64,000 nt of DNA from Agromyces rhizosphaerae (GTDB lineage: Bacteria; Actinomycetota; Actinomycetes; Actinomycetales; Microbacteriaceae): positions 186,001 through 250,000 of the forward strand of contig NZ_BSDP01000001.1 in the NCBI RefSeq assembly GCF_027925245.1, in the 5' to 3' direction. How positions within the stretch are numbered: position 1 is the first letter of the stretch; the number at the start of each line of letters is the position of its first letter. The notes under the pieces are model-generated. The model had not been told where the DNA came from and ran no database searches. It was given only the letters and a program-made list of their open reading frames with translations. The position numbers were made by a program, and so were the translations under genes. Below, in pieces: positions 1 through 64,000 of the stretch.

Positions 1-522
1 CTCGACCGTACGGATCCCGACGTCACCGACGGCGGGCCTGCCCGCGACGACATGCACGTTCATGTCGCTGAGGTCGGGCTCGTCGGTGGTGACCCACTCG
101 TTCCCGTCCCGATACCCGACGAGGTCGTCGTAGACCTCGAAGCCGTCCCAGAGGAAGGCGTCGATCTGGGGAGACCGGTGCGTCGCGACCAGCACCTCGT
201 GGTCCGGCGCGGACCCGAACACGGTCGTCAGCGCCCCGACGAACTCGTCGGTGGGCAGGTCGTAGGAGAGCTCGGCGACGATCGCGCCGCTCGCGTCCAG
301 CACGTCGAGCTGCTCGGGTCGCACGACGAGCTCGGTCGCCGACTCGAGCGGGTCGGCCGGTTCGGTCGGCGTCGGTGTCGGAGACGGCTCGACTGCGGGC
401 TGCGCCGCCGGCGTCTCCGCCGCGACCGGCTCGACCGCCGACGCGCAGCCCGACAGCGTGAGCGCCGCGACCACGGCGAGCACCGGGAAGAGGCTCCCCC
501 TGGCCCGTCTCGGATTCGGCAT
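1..522 (-). CDS. Putative secreted lipoprotein, C-terminus beyond window edge
   Basis: The frame runs from an ATG at 522 off the left end, giving 174 residues without a stop. The N-terminus is a lipoprotein signal: basic residues, a hydrophobic stretch (about residues 11-23) and a lipobox LSGC with Cys26. A Pro/Thr/Glu-rich linker follows (about 35-55), typical of exported actinobacterial lipoproteins, and then a soluble domain with a segment like VVRPEQLDVLDASG. I do not recognise a named family; substrate-binding or envelope-anchored sensing are possibilities only. The gene lies downstream of the ketone-body operon on the same strand, separated from it by a strong hairpin, so it is probably transcribed independently. 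Confidence 0.7.
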   Translation of the reverse strand, partial: MPNPRRARGSLFPVLAVVAALTLSGCASAVEPVAAETPAAQPAVEPSPTPTPTEPADPLESATELVVRPEQLDVLDASGAIVAELSYDLPTDEFVGALTTVFGSAPDHEVLVATHRSPQIDAFLWDGFEVYDDLVGYRDGNEWVTTDEPDLSDMNVHVVAGRPAVGDVGIRTVE

Positions 523-603
523 GGTCCGATCCTCACCCGAACCCGCCTGCGGAACCGCGCCGTCCACAGGCACGGCGGTCACGATCGGACAACGACGTAC
601 GCG

Positions 604-675
604 GATGCGGAGATCCGGCGCGACACGCCGGACGGAGGCCGCTGCGGGCGGCGTGTCGGGCCGGATCTCCGCATC
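604..675. terminator. Near-perfect 26-bp stem hairpin between operon and lipoprotein gene
   Basis: Positions 604-619 pair perfectly with 660-675 (16 bp). One G-G mismatch (620/659) is followed by 9 further pairs (621-629 with 650-658), leaving a 20-base loop. The hairpin lies in the 185-bp gap after the last gene of the 708-11815 operon. No T-run follows on either strand, so it would be a U-tract-less terminator of the kind common in high-GC actinomycetes, or a processed or protein-bound structure. The pairing is seen directly; the termination role is inferred. Confidence 0.6.
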
Positions 676-707
676 GGCGAGCGCGGGTGGGTTGTCGCCG
701 CGGCGGG

Positions 708-1763
708 TCAGCCGCCGAGCTGGTCGAGCAGCGCGCCGAGGAACACGTCGGGGTGCTCGAGGTGCGGCGAGTGGCCGCAGTCGGGCACCTCGACCTCGCG
801 GGCGACGCCGCCGTTGTCGACGTAGCGGCCGAGCACGGTGCGCGTCTGCGTCACCATGGGCTGCACCGGCGCGGCATCCGCCCCCGGCCAACCCGGGATC
901 ACGCCGAGCGCACCGAGGTTGTTGAGGTCGAAGAGCGACGCGTCGGAGACGATCACGTCGTCGGCGCCGTGGATCCAGAGGATCGGCGGCTTGGTCGCCA
1001 GGTCGGCGATGCCCGAGACGTCGAACACGGTCGGCGCCATGGTGTTGAGCACGCCGGAGGTGCCGGGCGCGAAGCCGGGCCAGTTCTCCGAGGTCGTGGC
1101 GTCGCCCGGGTAGTTGCCGACGCCGGTCTTCGTGGTGAGCATCGACTCGATCCAGATCGCGTCGTACTCGCTCGTGAAACCGGGCTTCACGTAGGTGCCG
1201 AGGTAGACCGAGAGCGGCGAGGTGGCCGCGTCCGACGAGCGGTCGCCGTCGGCGAGGCGCTGCACGAAGTCGGGGTTGGCGCCGCCACCGCCGGCACCGG
1301 CCGCATCCGGGGTCACGAGCGCGCCGGAGGCATCCGTCGCCCCGAACCCGTAGGGCGACACGGGGTCGACGAGGGTGACGGATGCCACGGAGACGTCCTG
1401 GTGCTCGAGCAGGAACTGCATGACGACGCCGCCGCCCATGCTCCACCCGACGAGGTGCACGTCCGTCAGCTCCAGCGCAGCGATGACGGATGCCACGTCG
1501 TCGGCGAAGTCCCCGAGCCCGCGCGTCGCGTCGACCGGCAGGGTCTCCGACTCGCCGAAACCGCGGAGGTCGACGGCCAGCGCCCGCACGTCGTCGGGCA
1601 GGCCGAGCATCGTCGGCTGCCAGAACAGCGACGACGACACGTTGCCGTGCACGAAGAGCACGGTGCGCGCGGCGGTCGCCGACGGGCGCTCGAGCACGCG
1701 CGCGGTCAGGCGCGGCGTGGTGACGTCGTGGGCGGTGATGCCGTGCAGCAGGGTGTCGGTCAC
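708..1763 (-). CDS. Alpha/beta hydrolase (operon distal gene)
   Basis: A 351-residue alpha/beta-hydrolase-fold protein. The oxyanion region FVHGNVSS lies near residue 38, the nucleophile elbow GWSMGG carries Ser108, an acid candidate sits in the WIHGADDVI segment, and the catalytic His lies in the C-terminal CGHSPHLEHP motif. No signal peptide is visible, so it is probably cytoplasmic. The GTG start is preceded by AGGAG. It is the last gene of the 12-gene operon, 97 bases after scoB. Placed with a 3-hydroxybutyrate dehydrogenase and a CoA-transferase, it may hydrolyse an ester or a hydroxyalkanoate oligomer, but the fold alone does not fix the substrate. Confidence 0.85.
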   Translation of the reverse strand: MTDTLLHGITAHDVTTPRLTARVLERPSATAARTVLFVHGNVSSSLFWQPTMLGLPDDVRALAVDLRGFGESETLPVDATRGLGDFADDVASVIAALELTDVHLVGWSMGGGVVMQFLLEHQDVSVASVTLVDPVSPYGFGATDASGALVTPDAAGAGGGGANPDFVQRLADGDRSSDAATSPLSVYLGTYVKPGFTSEYDAIWIESMLTTKTGVGNYPGDATTSENWPGFAPGTSGVLNTMAPTVFDVSGIADLATKPPILWIHGADDVIVSDASLFDLNNLGALGVIPGWPGADAAPVQPMVTQTRTVLGRYVDNGGVAREVEVPDCGHSPHLEHPDVFLGALLDQLGG

Positions 1764-1860
1764 GGTGACTCCTCGTCGAGTGGTGCGGTGGAACGGACGG
1801 TACTGGTGGATCGGTGGTTCGTCGACGGGTGTCGTCGTGCGGGGCTCGCCTCGCGGCGGA

Positions 1861-2502
1861 TCAGGCGGGGACGGCGACCTTGAGCGGCGGCTCGGTCGCG
1901 GCGACGACCTCCTCGACGGTGACGCCGGGCGCCACCTCGACGAGCACGAGCCCGTCGGGCGTGACGTCGATCACGGCGAGGTCGGTGATGATGCGGTCGA
2001 CCACGCCGATGCCGGTCAGCGGCAGCGAGCACTCGTCGACGATCTTCGCCGAGCCGTCCTTCGCGACGTGCTCCATCAGCACGATGACCTGCTTCGCACC
2101 GTGCACGAGGTCCATCGCACCACCGGGGCCCTTGACCATCTTGCCGGGGATCATCCAGTTCGCCAGGTCACCGGTCGCGGACACCTGCATCGCGCCGAGG
2201 ATCGCCGCGTCGATCTTGCCGCCGCGGATCATGCCGAAGCTCATCGCCGAGTCGAAGTACGCCGAACCGGGCAGCACCGTCACGGTCTCCTTGCCGGCGT
2301 TGATGAGGTCGGGGTCGACCTGGTCCTCGGTGGGGTACGGGCCGACGCCGAGGATGCCGTTCTCGGACTGCAGCACGACCGTGACGCCCTCGGGCACGTA
2401 GTTCGGCACGAGCGTCGGCAGGCCGATGCCGAGGTTCACGTAGGCGCCGTCGGGCAGCTCCTTCGCCGCGCGGGCGGCCATCTCCAGGCGGGTGAGCGCC
2501 AT
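1861..2502 (-). CDS. scoB: 3-oxoacid CoA-transferase subunit B
   Basis: A 213-residue beta subunit of a succinyl-CoA:3-ketoacid (or acetate:acetoacetate) CoA-transferase. The family motif SENGILG carries the catalytic Glu (Glu47), which forms the glutamyl-CoA thioester, and the preceding [11 protein letters not shown] segment is typical of subunit B. With ScoA it moves CoA from succinyl-CoA (or another donor) onto acetoacetate to give acetoacetyl-CoA in the cytoplasm. Its ATG lies one base after the scoA stop, so the two are translated as a pair. Donor specificity cannot be read from sequence by eye. Confidence 0.95.
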
Positions 2503-2503
2503 C

Positions 2504-3292
2504 TCAGTTCCCCTCTGCTGTCTCGGTCTGGCGCACGGTGCGCTTCTCGATGCGCTTCTCGACGTCGGTGCCGACCACCACGAGGCGGTCGACGTAGATG
2601 CCGGGCAGGTGCACGGCATCGGGGTCCAGCTCACCGGGCTCGACGAGCTCCTCGACCTCGGCGACGCACACCGCACCGGCCATCGCCGCGAGCGGCGAGA
2701 AGTTCCGCGCCGACTTGTCGAACACCAGGTTGCCGTGGCGGTCGCCGCGCAGCGCGTGCACGAGCGCGAAGTCGGTCGTGATCGCCGTCTCGAGCACGAA
2801 CTCCCGGTCCGCACCGCGGTACTCGAACACCTGCTTCGGCTTCGCCTCGCTCGCGAGGGCGATCGAGCCGTCCGCGGCGTACCGCTGCGGCAGGCCGCCC
2901 TCGGAGACCTGCGTGCCGACCCCGGTCTGGGTGTAGAACGCGGCGATGCCGCTGCCACCGGCGCGCAGCTTCTCGGCGAGCGTGCCCTGCGGGGTGAGCT
3001 CCAGCTCGAGCTCGCCCGACAGGTACTGGCGGGCGAACTCCTTGTTCTCCCCCACGTACGACGACGTCATCTTGCGGATCAGCCCCTGGGCGAGCAGCAC
3101 GCCCAGGCCCCAGTCGTCGACGCCGCAGTTGTTCGACACCACCGACAGGTCGCCGACGCGGCGCTCCAGCAGCGCGTCGATCAGCACCATCGGGATGCCG
3201 CAGAGCCCGAACCCGCCCACGGCGAGACTGGCCCCCGAGGGGATGTCGGCCACGGCCTCCGCCGCGGAACCGACCACCTTGTCCAGTGTCAT
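2504..3292 (-). CDS. scoA: 3-oxoacid CoA-transferase subunit A
   Basis: A 262-residue alpha subunit of class I CoA-transferase. The N-terminal glycine-rich GGFGLCGIP motif near residue 27 is diagnostic, followed by [12 protein letters not shown] and [16 protein letters not shown]. It starts with an ATG inside the stop of the upstream hydrolase (ATGA overlap), indicating translational coupling. With ScoB it activates acetoacetate, the product of the dehydrogenase encoded two genes upstream, for cleavage by the divergent thiolase. The subunit order A then B is the usual one. Confidence 0.95.
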
Positions 3293-4191
3293 GCGATCTC
3301 CTTCGTTCGCGCCTCGTCGAGCCGGTCGGCGATGACCGGCGCGACCTGCCGGGCGCCGGATGCGCCCATGATGATCGTGTAGTGGTTGACGTCGTCCGCC
3401 TCGAGGAAGCGGGCGTCGTGCAGCTGGTCGCGCCAGGCGTCGACCGTCTCGGGCGAGTACAGCGCCTCGGGCTGGTCGAACAGCCCGCGCGGTGCGCGCA
3501 CGAACGTGATCGGGGTGGCGAGCGCCATGAGCGCCGTCGCGTACTCGTCCGCACCGTCGAGCTGCAGGGCGTTCTCGGCGATCGCCTCCGGGTTCGCCGA
3601 TGCGCGCAGCTCGGGCGCCTCGCCGACCAGGTCGTAGTCGACGTAGGTCTCGATCTCGTCGCACCAGTAGGGCCCGATGCCCGGGTGCTTCAGCCAGAAG
3701 TCGCGGTACGCCTGCACGGACTCGAACGTCATCGACAGTCGCTCGAGCGCGGGGCCCAGCGTGGCCGCGGCGGCCTCCTCGGGCGTCATGCCCGCGGGCG
3801 GCGGGATCGGCAGGCCGCCGTCGACCAGCACGAGCGACTCGACCCGCTCGGGGTACAGCTCGGCGAAGCGCACGGCGACGAACGCGCCCATCGAGTGGCC
3901 CACGACCACCGCGCGCTCGATGCCGGCCGCGTCGAGCACGGCGGCCATGTCGTCGGCGTGCACGCGCAGGCCGAACGGCCCGGGCAGCGCGTTGCTGCCC
4001 GCGCGGCCGCGCAGGTCGGGCGCGACCACGCGCACGCCGTCGAGCAGGTCGACCACGAACGGCCAGGCGAGGTGGCTCGAGGTGATGCCGTGGATCGCGA
4101 GCACCGGCGTGCCCGTGGCATCCGCCCGCCACTCCCCGTAGGTCAGCTCACCCCCGGCGACGGGTGCGGTGCGGAGTTCGGGGGCGCTCAT
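3289..4191 (-). CDS. Alpha/beta hydrolase (operon internal)
   Basis: A 300-residue alpha/beta hydrolase. Visible elements are [12 protein letters not shown] (oxyanion loop), GHSMGA with nucleophile Ser100, and an acidic/His C-terminal part ([11 protein letters not shown]) where the His completes the triad. I chose the ATG at 4191 because it overlaps the stop of the dehydrogenase gene (ATGA); an upstream in-frame ATG at 4203 is possible. Its own stop overlaps scoA in the same way. Tight coupling between the dehydrogenase and the CoA-transferase suggests a role in releasing hydroxy- or keto-acids from esters, lactones, oligomers or CoA thioesters. This is an inference. Confidence 0.88.
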
Positions 4192-4934
4192 CGCGCGCTC
4201 CATCCGCCGTCCATGGTGTAGCTCGCGCCCGTGACCATGCCGGCGTCGGGGCCGGCCAGCCAGCACACCAGCGAGGCGACCTCCTCGGGCTCGACGAGGC
4301 GCTTCACGGCCGACTCGGTGAGCATGATCTTCGGCACGACCTCCTCCTCGGGGATGCCGTGCACGCGCGCCTGGTCGGCGATCTGCTTCTCGACGAGCGG
4401 CGTGCGCACGTAGGCCGGGTCGACGCAGTTGCTCGTCACGCCGTGCGGGCCGCCCTCGAGGGCGGTGACCTTCGAGAAGCCCTCGAGCCCGTGCTTGGCC
4501 GAGACGTAGGCCGACTTGAAGGCGGATGCCCGGATGCCGTGCACGCTCGAGAGGTTGATGATGCGACCGAAGCCGCGCTCGTACATGCCCGGCAGGGCGG
4601 CGCGAACGAGCAGGTACGGCGCCTCGAGCATGAGGCGGAGGATGAGCGAGAACTTCTCCGGCGGGAACTCCTGGATCGGGCTCACATGCTGGATGCCCGC
4701 GTTGTTCACGAGGATGTCGATGTCGAGCACCGTCTCGGCGAGCGCCGCCGTGTCGGACAGGTCGACCTGCCAGGCGGTGCCTCCGATCTCGTCGGCGAGG
4801 GCGGTGGCGGCATCGCCGTTCAGGTCGGCCACGGTCACGGAGGCCCCGCGGTCGGCGAATGCACGGGCGCACGCGGCGCCGATGCCGCTCGCGCCGCCGG
4901 TGACGAGCGCGCGTCGTCCGGTCAGGTCGGTCAC
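4188..4934 (-). CDS. 3-hydroxybutyrate dehydrogenase (SDR family)
   Basis: A 248-residue classical short-chain dehydrogenase with the NAD-binding TGGASGIG motif near residue 12, NNAG, and catalytic Tyr143/Lys147 in YVSAKHG. SSVHGIRASAFKSAYVSAKHG closely matches the D-3-hydroxybutyrate dehydrogenase signature (oxidation of 3-hydroxybutyrate to acetoacetate with NAD). The GTG start overlaps the TetR stop (GTGA) and has a strong GGAGGAGG ribosome site. Genes for acetoacetate activation and a divergent thiolase support this specificity, though another 3-hydroxy acid remains possible. Confidence 0.88.
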   Translation of the reverse strand: MTDLTGRRALVTGGASGIGAACARAFADRGASVTVADLNGDAATALADEIGGTAWQVDLSDTAALAETVLDIDILVNNAGIQHVSPIQEFPPEKFSLILRLMLEAPYLLVRAALPGMYERGFGRIINLSSVHGIRASAFKSAYVSAKHGLEGFSKVTALEGGPHGVTSNCVDPAYVRTPLVEKQIADQARVHGIPEEEVVPKIMLTESAVKRLVEPEEVASLVCWLAGPDAGMVTGASYTMDGGWSAR

Positions 4935-5599
4935 GATTCCTCCTCCTTCGTCGGTTCGGCCGCCGGGCGGCCGAGTGCGCCCCCGATGAAGCGCATCATC
5001 TCGTCGAGCACGTGCTCGGGCACCGCCGAGGTGCCCGACGCGGTGGGGTCGGCGTCGCCGCCGCCCTCGCCCGTGCCGTTGCTGCCCCAGAGCACCCAGC
5101 GCATGCCGATCATCTCGCCGATGCCCATGAGCGCCCACGCGGCCACGGTCGTGTCGATGTCGCCGATCTCCCCGGCGCCGTGCGCCTGGTCGAGGCCTTC
5201 GATGTACCCCTCGACGATGCGCGTGTAGTGCAGGCGCAGCGCCTCGGGCGAGACCAGCTCGGCCTCGCGCACCACGCGGTAGAGCGCGGGGTGCTCGGCC
5301 GTGAAGCGGAAGAACGCGGCGAAGCCCTCGCGCTCGGCCGAGATGCGGTCGGGGGCGCTCGCGGCGCCCTCCGCCATCGCGTGCCGCACGCGTCGGTTCA
5401 GGTCCTCCACGAGCTCGTTGAACAGGTCGAGCTTCGAGTCGAAGTACAGGTAGAACGTGCCCTGGCCGACGCCCGCGCGGTCGGTGATGCGCGAGACGGA
5501 TGCCTCGGTGTAGCCGAGCTCGGCGAACACGTCCTCCGCGGCCCGCAGGATGCGGCTGCGCGTCTCGACGCCGCGCGCGGTCCGCGGCTGGGCGCTCAT
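4931..5599 (-). CDS. TetR-family transcriptional regulator
   Basis: A 222-residue TetR-type repressor. The N-terminal helix-turn-helix reads ILRAAEDVFAELGYTEASV...GTFYLYFDSK (about residues 17-60), followed by an all-helical ligand and dimerisation domain ending in an acidic tail. It is encoded inside the operon it probably controls, overlapping the ligase stop upstream and the dehydrogenase start downstream. That arrangement suggests autoregulation with an operon-derived ligand, for example an acyl-CoA. The palindrome at 11856-11879 in the divergent promoter is the best operator candidate. Confidence 0.93.
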   Translation of the reverse strand: MSAQPRTARGVETRSRILRAAEDVFAELGYTEASVSRITDRAGVGQGTFYLYFDSKLDLFNELVEDLNRRVRHAMAEGAASAPDRISAEREGFAAFFRFTAEHPALYRVVREAELVSPEALRLHYTRIVEGYIEGLDQAHGAGEIGDIDTTVAAWALMGIGEMIGMRWVLWGSNGTGEGGGDADPTASGTSAVPEHVLDEMMRFIGGALGRPAAEPTKEEES

Positions 5600-7143
5600 C
5601 GCGCCGTCTCGCGTTCCGCGCGTGCGCGCTCGGCCAGCACGTGCCGCAGCACCTTGCCGCTCATCGAGCGCGGGATCTCGTCGATGAAGCGGATGTCGCG
5701 GGGCACCTTGTACCCCGCGAGCACGCCGCGCGCGTGGGCGACGAGCTCAGTGGCATCCGTCACCGCACCCCGGCGCATGACCACCCAGGCCTGGCCGGTC
5801 TCGCCCCAGCGCGAGTCGGGCACGCCGACCACGGCGACGTCCTCGACGGCCGGGTGCGCGCGGAGCGCCTCCTCGACCTCGGCGGGCGCGACCTGCTCGC
5901 CGCCGGAGATGTAGACGTCCTTGATGCGATCGACGATGGTGAAGTAGCCCTCGTCGTCGCGGTGCACGAGGTCGCCCGTGTGCAGCCAGCCGCCGCGCAG
6001 GGCGAACGCCGTCTCCTCGGGCGCGCGGAAGTAGCCGGGGAACACCGCGGGCCCGCGCACGAGCAGTTCGCCCGACGCGTCCCCCTCGAGCAGCTCCCCC
6101 GTGACCGGGTCGGCGATCGCGACCTCGACGTGCGGGTAGGGCTTGCCGGCGGAGCCGAGGTGCGTGCGCGCGTCCTCGTCGGGCAGGCAGAGCACGTTCG
6201 GCGCGGCCTCGGTGAGGCCGTAGCCCTGCGAGAGGGCGACGCCGCGGGCGTGCCAGGTGCGCAGCAGCGCGGGCGGCATGGGCGCCCCGCCGACGATCGC
6301 GTGCGAGAGGCTCGACAGGTCGGCCTCGTCGAAGCCGGGGTGCTGTGCGAGGAAGAGGTAGTTGGCGGGCACGCCCATCATGGTCGTGATGCGGCGCTCG
6401 GCGATGAGGCGCAGCACGCGGCCCGGGTCGAAGGTGCGCTCGAGCACGACGGTCGCGCCGACCCACCAGGCGAGCAGCGGCTGGATGTTCCAGCCGCCCA
6501 CGTGGAACTGCGGCATGACCGCGAGCACCGTGTCGTGCGTCGTGATCTCGGCGATGCGCGAGAAGGCGAGGTTCGTCCAGAAGCAGTTCGCGTGGGTGAG
6601 CACGGCGCCCTTGGCGCTGCCGGTCGTGCCCGAGGTGAAGATGATCAGCAGCGCGTCATCGTCGGCGACGGGGCGGCGTTCGGGCGCCTCGCGCCGCTCG
6701 CCGCTCGGGGCGGGCACGTCGGCCTCGATGCCGTGCGCGCCCGGGGCCGCGTCGGACAGCCGGCCGGGCAGCCGGTCGCGGGCCGCTCGCGCGAGGGTCG
6801 CGAACTCCTCCTCGACGACGAGGAGCGCGGGGTCGGAGGCCTCGAGCTGCTCGGCGAGCTCGCGCGGCGTGAGCCGCCAGGACAGGGGCACGAGCACGAG
6901 GCCCGCCTTCGCGCAAGCGAAGAACAGCACGACCTGGTCGGCGCTGTTGCCCGTGACCGTCGCGATGCGGTCGCCCACGCCGTACCCGGCGTCGAGCAGC
7001 CGCTCGGCGAGCCCGGCCGCGCGCTCGTCGAGCTGCCGGTACGTGATGGCCACGCCCCGGTCGTCGACGGCCACGCGGTCCGGGGTCGCGATCGCACGGT
7101 CGCGTGTCCAGCGCCCCAGCGTGTGCAGCCCTGCGTCAGGCAT
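5596..7143 (-). CDS. AMP-forming acyl-CoA synthetase
   Basis: A 515-residue member of the ANL superfamily. Motifs in order: the P-loop IIFTSGTTGSAKGAV (about 167-181), YGLTEAAPN (about 304), the TGD loop in GWLHTGDLV, and the C-terminal lysine in SMSGKVLRHVL (Lys497) needed for adenylation. It activates a carboxylic acid with ATP to an acyl-AMP and then a CoA thioester. Its start lies inside the end of livM (8-bp overlap) and its stop overlaps the TetR start, so it is co-translated with transport and regulation. A short hydroxy or keto acid, or a medium-chain fatty acid, fits the context. Confidence 0.92.
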   Translation of the reverse strand: MPDAGLHTLGRWTRDRAIATPDRVAVDDRGVAITYRQLDERAAGLAERLLDAGYGVGDRIATVTGNSADQVVLFFACAKAGLVLVPLSWRLTPRELAEQLEASDPALLVVEEEFATLARAARDRLPGRLSDAAPGAHGIEADVPAPSGERREAPERRPVADDDALLIIFTSGTTGSAKGAVLTHANCFWTNLAFSRIAEITTHDTVLAVMPQFHVGGWNIQPLLAWWVGATVVLERTFDPGRVLRLIAERRITTMMGVPANYLFLAQHPGFDEADLSSLSHAIVGGAPMPPALLRTWHARGVALSQGYGLTEAAPNVLCLPDEDARTHLGSAGKPYPHVEVAIADPVTGELLEGDASGELLVRGPAVFPGYFRAPEETAFALRGGWLHTGDLVHRDDEGYFTIVDRIKDVYISGGEQVAPAEVEEALRAHPAVEDVAVVGVPDSRWGETGQAWVVMRRGAVTDATELVAHARGVLAGYKVPRDIRFIDEIPRSMSGKVLRHVLAERARAERETAR

Positions 7144-8233
7144 CCACGGTCTCCTTCGACTCGAGCGCCGTCGAGCGTCGGTGCGTGCGGAGTCGCTTCG
7201 GGATGCCCGCGATGCCGCCCGGCAGGAACATGACGACGAGTATGAAGAGCGTACCGAGGATGAACAGCGGCTCCGACAGCGGGATCCGGAGCACGTCGGG
7301 CAGCGCGTCGACCGCCTCGGAGCCCGCGAGGACCGTGAGGCGCTGGTCGAGCAGGGTGTAGATCAGGCCGCCGATGATCGCGCCCCACCGGTAGCCCACG
7401 CCGCCCAGCACCACGATGACCAGCAGCGTCAGCGTGAAGTCGGCGGTCGCGACGCGCGGCGCGGCACCCGACTGGAGCAGCAGGTAGCCCATGCCGGCCA
7501 CGGCGGCGAGCGCACCCGCGACCGTGAAGACGAGCAGCTTCACCGGGTAGGGGCGCACGCCCAGCACGCGCACGCGCATCTCGTTCTCGCGGCCCGCGGC
7601 GGCGACGTGGCCGGCGCGCGAGCGCTCGACCCACAGCACGACGAGGTAGACGAAGACGAGCACGCCGAGGGCGAACCAGTAGAGGTTGCGGGTGTTCATC
7701 ACGCCGATGAAGCCCTCGGGCACGTGCGTGATGTCGAGCGCGAGGCCCTCCTCGCCGCCGGTCGCGCTGCCCGGGTTGCGGCGGATCAGCACCGACCCGG
7801 CCTGGGCGAACGCGAGCGTCACCATGGCGAAGGAGATGCCGCCCACGCGCAGGGCGAGCGAGCCGACCGTGAGCGAGAGGACGATGCCGAACACCAGCGT
7901 GATGAGGATGGCGCCGACGAAGACCAGCTCGCTCGGCAGCTCCGACGGGGCGAACCACTCGAGCACGACGCCGAGCCCGTAGGCGCCCGCCGCGAAGAAC
8001 AGCGCGTGGCCGAACGAGAGCATGCCCGCCAGGCCGAACAGCAGCCGGTAGCTGAGCGCGAGCGCCGCGATGAGCATCGCGTAGGCGAGCAGCTGCAGGG
8101 TGCCCGGGGTGTAGGTCGGACCGGGGAAGACGCCGGGGATGGTGATGGCCAGCAGCGGCAGGATCGCCGCGAAGACGACGAGTGCGACGGAGCCCGCGAT
8201 CCAGGCGATGCGACGGCGGTTGGTGGTGGTCAT
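7136..8233 (-). CDS. livM: Branched-chain-type ABC transporter permease LivM
   Basis: A 365-residue integral membrane permease with about nine or ten hydrophobic helices. The conserved GLAGMLSFGHALFFAAGAYG segment (about 67-86) marks the LivM family. The EAA-like cytoplasmic loop GVRPYPVKLLVFTVAGALAA follows near residue 230, contacting the ATPases. The C-terminus is a basic cytoplasmic tail. The start ATG overlaps the livH stop (ATGA). The specificity of HAAT-family transporters ranges from branched amino acids to amides, urea and aromatic or short acids, and the operon points to an organic acid here. Confidence 0.95.
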   Translation of the reverse strand: MTTTNRRRIAWIAGSVALVVFAAILPLLAITIPGVFPGPTYTPGTLQLLAYAMLIAALALSYRLLFGLAGMLSFGHALFFAAGAYGLGVVLEWFAPSELPSELVFVGAILITLVFGIVLSLTVGSLALRVGGISFAMVTLAFAQAGSVLIRRNPGSATGGEEGLALDITHVPEGFIGVMNTRNLYWFALGVLVFVYLVVLWVERSRAGHVAAAGRENEMRVRVLGVRPYPVKLLVFTVAGALAAVAGMGYLLLQSGAAPRVATADFTLTLLVIVVLGGVGYRWGAIIGGLIYTLLDQRLTVLAGSEAVDALPDVLRIPLSEPLFILGTLFILVVMFLPGGIAGIPKRLRTHRRSTALESKETVDA

Positions 8234-9108
8234 GCTGCTGCCTTCCCCATGATTCCGCTCGGGCGGATGAGCAGTACCGCTGCGAGCGCGAGCACGACCG
8301 CGAGGTCGCCCGTGCCGCCGAGGTAGAAGTTGGCGAACTGCTGCAGTACCGCCACGAGCACCGACGCGATGGCCGCTCCCGCGAGGGAGCCGAGCCCGCC
8401 GATGACGGTCACGATGAAGGCGAAGATGAGCAGCGAGCTGCCGAGGTGCGCCGACACGTAGCCGTAGTAGACCGACGCGAGCACGCCGCCGAGGCCGGCC
8501 GCGGCGCCGCCGATCGCGAACACCAGGGTGAAGGAGCGCCGCACGTCGATGCCGAGCGCGGTCACCATGTGCCGGTTCTCGACACCGGCGCGGATGATGA
8601 GCCCGTACCGGGTGCCGCGCAGGAAGAGCACGATGGCCAGCAGCACGAGCACCGCGCAGCCGATCAGCAGGAAGCGGTCGTTCGGGATGCGCGCGCCGAG
8701 GATCTCGGTGGTCTCGGTGAGCCACGCCGGCTTCGCCGTGTAGATCGGGTCGGTGCCCCAGATGCCCTCCATGAGGGCGACGCCGGCGAGCGCGAGACCC
8801 ACCGTGACGAGCACCTGCTCGATGTGCCGCTCGTAGAGCCTGCGGATGAGGAGGTACTCGGTGAGCGCCGCGACGATCGCGCCGACGACCGCGCCGACGA
8901 GCATCGAGAGCAGCAGGCCGCCCCAGGAGCCGTCGGAGACGCGCCGACCGATCTCCCAGCCGAGGAAGGCGCCGATGGTGAGGAACACGCCGTGCGCGAA
9001 GTTCAGCACGTGCATGAGGCCGTAGATCAGCGAGAGGCCGGATGCGACCAGGAAGTAGAGCGCCCCGAGGCCGAGCCCCGTGACGAGCAGCAGGATGACG
9101 GTGCTCAT
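8230..9108 (-). CDS. livH: Branched-chain-type ABC transporter permease LivH
   Basis: A 292-residue hydrophobic permease with the LivH signature YGLMHVLNFAHGVFLTIGAF near the N-terminus and the ATPase-contact loop GVENRHMVTALGIDVRRSF near residue 185. It pairs with LivM to form the translocation pore. It ends with a short LIRPSGIMGKAAA tail typical of the family. Both its ends overlap neighbours by ATGA, so permeases and ATPases should be made in fixed ratio. Confidence 0.95.
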   Translation of the reverse strand: MSTVILLLVTGLGLGALYFLVASGLSLIYGLMHVLNFAHGVFLTIGAFLGWEIGRRVSDGSWGGLLLSMLVGAVVGAIVAALTEYLLIRRLYERHIEQVLVTVGLALAGVALMEGIWGTDPIYTAKPAWLTETTEILGARIPNDRFLLIGCAVLVLLAIVLFLRGTRYGLIIRAGVENRHMVTALGIDVRRSFTLVFAIGGAAAGLGGVLASVYYGYVSAHLGSSLLIFAFIVTVIGGLGSLAGAAIASVLVAVLQQFANFYLGGTGDLAVVLALAAVLLIRPSGIMGKAAA

Positions 9109-9857
9109 GCGCGACCCTCCTCGGTGGTGGTGTTGGTGGTGTCATCGGATGCGGCGTGGTCGCCGTGCACGCCCAGCAGGCGGTGCACGAGGTCGTCGTC
9201 GTCGAGGAACTCGGCGGCGGGCCCCGTGTGCACGACCTTGCCGCCGCTCAGCACGACGACGTCGGAGGCGAGCTGGCGCACGACGTGCAGGTTCTGCTCG
9301 ACGAGCAGGATCGGCACGGTGTCGGCCACGGCCTCGAGCGCCTCGGCGACCTCGCCCACGATCTTGGGCGCGAGGCCCTTGGTGGGCTCGTCGACCAGCA
9401 GCACGCGGTTGTCGTTCAGCAGTGCCCGCGCGAGCGAGACCATCTGCTGCTGGCCGCCCGAGAGCGTGCCGGCGCGCTGCGCCTTGCGCTGCACGAGGTC
9501 GGGGAACAGCCGCTCGACGAGCTCGCGCCGGGGCTCGGCGTCGCGCTCGGCGAGGCGGAGGTTCTCCGCGACGGTGAGGCCCGCGAAGACCTCGCGGTCC
9601 TCGGGCACGTAGCCGACGCCGCGCTGCACGATGCGGTGCGTGGGCATGCGGTCGACGCGGTCGCCCGCGAGACGCACGTCGCCCGTGCGGTCGATCAGGC
9701 CGAGGATGGCCTTGATGGTGCTCGTCTTGCCGACGCCGTTGCGCCCGAGGAGGGCGGTGACGCCGGTGGACGGCACGGTGAAGCTGACGTCCTCGACCAC
9801 CTGCTGGCCCGCGATGCGGGCGTTGAGGCCCGAGACAGCCAGGATCGGCTCGCTCAT
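9105..9857 (-). CDS. livF: ABC transporter ATP-binding protein LivF
   Basis: A 250-residue ABC ATPase: Walker A GRNGVGKT (about residues 38-45), the LivF-type GYVPEDREVFAGLTVAEN Q-loop region, signature LSGGQQQM, Walker B VLLVDEPTKGL and the switch His in LVEQNLH. It is the shorter of the two HAAT ATPases. The C-terminal tail is Asp/Thr-rich (SDDTTNTTTEEG), an unremarkable extension. Its start overlaps the livG stop. Confidence 0.95.
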   Translation of the reverse strand: MSEPILAVSGLNARIAGQQVVEDVSFTVPSTGVTALLGRNGVGKTSTIKAILGLIDRTGDVRLAGDRVDRMPTHRIVQRGVGYVPEDREVFAGLTVAENLRLAERDAEPRRELVERLFPDLVQRKAQRAGTLSGGQQQMVSLARALLNDNRVLLVDEPTKGLAPKIVGEVAEALEAVADTVPILLVEQNLHVVRQLASDVVVLSGGKVVHTGPAAEFLDDDDLVHRLLGVHGDHAASDDTTNTTTEEGRA

Positions 9858-10609
9858 ACGGTCTCTCCCAGGTAGGCGGACTGGACGGTGGGGTCGGCCA
9901 TGACGGCCTCGGGGGTGTCGCAGGCGAGCAGCTCGCCGTGGTGCATGACCGCGACCCGGTCGACGAGGCCGAGCACGACCTCCATGTGGTGCTCGACCAT
10001 GAGCACCGTGCGCCCGCCCTTGTGGAGCCGGCGGATGACCTCGGACAGCGCGGGCACGTCGCCCGAGCCGACGCCGGCCATGGGTTCGTCGAGGAGGATC
10101 AGCTTCGGCTCGGTCGCGATGAGCATCGCGATCTCGAGCTTGCGCTTCTCGCCGTGCGCGAGGCCGGAGGCCTCGGCGTCGGCGCGGTGGCCCAGGTCGA
10201 CCTCCTCGAGGGCCTCGCGGGCCCGGCGGGTGGCCGCGTCGGAGTCCCGCGGTACGCGGAACACCGACGCGGCCCGGCCCTCGCGGGCCTGCGCCGCCAG
10301 GCGCACGTTCTCGAGCACGCTGAGTGCTCCGAACACGCTGGACGTCTGGAACGTCCGGCCGAGCCCGAGTGCTGCGCGGCGGTGGATGGGTTCCTTCGTG
10401 ACGTCCTGTCCGTCGAGCTCGACCGTTCCGGCGGTCGGCGCGAGCAGGCCGGAGACCACGTTGAAGAGCGTGGTCTTGCCGGCACCGTTCGGGCCGATGA
10501 CGCCGAGCATCTCGCCGTGGGTGACGTCGAGCGTCACCTCGTGCAGGATGCGGGCACCGCCGATGGTCAGGCCGACCCCGTTGAGGGACAGCATCGCGTG
10601 TTCGCTCAT
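9854..10609 (-). CDS. livG: ABC transporter ATP-binding protein LivG
   Basis: A 251-residue LivG-type ATPase: Walker A GPNGAGKTT, Q-loop GRTFQTSSVFGALSV, Walker B LILLDEPMAGV and switch VEHHM. The signature reads LAHGEKRKLEIAM where most LivG proteins have LSYGEQRRLEIA, a conservative variation that keeps the Gly-Glu pair. It begins nine bases after the stop of the substrate-binding protein gene and leads the run of overlapping genes. Confidence 0.94.
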   Translation of the reverse strand: MSEHAMLSLNGVGLTIGGARILHEVTLDVTHGEMLGVIGPNGAGKTTLFNVVSGLLAPTAGTVELDGQDVTKEPIHRRAALGLGRTFQTSSVFGALSVLENVRLAAQAREGRAASVFRVPRDSDAATRRAREALEEVDLGHRADAEASGLAHGEKRKLEIAMLIATEPKLILLDEPMAGVGSGDVPALSEVIRRLHKGGRTVLMVEHHMEVVLGLVDRVAVMHHGELLACDTPEAVMADPTVQSAYLGETV

Positions 10610-10618
10610 GTTGCGTGA

Positions 10619-11815
10619 CTAGCCGGCGACCGGAGGCGCGACGGTCTCTGCGTCGACGGACTCGATCAGCTCGGGGACCCACGACCCGCCGTCGTCGACC
10701 AGGCGCACCTGGTACATCGGCTGGATGACCGCGTGGTCCTCGGCGCGCACGGTGACCTCGCCCTTGACGGAGTCGAAGCTCGCGCCCTCGAGGGCGGCGA
10801 TCATGTCGTCGACGTCGTCACCGGCGCGGACCGCCTCGACGATCATCTGCGCGGCGAGGAAGCCGTCGGGCGAGAACAGGTCGCCGACGAGCCCCTCGGC
10901 CTCGAGGTACTCGAGCATCGCGGCCTCGGCGTCGGTGCCGCCCGCGCCCGCGAAGTAGTGGTTCAGGAAGCTGATGTCGCCCGACGCGTCGCCGTAGGCG
11001 CCGTAGGTCGCGACATCGCCGAGGCCGGTGACGACCGGGGCCACGTCGAAGACGCCCTGCTGCTGCAGCGCGGTCCACATGGCGCCCGAGCTCGCGCCCG
11101 CCCATGCGACGAAGATCAGGTCGGGGTCGGCGTCGACGAGCTGCTGCGCGAACGGGGTGAACTCGGTCGCGTCCTCGGCGACGAGCACGCCCTCGACGTC
11201 GGCGCCCTGGCCGCCCAGCACCGCCTGCACGCCGGCGAGGTTGCCCTGGCCGAACGCGGTGTCCTGCGCGAACACGACGACGCTCTTGCCCGCCGCGTCG
11301 CCGATGAAGGTACCGGCGGTCGCGACGTCCTGGTAGGTCTGGCGACCCGAGCGGAACGTGTACTCGTTGATGCCGGTGATGGCGTCGGCCGCGGCCGGGC
11401 CCGAGATGTAGAGGATCTTGTTCTGCGACGCCTGCTCGGCGAGCGCGCCCGCGATGCCCGACGAGACCGTGCCGGCGAGGATCTGCGTGCCCTGGCCGAT
11501 CAGGTCCTTGGCCTGGGAGACGGCCGTGTCGGGGTTGCCCTGGTCGTCCGACCAGGTGATGTCGAGCTCGCGGCCGTCGACGGTTCCGGTGCCGTCGGTC
11601 GCGTAGTCGAGGCCGGCCTCGAAGCCGGCGACGTAGGACTCGCCGTAGGCGGCGAGCGGTCCCGTCTGGGACGTGATCATGCCGATGCTGACCGGGGCGA
11701 GCTCTTCGCCGGTCGTGTCGTCTCCGCCGTCGGCGGCGGTCGGCGCACAGCCGACCAGGGCGAACGCCGACGCGGCGAGAACGCCGGCGGCAAGGTACTT
11801 CTTCGTAACCCGCAT
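10619..11815 (-). CDS. Liv-type substrate-binding lipoprotein (ABC importer)
   Basis: A 398-residue periplasmic-binding-type lipoprotein (Peripla_BP_6/leucine-binding fold). The signal peptide has MRVTKKYL at the start, a hydrophobic core and a lipobox LVGC with Cys23. The mature N-terminus VSIGMITSQTGPLAAYGESY is typical of HAAT binding proteins. An in-frame TTG at 11830 exists, but ATG 11815 gives a standard signal. It is the first gene of the operon and faces the thiolase across a 141-bp promoter region. Its ligand decides the transporter; given the downstream enzymes I expect 3-hydroxybutyrate, acetoacetate or a related acid rather than a branched amino acid. Confidence 0.93.
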   Translation of the reverse strand: MRVTKKYLAAGVLAASAFALVGCAPTAADGGDDTTGEELAPVSIGMITSQTGPLAAYGESYVAGFEAGLDYATDGTGTVDGRELDITWSDDQGNPDTAVSQAKDLIGQGTQILAGTVSSGIAGALAEQASQNKILYISGPAAADAITGINEYTFRSGRQTYQDVATAGTFIGDAAGKSVVVFAQDTAFGQGNLAGVQAVLGGQGADVEGVLVAEDATEFTPFAQQLVDADPDLIFVAWAGASSGAMWTALQQQGVFDVAPVVTGLGDVATYGAYGDASGDISFLNHYFAGAGGTDAEAAMLEYLEAEGLVGDLFSPDGFLAAQMIVEAVRAGDDVDDMIAALEGASFDSVKGEVTVRAEDHAVIQPMYQVRLVDDGGSWVPELIESVDAETVAPPVAG

Positions 11816-11855
11816 TGGTATGCCTCTCAAGGAAGGTGTGACTGCAGTGTCGGTA

Positions 11856-11879
11856 AAACCTGACAGGTGGTTCAGGTTT
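11856..11879. promoter_or_regulatory. 24-bp palindrome, likely TetR operator
   Basis: AAACCTGA (11856-11863) and TCAGGTTT (11872-11879) are perfect inverted repeats around an 8-base spacer. A smaller nested palindrome ACCTGACAGGT occupies 11858-11868. The site is central in the 141-bp divergent gap between the binding-protein gene and the thiolase. A TACACT sequence at 11888-11893 could be the thiolase -10. Position, symmetry and length fit a TetR dimer site controlling both directions. The symmetry is seen; the binding protein is inferred. Confidence 0.65.
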
Positions 11880-11956
11880 CAGAAATGTACACTAGGCGGC
11901 AGTGGGCGAGTCCGCAACTCGCTCTCCACAACCCGGACGAAGGAGTCACGACCGCG

Positions 11957-13147
11957 ATGAGCAGCACCCCCAACGACGTCGTCATCATCGGCGGCGCACG
12001 CACCCCCCAGGGCCGCGTCAACGGCGCGTTCGCACGCCTGACCGCCGTCGAGCTCGGCACCGCGGCGATCCGCGGCGCCCTCGAGCGCACGGGGGTCTCC
12101 CCCGACGACGTCGACGTCGTGCTCATGGGCCAGGTGCTGCAGGCCGGCGCGGGCCAGAACCCCGCGAAGCAGAGCGCGAACGCCGCCGGCATCCCCTCGC
12201 GCGTGCCCGCGATGACGCTCAACAAGGTGTGCCTGTCGGGCCTCGCCGCGGTCGTCGACGCCGCGCGCATGATCCGCCTCGGCGAGGCATCCGTCGTCGT
12301 CGCCGGCGGCCAGGAGTCGATGACGAACGCTCCCCACCTGCTGCCCGGCTCGCGCCGCGGCTGGGCCTACGGCAGCGTCACCATGCTCGACCACGCGGCC
12401 TACGACGGCCTCACCGACGTCACCGACGGCATCTCCATGGGCGAGTCGACCGAGCGCGTGAACACGCGCCTCGGCCTCGAGCGGGCCGAGCAGGACGAGA
12501 TCGCCGCCGCGTCGCACCAGCGTGCGGCGGCGGCGCGCGACGCGGGCGCCTTCGACGACGAGATCGTGCCGGTCGACGTGCCGCAGCGGAAGGGCGACCC
12601 CGTGACGGTCACCGCCGACGAGGGCGTGCGCGGCGACTCGACCGTCGAGGTGCTCGGCCGGCTGCGTCCCGCGTTCACCGCCGACGGCACCATCACCGCC
12701 GGCAACTCGTCGCCGCTGAGCGACGGCGCCTCCGCGCTCGTCGTCGCCTCGCGCGCCTGGGCCGAGGAGCGCGGGCTGACCTGGCTCGCGGTCGTCGAGT
12801 CCTCCGGCCACGTCGCCGGCCCCGACAACTCGCTGCACTCGCAGCCGGCCAACGCCATCGCGGCCGCCCTCGCCCGCCGCGGCTGGGAGGCCTCCGACCT
12901 CGACCACATCGAGATCAACGAGGCGTTCGCGGCCGTGTCGCTGCAGTCGACGCGCGACCTCGGCGTCGACGCCGAGATCGTCAACCCCGACGGCGGGGCG
13001 ATCTCGCTCGGGCATCCGATCGGGGCATCCGGCGCCCGCCTCGCGCTGCACGCGGCGCTCGCGCTCTCGCGACGCGGTTCGGGCCGCGCGGCGGTCGCGC
13101 TCTGCGGCGGCGGCGGCCAGGGCGACGCGCTGCTCCTCTCCCGCTGA
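11957..13147 (+). CDS. Acetyl-CoA C-acetyltransferase (thiolase)
   Basis: A 396-residue thiolase. The acyl-accepting Cys92 lies in NKVCLSG, the His motif in GGAISLGHPIGASGAR, and the proton-shuttling Cys383 in LCGGGGQGDA, so all catalytic residues are present. It cleaves acetoacetyl-CoA with CoA to two acetyl-CoA, or condenses them in reverse. I chose the ATG at 11957 because it follows an AAGGAG site and matches the family N-terminus; the frame is open further upstream. It is divergent from the ketone-body operon and completes that pathway. Confidence 0.95.
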   Translation: MSSTPNDVVIIGGARTPQGRVNGAFARLTAVELGTAAIRGALERTGVSPDDVDVVLMGQVLQAGAGQNPAKQSANAAGIPSRVPAMTLNKVCLSGLAAVVDAARMIRLGEASVVVAGGQESMTNAPHLLPGSRRGWAYGSVTMLDHAAYDGLTDVTDGISMGESTERVNTRLGLERAEQDEIAAASHQRAAAARDAGAFDDEIVPVDVPQRKGDPVTVTADEGVRGDSTVEVLGRLRPAFTADGTITAGNSSPLSDGASALVVASRAWAEERGLTWLAVVESSGHVAGPDNSLHSQPANAIAAALARRGWEASDLDHIEINEAFAAVSLQSTRDLGVDAEIVNPDGGAISLGHPIGASGARLALHAALALSRRGSGRAAVALCGGGGQGDALLLSR

Positions 13148-13155
13148 CGCGGTGG

Positions 13156-13291
13156 GTCGCTTTTCAGGAGCCCCGGCCGGCTCGGCGGCGGACTTCGCCG
13201 GAGTAGGCAGGATGACGCACGCATCCGGCTGATGCCAGTCGGATGCCGCAAGAATCGACCGACCGATCCCGAGCCGTTCCTGAAAAGCGAC
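13156..13291. repeat. 136-bp intergenic element with 14-bp perfect inverted ends
   Basis: GTCGCTTTTCAGGA at 13156-13169 is the exact inverse of 13278-13291. Inside, GGCTCGG (13179-13185) pairs with CCGAGCC (13269-13275), and GCATCCG/CGGATGC form a further small hairpin near 13221-13246. The element fills the gap between convergent thiolase and histidine kinase genes. It has no coding capacity that I can recognise. It could be a miniature mobile element, a structured RNA or a bidirectional terminator. Confidence 0.55.
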
Positions 13292-13306
13292 GCCTAGGAC
13301 GCGGGG

Positions 13307-14539
13307 TCAGGCGCTCCGGGGCAGGCGGGCGCGCACGCGTGCGCCGCCGAACGGCGACACCTCGAAGTCGATCGTGCCGCCGAGGGCGGCCGTGCGCTCG
13401 CGCATGCCGAGCATGCCGGCGCCGGGCTCGGCATCGCCGAAGCCGGGCCCGTCGTCGTCGATCACGAGCACGAGCGTCTCCCCCGCGGGCGCCAGCGACA
13501 CGAACGCCGACGACGCCGCGTGCCGCACGGCGTTGGTCAGGGCCTCCTGCACGATGCCGTACGCGGCGCGCTGCACCGCCGCCGACGGCAGCGACGCGAG
13601 CCGGTCGTGGAGTTCGACGTCGAGCCCGGTGCCCGCGAAGCCGTCGATCAGCGCGGGCAGCGCGGCGAGGTCGGCCTCGGGGTCGAGCCGCACGAGCGGG
13701 CTGTCGCCGCCGAGTGCGCCGAGCACCTCGCGGACCTCCTCGAGGGCCGCGCGGCTGGTCGCGGAGATGCTCGCGAGCGCGTCGCGTGCCTCGTCGGGAT
13801 CGTCGGCGAACCGCTGCAGCCCGGCGGCCGACTCCACATCGATCCGCGCGAGGGAGCCCGCGAGCACGCCGTGGAGCTGCCGGGCGATGCGCACCCGCTC
13901 GGCCTGCTCGGCGGCGAGGCGGTCGCGCTCGGCCTCCTCTCGCAGGCGCGCGAGCCGCGAGCGCCGGTGCCCGAGCACGGTGCCGAGCACGACGCAGAGC
14001 GCGAGGCCCGCGGTGACGGCCGCGATGCGCAGCGGATGCCAGTCGAGGCCCAGTTCCGCGCCGAGCGCCAGGCTCGCCACCCAGCCCGCCGCGACCGAAC
14101 CGAGGGCCCACGCGGTGGCTCCGCGCGCGACCCCGAGCACGATGGCGACGCCGAGGGCGACGGCGGTCACGCCCGGCCCGGGAACGAGCAGGAGGTCGGC
14201 CATCGCGAGCACGGCGGTCGCGGCGACCGTCGGCCCCGGCCAGCGCCGGGCCGCGAGCAGCGCGGCCGGCCCGGCGAACGCGAGGAGCACCGCGAGCGCG
14301 CCGACCGCAGGGGTCTCCGCGACGCGCACGGCGACCCAGATCGCGGCGGGCACCTGCACGAGCGCGCTCAGCACGACCGGCGCGAGCAGGCGCACCAGGT
14401 CGCCCCGGGCTGCGCGGGCAGGTACGGCCCGGTCGGACCGCAGCGACCGGGCGGCGCCGGCTCGCGGCATCCGCCCGTGGGATGGGGCGGGTCGGCTGGG
14501 CGGGGAGACGACGTTCACGTCGGTGGTTCGGTACGGCAC
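13307..14539 (-). CDS. Orphan sensor histidine kinase (HisKA_3 type) with altered H-box
   Basis: A 410-residue membrane kinase of the DesK/LiaS/NarL-partner class. About five hydrophobic segments lie between residues 55 and 190, then a short coiled coil (RLREEAERDRLAAEQAERV). The dimerisation/phospho-acceptor region reads RIARQLHGVLA with His223, and the ATPase domain has EALTNAVRHA (N box), DDGPGFGD (G1) and GMLGMRERTAALGG (G2). The residue after the His is Gly224 where the family has Asp or Glu, a position used for catalysis and phosphatase activity. No response-regulator gene is adjacent. The GTG at 14539 follows the rseP stop by one base; an ATG at 14470 is an alternative start. Confidence 0.82.
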   Translation of the reverse strand: MPYRTTDVNVVSPPSRPAPSHGRMPRAGAARSLRSDRAVPARAARGDLVRLLAPVVLSALVQVPAAIWVAVRVAETPAVGALAVLLAFAGPAALLAARRWPGPTVAATAVLAMADLLLVPGPGVTAVALGVAIVLGVARGATAWALGSVAAGWVASLALGAELGLDWHPLRIAAVTAGLALCVVLGTVLGHRRSRLARLREEAERDRLAAEQAERVRIARQLHGVLAGSLARIDVESAAGLQRFADDPDEARDALASISATSRAALEEVREVLGALGGDSPLVRLDPEADLAALPALIDGFAGTGLDVELHDRLASLPSAAVQRAAYGIVQEALTNAVRHAASSAFVSLAPAGETLVLVIDDDGPGFGDAEPGAGMLGMRERTAALGGTIDFEVSPFGGARVRARLPRSA

Positions 14540-14540
14540 G

Positions 14541-15980
14541 TCAGAGGATGGAGATCGGCTTCACGATGTCGGCGTAGATGAGCAGGGCGCTCATGGCGCC
14601 GAGCACGATCACGACCGCGAAGGTCACGGGCATGAACTTGGCCATGTCGACGGGGCCGGGATCGGGCCTGCGGAAGAGCTTCGCGAACCCGCGCCGCACG
14701 GCCTCCCAGAGGGCGCCGGCGACGTGACCGCCGTCGAGCGGCAGCAGCGGGATGAGGTTGAAGACGAACAGCGCGACGTTCAGCGACGCGAGGATGCCGA
14801 CGAGCCCGGCGGCCTTGTTCGCGATCGGGATCTCGTCGATGCTCGCGATCTCGCCCGCGACGCGGCCGACGCCGACGACGCTGATCGGGCCGTTCGGGTC
14901 GCGCTCCTCAGCGCCGAACGCCGCCTGCGCCACGTCGACCATGCGCTGCGGGAGGTTGAGGATGATGCCGCCGACGGCCTGCACGTTCTCGCCGACGGCC
15001 GGGAGCACCGCGGTGATCGGCTGCTGCACGGTCTCCGACGCCGGGCCGACCCCGACGAACCCGACCTGCTCGGTGACGGCCTGGCCGTCCTCCTCCAGGA
15101 CCGACCCGTCGTCGGCGTAGACGTAGCGCTCGGTGAGCCGCGGGGTGACGGTGAGCGCGACCTCGGCGCCGTCGCGCTCGACCACGAGTGCGAGCGGCTG
15201 GCCGGCGTGCGTGCGCACCACCTCGGTGAAGCCCGCCCAGCTCTCGACCGGCTCGCCCGCGATCGACACCATCCGGTCGCCCGGCTCGATGCCCGCCTCG
15301 GCGCCCGGGGCCGCCTGGTCGTCGGCGTCGCAGGACTGGCGTTCGCTCGTCGCGGGCAGCACGCACTCCGAGACCGAGCCGATCGTGGTGCTCGGCTGCG
15401 CGATGCCGAAGCCCATCAGGAGCACGCCGTACAGCAGCACGGCGAGCAGCAGGTTCATGAACGGCCCGCCGAGCATGATCACGATGCGCTTCCAGACCGC
15501 GAGCCGGTAGAACGCCCGACGCTCCTCGCCCGGGCCGATCGTGTCGGCGCTGGCGCTGCGGGCGTCCTCGGCGAGCGACTGGAAGAACCCCGTGCTGCCG
15601 TTGCGGGCGGCGGATGCCCCGACGGGCATGCGCCTCGTCGCGGCGGGATCGGTCGCCCCCTGCGCCGGTGCCTCGGCGCCGCGATCGGCGAGGGGCCCGA
15701 CGTCGGTCGCCGCGCCCGCCGGGCGGTGCTGCTCGGGCGGGAACATGCCGATCATCGAGATGTAGCCGCCGAGCGGAATGGCCTTCACGCCGTACTCGGT
15801 CTCGCCCGCCCGCGTCGACCACACGGTCGGGCCGAACCCGATCATGTACTGCGTGACCTTGACCTTGAAGAGCTTCGCGGGCAGCAGGTGACCGATCTCG
15901 TGCAGGCCGATCGACACGGCGAGGCCGAGCGCGATGATCACGACGCCCAGGATGAAGGCCAGCACGGTGTCCACCGACAC
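14541..15980 (-). CDS. rseP: Site-2 intramembrane metalloprotease (RseP/Rip1 family)
   Basis: A 479-residue M50 peptidase. The zinc motif LHEIGH occurs in the first helix (about residues 27-32), followed by the GGYISMIGMFPPEQH segment. A PDZ domain spans roughly 215-300 (GIEPGDRMVSIAGEPV), and the third catalytic motif PLLPLDGGHVAGALWE lies near the C-terminus. Between the first and second membrane parts is a long Ala/Pro/Gly-rich cytoplasmic insert (about 95-160). It cleaves anti-sigma factors and other membrane proteins within the bilayer. It lies 82 bases downstream of dxr, the standard actinobacterial order. Starts GTG 15980 or 15974 differ by two residues. Confidence 0.95.
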   Translation of the reverse strand: MSVDTVLAFILGVVIIALGLAVSIGLHEIGHLLPAKLFKVKVTQYMIGFGPTVWSTRAGETEYGVKAIPLGGYISMIGMFPPEQHRPAGAATDVGPLADRGAEAPAQGATDPAATRRMPVGASAARNGSTGFFQSLAEDARSASADTIGPGEERRAFYRLAVWKRIVIMLGGPFMNLLLAVLLYGVLLMGFGIAQPSTTIGSVSECVLPATSERQSCDADDQAAPGAEAGIEPGDRMVSIAGEPVESWAGFTEVVRTHAGQPLALVVERDGAEVALTVTPRLTERYVYADDGSVLEEDGQAVTEQVGFVGVGPASETVQQPITAVLPAVGENVQAVGGIILNLPQRMVDVAQAAFGAEERDPNGPISVVGVGRVAGEIASIDEIPIANKAAGLVGILASLNVALFVFNLIPLLPLDGGHVAGALWEAVRRGFAKLFRRPDPGPVDMAKFMPVTFAVVIVLGAMSALLIYADIVKPISIL

Positions 15981-16062
15981 AGCGTAGCCCCGGCGCGCTG
16001 GGAACGGGCTGGTCGTCGGCCGCTCGCCGGTCGGGTGTCGCGGAACGTCCCGGGGGGACGCC

Positions 16063-17148
16063 TCAGGCGGCGGCGATGCGCGCGTCGGCCGCGCGCCGCG
16101 CCTCCGACTCCGCGGCGGCGAGCGAGTCGATCGTGAGCTCGCCCGAGCCGGCGTCGAACGCGTCGACCACCGCGGACACGGTGTCGACGATGCCGGTGAA
16201 GCCGATGCGCCCGGCGTGGAACGCGGCGACCGCCTGCTCGTTGGCCGCGTTGAACACGGCCGGGTACGCCCCGCCCGCGCGACCCACGGCCTTCGCGAGC
16301 GCCACGGCGGGGAACGCCGTCTCGTCGAGCGGCTCGAACTCCCACGACTGCGCCGAGGTCCAGTCGAGCGGCCGGCCGACGCCCGCGACGCGGTGCGGCC
16401 AGTCGAGCCCGAGCGAGATCGGGAGGCGCATGTCCGGCGGCGACGCCTGCGCGATGGTCGAGCCGTCGATGAACTCGACCATCGAGTGCACGATCGACTG
16501 CGGGTGCACGACGACGTCGATGCGGTCGTAGCCGATGTCGAAGAGCAGGTGCGCCTCGATGACCTCAAGGCCCTTGTTGACCAGCGTCGCCGAGTTCGTG
16601 GTGACGACGAGACCCATGTCCCAGGTCGGGTGCGCGAGCGCGTCGGCGGGCGTCACCCCCGCCAGCTCGTCGCGCGAGCGCCCGCGGAACGGGCCGCCCG
16701 AGGCGGTGAGCACGAGCCGGCGCACCTCGTCGTGCGTTCCCGAGTGCAGCGCCTGCGCGATGGCGCTGTGCTCCGAGTCGACCGGCACGATCTGCCCGGG
16801 TGCCGCGACGCGGGTCACGAGGTCGCCGCCGACGATGAGCGACTCCTTGTTCGCGAGGGCGAGCGTGCGCCCCTCCTCGAGCGCGGCGAGCGTGGGCCCG
16901 AGCCCGACCGAGCCCGTGATGCCGTTCAGCACGACGTCGGCGTCGACCTCGCGCACGAGCCGCACCGCCTCATCGACGCCGAGCGCCGTGTGCTCGACCC
17001 CGAACCGCGCGGCCTGGGCGGCCATCCCGTCGACGTCGCTGCCGACGGCCAGGCCTGCCACGCGGAACCGGTCCGGGGCGCCCGCGATGACGTCGAGGGC
17101 CTGCGTGCCGATGGATCCCGTCGAGCCGAGGATGATGACGCTGCGCAC
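16063..17148 (-). CDS. dxr: 1-deoxy-D-xylulose 5-phosphate reductoisomerase
   Basis: A 361-residue enzyme of the MEP isoprenoid pathway, converting DXP to MEP with NADPH and a divalent metal. The N-terminal GSTGSIGTQ dinucleotide motif, [12 protein letters not shown], the metal-binding PVDSEHSAI and the substrate-binding [10 protein letters not shown] and HPTWDMG segments are all present. The start is GTG. Its presence shows isoprenoids are made by the MEP route. Length and motifs are normal. Confidence 0.97.
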
Positions 17149-17198
17149 GCCCCCACCCTACGGGCCGTCGAGGTGGCCGGCGCGGTCGATCGCCCGGG

Positions 17199-17831
17199 TC
17201 AGCCCAGCACGGCGACCGCGGCGACCCATCCGCCGGGCACCGGGATCCCGTGGAACTCCGGCACCGCGCCGAGCGCGTCGAACTCGGGCACGGAGCGCTC
17301 GATCCTCCCCGGTCCGTCATCAGGCATCGTCAGCGCGATCCGCGCCGGCTCGAGGAACCGGCTGTGCCCGACCGCGCGCAGCAGCGCCGCCTTGCGCGCC
17401 CACAGCCCGGCGCGCGCGACCCGGCGTTCGTCGTCGCCCAGCGCGTCGAGCCCGGCGCGCTCCGTCGGGTGGAACGCGGCGACGTCGATGGCCGCGTGGT
17501 CCACCAGGTCGACCGGCTCGATCGCGATGCCCACGGGGCGACGCCGGTCGACGACCGCCACGCCGAGGCCGGGCACGGCGGCCGCATCGGCGTGCCAGCG
17601 CCCGCCCGACGCGGTCGTCGGGTAGCCCACGACCGGCGCCACGTGGCGGGCGCCGCAGTCGGGGCACGACCAGTCGAGCTCGATGTCGTCGGACGGCACC
17701 TCCGCGCGGTCGGCGAGCAGCGCGCGCAGCACGGCCGTCGCCGAGGGCGCACGGCGGGCCGTGCGGTAGGCGAAGACGCTCGGCCCGCGCTCGCCGAGCT
17801 CCAGCCGCTCGCCGTCCTGCGAGGCATCCAT
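17199..17831 (-). CDS. 4'-phosphopantetheinyl transferase superfamily protein
   Basis: A 210-residue protein resembling the Sfp family. The N-terminal half has the SCPDCGARH segment seen in actinobacterial members, the metal region reads VGIAIEPVD where GIDIE is usual, and the second motif reads WARKAALLRAVG in place of W-x-x-KEA-x-x-K. The central fold is therefore recognisable while two catalytic acidic/basic positions are changed. Active members load carrier proteins with phosphopantetheine from CoA. ATG 17831 was chosen over upstream in-frame codons because it gives the usual N-terminus. No carrier-protein gene is nearby. Confidence 0.72.
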   Translation of the reverse strand: MDASQDGERLELGERGPSVFAYRTARRAPSATAVLRALLADRAEVPSDDIELDWSCPDCGARHVAPVVGYPTTASGGRWHADAAAVPGLGVAVVDRRRPVGIAIEPVDLVDHAAIDVAAFHPTERAGLDALGDDERRVARAGLWARKAALLRAVGHSRFLEPARIALTMPDDGPGRIERSVPEFDALGAVPEFHGIPVPGGWVAAVAVLG

Positions 17832-17929
17832 CGCTCCATCTTGCCGTGTCGGCGACGTGGCGCACGTACGCGGGCGCATCCATCCACCGCATCACCCGAC
17901 CCGCATGCGCCCGCGAGTAGGGTCGTCGC

Positions 17930-18634
17930 GTGACCGCACCGAGCGCACGCCGCGCGACCCGCCCCGGATTCGTCTACTTCCTCGTGCGCGGGATCCTGCG
18001 GCCGCTGGCGCTGCTGGTGTACCGGCCGACGATCACCGGGCGCGAGCACGTGCCGCGCACCGGCCCGGTCGTCATCGCGAGCAACCACCTCTCGCTGATC
18101 GACAGCATCGTCATCCCCATCGTCGCGCCGCGCCCCGTGCAGTTCCTCACCAAGTCGGACTACTTCACGGGAACCGGCGTCTCGGGGTGGATCTCCCGTG
18201 CGTTCTTCGAGGCCATCGGCGCGGTCGCCGTCGAGCGGGGCGCCGGCTCGCAGGCGCAGGCCGCCCTGGACCGCGGCCGCGACGTGCTCGAGTCGGGCAG
18301 CGCGTTCGCGATCTACCCGGAGGGCAGCCGCTCGACCGACGGCCTGCTCTACCGCGGCCGCACGGGCGTCGCCTGGCTCTCGCTCGCCACCGGCGCGCCG
18401 GTCGTGCCGGTCGGCCTCATCGGCACCGAGGCCATCCAGCCCGTGGGCACGAGGTGGCCCCGGGTGCGGCCGGTCGAGGTGCACTTCGGCCCGCCGATCG
18501 TGCCCGACGCGGAGGCGTCCGAGACCTCCGGGCGTGCGCGCCGTGAACTCACCGAGCAGGTCATGGCGGGCATCCACGCGCTCTCGGGGCAGGAGCTCGC
18601 GGGCCGGTACAACGACCGGCCGATGGCCGCCTGA
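17930..18634 (+). CDS. 1-acyl-glycerol-3-phosphate acyltransferase (PlsC family)
   Basis: A 234-residue membrane-associated acyltransferase. The NHLSLID motif (H-x4-D catalytic pair) lies near residue 53 and the glycerophosphate-binding YPEGSRS near residue 128, followed by TGAPVVPVGLIG. A hydrophobic N-terminal stretch (about 13-30) would anchor it to the membrane. It makes phosphatidic acid or acylates a related lipid. The GTG start at 17930 lies 98 bases from the divergent phosphopantetheinyl transferase-like gene. Confidence 0.92.
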   Translation: MTAPSARRATRPGFVYFLVRGILRPLALLVYRPTITGREHVPRTGPVVIASNHLSLIDSIVIPIVAPRPVQFLTKSDYFTGTGVSGWISRAFFEAIGAVAVERGAGSQAQAALDRGRDVLESGSAFAIYPEGSRSTDGLLYRGRTGVAWLSLATGAPVVPVGLIGTEAIQPVGTRWPRVRPVEVHFGPPIVPDAEASETSGRARRELTEQVMAGIHALSGQELAGRYNDRPMAA

Positions 18635-18679
18635 GCGCGTCCCGACCGATTCACGGGTCGCGCGGGTAGGGTTCGCTCG

Positions 18680-19588
18680 ATGCCGATGAGATCGCTCGTC
18701 GTGGCCTGCATCGCCGTCGCGGTGCTGGTGACGACCGCAGGATGCACGGCGGAGGCGCCGGAGCCACCGCCGGTGCCCCGCTACGCGAGCCTGCTCCCCG
18801 ACCCCGACCCCGACGACTTCGACCCGGGCCTCATCGTCAGCGACGACAGCTTCTACAACGCCGACGCGATGACCGCGACGCAGGTGCAGGACTTCCTCGA
18901 GTCCCACCGCTGCCTGCCGCGCGACGGCGTGCCCTGCCTCGCCGAGTACCGCGAGGACACCCCCGACAAGGCCGCGGTCGAGGCCGGCCACTGCACCGCG
19001 TACGACGGCACCCGGCGCGAGCTCGCGTCGACGATCATCGCCAAGGTCGCGCGGGCCTGCGGGGTCAGCCCGCGCGCGCTGCTCGTGCTGCTGCAGAAGG
19101 AGCAGTCGCTCGTCACCCATCCGTCGGCCTACGGCTACGAGCGGGCGACCGGCTACGCCTGCCCCGACGGCGCCGACTGCGACACCCGGTACTTCGGGTT
19201 CTTCAACCAGGTCTACGCGGCGGCCTGGCAGTTCCGGCAGTACACCCAGTACACCTCGCGCACCTACGAGGTCGGCGGCAACCGGGTGCGCTACAACCCC
19301 GACCCCGACTGCGGCGCGTCCTTCATCGTGATCCGGAACCAGGCGACCGCGGGCCTGTACAACTACACGCCGTACCAGCCGAACGAGGCGACCCTCGACG
19401 ACCCGGGCTCCGGCGACGGATGCTCCGCCTGGGGCAACTTCAACTTCTGGCGCATCTGGCACCGGTGGTTCGGCGACCCGCTCCTCGAGCGGTTCGACGC
19501 GTTCTTCCCGCCCTGCGCCAACCTCGCCGACGGCCAGCCCTGCCCGTTCGAGCCGGCGTGGCCGCTCGGCACGCTCGGGCGCGGCTGA
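18680..19588 (+). CDS. Secreted lipoprotein with possible muramidase-like core
   Basis: A 302-residue exported protein with a lipoprotein signal ending in TTAGC (Cys22) and a Pro/Asp-rich linker. The domain contains ALLVLLQKEQSLVT with Glu141, a helix-Glu pattern similar to lytic transglycosylases, then aromatic segments YFGFFNQVYAAAWQFRQY and a C-terminal GNFNFWRIWHRWFGDP typical of actinobacterial proteins often labelled hemagglutinin or hypothetical. Six or more cysteines in the mature part suggest disulfides. Cell-wall cleavage is a hypothesis from the Glu motif; the family is not characterised to my knowledge. It follows plsC by 45 bases on the same strand. Confidence 0.78.
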   Translation: MPMRSLVVACIAVAVLVTTAGCTAEAPEPPPVPRYASLLPDPDPDDFDPGLIVSDDSFYNADAMTATQVQDFLESHRCLPRDGVPCLAEYREDTPDKAAVEAGHCTAYDGTRRELASTIIAKVARACGVSPRALLVLLQKEQSLVTHPSAYGYERATGYACPDGADCDTRYFGFFNQVYAAAWQFRQYTQYTSRTYEVGGNRVRYNPDPDCGASFIVIRNQATAGLYNYTPYQPNEATLDDPGSGDGCSAWGNFNFWRIWHRWFGDPLLERFDAFFPPCANLADGQPCPFEPAWPLGTLGRG

Positions 19589-19605
19589 GCCGGCGTGGCG
19601 AGCGG

Positions 19606-20082
19606 TCAGTCGGCGACGACGACCTCGGGCTCGTGGTGCACCGGGAAGGCGACGGATGCCGCGATGAAGCACTTCTCCGAGGCCTCTGCGTGCAGCGTGG
19701 CCGCGAGCTCGGCCATCCCGGCGTCGCGCACGACGACCCGCGGGTGCAGCGTGACCTCGGTGAACGCGCCGCCGCCGCGTGCGTCGGTGCGCATCGTGCC
19801 GGTGGCGCGGTCGGTGTAGCCGACGACCACGACGCCGTGGTTCGTCGCGACGTGCAGGTACGAGAGCATGTGGCACTCGCTGAGCGCGCCGACGAGCAGC
19901 TCCTCGGGGTTCCAGCGCTCGCGGTCGCCGTGGAACGTGCGGTCCGACGACCCCTCGATCGGATGCAGCTTGCCGGCCGCCTCGAGCCGGTTCGCGCGCC
20001 CGTAGGCGCGGTAGTGCGACGTGCCCTCGCCGCGGTCCCCCAGCCACTCGAGGCCGACCTCGTATCGGTGCAGGTCCTTCAT
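19606..20082 (-). CDS. OsmC/Ohr-family protein
   Basis: A 158-residue OsmC-type thiol protein. The two conserved cysteines are in LSECHMLSYLH and ASEKCFIAAS, and the Arg/Glu region RTFHGDRERWNPEELLVGAL precedes the first. Members reduce organic peroxides or handle acylated thiols. The subgroup with HPIEGSSDRTFHGD resembles OsmC-like proteins of unknown substrate more than Ohr. It is divergent from the aminotransferase gene with a 78-base gap. Confidence 0.92.
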   Translation of the reverse strand: MKDLHRYEVGLEWLGDRGEGTSHYRAYGRANRLEAAGKLHPIEGSSDRTFHGDRERWNPEELLVGALSECHMLSYLHVATNHGVVVVGYTDRATGTMRTDARGGGAFTEVTLHPRVVVRDAGMAELAATLHAEASEKCFIAASVAFPVHHEPEVVVAD

Positions 20083-20160
20083 CGGGCCATCCTCGCACGC
20101 GACGACCGCCGCCGTCCCGTGGGCGGCACCCGGCCCGCCCGGCGGTAGGCTGGGGCCACC

Positions 20161-21540
20161 ATGACTGACACCATCGACGCGCCCGCATCCGGGGCCGCGG
20201 CACCCGTCTTCACCATCCCGCAGGAGCGACGGATCGTCACCGCGATCCCCGGCCCCAGGTCGCAGGAGCTGCACGCCCGACGCCTCGAGGTCGTCTCCGC
20301 CGGCGTCTCGTCGGTGCTGCCGGTGTACATCGCGCGCGCCAACGGCGCCGTGCTCGAGGACGTCGACGGCAACCGCTTCCTCGACTTCGGCGCGGGCATC
20401 GGCGTGACGACGGTCGGCCACACCGAGGCGTCCGTCGTGGCCGCCGCGGCCGGCCAGCTGCAGGACGTCATCCACACCCTCTTCACCATCACGCCCTACG
20501 AGGAGTACGTACGGGTGGCCGAGTGGCTCGCGAAGCTCACCCCCGGCGACTTCGCCAAGCGCTCGGTGCTCGTGAACTCGGGCGCCGAGGCAGTCGAGAA
20601 CGGCGTGAAGATCGCCCGCCGGTTCACCCGGCGTCGCGCGGTGGCGGTGCTCGACCACGCGTACCACGGCCGCACCAACCTCACGATGGCCATGAACTAC
20701 AAGGCGCACCCGTACGCGACCGGGTACGGCCCGCTCGCCGGCGACGTGTACCACGCACCGGGCTCCTACCCGTACCGCGACGGGCTGAGCGGGGCGGATG
20801 CCGCGAAGCGCACGATCTCCTACCTCGAGAAGGCCGTCGGGGCGACCGACCTCGCGTGCCTCGTGGTCGAGCCCATCCAGGGCGAGGGCGGGTTCATGGT
20901 GCCCGCCGACGGCTACCTGCCCGCGCTGCAGGAGTGGTGCACGGCCAACGACGTCGTCATGATCGCCGACGAGATCCAGAGCGGCATGGCCCGCACCGGC
21001 CGGGTGTTCGCGAGCGAGCACTTCGACTGGGTGCCCGACCTCGTGCTCTCGGCCAAGGGCATCGCGGGCGGGCTGCCGCTCGCCGCGGTCACGGGTCGCG
21101 CCGAGATCATGGACGCGTCGCAGCCCGGCGGGCTCGGCGGCACCTTCGGCGGCAACCCGGTCGCCTGCGCGGCGGCGATCGCCGTGTTCGAGGCGATCGA
21201 CCGGGGCGAGCTGCTCGCGGCCGGCGCGCGCATCGAGGCGGCGCTCACGGCCGGTCTCGAGGGCCTGCGCGAACGCTACGACATCATCGGCGACGTGCGC
21301 GGCCGGGGCGCGATGCAGGCGATCGAGCTGGTTCAGCCGGGTACCGCGGAGACCACGAAGGAGCCGAACCCCGAGGCCGTGCAGGAGCTGATCGCCTTCG
21401 CCGCCGAGCGGGGCGTGCTCTTCCTCTCGGCGGGCACGTTCGGCAACGTGCTGCGCTTCCTGCCGAGCCTGGCGGTGACCGACGAGCTCGTCGCCGACGC
21501 GCTCTCGGTGCTGGACGACGCCTTCGCCGCGCTGGGCTGA
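20161..21540 (+). CDS. gabT: 4-aminobutyrate-type aminotransferase
   Basis: A 459-residue class III PLP aminotransferase. PLP Lys299 lies in LSAKGIAGGLPL, NSGAEAVENGVKIAR holds the cofactor phosphate, and the Asp of IADEIQSGMARTG contacts the pyridine ring. This pattern is that of 4-aminobutyrate transaminase (GABA to succinate semialdehyde). Context supports an amino-nitrogen role, since an asparaginase follows three bases later. No succinate-semialdehyde dehydrogenase is adjacent, but an aminobutyraldehyde dehydrogenase lies 18 kb away. Confidence 0.9.
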   Translation: MTDTIDAPASGAAAPVFTIPQERRIVTAIPGPRSQELHARRLEVVSAGVSSVLPVYIARANGAVLEDVDGNRFLDFGAGIGVTTVGHTEASVVAAAAGQLQDVIHTLFTITPYEEYVRVAEWLAKLTPGDFAKRSVLVNSGAEAVENGVKIARRFTRRRAVAVLDHAYHGRTNLTMAMNYKAHPYATGYGPLAGDVYHAPGSYPYRDGLSGADAAKRTISYLEKAVGATDLACLVVEPIQGEGGFMVPADGYLPALQEWCTANDVVMIADEIQSGMARTGRVFASEHFDWVPDLVLSAKGIAGGLPLAAVTGRAEIMDASQPGGLGGTFGGNPVACAAAIAVFEAIDRGELLAAGARIEAALTAGLEGLRERYDIIGDVRGRGAMQAIELVQPGTAETTKEPNPEAVQELIAFAAERGVLFLSAGTFGNVLRFLPSLAVTDELVADALSVLDDAFAALG

Positions 21541-21543
21541 GCC

Positions 21544-22533
21544 GTGGCGGGCACCTTCAGCGTCGCCGACGCGGTCGAGCTGGCCGTCGTCGAGCGCAGC
21601 GGCTTCGTCGAGTCCCGCCACGCGGGCTCGGCCATCGTGCTCTCCCCCGAGGGCGAGGTCGTGCGCACGCTGGGCGACGTCACCACGCCGATCTTCCCGC
21701 GCTCGAGCCTGAAGCCGTTCCAGGCCGTCGCCGTCATGTCGGCGGGCGTGAACCTGCGCGGCGAGGACGCGGCGATCGCGACCGCGAGCCACAGCGGCAC
21801 GGCCGCGCACGTGGCGCTCGTGCGCGGGCTGCTCGGCCGCGCGGGCATCGCCGCGTCGATGCTCGCCTGCCCGCCGCAGAAGCCGTCCGACCCCGACGCG
21901 CGCGACCGGCTCGCCCGCGCGGGCGGCGGCGCCGAGCGCATCACCATGAACTGCTCGGGCAAGCACGCCGCGATGCTGCTCGCGTGCGCCGCCAACGACT
22001 GGCCGCTCGAGGGCTACCTCGACCCGGAGCACCCGGTGCAGCGGCGGATCCTCGACGTCGTCGAGCGGCTCACGGGCGAGCGCCCGGCCGCGACCGGCGT
22101 CGACGGCTGCGGCGCGCCCGTGCACGCCCTCTCGCTCGAGGCGCTCGGCCGGGGCATCCAGCGCATCACGACGTCGTCCGCGTCGTCGCCGTTCGCGCTC
22201 TACCGCGAGGCGAGCGCGCTGACCGAGGCCGTGCGCGCGAACGGGTGGGTGGTGGCCGGCCCCGGTCAGCCCGACTCGATCGTGATCGACCGGCTGGGCG
22301 TGTTCGCCAAGCACGGTGCGGAGGGCGTGATGGTGATGACCGCGCCCGACGGCACGACGACCGCGTTGAAGGTGCTCGACGGCAGCCGTCGCGCGTCGAC
22401 CGCGGTCGCGCTGCGCCTGCTGGCCGCCGCGGGCGCGCTCCAGGCCGACGCCGTCGAGGACGCGACGGCCGAGCTCGACCTCTCGGTGCTCGGCGGCACC
22501 GCCCGGGTCGGCAGCATCCGCGCCACCGTCTGA
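21544..22533 (+). CDS. L-asparaginase (Rhizobium etli-type family)
   Basis: A 329-residue member of the asparaginase family typified by the R. etli enzymes, distinct from the E. coli type I/II fold. Conserved SSLKPFQA near residue 59 and NCSGKHAAML near residue 140 carry the Ser-Lys catalytic residues, and VDGCGAPVHALSL carries a metal-binding Cys. It hydrolyses asparagine to aspartate and ammonia in the cytoplasm. The GTG start is three bases after gabT, so the two are an operon for amino-acid nitrogen use. Confidence 0.88.
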   Translation: MAGTFSVADAVELAVVERSGFVESRHAGSAIVLSPEGEVVRTLGDVTTPIFPRSSLKPFQAVAVMSAGVNLRGEDAAIATASHSGTAAHVALVRGLLGRAGIAASMLACPPQKPSDPDARDRLARAGGGAERITMNCSGKHAAMLLACAANDWPLEGYLDPEHPVQRRILDVVERLTGERPAATGVDGCGAPVHALSLEALGRGIQRITTSSASSPFALYREASALTEAVRANGWVVAGPGQPDSIVIDRLGVFAKHGAEGVMVMTAPDGTTTALKVLDGSRRASTAVALRLLAAAGALQADAVEDATAELDLSVLGGTARVGSIRATV

Positions 22534-22555
22534 CGCCGGGCGCCCCGAGGCGGGC

Positions 22556-25360
22556 TCAGCGTTCCGGCCACGCGCGGCGATGCACCGCGCGGCCCGGCTC
22601 CCGGCACCAGATGGTGCCCGTGCCCGGGTCGAGCAGGGGCGGAAGCGTGCGATCGCCGGTCAGCGCCCGCAGGTTGGACGGCATGCCGTCCGCGAGCAGG
22701 ACGACCTCCTCGCGATGCGCGGCGACGAGGCTCCAGCTCGACGCCCAGGCGGCCGCGTCGCCGACGAGGAGCCGCGCCTCCGCGCCGCCCGAGGCGAGCA
22801 GGTCGGCCGTCGCGCCGCGCGAGAGCGGGTCGCCCGGATCGAGCTGCACGACGCGCCCGCCCGTCGCCGCCCGCCAGCGATCGGCGAACGCGCGCGGCGC
22901 GTCGGTGCACGCGAACGCGACGCCCTGCCCCGGCGGTTCCGGCGGCGCCTCGGGACGATCGCCGCGACCGGGGCGTTCGCGCGCGTGTCGACCGCGGGCG
23001 GGCTGCGCGCGATGCCGCGCGCGGAAGCGCAGGCCGCGCCACTGCCCCGAGCCGGGCGGCTCGTCGGGCGCCCACAGCGCGGGGTCGCCGCCGGCCGCCC
23101 GGACATCGGCCGCGCTCGGCAGGCGAAGCAGCAGGGTCTCTCGGAACAGCCCGGCGATCCGCGGCGACAGCGCCGCGCCCGGCAGCTGACGCACCGCCGC
23201 GGCGACGGGGATCGTGCGCGTGCGGAGGAGCCGTTCGAGCGCGCGCACGCCCTCGAGCCGGTACTCGTCGCCCCAGCCGTCGAACAGGTCGTCGAGGTCG
23301 TCGATGACGACCGCGAGCGGCGTCGGGCCCTGCGTCCGCTGCAGCACGTCCCAGACGAGGCTGCGCGGGGATCGCGGCGAGAGCTCCGCGACGGCGTGCT
23401 CCGCCCGGAGGCCTGCGGTGACCACGGCCAGCACGTCGCTCCGGCCGCTCGCGACGGCGCCGGCGACGAGCAGCGCGCCGGAGCGGGCGTCCCACTCCGC
23501 GACGACGTGCCGCTGGCGATCCACGTCGTCGCCCAGGCCGAGGGAGATCCGACCGGGCCCGGACGCGCCCCGGTCCGCGGACTCGAGGTGCTCGGGCAGC
23601 ACGACCGGCGGCAGCTCCGGCGCCCAGGGCGGCGCGGGAACCCGGGCACCCGCGAATCGCCGCGCGAGCGCCTCGATGTCGGCCCGGGTGACGAGCGCCG
23701 ACCGGAACGGCCGCGCGGTGCCGTCGCCGAGGTCGAGCAGGCCGGTGCCGGGCGAGCCGGCGGCGATGCGCGACGCGTCGGGGACGCCGACGACGCTCAC
23801 GCTCTCCGAGGGCTGGAGCACGCGCAGGCACGCGCGCACGCCGCTGTTGGCGCGGATCGACTCGGCGACGGCCGCGCTGGGACGCTGGGTGCCGACCACG
23901 AGGTGGATGCCGAGTGAGCGGCCGCGCGCCGCGAGGTCGTCGAACACCGCGGCGACCTCCGGCACGCGCCGCGCGAACTCCTGGTACTCGTCCACCATGA
24001 CGACCAGGCGCGGCTCGGCGCCGGGTGGCAGCGCCTCGAGCATCGCCGCCCCGGCCCCGCGGAGCACGGTCTCGCGGCGGCGGACCTCCGCCCCGAGGCT
24101 GCGCACCATCCGGCGCGCGGCCGGCTCGTCGAGGTCCGTGAAGACGCCGGCCACGTGCGGCAGCCGCTCGAGCGGCCCGAACGCCGCCGCCCCCTTGAAG
24201 TCCACGAGCACGAGCACCAGCTCCGCCGGGGGCCGGGAGGCGGCCATCGCGCAGGCCCAGGCCACGAGGAAGGCGCTCTTCCCGCTGCCGGTCGTGCCGG
24301 CGACCACCGCGTGCGGCCCCGCGGCCAGGTCGAGCACGGCCGGGTCGTCGCCGGAGCGCCCCACCGCGGCCGTCAGCCCGGGCCCGCCCGCCTGCGCGAG
24401 GTCGCAGCGCACGGGCGCGGCCGGCTCGTCCCGCGCCCGCGGGATCCGCGCCGCGACCGCGTGCGCCCACGCACGCGCCTCCGGCTCGCCGACGAGCACC
24501 GGCGCGCAGACGCCCACGGCGCCGTCGGCGCTCGTCGCCCGCGCGGAGCATGGGCCCTCCAGCTCCACGACCGCGCCCACGCGGGTCACGACCTCGTCGC
24601 GCCGCCCGGCGAGCGCGACCACGGTCTCGCCGGACGAGCGCGGCGACGCCGCATCCGCCGCCCCCTCGACGACGCGCAGCACCCGCCCGCCCGCGCCCGC
24701 CCGGTGCGGCAGGTGCTCCGTCCACGCCCAGTCCGCGCCGGGCGGCACGACGACCGCCAGCTCCCACGGCGGGGCGGCGAAGCACGCCTGCACCACGAGG
24801 CTCCGGGCGAGGGACCGCCCGAGCGCGGGCGGTCCGACGATGCCGACGCCCCGCGAGACGTCCGCCACGAGCGGGGCCCCGGCCAGCGTCGCCGCGGCGC
24901 GGACGACCTCGACCGCGTGCGCGTCCTCCGCGTCCCCCTCCAGCCGGACGGTGCTCGGCACCTCCCCCACCCCGACGACGATCCGCATCGGGTCGCCGCC
25001 CGACCACGGCAGCCGCGCCGCCGTGCCGTCGAGGACCGCCCGCGCGCCCGGGTCGGCGCGCCACCCGGCCCGTCGCTCGAGGTCGTGCGCGACGACGACC
25101 TCCCCGCGGACCCGGTCGAGCGCCTCCCGCCGATCCGCCTGCGCGCGCCGCGCCGTGCGGCGGGCGCCGCGCCCCCGGTCCAGCACCCCGGCGATCGCGA
25201 CGAGCGGACCGAGCAGCGCGAACACCAGCGCGAACGGCGACCCCGTCAGGAGCCAGAGCACGACCGAGCCCACGACCGGCGCGGCGGTCGCGAGCACCGG
25301 GAACGGCGGTCGCCCCGCAGGGCGGTCGAGTGGTGGCAGGCGCAGGCCGGGAGCGGTCAC
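22556..25360 (-). CDS. FtsK/SpoIIIE-domain ATPase, EccC-like
   Basis: A 934-residue membrane ATPase. Two hydrophobic helices near residues 20-60 are followed by a cytoplasmic linker and two FtsK-type domains. The first has Walker A AGTTGSGKS (Lys361), Walker B VVMVDEY and TQRPS. The second has a degraded P-loop AGAVASGRSD (Arg640 for Lys) and Walker B VVIDDLDDL. This intact-plus-degenerate pattern is that of type VII EccC motors. An alternative first codon is hard to find: GTG 25360 is the only good one before the membrane helices, leaving 97 bases after the transglutaminase-like gene. No WXG100 substrate or EccB/D/E gene is near. Confidence 0.85.
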   Translation of the reverse strand: MTAPGLRLPPLDRPAGRPPFPVLATAAPVVGSVVLWLLTGSPFALVFALLGPLVAIAGVLDRGRGARRTARRAQADRREALDRVRGEVVVAHDLERRAGWRADPGARAVLDGTAARLPWSGGDPMRIVVGVGEVPSTVRLEGDAEDAHAVEVVRAAATLAGAPLVADVSRGVGIVGPPALGRSLARSLVVQACFAAPPWELAVVVPPGADWAWTEHLPHRAGAGGRVLRVVEGAADAASPRSSGETVVALAGRRDEVVTRVGAVVELEGPCSARATSADGAVGVCAPVLVGEPEARAWAHAVAARIPRARDEPAAPVRCDLAQAGGPGLTAAVGRSGDDPAVLDLAAGPHAVVAGTTGSGKSAFLVAWACAMAASRPPAELVLVLVDFKGAAAFGPLERLPHVAGVFTDLDEPAARRMVRSLGAEVRRRETVLRGAGAAMLEALPPGAEPRLVVMVDEYQEFARRVPEVAAVFDDLAARGRSLGIHLVVGTQRPSAAVAESIRANSGVRACLRVLQPSESVSVVGVPDASRIAAGSPGTGLLDLGDGTARPFRSALVTRADIEALARRFAGARVPAPPWAPELPPVVLPEHLESADRGASGPGRISLGLGDDVDRQRHVVAEWDARSGALLVAGAVASGRSDVLAVVTAGLRAEHAVAELSPRSPRSLVWDVLQRTQGPTPLAVVIDDLDDLFDGWGDEYRLEGVRALERLLRTRTIPVAAAVRQLPGAALSPRIAGLFRETLLLRLPSAADVRAAGGDPALWAPDEPPGSGQWRGLRFRARHRAQPARGRHARERPGRGDRPEAPPEPPGQGVAFACTDAPRAFADRWRAATGGRVVQLDPGDPLSRGATADLLASGGAEARLLVGDAAAWASSWSLVAAHREEVVLLADGMPSNLRALTGDRTLPPLLDPGTGTIWCREPGRAVHRRAWPER

Positions 25361-25457
25361 CCGACCAGTGGATCGCGTGCCGCCCGGTGCGCCTCCGCCT
25401 CGGCAGGCGGCGCCGCCTCCGTCGCATCCGCAGCCCCATGTGGAGGAGCGTGCCGGC

Positions 25458-27719
25458 TCACCGCTCGCGCCGGCCGCGGGCCTCCCGGGTGAAGCTCGAC
25501 AGCGAGACGGCCGCGCGCAACCGCCGCCACCTGCCCCGTCGCGCGGCGATCCGGGTCCGCGCCTCGTCGACCACGCCCCAGACGGCGTCGGCCTGCGCGT
25601 CGTCGGGCCCGCCGGGTGCGAACAGCGACCGTTCGACGGCCGAGGCGAGCACGAGCGCCTGCATGCCACCCACGGCCGCGGCCTGCTCGGAGCGCGTGCC
25701 GGAGGCCGGCACGGCGTACCCGTGGTCGGTCGCGGCGTCGGCGAACTCGTTCCACCCGCCCGCGACCCGGTCCTCGGGCGCCGCCGCCGAGCGCCGGAGC
25801 CTCCGCCGCCGCAGCTTCGCCGCGATCACCGCCAGGAACGGGCTCGCGAGCAGCGCGAGCCCGAGCAGCGCCCAGCCCCCGACGCGCAGGATCGCGAGCA
25901 GCGCCTCGACCAGCGGCCCGACGCCGTCGTCGGAGGTGTCGTCGGCCGCCTCGGGCTCGGGCACCGTGCGCTCCACCGGGGTGCGCTCGGCCGGCGGCGG
26001 CAGCACCGACTGGGGTCTGGAGACCACGGTCGGCTCGTCGGGCTCGGCCTCCGGTACCGGGCGCGGCTCGGGGTTCGGGTCGATCGCGAGCCAGGTGCCG
26101 TCCGCGTCCTGCACCTCGATCCAGGCCGACATGTCGCTGCCGGTGACGAGCACCGCACCGTCCGCGGCGCCGGCGTCGTCACCCGGGTCGAAGCCCATCA
26201 CCACGCGTGCGGGGAAGCCGATCTCGCGGGCGAGCAACGCGGCCGCGGCCGCGTACTGCTCCGCGTCGCCGAGCATCGGGCGGTCGGTCGCGAGCTGGGT
26301 GAGCCGGTCGGCCGAGTGGCCCGACCGGCTCGCGGGCTCGTCGTCGCCCACGCCGTGGCTCACGTAGCCGTCGGCGCGCAGTCCCGCGATCACGCCCGCG
26401 AGCCGGGCGCCCGGCGGCTCCGAGGCGGGCGCGTAGCGGTCGAGGAGGCGATCGAGGCCGTCGGGCAGGGGCGCGCTCGCGGGTTGCACCGCGCGCCCGG
26501 GCCGGAGGGCCTCGAGGTCGTCGGCTTCGGCGACGGCGACCGCGGAGACCACGTACTCGTCGCCCTCGCGCAACCCCTCGGTGACCGCGGCCGTGCCGGT
26601 GGCGTCGTTGTAGAAGAACGTCGCGCCGAGCGGCTCCGCCCGCTCGCCGGAGAATGCGATGGACTCGATGCGGCCGACGCCGGGCAGCCAGACGCCCTCG
26701 TACCCGAGGATGCGCACGTCGACCTCGCGCATGCCGCCGGCGGGCGCGTCCTGGTCGAGCCGGTACGGCAGGCGGGTGAACGAACCGGACGCCTCGGCAC
26801 CGTCGGGTCCCCCGACCGAGAAGACGATGCCGTCCCAGGTGTCGAGCACGGCGAGCCGCAGCCGCTCCCCCGGCGGCAGGCCGCGCACCACGAGCATGGG
26901 GTCCCCCGCCCGATCGGTCCGGTGCCAGGCACGGAACCCGGCGAGCGGGCTGTCGGTCTCGCGCGGATCGAACGGCTGCTGCACGTAGGCGCGCACGACC
27001 TCGCGCTCGGTGCCGGGCGCGAGCACGACCGCCGCGCCCGTGCCCGCGAGCACCGCGACGATGCCGACCGCGAGGCCGCCCAGCACGCGGCGCACGGAGA
27101 CCGCGCGCCGCGGCGAGCCCGCGGACTCGGGCAGGCGCCGCACGGCGACCAGCCAGGCGAGGCAGGCGGCGACCATCCCGGCGCCGCCCACGATCCCCCA
27201 CGCGGACTCGCGAGGACCGAGCAGGATGCCGGCGAGGAACATCGCCACCGGCGGGAGCACCGCGAGGGCCGGGCGGCGCGAGCGCAGCGCGATGCTGACC
27301 GAGGCGGCCGACGCGGCCAGCGTGCTCACGAACACCGGCACCAGGAGCGCCTGGTAGGTGCCCACCGGGAGCACGATCGTCAGCAGCCGCGGCCAGGACA
27401 CTGCGGTTCCCGCCAGCAGCTCCACGATCCCCGCGGGCGTCGGCAGCAGGCCGGCGGCCGCGCCGGGCACCGCGAGCGGCACGCCCAGGAGCAGGTAGGC
27501 CGCGAAGCAGCCCAGCAGCACCGCCCACGCGGGCCACGAGCGGACCGCGCCGATGCCCGCGACCGCGAAGCCCGCGAGGGCCGCGGCCGCGACGACGACG
27601 AGCAGGTGCCGCGTCTCGTGGATCGGCCACCAGGGCACGGCCGCGGCCGCGACCGCGAGCCCGAGCAGGGGGAACACCCACCACCGCACGGGTCGCCGCA
27701 TCGTGCCCGCCTCGCTCAT
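25458..27719 (-). CDS. TgpA-like membrane transglutaminase fold, catalytically degraded
   Basis: A 753-residue protein with about seven hydrophobic helices in the first 230 residues, a large extracytoplasmic part, a transglutaminase-like core, and one more helix near 600 before a cytoplasmic tail. In the core the Cys position is Ala486 (GDAEQYAAAAALLARE), the His position is Ser531 (DMSAWIEV), and only Asp547 (AIDPNPE) remains of the triad. It therefore cannot act as a normal transglutaminase or protease. It overlaps the DUF58 stop by ATGA. A MoxR-DUF58-TgpA trio is a recurring envelope module of unclear chemistry. Confidence 0.9.
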   Translation of the reverse strand: MSEAGTMRRPVRWWVFPLLGLAVAAAAVPWWPIHETRHLLVVVAAAALAGFAVAGIGAVRSWPAWAVLLGCFAAYLLLGVPLAVPGAAAGLLPTPAGIVELLAGTAVSWPRLLTIVLPVGTYQALLVPVFVSTLAASAASVSIALRSRRPALAVLPPVAMFLAGILLGPRESAWGIVGGAGMVAACLAWLVAVRRLPESAGSPRRAVSVRRVLGGLAVGIVAVLAGTGAAVVLAPGTEREVVRAYVQQPFDPRETDSPLAGFRAWHRTDRAGDPMLVVRGLPPGERLRLAVLDTWDGIVFSVGGPDGAEASGSFTRLPYRLDQDAPAGGMREVDVRILGYEGVWLPGVGRIESIAFSGERAEPLGATFFYNDATGTAAVTEGLREGDEYVVSAVAVAEADDLEALRPGRAVQPASAPLPDGLDRLLDRYAPASEPPGARLAGVIAGLRADGYVSHGVGDDEPASRSGHSADRLTQLATDRPMLGDAEQYAAAAALLAREIGFPARVVMGFDPGDDAGAADGAVLVTGSDMSAWIEVQDADGTWLAIDPNPEPRPVPEAEPDEPTVVSRPQSVLPPPAERTPVERTVPEPEAADDTSDDGVGPLVEALLAILRVGGWALLGLALLASPFLAVIAAKLRRRRLRRSAAAPEDRVAGGWNEFADAATDHGYAVPASGTRSEQAAAVGGMQALVLASAVERSLFAPGGPDDAQADAVWGVVDEARTRIAARRGRWRRLRAAVSLSSFTREARGRRER

Positions 27720-29032
27720 GCCGCCGCCGACCGGGCCAGGATCGCGCGCAGGTCGTCGAGCTGCCCGATCGTGAGCACCTGCATCCCGCCGACGCGACGC
27801 GACGCCGGCGCGGCGCCCGCGGCGCAGACGACGCCGACCACCTCGACGCCCGGTCGCGCCTGCGCCGCGGCGGCCCGCAGCCGCGCCACGCCCGTGAGCG
27901 AGCCGGTCACGACGAACGCCAGCGAGATGCCGAGCACGGACTCGGCGGTCATCCGCATCGCATCCACCAGCTGGGGTGCGCGCGGATCCTGCTCGACCCC
28001 GCAGAGCGCGTCGAGCAGGCGGTCGCGCGAGATCGTCGCGAGGTCGAGCAGGCCGCGCATCCCGGCGCGCGCGGTCGTCGGCACAGAGCTCGGCACGATC
28101 ACCGACGCGCCGCGGGCGTCGCGGATCGCGCGCACGCCGAGCGAGCCCACGGCGCCCACCGCGAGCTCGAACTCGTCGGGGTCGGCGTAGTGCGCCGGCT
28201 CGGCGTCGAGCAGGATCATCATGTGGCTGCGACGGGTCTCCTCGAACTGGCGCACCATGAAGGTGCCCGTCTTCGCCGAGCTGCGCCAGTGGATGTGCCG
28301 CCGGTCGTCACCGGGGACGTACTCGCGAAGGGCGTGGAACGCGACGTCGCTCGCGGTGAGGTCGCGCGTCGGCGAGCCCTCCAGGTCGCGCACGAAGCCC
28401 GTGCTCACCGCGGGGATCGGGATCGTCCTCGGGTGCACGTAGAGCCGCGACTGCTCGGCCCAGACGACCTCGCGCCGCACCAGGCCGACGGGGTCGGCCC
28501 GCACCGTGCGCACGGGCCCGATATCCACGATGCCGCGCCGTCCGGTCGGGATCTCGATCGGCCGCCGCTCGGCGACGCCCGCGCTGAGGTTCGCGACCGC
28601 GAGGGCCGTCGTGCCGCCGCCCACCCGGACCTCGACCCCCACGCCGACCGCGCGCCGGCGGCCGATGTTCGTCACGACCACCGCCGCCTCGGCGGGGTCG
28701 CCCACGACGACCCGCGGTTCGGGGAGCTCGAGCCCGACGACGAACGCGCTGCGCCCGACCAGGTAGAGGCAGGCGGCGGCCAGCGCGACCGCGAGCGCCC
28801 AGCCGATGACGACCGCCTCCAGCCAGCCGAACAGGTACCCGGCGACGAGGCCCGCGGCCGCGATGCCGGCGACCCACCAGCCGGTCGGCGTCACGACCTG
28901 GCGCACGGCGGCGGCCGCGCGCGCGAGGCCCGACCCGGCGGCCTGGCCGGCGCCGACGACCGCGCCGACGGCCTCGGCGAGCGCGCCGTCGCGACCGCGG
29001 GCCTCGTCCGCCTGGGCCCGGTCGATCGTCAC
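27716..29032 (-). CDS. DUF58 domain membrane protein
   Basis: A 438-residue protein: a cytoplasmic N-terminus, two membrane helices (about 50-95), a beta-rich segment (VVTNIGRRRAVGV), then the DUF58 motif REYVPGDDRRHIHWRSSAKTG near residue 245 and a vWA-like region (MMILLDAEP). DUF58 proteins are MoxR partners that act like VWA adaptors for the AAA+ ATPase. The GTG start overlaps the moxR stop (GTGA) and its own stop overlaps the transglutaminase-like start, so all three are coupled. Confidence 0.93.
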   Translation of the reverse strand: MTIDRAQADEARGRDGALAEAVGAVVGAGQAAGSGLARAAAAVRQVVTPTGWWVAGIAAAGLVAGYLFGWLEAVVIGWALAVALAAACLYLVGRSAFVVGLELPEPRVVVGDPAEAAVVVTNIGRRRAVGVGVEVRVGGGTTALAVANLSAGVAERRPIEIPTGRRGIVDIGPVRTVRADPVGLVRREVVWAEQSRLYVHPRTIPIPAVSTGFVRDLEGSPTRDLTASDVAFHALREYVPGDDRRHIHWRSSAKTGTFMVRQFEETRRSHMMILLDAEPAHYADPDEFELAVGAVGSLGVRAIRDARGASVIVPSSVPTTARAGMRGLLDLATISRDRLLDALCGVEQDPRAPQLVDAMRMTAESVLGISLAFVVTGSLTGVARLRAAAAQARPGVEVVGVVCAAGAAPASRRVGGMQVLTIGQLDDLRAILARSAAA

Positions 29033-30000
29033 ACCGCCTGCCTCGCGTTCGGCGGCGCCGTCTCGAGCAGCACCTGCGCCACGACGCTCGACGCGTTCAC
29101 GCCGTCGAACTCGGCCTCGGCCTCGAGGATGAGGCGGTGCGCGAGCACGGGTTCGGCGAGCGCCTTGACGTCGTCGGGCACGACGAAGTGCCGGCCGCGG
29201 CTCGCCGCGTGCGTCTTCGCGGCGCGGATCAGCCCGAGGGCCCCGCGCACGCTCGCGCCGAGCCGCACCTCGACCGCGGAGCGCGTGGCGTCGACCAGGC
29301 GGGACACGTAGTCGTGGATCGTGGAGTCGACGTAGACCTGCCGCGCCTGCGCGGCGAGCTCCACGACCTCGTCGGCCCGCACGATGCCGTGCACGGCCTG
29401 CTCGTGCGCGCGGTGGTCGGCGCCCTCGAGGATCCGGATCGTCGACGCGTGGTCGGGGTACCCGATCGAGGTGCGCAGCAGGAACCGGTCGAGCTGCGCC
29501 TCGGGCAGCCGGTAGGTGCCGGCCTGCTCGATCGGGTTCTGGGTCGCGATCACCATGAACGGCGCGGAGACCGGATGGGTGACGCCGTCGACGGTGACCT
29601 GACGCTCCTCCATGACCTCCAGCAGCGCCGACTGGGTCTTCGGGCTGGCGCGGTTGATCTCGTCGGCGAGCACGATGTTCGCGAAGACGGGCCCCCCGTG
29701 GAACTCGAACGCGCCGGAGCGCTGGTCGTAGACGCTCATGCCGGTGATGTCGCCGGGCAGCAGGTCGGGCGTGAACTGCACCCGGTTGCTGGTGCCGGCG
29801 ACCGACTGCGCCATGGCGCGCGCGAGAGAGGTCTTGCCGGTGCCCGGCACGTCCTCCAGCAGCAGGTGCCCCTCCGTGAGCAGCGCCGTGAAGGCCAGCC
29901 GGATCACGTGGCTCTTGCCGAGGAGCACCTGCTCCACGCCGCCGACCAGCCGGTCGAAGGTGTCGGCGAACTCCGTCGCCTGCTCGGGTGTCATCGTCAT
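29029..30000 (-). CDS. MoxR-family AAA+ ATPase
   Basis: A 323-residue MoxR ATPase: Walker A EDVPGTGKTSLA (about 50-61), Walker B IVLADEINRA, sensor 1 ATQNPIEQAGTYRLPEAQLDRF, and the C-terminal lid with the arginine-bearing VRLGASVRGALGL. MoxR proteins remodel or mature partner complexes with VWA/DUF58 proteins. The start is the ATG at 30000, which has a GAGGAG site eight bases upstream. It follows the giant exoprotein gene by 19 bases, suggesting it serves assembly of that protein or its complex. Confidence 0.95.
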   Translation of the reverse strand: MTMTPEQATEFADTFDRLVGGVEQVLLGKSHVIRLAFTALLTEGHLLLEDVPGTGKTSLARAMAQSVAGTSNRVQFTPDLLPGDITGMSVYDQRSGAFEFHGGPVFANIVLADEINRASPKTQSALLEVMEERQVTVDGVTHPVSAPFMVIATQNPIEQAGTYRLPEAQLDRFLLRTSIGYPDHASTIRILEGADHRAHEQAVHGIVRADEVVELAAQARQVYVDSTIHDYVSRLVDATRSAVEVRLGASVRGALGLIRAAKTHAASRGRHFVVPDDVKALAEPVLAHRLILEAEAEFDGVNASSVVAQVLLETAPPNARQAV

Positions 30001-30019
30001 CCGCGTGCTCCTCGCATCG

Positions 30020-33000
30020 TCAGTCGCTCTCGTATCGTTTCGTGATCCCGCCCACCGTGACGTCGAGCCACGCGGTGCCGCCGGGCCCGCCGCCGCCGAC
30101 GACGCAGCTGGTCTCGGCCCCGGCGGGGGACCCCGGCCCGGGCCCCGTCCCGCAGCGGAAGGTCGCCTCGAGCGCACCGTTGTCCGGCGGGTTCGTCCAG
30201 GTCCAGCGCGACGCCGGGGCGTCCCACCGCAGGCTGGGCAGCGCGAAGTCGAGGGAGGGCTCCGGGTCCGCCGGCTGCACGGGGCTCCACGGCCCGCAGC
30301 TGCCCCACGGCGCACACGCCCGCAGCTGGAACCGCACGGCCTCGCCGAACGGCCGCCCGAGGATCTCCCGCGGCCAGCCGGTTCCGCCGAACGACTGGAC
30401 CGTGCCGGCCAGCTGCACCCCCGCGGCGTCGACCGCGACGATCTCGTACCGGCTCGCACGCGGGGTGACCGACGTGACCCGGTAGTCCCAGGCGAGTCCG
30501 TCGCCGGTCCAGCGCATCTCGCCGCGCACCTCGTCGATGACCCGGTCGAAGGGTCGCGGCGTGACGACGAGCACGGCGCTCGACGCGCAGCCCGCACGGT
30601 TGTAGCCCCAGACGACGAACGCGTACTCGGTGTTCTCGGCCGAGAGCCCCTCGAATCGCGCCGACCGCGCGTCGGGCCCCAGCGTCCGCGTCTCCTCGAC
30701 GCCCGCACCGTTCGTGGGCGGGGAGACCGTGCCGGGCGCCGGAGTGCTCACCGAGCAGGCCTGGGGCCCGGTCGGGAGGGTGCGGCTGCCGACCGCGAGG
30801 CGCTGCACGAAGTAGCCGCGGATCGCATCGCCGTTCGGGTCGAACGCGCTCCACGTGACCGTGACCGCACCCGCCGACGCATCGCCGATCGCGTCCGCCG
30901 TGCCCGCCCGGGGCGCCCCGAACGGCGTGCCGGTGACGGATGCCTCGCGCCAGGTCGACAGCGCCGGGTAGGCGTCGTTGCGCGGGCTGATCGCGACCGG
31001 CACGGAGCTGCCGTTGACGAGTCCGGTCCGGTCGAGCACGCACGCGGTGGCCGAGCAGATCGAGGCGGCCGACACCTCGCCGATCTGGCCGGCGACGATG
31101 ACCACGTAGCGGGTCACCGGGGTGCCGCCGCCCGCGGGCACGACCGGGGTCCAGGTGACGCGCAGCCCGCCGTCGAGCGGTGCCGCGCGGAGGTCGGCGG
31201 GCGCGCCCGGCACGACGTCGGACCAGATCGTCTCCGGCGGCCGGGCGGCGTCGGAGAGCCCGATGCCGTTGCGTGCGCGCACCTCGACCGCGACCTGGTT
31301 GGCCCGTCCGTTGCCGAGCGTGGGCACGGTGCAGTCGGTCGCCGGGCACGAGTGCACCGCGAGCACCTCGCCGCTGCCCGGGGCGCGCAGGGTGACCTCG
31401 TACGCCGTGATCGGCGAGTTGTTGGCCGGCCCGGGCGAGAAGTCGATGCTGATCGACCGGTCGCCGAACCCGGTCGCTCGGACCTCGGCGACGGGCTCGG
31501 GACGGTCCTGCACGGAGATCGTCACGACGCCCCAGGCGTAGCGACCGGCATCGCCCGTGGCATCCGCCACCTGGTACTGGATCGTGCTGTTCACCGGCTC
31601 GGCGCCCTCGTCGACCGTGACCCGAAGCGAGGTGCGGTCCGCGCTCGGCACCACGTGCACGCCGCTCGGCAGGCTCGCGTCGTCGGCGCCGCGCACGCGG
31701 ACCACCCGCAGCGGGACGTCGGGGAACGGGTTGGTCGCCGCGTCGTTGGCGAGCACGTCGACCGTGGTCGTCGAGCCGCGTCGCGCGACCGCGCTGTCGG
31801 GCGCCGGCACCGCGAGCGGCCGGGTCGACGGCACGACCCGCAGCTCGATGCGGCCGGCCCGCCCGTCGCCGGAGTCGTCCTGCACCGCGACGGTCACCGC
31901 CGCGCGGGTGCCCGCGAGCGTGCCGGCGGCCGTCGTGACCCGGAGCACGGTGCCGTCGAGCGACAGGTCGAACCCGTCGGGCAGCGGTTGCACGAGCCGG
32001 AACGCGAGCTCGTCGAGGTCGGCCGGGTAGGGGTAGCTGGTGAGCTTCAGCAGGTCGATCTCGCGCTGCTGGCCGGGCTCGAACTCGATGAGCCCGCCCG
32101 TGAACGAGGGCGGCTGGTTCTCGCGCGGCAGCACCGTGATCGGCAGCACGATGGTCGCGGTGCGGGCGTCCGGGTCGTCGGCGGATGCGCCGTCGGTGAC
32201 GACGAACGACACCGAGGCCGGCCCGAAGTACTCGTCGGCGCTCCGGAAGCGCAGGGTGTCGGCGTCGACCACGAGCTCGCCGCCGTCGCCGTTCGAGGCC
32301 CGCACCGTCGCCTCGTCGGTGATCCGCACTGGGCGGCCACCGACCGCGACGACGTGCTCGTTGATCTCGATCAGCACCTCCTGCTCGCTCTGCACGATGA
32401 TCGGCGGGGCGTCGAGCCGCAGCTGGGGCAGGGCGTCCTCGTAGCCGGGGACCCGGACGAACGCGTAGGCGTCGAGCTCGGGATCGTCGGGGTGCACCAC
32501 CCGGAACGGGATCACCTGCCGCTCGTCGGCGAGCGTCACGCGGATCGTGCCGTCGCCGCGCACGACCGCGCCCGACTCCCAGCCGGGCACGAGCTCCACG
32601 CCGAGGCGCTCGGCGGGGCCGTCGGCGAAGAACACGTTCTCACGCACGTCGACGTCGACCCAGGACCGGTCGAGGATGTCCGACAGCGAGAGCACGGTGT
32701 CCCCCGCCTCGGGTCTCGCGAGCGGCGCCTCGGCGCTCACGTCGACCACGAGGAACGCCGACGCCGTCGCCTGGCCCTCGTTGCGGATCGTGTAGATGAA
32801 GCTGCTGCGCCCCTCGACGCGCGGCACGGCGATCCGCACCAGGTCGCCGTCGACGGATGCCTCGGCGGATCCCTCCACCGGTTCGACCGCGACGATCGTG
32901 AGCGGCCCCCCGTCGGGGTCGGAGTCGTTGTCGAGCACGCGCACGGCGACCTCGCCGCCCGGGCGCGCGTGCACCTCGTCCTCGACCGCGACCGGCGCGC

Positions 33001-35893
33001 GCACGCCGTCGAGCCGCGGCGCGATGCCGACGCGCACGGTCCCAGTCGCCCGTGCGCCGAGCGCGTCGACGACCGCGTACCGGAAGACGTCGGTGCCCGC
33101 GGAGTACTCGCCGGCCTCGTACTCGATCCAGTCGACGCCCGTGCGCACGACGATGCCGCGCTCGGGCGGCGTCTCCTGGCCGATCAGCTGCACGGAGTCG
33201 CCGTCGGGGTCGATCCCGAGCAGGGGGATGCGGATGCGGACGGTCTCGCCGGCGAGCACGCGCGACGTGACCACCCGCGGCACCGGCGCGGAGTTGTCGT
33301 CGGCGTCGACGTCGTTCACCGAGATCCGCACGGTCGCCGTGGCGAACTGGCCGTCCGGCCCCTCGACCCGGTAGACCGCGCTCACGATGCCCGGGCGGGA
33401 CGGCGCGAGGAATCGCAGCACGTCCCCGGAGGCGAACAGCAGCCCGTCCGCCTCCGCGGGGGGCTCGACGAGGTCGGGCGCGAGCGAGATCGGCTCGTCG
33501 TCCGGGTGCCGGTCGTTCGCGAGCACCGGGATGTCGATGACGTCGCCCACGCGCACGGAGGCCGTGTCGTCGGCCGCGACCGGCGCCTGGACGCGCTCGA
33601 GCGCCGGGATCTCGACGACCCGGACGGTGCCGGTGGCCTCGGCCCGGCCGTTGCTCACGGTGTACTCGAACTCCGCGGCGCCGTCGACGAGCGGATCGTT
33701 GAGCGTGACCCGCAGCACGCGATGCTCGATCACCTCGACGCGCATGCCCCGTTCGTCCGCGGTGTCGTCGGCGCCCGTGATCACCAGCACGCCGCCGGTC
33801 GGGTCGATGTCGGTCGCGAGGACGTCGACGTCCACGGTCTGCCGCACCCGCAGGAACGCGGTGTGCGGCACGGTCACCGGCGTGGTGTCGGCGTCCGGCG
33901 GCGCGGCCACGTCGACCCGCACCACGCCGACCGCGGTCTGGTCGCCGTCGGTCACGGTGTACTCGAGGTAGTGGGTGCCCACCGCGTCGCTGGTGAATCG
34001 GAAGGTGCCCTGGTCGAAGTCCGGCACGAGCACGACGTCGGGCTTCGCCGGCACGGCGGTGAGGCGCGGCGTGCCGCTGCCGCCGCTCACGTGCTGCAGC
34101 GGCGAGATCGTGCGCTCCTCGCCCGCCGAGGCGAGCACCGCGAACGGCTCGGCGACGAGCGGCACCGACCCCGCCGCCCGCACGGCGACCTGGAGCGTGC
34201 CCGCGCCGATCGCCCGTCCGTCGGAGACCGAGAGCGCGACGGTGCGCAGCGGGCCGCGGCCGCCCCGCTCGGTGAAGACGACCTCGCCGCCGGCCGTGTA
34301 CGTCGCGGTGTCTGGCGGCCCGGCGGCGGCGTCGGCGAGGTAGAACGGGTCGCCGTCGGGGTCGTACCAGTCCGCCAGCACGTCGGTGGAGACCCGGCCG
34401 CCGGCCTCGACCACCGCCGACGCGCCGCGCGCCTGCACCGGGGGCCCGTTCTCGTCGTCGGCGCGCGCGACGATGCGCACGACCGCGGAGGCGCTGCCCC
34501 CGCGTCCGTCGTCGATGGTGTAGTCGAGCGCGACCGTGCCCGTCGCCCCCGCCGGCAGCGTGACCTGCAGCTGCTGGTCGTTGCTCACCAGGTCGACCTC
34601 GACGCCCTCCGGCGCCGTGCCGACGGACGAGATCGCGAGCACGTCGCCGTTCGCGTCGTAGTCGTTGAGCAGCACGGGCAGGATCGTCGTGCGCTGCGGC
34701 CGGGCGCCGAACTCGTCGTCCACGGCCACGGGCGGGACCTGCACGCGCTCGAGGGTCGGCGGGCTCGACGGGTCGTTCTGCTCGACGACGCGCTCGTCGG
34801 TCTCCACCCGCAGCAGCGCGTCCCAGTCGTCGACCAGGGCCCAGCCGTCGCGCACCGACCAGGAGCGGCCGGACGCCGCGTCGTTCAGCACGAGGGCGGA
34901 CCCGTTGCTGCGGAAGGCGAGCTCGCCCGTCGCGCCGCCCTCGAGGATCGCGTCGGCGGTGTCGCACGAGCTCCATCCCGAGGCATCCGCCCATGCCGCA
35001 TAGGCGCAGTCGTCGGCGACCACCGGCGCGGCGGGCACCCCGAACCGATCGCCCGCGAGCACCTCGGGCGTCCCGGCGTCGAACGGCACCGCGAGCAGGC
35101 CGCTCCGGTGCGCGACGAGCACCGCGTCGCCGTCCGTCGCGGGCTCCTGCAGCACGACGCCGCCGCCGGGCCCCACCAGGTCGCCCAGCTCGACGCTGCC
35201 GCCCTCGAGGTGCAGCACCTCGGCGGTGGCGTCGAGCAGCGCCCAGCGGCCGCCGACCGTGGTGATCGACCACTCGGCGTCGGCCGCGATCTCGCCGCCG
35301 ACCTGCCAGGTGCGCTCGACGGCGGTGCCGTCCGCGGCGTCGAACCGGGAGACCCGCGCGGTGGAGGGCGTGAACGCGACCATGGTCCCGTCCTCGTCGG
35401 CCGCGGTGACGGTGCCCGCCCCGAAGGTCAGGTCCGGGTCGCGCTGGCTGTCGAACTCCGCGAAGTCGTCGATGGGGGTCGACCACACGTCGCCGTCGGA
35501 GGCGATCACGACGCGATCGCCCGCGAGCGCGACCGCGGGCCGCACGGGCGGGATCGCGACGGACTCCGAGATCGTGGCGGTCGCGGGGTCGAGGACATCG
35601 AGGTTCGCGCGCTCGGGGTCGACCACGAGCACGGTCGCGCCGCGCTGCACCAGCACGGGCGCGGCCACTCCGGTCTCGACCGCGGTGTCGAGCTCGCGCA
35701 CGGCGGTGTTCAGGCGCCCGACCGACTCGATGCCGCCGTTCGCGACCCACACGGACGCGTCGCCGAGGTCGACGCGCTGCGAGGTGTAGCCGCCGCTGGC
35801 GATCGCGACGCCGGCGATGAGGGCGGCCGTCATCGTCGTGGCCGCGGCGGTGAGCACGCCGGACCGGTGCGCGCGCAGCCACTCGACGATCAC
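30020..35893 (-). CDS. Giant membrane-anchored exoprotein: propeller-like region, cadherin/Ig-like repeats, Fn3
   Basis: A 1957-residue protein with a single N-terminal anchor helix (residues 12-33) and no C-terminal sorting signal, so it is type II with the bulk outside. About residues 40-400 are a beta-rich part with repeating VVxxD and GDRVVIASDGDVW patterns, propeller-like. About 410-1480 contains roughly 11 cadherin/tandem-95 type units, each with a strand such as VAVDDEFGARP, a DxLxNDxDPDGD-type calcium-site pattern and a YTV-type end strand. The C-terminal third holds three or four Fn3 domains (SPITAYEVTLRAP, TPVTRYVVIV). The GTG start overlaps the kinase stop. Its role is probably adhesion, wall binding or a sensor stalk; none is proven. 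Confidence 0.88.
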   Translation of the reverse strand: MIVEWLRAHRSGVLTAAATTMTAALIAGVAIASGGYTSQRVDLGDASVWVANGGIESVGRLNTAVRELDTAVETGVAAPVLVQRGATVLVVDPERANLDVLDPATATISESVAIPPVRPAVALAGDRVVIASDGDVWSTPIDDFAEFDSQRDPDLTFGAGTVTAADEDGTMVAFTPSTARVSRFDAADGTAVERTWQVGGEIAADAEWSITTVGGRWALLDATAEVLHLEGGSVELGDLVGPGGGVVLQEPATDGDAVLVAHRSGLLAVPFDAGTPEVLAGDRFGVPAAPVVADDCAYAAWADASGWSSCDTADAILEGGATGELAFRSNGSALVLNDAASGRSWSVRDGWALVDDWDALLRVETDERVVEQNDPSSPPTLERVQVPPVAVDDEFGARPQRTTILPVLLNDYDANGDVLAISSVGTAPEGVEVDLVSNDQQLQVTLPAGATGTVALDYTIDDGRGGSASAVVRIVARADDENGPPVQARGASAVVEAGGRVSTDVLADWYDPDGDPFYLADAAAGPPDTATYTAGGEVVFTERGGRGPLRTVALSVSDGRAIGAGTLQVAVRAAGSVPLVAEPFAVLASAGEERTISPLQHVSGGSGTPRLTAVPAKPDVVLVPDFDQGTFRFTSDAVGTHYLEYTVTDGDQTAVGVVRVDVAAPPDADTTPVTVPHTAFLRVRQTVDVDVLATDIDPTGGVLVITGADDTADERGMRVEVIEHRVLRVTLNDPLVDGAAEFEYTVSNGRAEATGTVRVVEIPALERVQAPVAADDTASVRVGDVIDIPVLANDRHPDDEPISLAPDLVEPPAEADGLLFASGDVLRFLAPSRPGIVSAVYRVEGPDGQFATATVRISVNDVDADDNSAPVPRVVTSRVLAGETVRIRIPLLGIDPDGDSVQLIGQETPPERGIVVRTGVDWIEYEAGEYSAGTDVFRYAVVDALGARATGTVRVGIAPRLDGVRAPVAVEDEVHARPGGEVAVRVLDNDSDPDGGPLTIVAVEPVEGSAEASVDGDLVRIAVPRVEGRSSFIYTIRNEGQATASAFLVVDVSAEAPLARPEAGDTVLSLSDILDRSWVDVDVRENVFFADGPAERLGVELVPGWESGAVVRGDGTIRVTLADERQVIPFRVVHPDDPELDAYAFVRVPGYEDALPQLRLDAPPIIVQSEQEVLIEINEHVVAVGGRPVRITDEATVRASNGDGGELVVDADTLRFRSADEYFGPASVSFVVTDGASADDPDARTATIVLPITVLPRENQPPSFTGGLIEFEPGQQREIDLLKLTSYPYPADLDELAFRLVQPLPDGFDLSLDGTVLRVTTAAGTLAGTRAAVTVAVQDDSGDGRAGRIELRVVPSTRPLAVPAPDSAVARRGSTTTVDVLANDAATNPFPDVPLRVVRVRGADDASLPSGVHVVPSADRTSLRVTVDEGAEPVNSTIQYQVADATGDAGRYAWGVVTISVQDRPEPVAEVRATGFGDRSISIDFSPGPANNSPITAYEVTLRAPGSGEVLAVHSCPATDCTVPTLGNGRANQVAVEVRARNGIGLSDAARPPETIWSDVVPGAPADLRAAPLDGGLRVTWTPVVPAGGGTPVTRYVVIVAGQIGEVSAASICSATACVLDRTGLVNGSSVPVAISPRNDAYPALSTWREASVTGTPFGAPRAGTADAIGDASAGAVTVTWSAFDPNGDAIRGYFVQRLAVGSRTLPTGPQACSVSTPAPGTVSPPTNGAGVEETRTLGPDARSARFEGLSAENTEYAFVVWGYNRAGCASSAVLVVTPRPFDRVIDEVRGEMRWTGDGLAWDYRVTSVTPRASRYEIVAVDAAGVQLAGTVQSFGGTGWPREILGRPFGEAVRFQLRACAPWGSCGPWSPVQPADPEPSLDFALPSLRWDAPASRWTWTNPPDNGALEATFRCGTGPGPGSPAGAETSCVVGGGGPGGTAWLDVTVGGITKRYESD

Positions 35894-37236
35894 GGATTCG
35901 GCTCCGGGGGGACCTCCACGCACCGCTCGGCGCTGGGATCGCCCACGCGGCCCGCGCGCGTGACCGTGACCGTGGCGCACACCACCGACTGCTCGCCCGC
36001 GTCGAGCCGGTACTCGGTGTCGACCTGCATGCTCGACGGGCGGCCGTCGACGGTGACGACGTAGGCGTCGTCGTCGGTCACGCCCGGGTCGTCCCACGAG
36101 AAGAGGACGGTGGTCCCCTCGACGGACGCCGAGACGTCGCTCACCCGCGGGATCTCGGTCTCCGCCGGTCGGGGGGCCAGCTGCACCGCCGTGACCGCGA
36201 CCACGGCGCCGGCGGCGACGAGCGCACCGGCCGTCCACCACGTCGCGGGCCTGCGGAGCAGCGCACCGGCCCGGCGTCCCGCCGTGGGCGGCGTCGCGAC
36301 CTGCTCGCCGGGCGACTTGAGCACGGTGCGGTCGTCCGGGTCGATCGCGGTGGCCTGCGCCCAGTCGTCCATGCGCGCCTCGATCGGGGTCTGCGGCAGG
36401 TCGAGCTCGGCCTCGACGTCCTGCAGGTCGCGCAGCAGCTCCTCGACGCCGCCCTGGCGATCGGCCGGCTTGCGCGACATCGACCGTCGCAGCACCGCCT
36501 CCAGGGAGGCGGGCACGTCGGGGCGATCCACGGCGGGCGGCGCGGCGGCGGAGATCCGCTGGATGAGCTCGTAGGCCGAGTTGTCGCCGCCCGGCACCTC
36601 GAACGGCGAGCGACCGGCCAGCAGGGAGTAGACGGTCGCGCCGAGCGACCAGACCTCGGATGCCACGCTGCCGACGTCCTCGTCGGCGAGCACCTCGGGC
36701 GCGGACCACGGCACCGACAGCCCGATCGACTCGTCGTCGTCGACGTGGCCCCGCGACGCGGCGATGCCGAAGTCGCTCAGCACGGGATGGCCGAAGGCCG
36801 TCATGAGGATGTTCGACGGCTTGATGTCGCGGTGCAGCACGCCCTCGCGGTGCGCGCTCTCGATGGCCGAGCCGATGCGGATGCCGACCTCGAGCGCCTC
36901 GGCGACCGGCAGCGGCTCGGCGCGGTAGCGCTGCGCCATCGCCGACGAGCAGTACTCCATGACCAGGTAGGGCCGACCGTCGGCCGCGACGCTCGCCGCG
37001 TAGACGGTGAGCACGGCCGGGTGGGAGCTCAGCCGGGCCATCAGGTTCGCCTCGGCGCGGAACCGGCGCCGCAGCTGCTCGTCCACCACCTCGGCCAGGA
37101 GCACCTTCACCGCCACCGGGCGCCGCGGCATCTGCTGCTCGTAGAGGAACACGTCGGCGAAGCCGCCCGTGCCGAGCACGCGGACGAAGGCGAAACCGGG
37201 GATGGTCGGCGGCGTCGAGGGCAGGCGCCTGGTCAC
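35890..37236 (-). CDS. Transmembrane Ser/Thr protein kinase (PknB-like catalytic domain)
   Basis: A 448-residue kinase. The catalytic domain (about 14-270) has GTGGFADVF, Lys44 in VAVKVL, HRDIKPSN with Asp137, DFG and SAPEVL. A proline/basic linker leads to one membrane helix (about 345-367) and a short extracellular beta domain (Fn3-like, SWDDPGVTDDDAYVVTVDG) instead of PASTA repeats. The GTG at 37236 has a strong GGGAGG site; the frame is open further upstream. Coupling by overlap to the giant exoprotein suggests the kinase senses it or phosphorylates its partners, and the PP2C and FHA genes upstream complete the circuit. Confidence 0.93.
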   Translation of the reverse strand: MTRRLPSTPPTIPGFAFVRVLGTGGFADVFLYEQQMPRRPVAVKVLLAEVVDEQLRRRFRAEANLMARLSSHPAVLTVYAASVAADGRPYLVMEYCSSAMAQRYRAEPLPVAEALEVGIRIGSAIESAHREGVLHRDIKPSNILMTAFGHPVLSDFGIAASRGHVDDDESIGLSVPWSAPEVLADEDVGSVASEVWSLGATVYSLLAGRSPFEVPGGDNSAYELIQRISAAAPPAVDRPDVPASLEAVLRRSMSRKPADRQGGVEELLRDLQDVEAELDLPQTPIEARMDDWAQATAIDPDDRTVLKSPGEQVATPPTAGRRAGALLRRPATWWTAGALVAAGAVVAVTAVQLAPRPAETEIPRVSDVSASVEGTTVLFSWDDPGVTDDDAYVVTVDGRPSSMQVDTEYRLDAGEQSVVCATVTVTRAGRVGDPSAERCVEVPPEPNP

Positions 37237-37300
37237 GCGACCTCCCTCGGACCCCGCCACCGCCGGCCTCGCCGGCGTGCCTCTGACGGGTACCGCTCCC

Positions 37301-37306
37301 ATTCTA
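37301..37306 (-). promoter_or_regulatory. Possible -10 element upstream of the kinase gene
   Basis: The minus strand reads TAGAAT here, about 65 bases before the kinase start, in the 124-base gap between the PP2C and kinase genes. This is the largest gap in the cluster, so an internal promoter is plausible. No convincing -35 is visible, so this is weak. Confidence 0.3.
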
Positions 37307-37360
37307 GGGTTCCGGGGGCGGGCGGGCCGGACGTGCGGAGCGGTCGGTGGATGCGGCGGA

Positions 37361-38176
37361 TCACTCCCCGTCCGCGCCGCCCGCTGCGCCGTCCCCGGGC
37401 CGCACCCGGACCACGTCGAGGACCACGACGGTGATGTTGTCGCGCCCGCCGTTGCCGAGCGCCGCGTCCATGAGCTGGCGGGCCGCCGCCTCCGGCTTGG
37501 GCGAGCCGAGCAGGAAGTGGCGGATGCCGTACGGCGTCAGCTCCTTGGTCAGCCCGTCGGAGCAGGCGAGGAGCCGCATGCCCTCCACCACCGGGACCGA
37601 GCGGTAGTCGGGGACGGGCGTCTCGTGGAAGCCCACCGCACGCGTGATCACGTTGCTGTGCGGGTGGGTCTCGGCCTCCTCCTGGGTGATGTGGCCCGCG
37701 TCGACCAGCTCCTGCACGATCGAGTGGTCGACGGTGAGCTGCTCGAGCTCGCCGTCGAGCAGGAGGTAGACCCGGGAGTCGCCGATGTTGAAGACCGTCC
37801 ATGCGGGAGCACCGTCGACCGTCGTCAGCCCCACGCCGGTGACCGTGGTCCCGCTGCCCTCGTCGGTCACGCCGATGCTGCGCTCCATGTCGCTCACCGC
37901 CGCGGCGAGCGAGCGCCCGATCTCTGCCGGGAGGACCGTCGTGCGCCCGCCGTGCTCGGCGAGGCGGGTGACGACCGCCGCGCTGGCGAAGTCGCCCGCG
38001 GCGTGCCCGCCCATGCCGTCGGCGACCGCGAAGACCGGCGGGCGGGCGACGAACGAGTCCTCGTTCACCTCGCGGCGGAGCCCCGTGTCGGTGAGCGCGG
38101 CCCAGGCGAGCGTGACCTCGGTGCCGTCCGGCAGCGTCACGGCGGTGCCGGGATTGCCGTGTCCGATCTGCGTCAC
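37361..38176 (-). CDS. PP2C-family Ser/Thr phosphatase
   Basis: A 271-residue PP2C/PPM phosphatase. All metal-site motifs are present: RREVNEDSF, VADGMGGHAAGD, FNIGDSRVYLL, ACSDGLTKEL and GGRDNITVVV. No membrane helix is visible, so it is soluble. It would reverse the action of the neighbouring kinase. The GTG start overlaps the FHA stop (GTGA), coupling phosphatase and phospho-reader synthesis. Confidence 0.95.
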   Translation of the reverse strand: MTQIGHGNPGTAVTLPDGTEVTLAWAALTDTGLRREVNEDSFVARPPVFAVADGMGGHAAGDFASAAVVTRLAEHGGRTTVLPAEIGRSLAAAVSDMERSIGVTDEGSGTTVTGVGLTTVDGAPAWTVFNIGDSRVYLLLDGELEQLTVDHSIVQELVDAGHITQEEAETHPHSNVITRAVGFHETPVPDYRSVPVVEGMRLLACSDGLTKELTPYGIRHFLLGSPKPEAAARQLMDAALGNGGRDNITVVVLDVVRVRPGDGAAGGADGE

Positions 38177-39180
38177 GTGCCTTGTCCTTCGTCGGTGAGC
38201 GGCTCGCGGACTCGGTCCTCCGCGACTGCGAGGATCTCGACGAGTGTACCGCCGATGTCGAGCCGCGACCCGGGCGCCACGACGACGGACTCGCCTCCGC
38301 GGAGCCGCCGGCGGGTGCCCGACGGGCCGATCACGGTGGTGCCGTTGCGCGAGTGCAGGTCGGTGACGACGACCGTCCGCCCGACCGGGCGCAGCTCGAC
38401 GTGGGTCGAGGAGACCGCCGGCAGGGCCGACGGCACGGCGTGGAGCGTGGGCGCGACGCCCCCCGGGATGCGCGGCGGGCTGGGCCGGCGTCCGACGTAG
38501 ACCGGACCCTCGAGCGGCTGCGACGGCGCGTCGCCGATGCGGAAGGCCGACGCCGCGGGCCGGTCCGCCCCCACGGCCGGCACGCCGCCGACCGGCGTCG
38601 CGGGTGCGGGCGGCACGGGCACCGGCAGCACCAGCTGGGTGTCGGTCGTGGGCGCCCGGCGCGCCCGCGTCTCCTCGTCGACGTCGGTCGCCGCGTGCGC
38701 CGCGTCGCAGGACCAGCCGACCACCGGGCCGCGCGCCGTCGCCCCGGGTCCGCCCACGTGCTCGCCGTCGTGGGGCCCGTCGAGGCCCGCCGCAGCGGAG
38801 CGGATGAGCAGGCTCGTGACGTCGCCGAACTCGGCGAGGTGGAACGGCCGGATGCCGCGGTCGTCGAACCGTCGGCTCCCGCCCGGGGAGCGGAGGTCGA
38901 GCGCCGCATCGCCGCGGACCACCGCGGTGACCCGCCGCGCCCCCGGCCCGTCGTCGTCGAAGCGCACGAGGGCGAACCCCGCCGCATCCGCCGCGGCCGT
39001 CGGCAGCACGCCGACCAGTTCCTCGACCAACGCCCCCGGGTCGTCGGCGAGCCGTCCGAGTCCCGCGAGCGTGCGCGCGTCGGCCGGCGCCGCGACGGCG
39101 GCGAGGAAGGCGCGGCCGACGACGACGTCCCAGTCGGGAAGCCCGTCGCCCGCGCCGATGAAGACCCGCCCCTCGTCCAT
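38173..39180 (-). CDS. FHA-domain protein
   Basis: A 335-residue soluble protein. The N-terminal half (about 1-130) is an uncharacterised alpha/beta domain with no motif I can name, followed by an Ala/Pro-rich linker. A C-terminal FHA domain (about 230-320) carries VGRR, SSTHVEL and HSRNGTTV, the conserved phosphothreonine-binding Arg, Ser/His and Asn positions. It should bind a phosphorylated kinase or another target. Starts GTG 39183 and ATG 39180 are adjacent; I use the ATG. It is the first gene of the cluster in transcription order. Confidence 0.9.
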   Translation of the reverse strand: MDEGRVFIGAGDGLPDWDVVVGRAFLAAVAAPADARTLAGLGRLADDPGALVEELVGVLPTAAADAAGFALVRFDDDGPGARRVTAVVRGDAALDLRSPGGSRRFDDRGIRPFHLAEFGDVTSLLIRSAAAGLDGPHDGEHVGGPGATARGPVVGWSCDAAHAATDVDEETRARRAPTTDTQLVLPVPVPPAPATPVGGVPAVGADRPAASAFRIGDAPSQPLEGPVYVGRRPSPPRIPGGVAPTLHAVPSALPAVSSTHVELRPVGRTVVVTDLHSRNGTTVIGPSGTRRRLRGGESVVVAPGSRLDIGGTLVEILAVAEDRVREPLTDEGQGT

Positions 39181-39215
39181 CACCCCAGTCTGTCACCGAC
39201 CGGGGCGAACCGGGT

Positions 39216-40652
39216 TCAGGCGCCGATGTAGCTCATCACGTGCTTGACGCGCGTGTAGTCCTCGAATCCGTACTGCGAGAGGTCCTTGCCGTAGCCCGAG
39301 TGCTTGAACCCGCCGTGCGGCATCTCGGCGACGATCGGGATGTGGGTGTTGATCCACACGCAGCCGAAGTCGAGGTGCTTGGCGAACCGCATCGCACGGC
39401 CGTGGTCCTTCGTCCAGACGCTCGACGCGAGCCCGTACTGCACGCCGTTGGCCCACTCGAGGGCCTGTGCCTCATCGGTGAACTTCTGCACCGTGATGAC
39501 CGGGCCGAAGATCTCGCGCTGGATCACCTCGTCGTCCTGGTGCAGGCCGGAGACGACCGTGGCCTCCCAGAAGTAGCCGCGGTCGCCCTGGCGCCGCCCG
39601 CCGAGCGCGATGTCGGCGTGGTCGGGCAGGCGCTCGATGAAGCCCGAGACCTGTGCGAGCTGGTTCGCGTTGTTGACCGGGCCGTAGTACACGCCGTCCT
39701 CGCGGGGCGCGCCGGTGCGCGCGTTCACCCGCGCGTGCTCGGCCAGCGCGGCGACGAACTCGTCGTGGATGCCCGCCTGCACGAGCACGCGGGTGGCGGC
39801 GGTGCAGTCCTGGCCGGCGTTGAAGTAGCCGGCGGCGGCGATGCCCTCGACGGCGGCGGGGATGTCGGCGTCGTCGAACACCACCACGGGCGCCTTGCCG
39901 CCGAGTTCGAGGTGCACGCGCTTGAGGTCGGATGCGGCCTCGCGCGCCACCTCCATGCCGGCGCGCACCGAACCCGTGATGGCGACCATCTGGGGCGTCG
40001 GATGCTGCAGGAGCGCCGCGCCCGTGCCCCGGTCGCCGGTGACGACGTTCAGCACGCCGGCCGGGAGGAACTCGGCCGCGACCTCCGCGAGCAGGAGCGT
40101 CGCGAGCGGCGTGGTGTCGGACGGCTTCAGCACGAGCACGTTGCCCGCGGCGATCGCGGGGGCGACCTTCCAGACCGCCATGTTGAGCGGGTAGTTCCAG
40201 GGCGTGACCTGCCCGATGACGCCGATCGGCTCGCGGCGGATGAACGAGGTGTGGTCGGGCATGTACTCGCCCGCGGCGCGGCCCTCGAGGTTGCGCGCCG
40301 CGCCGGCGAAGAAGCGGAGCTGGTCGACCGAGAGGAGGATCTCGTCCTCGACGAGGCTGCCGCGGGGCTTGCCGGTGTCCTGCGACTCGAGGTCGGCGAA
40401 CTCCTCGGCGCGCGCCTCCATGGCGTCGGCGATGCGGAACAGCGCGAGCTGCCGCTCGGCGGGGGTGGTCTGGCCCCACGTCGCGAACGCGGTCGAGGCG
40501 GCGTCGTACGCGGCGTCGATGTCGGCGGCGCCCGAGACGGGGCTCGTCGCGTAGACGTCCTCGGTGGCCGGGTCGATGAGGTCGAGTGCTCCGTCGGTGC
40601 GGGCGTCGACGTACTCGCCGCCGATGAAGTTGCGCAGTTCACGCACGGACAT
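39216..40652 (-). CDS. Gamma-aminobutyraldehyde dehydrogenase
   Basis: A 478-residue NAD(P)-dependent aldehyde dehydrogenase. The catalytic Cys283 lies in GQDCTAATR and the general-base Glu in LELGGKAP; the nucleotide site is TPWNYPLNM and GSVRAGMEV. The profile, including GQDCTAATRVLVQ, fits the PatD/aminobutyraldehyde group, which oxidises 4-aminobutanal from putrescine to GABA. The ATG at 40652 has an AGGAGG site. It is divergent from the Lrp regulator and aminotransferase genes across a palindrome-rich gap. Confidence 0.9.
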   Translation of the reverse strand: MSVRELRNFIGGEYVDARTDGALDLIDPATEDVYATSPVSGAADIDAAYDAASTAFATWGQTTPAERQLALFRIADAMEARAEEFADLESQDTGKPRGSLVEDEILLSVDQLRFFAGAARNLEGRAAGEYMPDHTSFIRREPIGVIGQVTPWNYPLNMAVWKVAPAIAAGNVLVLKPSDTTPLATLLLAEVAAEFLPAGVLNVVTGDRGTGAALLQHPTPQMVAITGSVRAGMEVAREAASDLKRVHLELGGKAPVVVFDDADIPAAVEGIAAAGYFNAGQDCTAATRVLVQAGIHDEFVAALAEHARVNARTGAPREDGVYYGPVNNANQLAQVSGFIERLPDHADIALGGRRQGDRGYFWEATVVSGLHQDDEVIQREIFGPVITVQKFTDEAQALEWANGVQYGLASSVWTKDHGRAMRFAKHLDFGCVWINTHIPIVAEMPHGGFKHSGYGKDLSQYGFEDYTRVKHVMSYIGA

Positions 40653-40714
40653 GGAAGGGCCTCCTCGGGATCGCGTGCGGCCCATCGTAACGGCCGAACG
40701 CGGCATCCGAAAGC

Positions 40715-40764
40715 CGAATTCGCCATTGATTCCGTTGCGAATTCGTGAAATCACGACGGATTCG
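40715..40764. promoter_or_regulatory. Cluster of palindromic sites in divergent promoter, likely Lrp operator
   Basis: CGAATTCGC (40715-40723) and GCGAATTCG (40737-40745) are perfect inverted repeats with a 13-base spacer. Each contains the palindrome CGAATTCG, and the two centres lie 23 bases apart, about two helical turns. A variant CGGATTCG follows at 40757-40764. Between them TCGTGAAATCACGA (40743-40756) is another palindrome. AT-containing palindromes are rare in this GC-rich window. An Lrp/AsnC protein, encoded at 40801, binds such phased repeats. Confidence 0.65.
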
Positions 40765-40800
40765 CTTGCTGGAGGCATCCGTCACTGACAGAATCGACGC

Positions 40801-41283
40801 ATGACGAACGCGGGGCGCAACCACGGCGGCCGGCCGGTGCAGCTCGACGAGGTCTCGAAGAAGATCATCGAGCAGCTGCAGGCCGACGGCCGGCGGTCCT
40901 ACGCCGACATCGGCAAGGCCGTCGGGCTGTCCGAGGCCGCCGTGCGGCAGCGCGTGCAGAAGCTGACCGACGCCGGCGTCATGCAGATCGTCGCGGTGAC
41001 CGACCCGATGCAGCTCGGGTTCACCCGCCAGGCGATGATCGGCATCCGCGCCTCGGGCGACACCCGCGACCTCGCCGACCGGCTCGCCGAGATCCCGGAG
41101 ATCGACTACGTCGTGCTGACCGCCGGCAGCTTCGACCTGCTGGCCGAGGTCGTCTGCGAGGACGACGACGAGCTGATCGAACTGCTGAACACCAGCATCC
41201 GCAACCTCGACGGGGTCCTCACCACCGAGACCTTCGTCTACCTGAAGCTCCGCAAGCAGTTCTACAACTGGGGAACACGATAG
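40801..41283 (+). CDS. Lrp/AsnC-family regulator
   Basis: A 160-residue regulator with an N-terminal winged helix-turn-helix (about 17-60: DEVSKKIIEQLQADGRRSYADIGKAVGLSE) and a C-terminal RAM effector/oligomerisation domain (GIRASGDTRDLADRLAEIPEIDYVVLTAGSFDLLAEV). It precedes the aminotransferase by three bases and is divergent from the aldehyde dehydrogenase. It is therefore probably the local sensor of a polyamine or amino-acid intermediate, controlling both directions from the palindromes upstream of its own start. Confidence 0.94.
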   Translation: MTNAGRNHGGRPVQLDEVSKKIIEQLQADGRRSYADIGKAVGLSEAAVRQRVQKLTDAGVMQIVAVTDPMQLGFTRQAMIGIRASGDTRDLADRLAEIPEIDYVVLTAGSFDLLAEVVCEDDDELIELLNTSIRNLDGVLTTETFVYLKLRKQFYNWGTR

Positions 41284-41286
41284 GAA

Positions 41287-42687
41287 ATGAGCACCATGAC
41301 CCGAACCGTCGCCGATGTCGATGTCGCCGCGCTGCAGCAGAAGGCGAAGGACCACCTCTGGATGCACTTCTCGCGCCAGTCGACCATGGAATCCGGCGTG
41401 CCCATCATCACCCGCGGTGAGGGCCACCACATCTGGGACGCGCAGGGCAAGCAGTACATCGACGGCCTGTCCGGGCTGTTCGTGGTGAACGCCGGGCACG
41501 GGCGCGCCCGCCTCGCCGAGGTCGCGCGCAAGCAGGCCGAGGAGCTCGCCTTCTTCCCGATCTGGTCGTACGCCCACCCGTCCGCGATCGAGCTCGCGGA
41601 CCGGCTGGCCGACTACGCGCCGGGCGAGCTGAACCGCGTGTTCTTCTCCACCGGCGGCGGCGAGGCGGTCGAGACCGCGTTCAAGCTCGCCAAGTACTAC
41701 TGGAAGCTCAAGGGCCGCCCCACGAAGCACAAGGTGATCTCGCGCGCCGTCGCCTACCACGGCACGCCGCAGGGCGCGCTCGCGATCACGGGCATCCCCG
41801 GCATGAAGGAGATGTTCGAGCCGGTCACGCCCGGCGGGTTCCGCGTGCCGAACACGAACTTCTACCGCGCCGAGGAGATGGGCGGTCCGAGCGACGACCT
41901 CGAGGCGTTCGGCCTCTGGGCGGCGAACCGCATCGAGGAGATGATCGAGTTCGAGGGACCCGAGACGGTCGCCGCGGTCTTCCTGGAGCCGGTGCAGAAC
42001 TCGGGCGGATGCTTCCCGCCCCCGCCCGGCTACTTCAAGCGCGTTCGCGAGATCTGCGACAAGCACGACGTGCTGCTGGTCTCCGACGAGGTCATCTGCG
42101 CGTTCGGCCGCCTGGGCTCGATGTTCGCGTGCGAGCAGTACGGCTACGAGCCCGACATGATCACCTGCGCGAAGGCGATGACCAGCGGCTACTCCCCCAT
42201 CGGCGCCACGATCGTCAGCGAGGAGATCTACGAGCCGTTCAAGCACGGCGACACGTCGTTCTACCACGGCTACACCTTCGCCGGTCACCCGGTCTCGGCG
42301 GCGGTCGCCCTCGAGAACCTCGACATCTTCGAGGAGGAGGGCCTGAACGAGCGCGTACGCGAGAACTCCCCGCTCTTCCGCGCCGAGCTCGAGCAGCTGC
42401 TCGACCTGCCGATCGTCGGCGACGTGCGCGGCGACGGCTACTTCTTCGGCATCGAGCTGGTCAAGGACAAGGCCACCAAGGAGACCTTCAACGAGGAGGA
42501 GTCGGAGCGCCTGCTCCGCGGCTTCCTCTCGAAGGCGCTGTTCGACGCGGGCCTGTACTGCCGCGCCGACGACCGCGGCGACCCCGTCATCCAGCTGGCT
42601 CCGCCGCTGACGATCGGGCCGAGCGAGTTCGCGGAGATCGGGCAGATCCTGCGCGGCGTGCTCTCCGAGGCCGGCAACCGCCTCTGA
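41287..42687 (+). CDS. Class III aminotransferase (putrescine/polyamine type)
   Basis: A 466-residue PLP aminotransferase. PLP Lys296 lies in CAKAMTSGYSPIG, the Asp in LVSDEVICAFGRLG, and the phosphate loop in FFSTGGGEAVETAFKLAKYY. The class includes putrescine, beta-alanine and omega-amino acid:pyruvate transaminases; its neighbours favour putrescine or another diamine, giving 4-aminobutanal for the divergent dehydrogenase. Two ATGs are possible: 41287 (used here, GGGGA upstream) or 41296, which has AGGAAA eight bases before it. It overlaps the next gene by one base (TGATG). Confidence 0.88.
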   Translation: MSTMTRTVADVDVAALQQKAKDHLWMHFSRQSTMESGVPIITRGEGHHIWDAQGKQYIDGLSGLFVVNAGHGRARLAEVARKQAEELAFFPIWSYAHPSAIELADRLADYAPGELNRVFFSTGGGEAVETAFKLAKYYWKLKGRPTKHKVISRAVAYHGTPQGALAITGIPGMKEMFEPVTPGGFRVPNTNFYRAEEMGGPSDDLEAFGLWAANRIEEMIEFEGPETVAAVFLEPVQNSGGCFPPPPGYFKRVREICDKHDVLLVSDEVICAFGRLGSMFACEQYGYEPDMITCAKAMTSGYSPIGATIVSEEIYEPFKHGDTSFYHGYTFAGHPVSAAVALENLDIFEEEGLNERVRENSPLFRAELEQLLDLPIVGDVRGDGYFFGIELVKDKATKETFNEEESERLLRGFLSKALFDAGLYCRADDRGDPVIQLAPPLTIGPSEFAEIGQILRGVLSEAGNRL

Positions 42688-44129
42688 TGGCGGACGCGCA
42701 CGAGGCGACGGGCGTGCCCGGGTCGCCGTATCGCGGCGTGAGCTTCTGGCTGGACGCGCTGGCCGAGTCGGGCGCCGACGACCTCGCGCCGCGGCCGAGC
42801 CTCGATCGCGACCTCGACGCCGATGTCTGCGTGATCGGCGGCGGGCTCACCGGGCTCTGGTCGGCCTACTACCTCCAGGCCCTGCGGCCGGAGCTGTCGA
42901 TCGTCGTCGTCGAACGCGAGATCGCCGGCTTCGGCGCGTCCGGCCGCAACGGCGGCTGGTGCTCGGCGCTGTTCCCGCAGTCGGGCGCGGCGCTCGAGCG
43001 GCGGCACGGTCTCGACGCGGCGGTCGCGATGCGCCGGGCGATGATCGACACGGTCGACGAGGTCGGGCGCGTGGCCGACGCCGAGGGCATCGACTGCGAC
43101 TACGTCCGCGGCGGCACGGTGGTCTTCGCCCGGGGCGGGGCGCAGGCGCAGAGTGCCCGGGCCGACGTCGCGGAGGCCGCACGGCTCGGCACCGACCCGG
43201 TCGAGCTCTGGGAGGGCGAGCGGCTCGAGCGATTCGGCGTCACCGGCCTGACCGGCGGCAGCGCCGAAGCGGCGACGTTCGACCCGTCGTGCGCGCGGGT
43301 CCAGCCTGCGAAGCTCGTGCGGGGCCTCGCCCGCGTCGTCGAGGACCGCGGCGCCCGCATCGCCGAGCGCACCGAGGTCGTCGACTGGTCGCCCGGCCAG
43401 GTGCGCTTCCGCGCCGCCGACGGCGCCTCGGGCACCGTGCGTGCGAAGCACGTGCTCGTGGCGACCGAGGGCTACGGCGCCGGCCTGCCGCACGTCGGCC
43501 GCCGCATCCTGCCGCTGTACTCGCTCATGATCGCGACCGAGCCCCTTTCGGCAGCGGTCTGGGACGAGATCGGCATCGCGCACGGCGAGACCTTCAGCGA
43601 CTACCGGCACCTGCTGGTCTACGGGCAGCGCACGGCCGACGACCGGATCGCCTTCGGCGGGCGCGGCGCCCGCTACCACTGGGGCAGCGCCGTGCGCCCG
43701 GAGTTCGACCGGGACGCCCGCGTGTTCGCGCACCTCGCCGAGACGCTCGCCGACCTCATCCCCGCCGCCGCCGATGCGCGCATCACGCATCGCTGGGGCG
43801 GGCCGCTCGGAGTGCCTCGCGACTGGCACGCGAGCGTCTCGTACAACCCGGCCAACGGCGTCGGGTTCGCGGGCGGGTACGTCGGCGACGGCCTCAGCAC
43901 CACGAACCTGGCGGGCCGCACGCTCGCCGACCTGGTGCTCGGCCGCGAGACCGACCTGACGCGGCTGCCCTGGGTGGGCCACCGGTCGCCCCGCTGGGAG
44001 CCGGAGCCGTTGCGCTTCGTCGGCGCGAACCTCGGGCTCACCGGCATCGGGCTCGGCGACGTCGAGGAGCGGCTCACGGGGCGCCCCTCGGTCGCCGCGA
44101 AGCTGCTCGGCCCGCTGATCGGCGCCTGA
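42687..44129 (+). CDS. FAD-dependent amine/glutamylputrescine oxidase-like protein
   Basis: A 480-residue DAO-family flavoprotein. The FAD motif VCVIGGGLTGLWSAYYLQ lies near residue 48, followed by FGASGRNGGWCS, typical of PuuB/glycine-oxidase-like enzymes, and the C-terminal GYVGDGLSTTNLAGRTLADL covers the flavin. It should oxidise a C-N bond, giving an aldehyde or imine, ammonia and peroxide or reduced acceptor. Translation is coupled to the aminotransferase. Gamma-glutamylputrescine or a related polyamine is the likely substrate, but no PuuA-type ligase is in the window. Confidence 0.87.
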   Translation: MADAHEATGVPGSPYRGVSFWLDALAESGADDLAPRPSLDRDLDADVCVIGGGLTGLWSAYYLQALRPELSIVVVEREIAGFGASGRNGGWCSALFPQSGAALERRHGLDAAVAMRRAMIDTVDEVGRVADAEGIDCDYVRGGTVVFARGGAQAQSARADVAEAARLGTDPVELWEGERLERFGVTGLTGGSAEAATFDPSCARVQPAKLVRGLARVVEDRGARIAERTEVVDWSPGQVRFRAADGASGTVRAKHVLVATEGYGAGLPHVGRRILPLYSLMIATEPLSAAVWDEIGIAHGETFSDYRHLLVYGQRTADDRIAFGGRGARYHWGSAVRPEFDRDARVFAHLAETLADLIPAAADARITHRWGGPLGVPRDWHASVSYNPANGVGFAGGYVGDGLSTTNLAGRTLADLVLGRETDLTRLPWVGHRSPRWEPEPLRFVGANLGLTGIGLGDVEERLTGRPSVAAKLLGPLIGA

Positions 44130-44137
44130 CCCGCGGG

Positions 44138-45337
44138 TCACGTCGCGGGCACGGGCTCGTCGTCCGGCTCGAGGTACGACCACTCGGGCACGCGCCCCGC
44201 GCCGATGATCGCGCGCAGCACGTCGGCCATGCCGTGGCCCGGGTCGATCTCGCCCGCCCGGTCGAGGTAGGCCGCCGCGATCGACCCGCGACCGCGCGCC
44301 CACGACAGCCACGCGAGGATGCAGAGCGGATCGACGCGGTCCTCGGGCTCGGCGCACGCCACGAGCAGCCGCAGCACCTCGATCGCGGCATCGATGCGCC
44401 GGACATCCGGCGTGCGGCCGCCGCACCCCATGAGGAGGTCCTGGAGGACCACGTCGTCGGCGTGCGGGCCCCGCGCCAGGTCCTCGGCGACGAGGTCGTC
44501 CATCGCGCGGCCGGTCACGAGCCGCCGGAGAGCGTAGACCTCCTCGCGCTCGGCGGCGACGAGTCCGACGTCGCGCCCGAACGCGACCTGCAGCAGCACC
44601 ACGTCACGATGGCTCGGCACCTGGAGCACCGCGAGGAGGCGACCCAGCCTCGCCGCGTCGGCGCGACCGGGCTCCCACCCGACGAGCTCTTCGACGAGCT
44701 CGACGGGATCCGGGACCTCCCGGGCGTCGCCGGACGTTCCGGCGGGACCGAACGCCGCACCTCGCGGGTGCCGGAGCCGGTCGAACACTGCGTCGCAGGC
44801 GTCCCGCACGGCGCGGGCGAAGCCGGCGTCGACGCGCGGCAGCGCCGCGAGGGAGTCCGGCGTCGCCGCGGACCGCACGGTCTGGCGGGCGGCGAGGGGC
44901 GACGCCTCGACCTCCTCGAGCGGGCGCCCCTCCCGGGGGCATCCGTCGTCGAGGTAGGAGCCCCAGCCGTCACCCGCGACGCACAGCACGTCGACGACCG
45001 GATGCCCGGCTCGCGCGAGCGCCGAGTGCACGGATCGCCCGAGCGTGGGGCGGGGGATGCCGCGTTCGGCGGCGAAGGTCTCGGGCGGGTAGACGATCAC
45101 GACCACGGCCTCGACCGCGCCGACGCGCTGCAGCATCGCGTCCAGTGCACGAGTGACCGCGAGCTCGCCGTCGCGGCGCCTCGGGTCGGGCGGGAGGTCG
45201 CAGCGGATCGCGGCGGAGCGGCGGTCGTGCCGCACGGCGACGCAGACGACGCTGCGCTCCGGGCGGAAGCCGACGAGCTCGGCGGCGACGGCGATGAGGT
45301 CCTGGGGCTGGCGGATCCGGAAGTCGGGAGCGGTCAT
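44138..45337 (-). CDS. DUF4192 protein
   Basis: A 399-residue actinobacterial protein of the DUF4192 family. The N-terminal half begins IRQPQDLIAVAAELVGFRPERSVVCVAV, the family's best conserved stretch, and the C-terminal half is helical with TPR-like segments (DPLCILAWLSWARGRGSIAAAYLDRAGEIDPGHGMADVLRAII). No signal or membrane helix is visible. The function is unknown. It is convergent with the FAD oxidase gene (eight bases apart) and divergent from ogt. Confidence 0.9.
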   Translation of the reverse strand: MTAPDFRIRQPQDLIAVAAELVGFRPERSVVCVAVRHDRRSAAIRCDLPPDPRRRDGELAVTRALDAMLQRVGAVEAVVVIVYPPETFAAERGIPRPTLGRSVHSALARAGHPVVDVLCVAGDGWGSYLDDGCPREGRPLEEVEASPLAARQTVRSAATPDSLAALPRVDAGFARAVRDACDAVFDRLRHPRGAAFGPAGTSGDAREVPDPVELVEELVGWEPGRADAARLGRLLAVLQVPSHRDVVLLQVAFGRDVGLVAAEREEVYALRRLVTGRAMDDLVAEDLARGPHADDVVLQDLLMGCGGRTPDVRRIDAAIEVLRLLVACAEPEDRVDPLCILAWLSWARGRGSIAAAYLDRAGEIDPGHGMADVLRAIIGAGRVPEWSYLEPDDEPVPAT

Positions 45338-45414
45338 GCCGTCACTCTCGCGACGACGGAGCGCCCGCGGGAGTCGGGGGTCGCCGGCCGTCGGTCGCCG
45401 GCCCGTTCCGAGCA

Positions 45415-45456
45415 TGTGGAGGAGGCGCCGCGATCGCACCGGGTCCCTCCTCCACA
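45415..45456. promoter_or_regulatory. 11-bp perfect stem hairpin in DUF4192-ogt divergent gap
   Basis: TGTGGAGGAGG (45415-45425) pairs exactly with CCTCCTCCACA (45446-45456) around a 20-base loop. One arm contains Shine-Dalgarno-like GGAGG repeats and the other its complement. A 9-bp direct repeat TCGCCGGCC occurs nearby at 45381 and 45395. The 195-base gap holds no gene. It could be an operator, a 5'-leader structure of ogt or a terminator; the pairing itself is certain. Confidence 0.5.
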
Positions 45457-45532
45457 GGCCCTCGTCCGGGGACGGCCACGGCATGTCCGAATCCCGCCGG
45501 TCGGCGTCACCCGCCGCGACTAGCCTCGGAGC

Positions 45533-46024
45533 ATGACCACCACCCACGTCATCCGGGTCGACTCCCCCATCGGCCGCATCGAGGTCGTCGGCACGGCCGA
45601 CGCCGTCACCGGGCTCGCCATCGAGCGCGATGGCGCGCTTCCCCACGACGGGCTCCCCGAGTCCGACCTGCCCCTGCTCATCGAAGCGAGTCGCCAGCTC
45701 GAGGAGTACTTCGCCGGCGAGCGCACCGGCTTCTACCTCCCGCTCGAACTGCACGGCACGCCGTTCCAGCGCGCCGTGTGGAGCGAGCTGCGACGTCTCG
45801 ACTGGGGCCAGGCGGTCTCCTACGGCGCACTGGCGGAGGCGGTCGGACGCCCGGGCTCGGCCCGCGCCATCGGGGGCGCCGTCGGCGCGAATCCTGTGCC
45901 GATCATCGTCGGGTGCCACCGCGTGCTCGCCTCCGACGGCCGCATCACCGGGTACAGCGGCGGCGAGGGCGTGCCGACCAAGGTGTGGCTGCTCGGCCAC
46001 GAGCGCATCGGCTTCGCCGCGTGA
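45533..46024 (+). CDS. ogt: Methylated-DNA--protein-cysteine methyltransferase
   Basis: A 163-residue suicide DNA-repair protein that moves O6-alkyl groups from guanine to its own Cys. The recognition helix region PFQRAVWSELRRLDWGQAVSYGALAEAVGRPGSARAIG is intact. The active site reads IVGCHRVL with Cys128; most members have PCHRV, so the residue before Cys is Gly127 instead of Pro. Asn in GANPVPII is kept. It overlaps tag by GTGA, forming an alkylation-repair pair. Confidence 0.94.
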   Translation: MTTTHVIRVDSPIGRIEVVGTADAVTGLAIERDGALPHDGLPESDLPLLIEASRQLEEYFAGERTGFYLPLELHGTPFQRAVWSELRRLDWGQAVSYGALAEAVGRPGSARAIGGAVGANPVPIIVGCHRVLASDGRITGYSGGEGVPTKVWLLGHERIGFAA

Positions 46025-46716
46025 GCCAGGCGGATGCCGCTGCGGCGCCCCGGGACGGTGTGCTCGTCGATGCGCACGGCGTGGCACGGTGCGCCTGGTC
46101 GGGCACCGATCCCGAGTACCGTCGCTACCACGACGAGGAGTGGGGCGTGCCGCAGCGCGACCCGCGGGCGCTCTACGAGAAGCTCTGCCTCGAGGGGTTC
46201 CAGGCGGGCCTGTCGTGGCTCACCATCCTCCGGCGGCGGGACCGGTTCCGCGAGGCGTTCCACGGGTTCGCTCCGGATCGCGTCGCCGCGATGGGCGCCG
46301 ACGACGTCGAGCGGCTCATGCAGGACGCCGGCATCATCCGCAACCGCGCGAAGATCGAGGCGACCATCGGGAACGCCCTCGCGATGCTCGATCTCGATGA
46401 ACCGCTCGACGAGTTGATGTGGGGCTTCGCCCCTGCTCCGGGACCGCGCCCGGCGCGCATGGATGCGCTCCCGGCGACGACGCCGGAGTCCGCCGGGCTG
46501 AGCCGCGAGCTCCGACGGCGGGGGTTCCGGTTCGTGGGGCCGACGACCGTCTACGCCCTCATGCAGTCGACCGGCATGGTGGACGACCACATGGTCGGCT
46601 GCCACCGCGCCGGCGGATCAGACGACCAGTTCGATCTCCGCGACCCCGCCGGGCCCGATGCGCTGCGTGCGCGAGAAGCGATGGCCGTGCGCGTCGCCCC
46701 AATCGACGAGCGCTGA
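46021..46716 (+). CDS. tag: DNA-3-methyladenine glycosylase I
   Basis: A 231-residue glycosylase that removes 3-methyladenine. The N-terminal zinc Cys/His in RCAWSGTDPEYRRYHDEEWG and the C-terminal MVGCHR zinc residues are present, and EKLCLEGFQAGLSWLTILRRR matches the family. The GTG start overlaps the ogt stop. After the normal end near GCHR, the frame continues about 30 residues (SDDQFDLRDPAG...), reading antisense through the 3' end of yaaA, so the two convergent genes overlap by 99 bases. Confidence 0.93.
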   Translation: MSQADAAAAPRDGVLVDAHGVARCAWSGTDPEYRRYHDEEWGVPQRDPRALYEKLCLEGFQAGLSWLTILRRRDRFREAFHGFAPDRVAAMGADDVERLMQDAGIIRNRAKIEATIGNALAMLDLDEPLDELMWGFAPAPGPRPARMDALPATTPESAGLSRELRRRGFRFVGPTTVYALMQSTGMVDDHMVGCHRAGGSDDQFDLRDPAGPDALRAREAMAVRVAPIDER

Positions 46717-47379
46717 CGGGTCGTCCAGCCGGGCGCGCGAGGCGACCAGCGCGGCGACGAGCCTGCCCTTCGCCTGCTTGTTGAAGTGGGCGAGCGCGCG
46801 CCGGGTGCCGTCGCCGTCCTCGGTCACGACCCGCACGTAGACGGCGTTCGCGTCCGCACCGAGGGGGCCGAGCGCCGCGTAGCCCTCCGAGCGCAGGTCC
46901 ACGAGCAGCCCGCTCGGGCGCGAGAGCGCGGCACCCGACTCCGCGGCCCAGTGCGCCCTCAGCCGGAGCCCGGGAAGCCGCGAGTCGTGCGAGAGCCGGT
47001 ACGCCGGAATCTCGTCCAGCGCGGCGATCGGGCCGAACAGCGCGGACTGGATCACCACGTTCTCGTGCGCGAAGGCGCGATCCGCCGCCGACCACGACTC
47101 CGCCGCGAGCCCGTCGAAGAGCACGCCCGTGTAGCGATCGATGGCGGGCATCGTGGCAGCACTGCGCAGCTGGCGGTTGCGGTCGATCTCACCCAGCTGC
47201 GTGCGCCCGAGCTTCAGCGCCCGCACGCTCGCCTCCTCGTCGGCCGCCAGCTCGATGAGCGCATCGAGCACCGCCGACCGGCGATCGCGGAGCTCGGGGA
47301 ACGCGAGCCCGTCCAGGTCGAGCGCGGCGCCGTCCCCTCCGTCGCGCTTGGTCTCGGAGGGCGGGAGGATGACGCGCAT
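46618..47379 (-). CDS. yaaA: YaaA-family peroxide stress protein
   Basis: A 253-residue YaaA/DUF328 protein beginning MRVILPPSETKR, the family hallmark, with HENVVIQSALFGPIAALDEIPAYRLSH and a C-terminal HFNKQAKGRLVAAL motif. In E. coli YaaA lowers free iron and DNA damage during peroxide stress and binds DNA. It follows the small kinase gene with a TGATG overlap. Its 3' end lies opposite tag. Confidence 0.92.
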   Translation of the reverse strand: MRVILPPSETKRDGGDGAALDLDGLAFPELRDRRSAVLDALIELAADEEASVRALKLGRTQLGEIDRNRQLRSAATMPAIDRYTGVLFDGLAAESWSAADRAFAHENVVIQSALFGPIAALDEIPAYRLSHDSRLPGLRLRAHWAAESGAALSRPSGLLVDLRSEGYAALGPLGADANAVYVRVVTEDGDGTRRALAHFNKQAKGRLVAALVASRARLDDPSALVDWGDAHGHRFSRTQRIGPGGVAEIELVV

Positions 47380-47957
47380 CAGTCGTCGAGGAACGCGAAC
47401 GCCTCGTCGACGTTCACGCCCAGCGCGTCGACGGTATCGAGGGTCACGCGCGGCAGGGCCGCTGCAGGTCCGGCCCACGGCTGGTACCCCTCGACGCTCT
47501 GCTCGACGGCGCGCCACGTCACCTCGTCGAGGTGCGGCAGGTTCCTCGTGCGGCTCACGAGCCGATCACGGTGCAGCTCCTCGTCGGAGCAGACGACCTC
47601 GATCACGCGCAGCTGCACCCCGCACCGGACCGCGAGGTCGCGCCACTGCAGGCGTGCCGACTCGACGGCGTTGACGGCGTCGACGATCACGGTGCGGCCC
47701 GAGGCGAGCACGCCCTCCGCGATGGTCTCCGCGACCAGGTACGCGGCGAGCCCCGTGGGCTGCTCGGCGGCGATGCCGGCGCGAAGGATCGCGGACTCGA
47801 TCGGATCGACCGAGACCACGGGCGCACCGAGACGTCCGCCGAGCACCTCCGCGATGGTCGACTTCCCGGCGCCCGGGAGACCGGCCATCGCGATGAGCCG
47901 GGGCACGCGCAGTTCGTCGAACTCGCGCGCCTCCGGCACCTCGACGGCGTCGGTCAT
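47379..47957 (-). CDS. AAA/zeta-type small P-loop kinase
   Basis: A 192-residue nucleoside/nucleotide-kinase-like protein: Walker A AGLPGAGKST (about 25-34), a DxxE-type site VDPIESAIL, VIVDAVNAVE as the Walker B-like strand, and a lid with Arg residues (RDRLVSRTRNLPHL). The substrate is unknown. It lies four bases after atpC, so it may be read through from the atp operon, and it is coupled to yaaA. Confidence 0.85.
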   Translation of the reverse strand: MTDAVEVPEAREFDELRVPRLIAMAGLPGAGKSTIAEVLGGRLGAPVVSVDPIESAILRAGIAAEQPTGLAAYLVAETIAEGVLASGRTVIVDAVNAVESARLQWRDLAVRCGVQLRVIEVVCSDEELHRDRLVSRTRNLPHLDEVTWRAVEQSVEGYQPWAGPAAALPRVTLDTVDALGVNVDEAFAFLDD

Positions 47958-47961
47958 CGCG

Positions 47962-48228
47962 TCAGGCGAGCTCGACCCGCGACGCGACGACGCGGACCGT
48001 GTTCTCCTCGACGGAGAGGAAGCCCTCGTCGGCGTGCGCGGTGATGCGCTCGCCGTCGGCGACCGTCACGCGCACCTCGCCCTTGGCGAGGATCGCGAGC
48101 ATCGGCTCGTGACCGGGCAGGATGCCGATCTCGCCCTCGACGGTCTTCGCGACCACCATCGTCGCGTCGTCGCTCGCCCAGACCTCGCGGTCCGCCGAGA
48201 CGACGCGTACTCGGAACGGTTCGGCCAT
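47962..48228 (-). CDS. atpC: ATP synthase epsilon subunit
   Basis: An 88-residue epsilon subunit, shorter than the E. coli form (about 138) because it has only the N-terminal beta-barrel with GEIGILPGHEPMLAIL. The C-terminal helical hairpin that inhibits ATP hydrolysis is missing or reduced, as in many actinobacteria. It lies two bases after atpD and closes the F1 operon. Confidence 0.95.
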   Translation of the reverse strand: MAEPFRVRVVSADREVWASDDATMVVAKTVEGEIGILPGHEPMLAILAKGEVRVTVADGERITAHADEGFLSVEENTVRVVASRVELA

Positions 48229-48230
48229 GA

Positions 48231-50620
<2,390 letters not shown>

Positions 50621-50668
50621 GTGTCTCCTGTGTGTCCTGTCCTGTGGTGCGGATCGTCGGGCAGCGCG

Positions 50669-52306
50669 TCAGCGCTTGCCGCGGACGATCTCCTCCTGGT
50701 TGACCTCGGACTTGTCGGCGGCCTCGTGCGACTCGCTGCCCGGCTCGACCAGCGAGTGGCCCTCGTCGGCGCGGAACTCGCGCTTGAACTTGTCGACCTC
50801 GGAGTCGAGGGTCGCCAGGGTGTCGTCGTCGAGGACGTTCGTCTCGCGCAGCGTCGAGAGCACCTCGGTGTTGCGACCGAGGTGGTCGAGCAGCTCGCGC
50901 TCGAAGCGCAGCACGTCCTCGACGGGCACGTCGTCGAGCTTGCCGTTGGTGCCGGCCCAGATCGAGACGACCTGCTCCTCCACCGGGTACGGCGAGTACT
51001 GCGGCTGCTTGAGCAGCTCGGTCAGGCGCGCGCCGCGGGCGAGCTGACGACGGCTGGCCGCGTCGAGGTCGGACGCGAACATCGCGAACGCCTCGAGCGA
51101 GCGGTACTGGGCCAGCTCGAGCTTCAGCGTTCCCGAGACCTTCTTGATCGACTTGACCTGGGCGTCGCCGCCGACTCGCGAGACCGAGATGCCGACGTCG
51201 ACCGCGGGACGCTGGTTGGCGTTGAACAGGTCGGACTGGAGGAAGATCTGGCCGTCGGTGATCGAGATCACGTTGGTCGGGATGTACGCCGAGACGTCGT
51301 TCGCCTTGGTCTCGATGATCGGCAGGCCGGTCATCGAGCCCGCACCGAGCTCGTCGGAGAGCTTCGCGCAACGCTCGAGGAGGCGCGAGTGCAGGTAGAA
51401 GACGTCACCGGGGTACGCCTCGCGGCCCGGCGGGCGGCGCAGCAGCAGCGACACGGCGCGGTAGGCCTCGGCCTGCTTCGACAGGTCGTCGAAGATGATG
51501 AGCACGTGCTTGCCGCCGTACATCCAGTGCTGGCCGATGGCCGAGCCGGTGTAGGGGGCGAGGTACTTGAAGCCGGCGGGGTCGGAGGCCGGGGCGGCGA
51601 CGATGGTGGTGTACTCCATCGCGCCCGCGTCCTCCAGGGCGCCCTTCACCGAGGCGATGGTCGAGCCCTTCTGGCCGATCGCGACGTAGATGCAGCGGAC
51701 CTGCTTGGTCGGGTCGCCCGACTCCCAGTTCGCCTTCTGGTTGATGATCGTGTCGATCGCGATCGCGGTCTTGCCGGTCTGGCGGTCGCCGATGATCAGC
51801 TGGCGCTGGCCGCGGCCGATCGGGATCATGGCGTCGATGGCCTTGATGCCGGTCTGCATGGGCTCGTGCACGCTCTTGCGCTGCATGACGCCGGGCGCCT
51901 GGAGCTCGAGTGCGCGGCGGCCCTCGGTGGCGATGTCGCCGAGGCCGTCGATGGGCGCGCCGAGCGGGTCGACCACGCGGCCGAGGTAGCCGTCGCCGAC
52001 CGGCACCGAGAGGACCTCGCCGGTGCGGGTCACCTCCATGCCCTCCTCGATGCCGCCGAACTCGCCGAGCACGACGACGCCGATCTCGTCCTCGTCGAGG
52101 TTCAGCGCGAGGCCGAGCGTGCCGTCGGCGAAGCGCAGGAGCTCGTTCGCCATGGCCGAGGGCAGGCCCTCGACGTGGGCGATGCCGTCCGCGGCATCCG
52201 TGACGTAGCCGACCTCGGTCTTCTCGCCCGAGCTCGGCTCGTACGACGAGACGAACTCGGTGAGAGCCGAACGGATCTCATCTGGGCTGATGGTGAGTTC
52301 TGCCAT
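50669..52306 (-). CDS. atpA: ATP synthase alpha subunit
   Basis: A 545-residue regulatory/catalytic-interface subunit with [18 protein letters not shown] (P-loop), [11 protein letters not shown] and the [15 protein letters not shown] stretch. The C-terminus has an extra acidic/Gln tail of about 20 residues ([17 protein letters not shown]), as in many actinobacterial homologues. The start follows a 79-base gap after atpH. Confidence 0.98.
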
Positions 52307-52385
52307 TTGTCTGTTCCTTCTTCTGCACCGGGTCGGTGCCGGTGGGACGCTGTCGGGCCTGTGGTCGGCCGGGGTGGGGCCGGCC

Positions 52386-53177
52386 TCAGCCGGCGAGCTT
52401 CTGCCTCAGGTCGGTGAGGCGGGCGGACACGCTGCCGTCGATGACGTCGTCACCGATCTGGATGCGGAGTCCGCCGACGAGGGACGGGTCGATCACGAGG
52501 TTGAACCGCACGTCGCGACCGTACTGGCCGGCGAGCTGGCGCTCGAGCCGCTGCAACTGTGCTGCGGTGAGCGGACCGGCCGAGGTGACGGTCGCAACGG
52601 CGTAGCCGCACTCGTCGGCCACGATCGCGGCGGCGCCGCGCAGCAGCTCGCCGATGCGACGACCGCGCGGCTGCTCGACCAGGTGGCGCACGATCGCCGC
52701 GGCCTGCGGCGACGCGTTGCCGGTGAGCAGCCGGTCGGCGAGGGCGACCTTCGCGGGGGTCGGGCTGAGCTTGCTGCCGAGCGCGAGCTCGAGGTCCGCG
52801 TTCGAGGTGACGATGCGCCCGAACTCGAAGAGCTCCGACTCGACCGCCTTCGTGCCGGCCGAGCGTGCCGCGGCGCGCAGGCCGAGCTCCTCGATGCCCT
52901 GCAGCAGGTCATCCCCGCTCGACCAGCGGCTCACGGCGATGCCGCCGAGCAGCTCGAGCGCAGTCGCGCCGATCCTGCCGCCGAACACGCCCTGCACGAG
53001 CGCGCGGGTGCGGGTCGCGTCGGCGTCGGGGTCGTTCAGCGCCGACCGCAGCTGCGCGGAGCGCCCCACGACGCGGCCGGCCGCGAACAGGTCCTCCGCG
53101 ACCTGGAGGTCGACGGAGCGCTGCGCGGCGAGCGCCGCCTTGGCGGCGGCGGTCGCTTCCCTCGTGGCACTGCCCAT
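52386..53177 (-). CDS. atpH: ATP synthase delta subunit
   Basis: A 263-residue OSCP/delta subunit, longer than the E. coli form (177) because of an N-terminal helical extension, a common actinobacterial form. The C-terminal [45 protein letters not shown] is the diagnostic OSCP domain. It links the peripheral stalk to F1 and lies between atpF and atpA. Confidence 0.95.
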
Positions 53178-53180
53178 GGG

Positions 53181-53741
53181 CTACTTCTTCTCCCCTGCGG
53201 CTTCCGACGCCTCGAGGTCCGCGAGGAAGCGGTCCACGAGCGCGCTGGCCTTCGCGTCGTCGGAGAGGCTCTCGCCGATCACGCCCGAGGCGAGATCGAT
53301 GGCGAGGGTGCCGACGTCGCTGCGGAGCGAGACGAGTGCCGCCTGGCGCTCGGCCTCGATCTGCGCCTGCGCGGACGCGGTCACGCGCGCGGCCTCGGTG
53401 TTCGCCTGCTCCTTCGCCTCCGCGACGATCTTCTTGCCGTCCTCACGGGCGGTCTCGCGGATGCTGCCCGCCTCGGCGCGCGCCTCGGCGAGCTGGGCGG
53501 TGTACTGCTCGAGCGCGGCCTCGGCCTTGCGCTGCGCCTCGTCGGCCTTGGCGATGTTGCCCTCGATGGCCTCCGCGCGCTCGTCGAGCATCTTCTGCAT
53601 GCGCGGGAGCACGTTGAACCAGAAGAAGACGAGGATGACGACGAAGCAGACGGCCGACCAGACGATGTCGTACGTCGCCGGGAGCAGCGGGTTCTGCGTC
53701 TCGGCAGACTCCTCCGCAGCCCTGACTAGTGCGTGAAGCAC
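53181..53741 (-). CDS. atpF: ATP synthase subunit b
   Basis: A 186-residue peripheral-stalk subunit: one membrane helix (about 25-45, WSAVCFVVILVFFWFNVL) followed by a long charged coiled coil. The GTG start gives the normal N-terminus. Three bases separate it from atpH. Confidence 0.97.
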   Translation of the reverse strand: MLHALVRAAEESAETQNPLLPATYDIVWSAVCFVVILVFFWFNVLPRMQKMLDERAEAIEGNIAKADEAQRKAEAALEQYTAQLAEARAEAGSIRETAREDGKKIVAEAKEQANTEAARVTASAQAQIEAERQAALVSLRSDVGTLAIDLASGVIGESLSDDAKASALVDRFLADLEASEAAGEKK

Positions 53742-53770
53742 AGTGGCCTCCTAATTGCCGGCGGGACGGA

Positions 53771-54052
<282 letters not shown>

Positions 54053-54850
54053 TCAGTGCTCTTCGGCGACGGCCAGCTGGATGTAGACGGCCGTCAGAAG
54101 GGCGAAGACGTAGGCCTGCAGCACGGCGACGAGGATCTCGAACAGCGTGAAGACGAAGCCGAATGCGAGCGTGCCGACACCGAACAGGGTGTACCAGCCG
54201 CCGGCGGTGAAGAAGAAGAACTGCGTCGCCGCGAAGAAGAGCACCAGCAGCAGGTGGCCGACGATCATGTTCATCATGAGTCGCAGTGTGAGCGTCACCG
54301 GGCGGATGATGAAGGTCGAGATGAGCTCGATCGGCGTGACGATGAAGTACACCGGCCACGGCACGCCCGCCGGGAAGAGCGAGTTCTTGAAGAAGTTCTT
54401 CGGGCTCTTCTTGATGCCGGCGTAGATGAACGTCACGTACGCGACGAGGGCGAGCACGAGCGGCACGCCGATGACCGAGGTTCCGGCGATGTTCAGGAAC
54501 GGGATGATTCCCGTGATGTTCATGAACAGCACCATGAAGAAGATGGTGGTGAGCAGCGGCAGGAACCGGCGCCCGTCGACCTTGCCGAGCAGGTCCTCCG
54601 CGATGTTCACGCGGACGAAGTCGAGGCCCATCTCGACGACCGACTGGAAGCGGCCGGGAACCACGCGCATGCGGCGCGTGCCGAGCCAGAAGACCAGGAT
54701 CAGCGCCGCGACCGCGATGAAGCGGACGAGCATGATCCGGTTGATCTCGAACGGGGTGTCCTCGAAGAGGAACCCGGGCGGGAAGAACTCTGCGATCGAC
54801 GGACCGTGGAACTCGCCATCTTCGGCAGCGGTCGGAACCAGCAGGTTCAC
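54053..54850 (-). CDS. atpB: ATP synthase subunit a
   Basis: At least 265 residues, with five or six membrane helices. The essential Arg lies in LTLRLMMNMIVGH and the C-terminal AVLQAYVFALLTAVYI channel helix is present. Start choice is unclear. I give GTG 54850, but a CTG at 54865 has an ideally spaced AGGAG site and would give the N-terminus MLVHAVNLL, which better resembles relatives. It is the first structural gene after a 215-base leader. Confidence 0.94.
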   Translation of the reverse strand: MNLLVPTAAEDGEFHGPSIAEFFPPGFLFEDTPFEINRIMLVRFIAVAALILVFWLGTRRMRVVPGRFQSVVEMGLDFVRVNIAEDLLGKVDGRRFLPLLTTIFFMVLFMNITGIIPFLNIAGTSVIGVPLVLALVAYVTFIYAGIKKSPKNFFKNSLFPAGVPWPVYFIVTPIELISTFIIRPVTLTLRLMMNMIVGHLLLVLFFAATQFFFFTAGGWYTLFGVGTLAFGFVFTLFEILVAVLQAYVFALLTAVYIQLAVAEEH

Positions 54851-55065
54851 AGCGTGTACTAGCAGCGCTATCTCCTGTTTCGGGGCGTCGAGCAGGTGCT
54901 CTCGCGTCGACGAACATTCAGCGGAAACTCGACACACCTGTGGCGCATCCAGAACCGGGGGGATCGGTCAAGATCCTAGCAAGAGAACCGCGATCCGGGC
55001 GAATCCGAGACGGGCCGTTCCGAACGGATGCCTCGAACGGCACGTATCGGCGTCGCCGCCGCGCG
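54851..55065 (-). promoter_or_regulatory. atpB upstream region with candidate extended -10
   Basis: This is the largest non-coding gap in the window (215 bases). The minus strand reads TGCTAGGAT at 54973-54981, an extended -10 match, which would leave a leader of about 120 bases before atpB. No clear -35 lies at the usual distance. AGGAG near 54872-54876 is the ribosome site discussed under atpB. I see no riboswitch or conserved leader that I can name. Confidence 0.4.
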
Positions 55066-55557
55066 TCAGTCGTCGGTGGGCGCCTTCGGCAGTTCGACGT
55101 CGCTCGCGTAGGGCACGCGCGAGCGCAGCACCACGATGACGTCGACCACGAGCGAGGCGATGACCCCCGCGACGATCGAGAGGAACAGCACCGTGGAGTC
55201 GAGCCACGGCTGGCCCCGCAGCAGCACGACGAGCACGATGAAGAGCACGAACTTCAGCAGCCAGCCGCCGAGCACGATGCCGAAGAAGGCGCCGACGAAG
55301 AGGTCGCTGGCGGAGAACCGGTTGGCGAGCAGGATGCTCGCGGCCGTGATGGCCATGAAGCCGATCGCGATGGCCGTGCCGAGGAGCGCGCTGGTGAGGC
55401 CGACCGCGCCCGCGAACAGCCAGCCGAGCAGGCCGCCGACGACGGCGATGGCCAGCGCGCTGACACCGCCCCACTTCAGCGCCTCCCGGAGCACCGGCCC
55501 CGAGGTCGGCTGCCTGCGGTCGGCGGGGTGCTCGGCGGGCGGTCGTGCGTCGTTCAT
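55066..55557 (-). CDS. AtpI-like ATP synthase accessory membrane protein
   Basis: A 163-residue protein with four predicted membrane helices and a Pro/Arg-rich cytoplasmic N-terminus. It occupies the AtpI position upstream of atpB, though sequence similarity to E. coli AtpI is low. AtpI proteins aid c-ring assembly or magnesium handling. It follows the WecA-like gene by 25 bases. Confidence 0.8.
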   Translation of the reverse strand: MNDARPPAEHPADRRQPTSGPVLREALKWGGVSALAIAVVGGLLGWLFAGAVGLTSALLGTAIAIGFMAITAASILLANRFSASDLFVGAFFGIVLGGWLLKFVLFIVLVVLLRGQPWLDSTVLFLSIVAGVIASLVVDVIVVLRSRVPYASDVELPKAPTDD

Positions 55558-55582
55558 CGGTCTCCAGTCGGATGCGTCGAAA

Positions 55583-56773
55583 TCATACCGCCGCGCCTCC
55601 GGCGTTGTCGGTGGCCGGCTCGCCGTCGCCGGCGAGGTCGGCGCGCAGCGCCCTCCGCCGCCGGCGCGTGAGCGGCGCGAGCGTCAGCGCCGCGCAGGCG
55701 ACGAAGCCGACGCCGAGGAACACGAATGCCCAGGCGCGGTCGAGGTCGGTGTAGGCCGGCAGCACGAAGCTCAGCAGGAAGCCGACCGACGCGACGCCCG
55801 TCCAGGCGTAGAGGATGAGCACGGCGTGTAGGTGCGTGTGCCCCATGTCGAGCAGCCGGTGGTGCAGGTGGCCGCGATCGGCCGAGAACGGCGACTTCCC
55901 GGCGCGCAGGCGCCGGATCACGGCCAGCGTGAAGTCGAGCAGCGGTATCACGAGCACCGCGAACGGCAGGATCACCGGGATGAACGCGGGGAACAGGTCG
56001 CCCGCGCCGATCGAGCCGGGGTTGATCTGTCCGGTCACGGCGATCGCCGAGGTGGCCATGAGCAGGCCGATCAACAGCGCGCCCGCATCGCCCATGAACA
56101 GCTTCGCGGGGTGCCAGTTGAGCGGCAGGAAGCCGGCGCAGGCGCCCACCACCAGCACGGCGAGGAGCGACGCGAGGTTGAAGTAGTTCGTCGGCGAGGT
56201 CTGCTGCACGAGCAGGTACGTGTAGACGAAGAACACGCCGTTCGCGATGAGCGCGACGCCGGCGACGAGCCCGTCGAGCCCGTCGATGAAGTTGACGGCG
56301 TTCATCACGAGCACGATCGCGAACACCGTGACCGTGGCCGACAGCCAGGACGAGCCGACGACCACTCCCCCGACCGGCAGCGAGAGGATCGAGACGCCCT
56401 GCCACGCGACGAGCCCCGCGGCGAGGAACTGCCCGGCGAGCTTGGTCAGCCAGTCGAGGTCCCAGATGTCGTCGGCGACGCCGAGCAGCACGATGAGCAG
56501 CGCTGCGCCGAGGATGGCGAGGATCTGGCTGCGGTCGGCGAAGACGATCGCGAGCGGGGCGATGGACGACGAGACCAGGGATGCCACGCCGAACGCGGCG
56601 ACGATCCCGATGAACATGGCGATGCCGCCGAGCCGCGGCGTCGGACGCGTGTGCACGTCGCGCTCGCGGATCTTCGGGTAGAGCCGGTAGCGCAGGCTGA
56701 GCTTCCAGATGACGATCGACAGCAGGAGCGTCACCACGGCGGTGACGAGCGCGAGCGCGAGGAACGCCCTCAT
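55583..56773 (-). CDS. Undecaprenyl-phosphate sugar-1-phosphate transferase (WecA/MraY family)
   Basis: A 396-residue polytopic transferase. The Asp-rich LLGVADDIWDLDW loop, the NFIDGLDGLVAG motif, AKLFMGDAGAL and the C-terminal HLHHRLLDMGHT loop are the four cytoplasmic family motifs. It links GlcNAc-1-P or a similar sugar to decaprenyl phosphate, starting arabinogalactan-like or teichoic-type wall polymer synthesis. It overlaps the tsaC stop by ATGA and stands before the atp operon, a conserved actinobacterial order. Confidence 0.94.
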   Translation of the reverse strand: MRAFLALALVTAVVTLLLSIVIWKLSLRYRLYPKIRERDVHTRPTPRLGGIAMFIGIVAAFGVASLVSSSIAPLAIVFADRSQILAILGAALLIVLLGVADDIWDLDWLTKLAGQFLAAGLVAWQGVSILSLPVGGVVVGSSWLSATVTVFAIVLVMNAVNFIDGLDGLVAGVALIANGVFFVYTYLLVQQTSPTNYFNLASLLAVLVVGACAGFLPLNWHPAKLFMGDAGALLIGLLMATSAIAVTGQINPGSIGAGDLFPAFIPVILPFAVLVIPLLDFTLAVIRRLRAGKSPFSADRGHLHHRLLDMGHTHLHAVLILYAWTGVASVGFLLSFVLPAYTDLDRAWAFVFLGVGFVACAALTLAPLTRRRRRALRADLAGDGEPATDNAGGAAV

Positions 56774-57552
56774 GCGGTGTCGGTCTCCGGCGCGGCATCC
56801 GTCTCCACCGTCACGGGGGCGTCGGCCTCCTCCGGCTGCGACGCCGGGGCGGCCCCGGCGACGGGCTCGAGCAGGTCCTCGCTGACGACCCCGGCGAGCG
56901 CCTCGCGCGTGATGACGCCGGCGCGCACGATGCGGAGCCTCCCGCCGGGCTGCGACAGCCCGGTCGCGTCGACGATGGTCGACGACAGGTCTCCGGGGCG
57001 CTCGCCGACGGCCTCGTACCCGGAGCCCGCGGGACCGCCGTCGAGGTAGACCTCCACCGACTCGCCCAGCATCGCCTCCGCCTCCTGGGCGGTGGCGGCC
57101 GCGGGCCGGCCGGAGAGGTTCGCCGACGACACCGCGAGCGGGCCGGTCTCGGCCAGCAGCTCGAGCGCGATCGGGTGGTCGGGCATGCGCAGCGCGACCG
57201 TGCCGCGGGTCTCGCCGAGGTCCCAGCGCAGCGACGGCTGCGCCGAGAGGATCACGGTGAGGCCGCCGGGCCAGAACGCCTCGACGAGCGCACGCACGGG
57301 GTCGGGCACCTCGGCGGCGAGCGCATCGAGCGTGGGGATGCCGGGGATCAGCACGGGAGGCGGCGCCGTGCGATCGCGTCCCTTCGCGTCGAGCAGCCGC
57401 TGCACCGCCGTCGCGTCGAACGCGTCGGCCGCCAGGCCGTACACGGTGTCGGTCGGCAGCACGACGAGCTGTCCGCGGCCGAGGGCCTGTCGGGCCAGTC
57501 GCATGCCGGTCATCAGGCCGGTGCCGACCGAGGTGTCGTGGATGCGTGTCAT
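56770..57552 (-). CDS. tsaC: Threonylcarbamoyl-AMP synthase
   Basis: A 260-residue YrdC/Sua5-fold enzyme that makes threonylcarbamoyl-AMP for tRNA t6A37. VVLPTDTVYGLAADAF, KGRDRTAPPPVLI (the KxR...P substrate loop), FWPGGLTVIL and SSANLSGRPA are present. A Glu/Ala-rich C-terminal tail of about 45 residues (EPVAGAAPASQPEEADAPV) has no similarity that I recognise. It is coupled to the sugar-phosphate transferase gene by overlap. Confidence 0.95.
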   Translation of the reverse strand: MTRIHDTSVGTGLMTGMRLARQALGRGQLVVLPTDTVYGLAADAFDATAVQRLLDAKGRDRTAPPPVLIPGIPTLDALAAEVPDPVRALVEAFWPGGLTVILSAQPSLRWDLGETRGTVALRMPDHPIALELLAETGPLAVSSANLSGRPAAATAQEAEAMLGESVEVYLDGGPAGSGYEAVGERPGDLSSTIVDATGLSQPGGRLRIVRAGVITREALAGVVSEDLLEPVAGAAPASQPEEADAPVTVETDAAPETDTA

Positions 57553-57621
57553 GACCGCACGAGTCTAGTGGAGCCCGCGGCAGGACCCCGCAGTCCGCCA
57601 CGGGGCTGGGATACTGGGGCC

Positions 57622-58251
57622 GTGGCGACGGTGCTGTACCTGTTCGACTTCGACAAGACGCTCTACGCGTACGACTTCCGCGAGCGCCTGCCCGCCCTCG
57701 CGCGGCTGACCGGCACGAGCGAGTACCACCTCGCGAAGACCTGGTGGTCGGAGGGGCACGAGGCTGCCGCGGAGGCCGGCGAGTACGCGACGGCCGACGA
57801 GTACCTCGAGGCGTTCGCCCAGGTCACGGGCGCCCGCCTCACGATGGACCAGTGGCTCGAGGCGAGGACGGCGGCGATGACGCCGATCCCCGCGTCGATC
57901 GCCGTGCTACGGCGCGCGGCCGAGCTCGGCACCGTCTCGCTGCTGTCGAACAACCCGATCATCTTCCGCGACGCACTGCCGGTGCTCGCGCCCGAGGTGC
58001 ACGAGATCCTGGCCGGCAACGACCTCGTGTCGGCCGCGCTCGGGGCGCGCAAGCCCGAGCGGCGCATCTACACACGGGCGTGCGACCGCTTCGGCGTGCC
58101 CCCGGAGCGCACGTTCCTCGTCGACGACTCGGGCGCGAACGTGCGCGGCGCCGCCGACGCGGGGCTCGAGGCGTTCGAGTTCCTCGAGGTCGGCCACGGC
58201 TACAACACCGCGCACCTGCTGGAGGCCGTCGAGGCGTTCGCGGCGGGTTGA
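57622..58251 (+). CDS. HAD-superfamily phosphatase
   Basis: A 209-residue HAD hydrolase: motif I FDFDKTLY (Asp9, Asp11), motif [10 protein letters not shown], Lys in [10 protein letters not shown] and motif [20 protein letters not shown]. The helical cap lies between about 20 and 95. The substrate is unknown. The GTG start at 57622 gives the family N-terminus; the open frame extends upstream. It is on the opposite strand to tsaC and prmC, interrupting their usual adjacency. Confidence 0.9.
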
Positions 58252-58269
58252 GCGGGCGGATGCCGCGGG

Positions 58270-59151
58270 TCAGCGCAGCGCGGTCGTCGCGCGGTCGCGC
58301 CCGGTGAGGTCGCGGTGGTGGGCGATCGCGCGCCAGCCGTCGGCGGCCAGCAGCGCGCCGATCGGCGCGGACTGCTGCTCGCCGTGCTCGATCACGAGCA
58401 GGCCGCCGGGGCGCAGCAGCCGCAGGCCGGTGCGCGAGACGTCGCGCACGACGTCGAGGCCGTCGGCGCCGCCGTACAGGGCGGCCTCCGGGTCGTGCAG
58501 GCGCACCTCGGGGTCACGCGGGAGCGCGTCGTCGGGGATGTACGGCGGATTCGAGATCACCACCGAGAGCGTGCCGTCGAGCTGCGTGAGCGCGTCGGCG
58601 AGGTCGCCGAAGACGAGCTCGAGGTTCGGCGCGCCGATGCGGCGGGCGTTCGCGCGCGCCCAGCGGAACGCCGCCGGGGACTTCTCCACGGCCCAGACCC
58701 GGGCGTGCGGCACCTCGGTGGCCAACGCGAGCGCGATCGCACCGGTGCCCGTGCCGAGGTCGACCGCGCGCGGCTCCGGGTCGGCGACGGCGCGCAGCGC
58801 GTCGATCGCGTGCTGGGCCACCTGCTCGGTCTCCGGGCGCGGCACGAAGACGCCGGGCCCCACCTCGAGCTCGAGCGAGCGGAACCCGGCGCGCCCGGTG
58901 AGGTGCTGCAGCGGCTCGCGCGCGGCCCGCCGGGCGACGAGGGACTCGAGCGCGGCGGCATCCGCCTCGCCCAGCTCGTGGCCGAGCACCATGCGGGCCT
59001 GCACCTCGCCGCGGCCGAGGCCGAGCACGTGGCCGATCAGCAGGTCCGCGTCGACCTCCGCGTCGGCGATGCCGGCGAGCGCGAGGCGGTCGGCGACGCC
59101 GGCGCGCACGGCGCGCAGGTCGCGGGCGTTGTACGGCAGCGGCTCATCCAC
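58270..59151 (-). CDS. prmC: Peptide chain release factor glutamine methyltransferase
   Basis: A 293-residue SAM-dependent methyltransferase that methylates the Gln of the GGQ motif in release factors. The PrmC N-terminal helical domain ([30 protein letters not shown]), the SAM motif [16 protein letters not shown] and the catalytic SNPPYIPDD are all present. The start is GTG 59151. Its substrate PrfA is encoded 1.7 kb upstream, but the two genes are separated here by cysK and cysE on the other strand. Confidence 0.95.
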
Positions 59152-59245
59152 GAGGGTCGAATGTAACGCACTCGCCGGTGAACCGGGCGGGTGCGTATGC
59201 TCGGATGCGGCGCGCGACGACGCGCACGAGGGAGAGGACGCGCAC

Positions 59246-60187
59246 ATGGGACAGGTCTACGGCAGCATCACCGAGGCGTTCGGGAAGACCCCGCTCGTGC
59301 GCCTGAACCGGGTCACCGACGGCGCGCCGGCCGAGGTGCTCGGCAAGCTCGAGTTCTACAACCCCTCGGCGAGCGTCAAGGACCGGCTCGGCATCGCCAT
59401 CGTCGACGCCGCCGAGGCGTCGGGCGAGCTGCAGCCCGGCGGCACCATCGTCGAGGCGACGAGCGGCAACACCGGCATCGCGCTCGCCATGGTGGGCGCC
59501 GCGCGCGGGTACCGCGTGATCCTCACCATGCCCGAGACCATGAGCATCGAGCGCCGCCAGCTGCTGAAGGCGTACGGTGCCGAGCTCGTGCTCACCCCCG
59601 GCCCGGTCGGCGTGAAGGGCGCGGTGGCGAAGTCGGAGGAGATCGCCGCCGACATCGAGGGCGCGGTGCTCGCCCGCCAGTTCGAGAACGAGGCGAACCC
59701 GGCCATCCACCGCCGCACGACCGCCGAGGAGATCTGGGACGACACCGACGGCGGCGTCGACATCTTCGTCTCCGGCATCGGCACGGGCGGCACCATCACC
59801 GGCGTCGGCCAGGTGCTCAAGGAGCGCAAGCCGGGCGTGCAGGTCATCGGCGTCGAGCCGGCCGAGTCGCCGATCCTGAACGGCGGCGACCCCGCCCCGC
59901 AGAAGATCCAGGGCATCGGCCCGAACTTCATCCCGCCGATCCTCGACCGCGAGGTCTACGACGAGATCTTCGACGTGAACATCGACCAGGCCGTCGCGAT
60001 GGCGCGACGCCTCGGCATGGAGGAGGGCATCCTCGGCGGGCTCAGCTCGGGTGCGACCGTGCACGCGGCCGTCGAGGTCGCGAAGCGCCCCGAGAACGCC
60101 GGGAAGACCATCGTCGTGATCCTCGCGAGCTACGGCGAGCGCTACCTCTCCACCGTGCTCTACGAGGGCATGCTGGACGAGGACTGA
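59246..60187 (+). CDS. cysK: Cysteine synthase (O-acetylserine sulfhydrylase)
   Basis: A 313-residue PLP enzyme making cysteine from O-acetylserine and sulfide. PLP Lys45 lies in [11 protein letters not shown], the substrate loop in EATSGNTG, the phosphate-binding GTGGT in [11 protein letters not shown], and the C-terminal Ser in [16 protein letters not shown] lies upstream of the ATG. It precedes cysE by 23 bases, the usual actinobacterial pair that can form the cysteine synthase complex. Confidence 0.97.
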
Positions 60188-60210
60188 GCGTTCCCTCAGG
60201 AGGCGTCTGA

Positions 60211-60792
60211 TTGGATGGGCCGGTGAAGCTCGTCTCCCGTGTCCGCGAGGACATCGCCACCGCCCGCGCCCACGACCCCGCGTCGCGGAGCGCGCTGGAG
60301 ATCTTCGTGGCGTACTCGGGGGTGCACGCGGTGTGGGGCCACCGGGTCGCCCATGCGCTGTGGCGCCGGGGCTTCCGCCTCGTGGCGCGGGTGCTCTCGC
60401 AGCTCAACCGCTTCCTGACGGGCATCGAGATCCACCCCGGCGCGACCATCGGCCGCAGGTTCTTCATCGACCACGGCATGGGCGTGGTGATCGGCGAGAC
60501 CGCGGTGCTCGGCGACGACGTCATGCTCTACCACGGCGTCACCCTCGGCGGGAAGGCCAGGCGCGGCGCGGGACGCGGCACCAAGCGGCACCCGACGCTC
60601 GAGGACGGCGTGACCGTCGGCGCGGGCGCCAAGATCCTCGGCGACATCACGATCGGCACGGGTTCGACGGTCGGCGCGAACGCGGTCGTGACGCACGACG
60701 CTCCCCCGCACTCGCTCGTCGTGGGGGTGCCGGCGCAGTTCCGGCCGCTGGCGGATGCCACGGCCGACGCGGCGCGCGGCGTGCACGACTGA
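60211..60792 (+). CDS. cysE: Serine O-acetyltransferase
   Basis: A 193-residue left-handed beta-helix acetyltransferase making O-acetylserine from serine and acetyl-CoA. Hexapeptide motifs ([41 protein letters not shown]) and the active-site His/Asp are present. The N-terminal helical domain is short, as in the actinobacterial and plant-like short form. AGGAGG at 60198-60203 is seven bases before a TTG at 60211, which decides that start; GTG 60223 is the alternative. Confidence 0.95.
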
Positions 60793-60830
60793 CGACCGGT
60801 CGCCCGACGCGTCCGCGGGAGGCATCCGCC

Positions 60831-60849
60831 CGCCCGCCCTCGACGGGCG
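60831..60849. terminator. Candidate bidirectional terminator between cysE and prfA
   Basis: CGCCCG (60831-60836) pairs with CGGGCG (60844-60849) around a seven-base loop. It lies 39 bases after the cysE stop and four bases after the prfA stop on the opposite strand, a suitable place to separate the convergent units. No T-run is present, and the stem is short, so confidence is modest. Confidence 0.4.
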
Positions 60850-60852
60850 CTG

Positions 60853-61932
60853 CTAGGACTCGTCGCCGATCTGCGCGAGCCTGGCCTCCTCGTCGGCCTG
60901 CACGGCCGACTCGATGACGGGGTCCAGCGCGCCGTTCATCACATGGTCGAGGTTGTAGGCCTTGTACCCGGTGCGGTGGTCGGCGATGCGGTTCTCGGGG
61001 AAGTTGTAGGTGCGGATGCGCTCGGAGCGGTCCATCGACCGGATCTGCGACTTGCGGGCGTCGGACGCCGCCGCCGCGAGCTCCTCCTGCTGGCGCGCGA
61101 GCAGGCGCGCGCGGAGCACGCGCATCGCCGCCTCGCGGTTCTGCAGCTGCGACTTCTCGTTCTGCATGGCCACGACGATGCCCGTCGGCAGGTGCGTGAT
61201 GCGCACGGCCGAGTCGGTCGTGTTCACCGACTGGCCGCCGGGGCCCGACGACCGGTAGACGTCGATCTTGAGGTCGTTCTGGTTGAGGTCGACCTCCTCC
61301 GGCTCGTCCACCTCGGGGAACACGAGCACGCCCGTGGTCGAGGTGTGGATGCGCCCCTGCGCCTCGGTCACCGGCACGCGCTGCACGCGGTGCACGCCGC
61401 CCTCGTACTTCAGGTGCGCCCAGACGCCCTCGGACGGGTCGGTGGCGTTCGACTTGATCGCGACCTGCACGTTCTTGTAGCCGCCGAGGTCGGACTCGTC
61501 GGACTCGAGCAGCTCGGTCTTCCAGCCCTTCGACGCGGCGTACTGCAGGTACATGCGCAGCAGGTCGGCGGCGAACAGCGCGCTCTCGGCGCCGCCCTCG
61601 CCGCCCTTGATCTCCATGATCACGTCGCGGCCGTCGTCGGGGTCGCGCGGGATGAGCAGGCGCCGCAGGTGCTCCTGCGACTCGGCGAGCTGCGCCTCGA
61701 GGCCGGGCACCTCCTCGGCGAACGCGGCGTCCTCGGCGGCCAGCTCGCGGGCGGCCTCGAGGTCGTCGTTCGCCTGGTTCCACGCGTCGTGCGCGGCGAC
61801 GATGCGGCTGAGCTCGGCGTAGCGCCGGTTCACCTTGCGCGAGCGCGCGGGGTCGGCGTGCAGCGCCGGGTCGGCCAGCTCCTCCTGGAGCTGGCCGTGC
61901 TCGGCGCGCAGCGCCTCGACGGACTCGAACAC
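60853..61932 (-). CDS. prfA: Peptide chain release factor 1
   Basis: A 359-residue class I release factor for UAA/UAG. The GGQ loop [20 protein letters not shown] (Gln234) triggers peptide release and the stop-codon tripeptide lies in [17 protein letters not shown] (PVT in place of the more common PAT). The N-terminal helical domain and the C-terminal [16 protein letters not shown] are normal. The GTG start is five bases after the rho stop. Confidence 0.97.
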
Positions 61933-61937
61933 GTGCG

Positions 61938-63908
61938 TCAGCGGTGGTCGTTCTCGTGGCCGTGGCGGTGGGCCTCGCCGTGCCCGTTGCCCGCGACCGG
62001 AGCCGACTTCTGCATGAGCAGGAGGAACTCGGTGTTCGACTGGGTCTCCTTGAGCCGGCCGAGCACCGCCTCGAGCGCCTGCTGGGGCTCGAGCCCGGCG
62101 AGCGCGCGACGCAGCTTCCAGGTGATCTTGACCTCGTCGTTCGACAGCAGCATCTCCTCGCGGCGGGTGGACGACGCGTTGACGTCGACCGCCGGGAAGA
62201 TGCGCTTGTCGGCGAGCTGGCGCGACAGGCGCAGCTCCGAGTTGCCGGTGCCCTTGAACTCCTCGAAGATCACCTCGTCCATCTTCGACCCGGTCTCGAC
62301 GAGCGCCGTGGCGAGGATGGTGAGCGAACCGCCGTTCTCGATGTTGCGGGCCGCGCCGAAGAAGCGCTTCGGCGGGTACAGCGCGCTCGCGTCGACGCCG
62401 CCGGAGAGGATGCGGCCGGAGGCCGGCGCCGCGAGGTTGTACGCGCGGCCGAGGCGCGTGATCGAGTCGAGCAGCACGACGACGTCGTGGCCCAGCTCGA
62501 CGAGGCGCTTGGCGCGCTCGATCGCGAGCTCGGCGACCGTCGTGTGGTCCTCCGCGGGACGGTCGAAGGTCGAGGCGATGACCTCGCCCTTCACCGTGCG
62601 CTGCATGTCGGTGACCTCCTCGGGGCGCTCGTCGACGAGCACGACCATGAGGTGGACCTCGGGGTTGTTCTGCGAGATCGCGTTGGCGATCTGCTGCAGC
62701 ACGATGGTCTTGCCGGCCTTCGGCGGCGCGACGATCAGGCCGCGCTGGCCCTTGCCGATCGGCGCGACGAGGTCGATGATGCGCTGGGTGAGCTTGGTGG
62801 GCTCGGTCTCAAGGCGCAGGCGGTCCTGCGGGTAGAGCGGGGTCAGCTTCTGGAAGTCGACGCGCTCGCCCGAGGCATCCGGTGCCTGGCCGTTGATCGA
62901 GTCGACCTTCACCAGGGCGTTGTACTTCTGGCGGCTGTTGCCCTCGCCCTCGCGCGGCTGCTTGATCGCGCCGACGACCGCGTCGCCCTTGCGCAGGTGG
63001 TACTTCTTCACCTGGCCGAGCGAGACGTAGACGTCGCTCGGGCCGGGGAGGTAGCCCGTGGTGCGCACGAAGGCGTAGTTGTCGAGCACGTCGAGGATGC
63101 CGGCGACGGGGATCAGCACGTCGTCGTCGAGGATCTCGGGCTCGGCCTCGTCGCCGCCGCCACCGCCGCGGCGCTTGCGGTCGCGGTACCGGCTGCGGCG
63201 GCCGCCGCCCTCGCCGTCGGCCTGGTCGGCGTTGCCGCCGCGGCCGCCCTGGCCCTGCTGGCCCTTCTGCCGGCCGCCGTCGTCCTGCGCGTCGTCCTGC
63301 TTCTGCTGGCGCTGGCCGTTGCCGCCCTTGTTCTTGCCGCCCTGGCGGCCGTCGTTCTTGTTCTGGCCCTGGCCGCCCGAGTCGCCGCCGTCGGCGTCGC
63401 GGGACTCGCCCTGCTGGCCCTGCTGGCCCTGCTGGTCGCCGCCGCCGCGGTTGCGGTTGCGGTTGCGGCTCCGGCTGCGGCCGGAGCGCTGCTGGCCCTC
63501 GCCCGAGTCCTGCCCGGCGTCCTGGCCGGACTTCGCGTCGTCGGACTTCTCGGCGCCGGACTTCTCGGCGTCGGACTCGGCACCGCCGGCCTGCTCGCCG
63601 CGCTGCTCGGGCGCGTCCGCCGCGGGGGCGGCGGCGTCCGTGGGGATGAGGTTCTCGAGGCCGGTCTCGCCCGCGTTGACGTGGGCGCCGGCGGCGGTGC
63701 CGGCGCTCGTCGCGCGGCGGGGCGCGCGGCGCGGCGCGTCACCGGAGTCGCGGCGGTCGGAGATCGCCTCGACGAGCTCGCCCTTGCGGAGCTTGTTCGC
63801 GCCCGAGATGCCGAGGTCGGTGGCGAGCTGCTGGAGCTCGGCGACCTTGAGACCGGACAGGGGGGCGCCGTTCGACACGCCCGAGGCGTGGTCGGTTGCG
63901 TTGGTCAC
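61938..63908 (-). CDS. rho: Transcription termination factor Rho with long disordered insert
   Basis: A 656-residue Rho, much longer than E. coli Rho (419). After the Rho_N SAP-like domain ([18 protein letters not shown]) comes a disordered region of roughly 215 residues (about 55-270), rich in Gln, Gly, Asp, Arg and Asn with Arg-rich patches. The RNA-binding cold-shock-like domain (about 275-345) and the RecA-type motor with Walker A APPKAGKT, Walker [12 protein letters not shown] and R-loop [11 protein letters not shown] are intact. The extreme C-terminus is His-rich ([11 protein letters not shown]). The GTG start has AAGGAA upstream. Confidence 0.97.
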
Positions 63909-64000
63909 TGGGTATGTTTCCTTTCCCCCGGCGTTCGGGAATGAGCCGGGAGAGCCGATGCGCTCGCACGCGTCGAGGTCTGCACGGAAGCGCAGATGCA
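63909..64000 (-). other. rho upstream region to window end
   Basis: No gene is recognised in these 92 bases. A small hairpin pairs 63927-63932 with 63945-63950 (CCCGGC/GCCGGG, 12-base loop) just before the rho ribosome site. It could be a terminator of the gene beyond the edge or part of a rho leader. The evidence is weak. Confidence 0.35.

Follow-up and report, generated by a model that had tools for sequence, protein, structure and literature searches.

What joins a set of phosphorylation-signalling genes, a giant exoprotein and an EccC-like ATPase on one strand of the Agromyces rhizosphaerae genome, and what would such an assembly do? The genes lie in a window of 64,000 nucleotides (positions 186,001 to 250,000 of contig NZ_BSDP01000001.1), for which a preliminary description had proposed a phospho-gated machine whose motor exports or positions the exoprotein.

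Gene content and order

All eight minus-strand genes of that description are present and match the families it named (Table 1), and its four stop-start overlaps were confirmed at four bases each: GTGA for FHA/PP2C, kinase/exoprotein and MoxR/DUF58, and ATGA for DUF58/TgpA-like. As originally listed, the motor frame starts at 25669 and thus shares 212 bases with the TgpA-like gene; a start at 25360 or 25297 is likelier (913 aa from 25297). The kinase may begin at 37236 instead of 37302. Pfam searches found no EccB, EccD, EccE or mycosin among the eight genes and the eight flanking window genes, one of which had no match at all.

Table 1. Genes of the locus, with positions counted from the first letter of the window
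Product	Position	Strand	Length (aa)	Match
FHA-domain protein	38173..39180	minus	335	Pfam FHA, 26.6 bits
PP2C-type phosphatase	37361..38176	minus	271	Pfam PP2C_2
Ser/Thr kinase	35890..37302	minus		Pfam Pkinase, 131.4 bits
Exoprotein	30020..35893	minus	1957	9 Big_9 and 2 fn3 stretches
MoxR AAA+ ATPase	29029..30000	minus	323	Pfam AAA_3, 212 bits
DUF58 protein	27716..29032	minus		Pfam DUF58, 45.8 bits
TgpA-like membrane protein	25458..27719	minus		Pfam TgpA_N and Transglut_core
Short EccC-type motor (FtsK/EccC-like)	22556..25360	minus	~934	Pfam FtsK_SpoIIIE

A gene-neighbourhood survey bore out the expectation that relatives conserve the arrangement: 24 of the 39 loci found via the exoprotein have the same-strand order FHA-PP2C-kinase-exoprotein-MoxR-DUF58-TgpA-like, and the other 15 include several on cut contigs, some rearranged and one without a detected FHA gene. 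The aldehyde dehydrogenase gene upstream (39216-40652) was not counted as part of the cluster, because a 478-residue gene also stands before FHA in two loci (L064 and L068) whose exoprotein cluster lies elsewhere, and because the window's flanks are metabolic or regulatory. A defence system was also rejected as an identity for the locus, the PADLOC matches being only to common kinase or ATPase domains.

Predicted properties of the proteins

The signalling set is as described, with kinase, phosphatase and FHA motifs retained in nearly all aligned relatives. The kinase has its HRD, DFG and VAVK motifs and, past a single TM-like segment at 358-376, a C-terminal part. PP2C retains the metal-site motifs and scores 198.8 bits against NCBIfam Stp1, under the cut-off of 230. 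The FHA protein carries the typical GR, S..H and NG motifs, and no TM-like stretch was found in its 335 residues.

The exoprotein was rightly called a giant membrane-anchored repeat protein: besides its repeats it has an N-terminal membrane helix at residues 10-32, where the sequence shows its one TM-like stretch (13-31), and no TM-like stretch was found at the C-terminus of the 1957-residue sequence. Residues ~47-355 are a predicted beta-propeller, since the structures matching an AlphaFold model of residues 1-420 (pLDDT 83.7) are propellers.

The MoxR/DUF58/transglutaminase-like trio stands as to families, all matched in Pfam, but not as to transglutaminase chemistry. MoxR retains Walker A and B, with ADEIN in 36 of 36 aligned sequences and GTGKT in the variants shown in the alignment. 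The DUF58 protein has a hydrophobic segment at 74-99, and its alignment does not retain the vWA-type metal motif with which it was compared. In the TgpA-like protein, alignment to 6g49 places Ala486 (codon 26262-26264) at the position of the TgpA cysteine and Ser531 at that of the expected histidine, the aspartate being present; its sole cysteines are residues 71 and 186. The catalytic cysteine occurs in 0/85 aligned homologues and the histidine in 21/85. On these residues the protein is a putative pseudo-transglutaminase.

The assignment of the motor to the FtsK/EccC type was upheld by sequence and predicted fold, EccC giving the best PDB matches by both. It has a hydrophobic pair close to its start, an intact first P-loop and a second with Arg for Lys; the P-loop and Walker B residues are invariant in 25/25 aligned sequences, and no FHA domain was matched in Pfam. 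Its score against TIGR03924, the EccC equivalog of ESX (T7SSa), is 201.3 bits, below the cut-off of 509.15. Short motors were separated from long ones by the part of the profile matched, bits and frame length. Reduced copies are kept alongside the WXG100 gene in genomes of 1.1-1.6 Mb, and in some of the smallest genomes the motor is 318-343 residues long, beginning with a hydrophobic stretch and having only one ATPase domain; we know of no smaller type VII motor.

Partners of the motor

As claimed earlier, the window (186-250 kb) holds no WXG100 gene; the two PF06013 matches of the genome lie at 2.33 and 2.55 Mb, an orphan WXG100 gene occupying 2545650-2545934. Motor and WXG100 gene are nevertheless near-constant companions in the window's family: of 160 genomes, scored from about 150 listed matches with 41 genomes re-searched at a laxer cut-off, 113 have both, 1 the motor only, 5 WXG100 without a detected motor and 41 neither (60/1/2/22 counted by genus), kinship being left out of account. 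The WxG and C-terminal YxxxE motifs, which form an export signal, occur in 14/14 aligned WXG100 proteins. On well-supported branches a phylogeny-aware co-loss test gave four concordant cases, none opposite and two without difference (p = 0.125), the same direction as the pairing and not significant. Its tree held 55 genomes picked by known FtsK positions, minus 2 without the motif, had one very long branch, and took the WXG100 labels of five Herbiconiux-type genomes from the Pfam listing, not from profile A3. The pairing is shown for the window's family; across the whole order the WXG100 family is found in 276/337 genomes. From these patterns we infer that the motor may export the unlinked WXG100 protein.

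The relation of motor to exoprotein differs between presence and position. Over the same 160 genomes, 95 have both, 19 the motor only, 38 the exoprotein only and 8 neither (odds ratio 1.05, p = 1, kinship ignored and exoprotein paralogues from other clusters included), so the two halves can occur apart and are perhaps mere neighbours. In position, 75 of the 150 exoprotein matches listed in the window's family lie within 26 kb of a motor, about 3 being expected. Of 25 exoprotein loci from other families, 12 have a long EssC-type motor in the stretch (one of them on the opposite strand), the 25 having been drawn from the exoprotein lists of varied families blind to the motor, with stretches of 14-30 kb, some ending at a contig end. 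Nine EssC-linked loci were picked for closeness of exoprotein and EssC matches, and the EssC-linked total is a lower bound among 150 exoprotein matches listed. Behind EssC, a gene of ~90 residues occurs in 12 of 18 re-annotated motor loci; nine of these 12 genes were scanned and all matched PF06013 at E <= 0.01, three above the cut-off. The downstream order kinase-small protein-EssC-WXG100 recurs at such loci. In one related cluster (L122+123), part of EssC looks FHA-like by eye. Of 28 motor loci without the exoprotein, selected because the motor stood separately, was reduced or had no exoprotein with it, 17 have a PP2C gene adjoining the motor, and none has a detected kinase gene of the window's type.

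Relation to known systems

The preliminary description knew of no assigned function for such neighbourhoods; these are indeed conserved, but the published PFNA operon of Bifidobacterium matches the cluster. That operon comprises pkb2, fn3, aaa-atp, duf58 and tgm, to which some species add prpC, fha and a hypothetical gene, and its TGM is proposed as a transglutaminase-like enzyme (PMC8430577, PMC6803598). Seven of the eight window genes match, the core five keep their order, and both loci have a single-TM kinase and attached PP2C and FHA genes. Of 15 loci from the probable bifidobacterial group, 14 have all five core genes, and the remaining one (L195) has no detected MoxR; the family code of this group, like that of Microbacteriaceae, was given its name by inference. 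In the window, however, PP2C and FHA are upstream of the kinase, not downstream of tgm, the gene after the TgpA-like one encodes an EccC-type motor, and the organism lies outside the bifidobacteria. According to the 2019 PFNA paper (one of PMC8430577 and PMC6803598), no orthologues were found beyond bifidobacteria, whereas we find the exoprotein family in 205/337 genomes and 57/103 genera of a sample of the window's order. The mycobacterial moxR1 operon, whose order (MoxR, DUF58, vWA protein) a 2025 review likens to PFNA, comes with no mention of a giant Ig-like exoprotein, kinase gene or type VII motor in the available text (PMC12067865).

Among type VII variants, T7SSd as described by Garrett, Higginson and Palmer in 2024 (PMC11217815) comes close: it is actinobacterial and combines an EccC/EssC motor, WXG100, a membrane Ser/Thr kinase (TsdD) and a giant Ig-like membrane-anchored protein (TsdI), as well as TsdH, a small single-TM protein. 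The window kinase, likewise a membrane Ser/Thr kinase, is set beside TsdD by that description. The T7SSd motor is EssC-type with N-terminal FHA domains, whereas the ~934-residue window motor has no such match; its locus holds the WXG100 gene, which in the window's genome is unlinked; and TsdI has a signal peptide and a C-terminal TM, whereas the giant Ig-like window exoprotein is anchored N-terminally. T7SSe, T7SSf and T7SSj, like the window, accompany the motor with a phosphatase and a separate FHA protein, and T7SSe and T7SSj with a kinase too (PMC11217815). In that paper these three are from Bacillota, unlike the window, and have a ubiquitin-like TsxB, which none of the eight window genes encodes; the text available to us mentions no MoxR-DUF58-TgpA trio for them. 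In the T6SS threonine-phosphorylation switch, too, a kinase, a phosphatase and an FHA protein gate a secretion machine, an analogy only (also drawn in PMC11217815), no T6SS gene having been identified at the window cluster.

Discussion

We conclude that the locus consists of a PFNA-type module beside a short EccC-type motor and that, as far as sequence comparison can tell, the two together probably make up a pared-down type VII secretion device under phosphorylation control. The short motor would export the WXG100 protein encoded at about 2.55 Mb. The membrane kinase would sense the envelope and phosphorylate threonines on the motor or its partners; FHA proteins would dock on these phospho-threonines, and PP2C would reset the switch. 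The exoprotein may be a membrane-anchored propeller-plus-Ig rod through the wall, in a role comparable to that of TsdI or EsaA, and MoxR, DUF58 and the pseudo-transglutaminase may assemble or remodel this envelope part, not cross-link proteins.

The two halves could instead be neighbours only, PFNA being an independent envelope sensing or assembly system and the motor with its WXG100 protein a separate one, with FHA and PP2C common to both by old synteny. The unrelated presence of motor and exoprotein fits this reading, as do four Microbacterium genomes in which the motor adjoins PP2C alone, five Agreia genomes with a second FHA-PP2C-small gene-motor locus, Herbiconiux loci with complete flanks whose window-type cluster has no motor in the stretch, and the 15/15 loci of the probable bifidobacterial group with no motor in the stretch read. 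We nonetheless consider it unlikely, although credible, given that the module lies repeatedly, and more often than chance predicts, close to motors of two types, and given the recurrent downstream order kinase-small protein-EssC-WXG100.

The original proposal assigned assembly of the exoprotein to MoxR/DUF58 and its export or positioning to the FtsK-like motor. It could draw on the conserved neighbourhood and on 14 of 32 loci in which the motor lies 3′ of the TgpA-like gene. It has become improbable through its motor part: the odds ratio shows no association of motor with exoprotein, the exoprotein carries a membrane segment of its own at the N-terminus, and the motor's near-constant partner in the window's family is the WXG100 gene.

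About equally improbable is a host-facing cytokine sensor or adhesin, as put forward for the bifidobacterial operon, for which it has been published that an FN3 fragment binds TNF-alpha and that Pkb2 phosphorylates the ATPase (PMC8430577, PMC6803598). The 'TGM' has no catalytic cysteine, and the exoprotein family is widespread in the order. Moreover, some genera with named loci are soil, water or plant dwellers, which together with this spread makes host immune sensing unlikely as the ancestral function. Its FtsK_SpoIIIE match might imply that the FtsK-like gene encodes a DNA translocase or a coupling protein for conjugation. This is very improbable, since EccC/EssC match best in both sequence and fold, the same genomes carry another FtsK-like class that was taken to be true FtsK, and reduced copies persist with the WXG100 gene in genomes of 1.1-1.6 Mb.

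Returning to the phosphorylation-controlled device, a wider proposal is possible, which we hold more tentatively: PFNA, far from being a bifidobacterial immune sensor, may provide regulation and a wall-spanning part, with a structural pseudo-transglutaminase, to an as yet unnamed actinobacterial type VII branch that extends across the order, and may couple both to a long EssC with linked WXG100 and to a short EccC whose dedicated WXG100 is unlinked. We found no PFNA-type VII secretion link in the open-access literature: the main texts of PMC8430577 and PMC6803598 do not mention ftsK, and the available text of PMC11217815 does not mention MoxR, transglutaminase, fibronectin or Microbacteri. The present reading would join two bodies of work that, in the papers searched, are silent on each other's components, correct the enzyme label of 'TGM', and let a host-specific PFNA story give way to an order-wide one.

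A PFNA-type cluster beside a short EccC-like motor

The window holds a PFNA-type cluster outside bifidobacteria, adjoining a short EccC-like motor. The eight minus-strand genes put forward in the preliminary description are borne out by codon-position bias and family scans, and the four stop-start overlaps it listed, of four bases apiece, also hold. Transcription runs FHA, PP2C, kinase, exoprotein, MoxR, DUF58, TgpA-like protein, motor, and the motifs of the kinase, phosphatase, MoxR and FHA proteins are conserved in nearly all aligned relatives. The core genes match pkb2, fn3, aaa-atp, duf58 and tgm of the bifidobacterial PFNA operon, which in some species also includes prpC and fha (PMC8430577, PMC6803598). 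The 2019 paper reports no PFNA orthologues from organisms other than bifidobacteria (PMC6803598), and a 2025 review points to a likeness between the mycobacterial moxR operon and PFNA (PMC12067865). In genomes of family f4, probably the Bifidobacteriaceae, the five PFNA genes stand in the published order in 14 of 15 loci; MoxR was not detected in the fifteenth.

The sole membrane segment of the 1957-residue exoprotein is close to the N-terminus; the C-terminal end has none. Residues 1-420 are predicted (pLDDT 83.7) to form this segment as a helix and, behind it, a beta-propeller, whose closest solved folds are YVTN- and BamB-type propellers at modest TM-scores; family scans place Ig-like and fn3 repeats beyond. 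Searching named genomes with this protein gave 39 loci, mostly from Microbacteriaceae, the nearest (87% identity) being in an Agromyces assembly. The seven genes from FHA to TgpA-like keep the window's order in 24 of the 39, and the motor comes after the TgpA-like gene in 14 of the 32 loci having that gene, with a small gene between the two in 12 of these 14. That small gene, absent from the window and its nearest relative, resembles FHA proteins in the three loci read (L004-L006), and its counterpart in an Agreia locus is a Pfam FHA match. Across the order, the exoprotein family is present in 205 of 337 genomes and 57 of 103 genera. A second cluster of the kind (PP2C-FHA-kinase-exoprotein-MoxR-DUF58-TgpA-like) lies elsewhere in the window's own genome, with a 1782-residue exoprotein frame and no motor match within the stretch read. 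Locus L032 has a tandem pair of full exoprotein genes, and exoprotein matches are also closely paired in, for example, genomes G361 and G518. The flanks of the window's cluster resemble amine catabolism, with genes for an aldehyde dehydrogenase, an AsnC-type regulator, aminotransferases, an FAD oxidoreductase and L-asparaginase II.

Positions of the cluster and of related loci
Feature	Location	Strand
Eight-gene cluster	window 22556-39180	minus
Cluster flank	window 39216-44129	
Cluster flank	window 20161-22533	
Second cluster, same genome (L153)	G000:C1:3030001-3050000	
Type VII-like locus, same genome (L075)	G000:C1:2320001-2339900	
Tandem pair of full exoprotein genes	L032:10046-22300	

The TgpA-like protein lacks the catalytic cysteine

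The TgpA-like protein can be aligned with the solved transglutaminase 6g49, P. aeruginosa TgpA, and the Cys of the 6g49 GFC..YA motif falls on Ala486. The only cysteines of the window protein, at 71 and 186, lie within its membrane part. Among 85 aligned homologues, the catalytic position is occupied by D (29), A (24), S (15), Q (10), E (6) or G (1), and in none is there a Cys at that position or within six columns of it; the 15 with Ser are the 15 f4 loci. The catalytic His is retained in 21 of the 85. The lack of the catalytic Cys is a direct observation, and a structural role would be the likeliest one for the protein.

The short motor and an unlinked WXG100 gene

EccC is the best match of the motor by sequence and by predicted structure (pLDDT 86.2). 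Its first P-loop is intact in 15 of 15 aligned proteins; in the second, Arg replaces Lys in the window, and relatives vary, some retaining Lys. Three classes could be told apart in 40 genomes: long EssC-like motors (~1490 residues), short window-type motors (~1000 residues) and FtsK proper. The short motor lies in a second locus (FHA-PP2C-small gene-motor) in five Agreia genomes and in a PP2C-motor pair in four Microbacterium genomes. PP2C adjoins the motor in 17 of the 28 motor loci read that lack exoprotein genes; seven of the other 11 are reduced motors with no cluster families nearby. Genomes of 1.1-1.4 Mb have an eroded motor and retain the WXG100 gene; four such motors (L076-L079) have 318-343 residues, a hydrophobic start and one P-loop, and a fifth is a 363-residue frame. 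Among the matches listed, 11 short motors contain one in-frame TGA (G040, G041, G064, G081, G099, G124, G136, G167, G187, G191 and G198); every one of the three genomes sampled from genus g2 is in this set.

In genomes carrying the short motor, the WXG100 gene is located elsewhere, with neighbours such as groEL (L059), a histidine kinase (L046) or a response regulator (L049), and W.G and Y...E are conserved in 14 of 14 aligned copies. The co-occurrence of the two genes is likewise observed directly: among 160 Microbacteriaceae genomes, 113 have both, 1 the motor only (a 75% complete genome), 5 WXG100 only and 41 neither (60/1/2/22 by genus). Motor and exoprotein show no association in the same genomes (95/19/38/8). 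On an FtsK-protein tree of 53 genomes, 10 changes are counted for the motor and 8 for the WXG100 gene; the tree's well-supported branches give four concordant independent pairs, none opposing and two without difference (p 0.125). Across the order, the orphan WXG100 family is present in 276 of 337 genomes. Those of genus g96 (family f12) are not among the matches; they have the exoprotein, and EssC-type motors occur in both g96 loci fetched with both flanks (L141+142, L143+144).

Clusters near long EssC-type motors

Among 150 exoprotein matches listed from Microbacteriaceae, at least 17 have a long EssC-type motor within 26 kb and 58 a short one, against a chance expectation of ~3 for both together. 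In nine EssC-linked loci, selected for closeness of exoprotein and EssC, the order exoprotein-MoxR-DUF58-TgpA-FHA2-PP2C-FHA-kinase-EssC was found in five. For other families, 12 of 25 loci selected regardless of motors have an EssC-type motor within the stretch, in one case on the opposite strand; none was found in the stretches read for the 15 f4 loci. Between kinase and EssC lies a protein of ~240 residues (~230-260 in the three examples, L122+123, L151+152 and L096+097). Judged by eye, its N-terminus resembles FHA and its C-terminus a helix-turn-helix, and it is possibly a phospho-dependent regulator. Re-annotation of 18 motor loci shows a ~90-residue gene behind EssC in 12, with one further gene intervening in L132+133; all nine of these genes scanned match PF06013 at E <= 0.01, three of them above the cut-off. 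Given these motors and PF06013-matching genes, PFNA-type clusters recur near apparently real type VII loci. The window's genome itself has a second, type VII-like locus with a long EssC-like motor (1489 residues) and a WXG100 gene ~4 kb downstream.

Relation to type VII secretion

The nearest classified system is T7SSd, which combines a motor, WXG100, a kinase and a giant Ig-like protein (PMC11217815); that paper has no match for MoxR, transglutaminase, fibronectin or Microbacteri. T7SSd differs in having an FHA on the motor, a linked WXG100 gene and a C-terminal anchor; as tested, the window has none of the three and is therefore not classed as T7SSd. In outline, the window's system would work like T7SSd. 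The short motor's substrate is probably the unlinked WXG100 protein, and we infer, with genomic support, that the PFNA-type cluster is linked to secretion.
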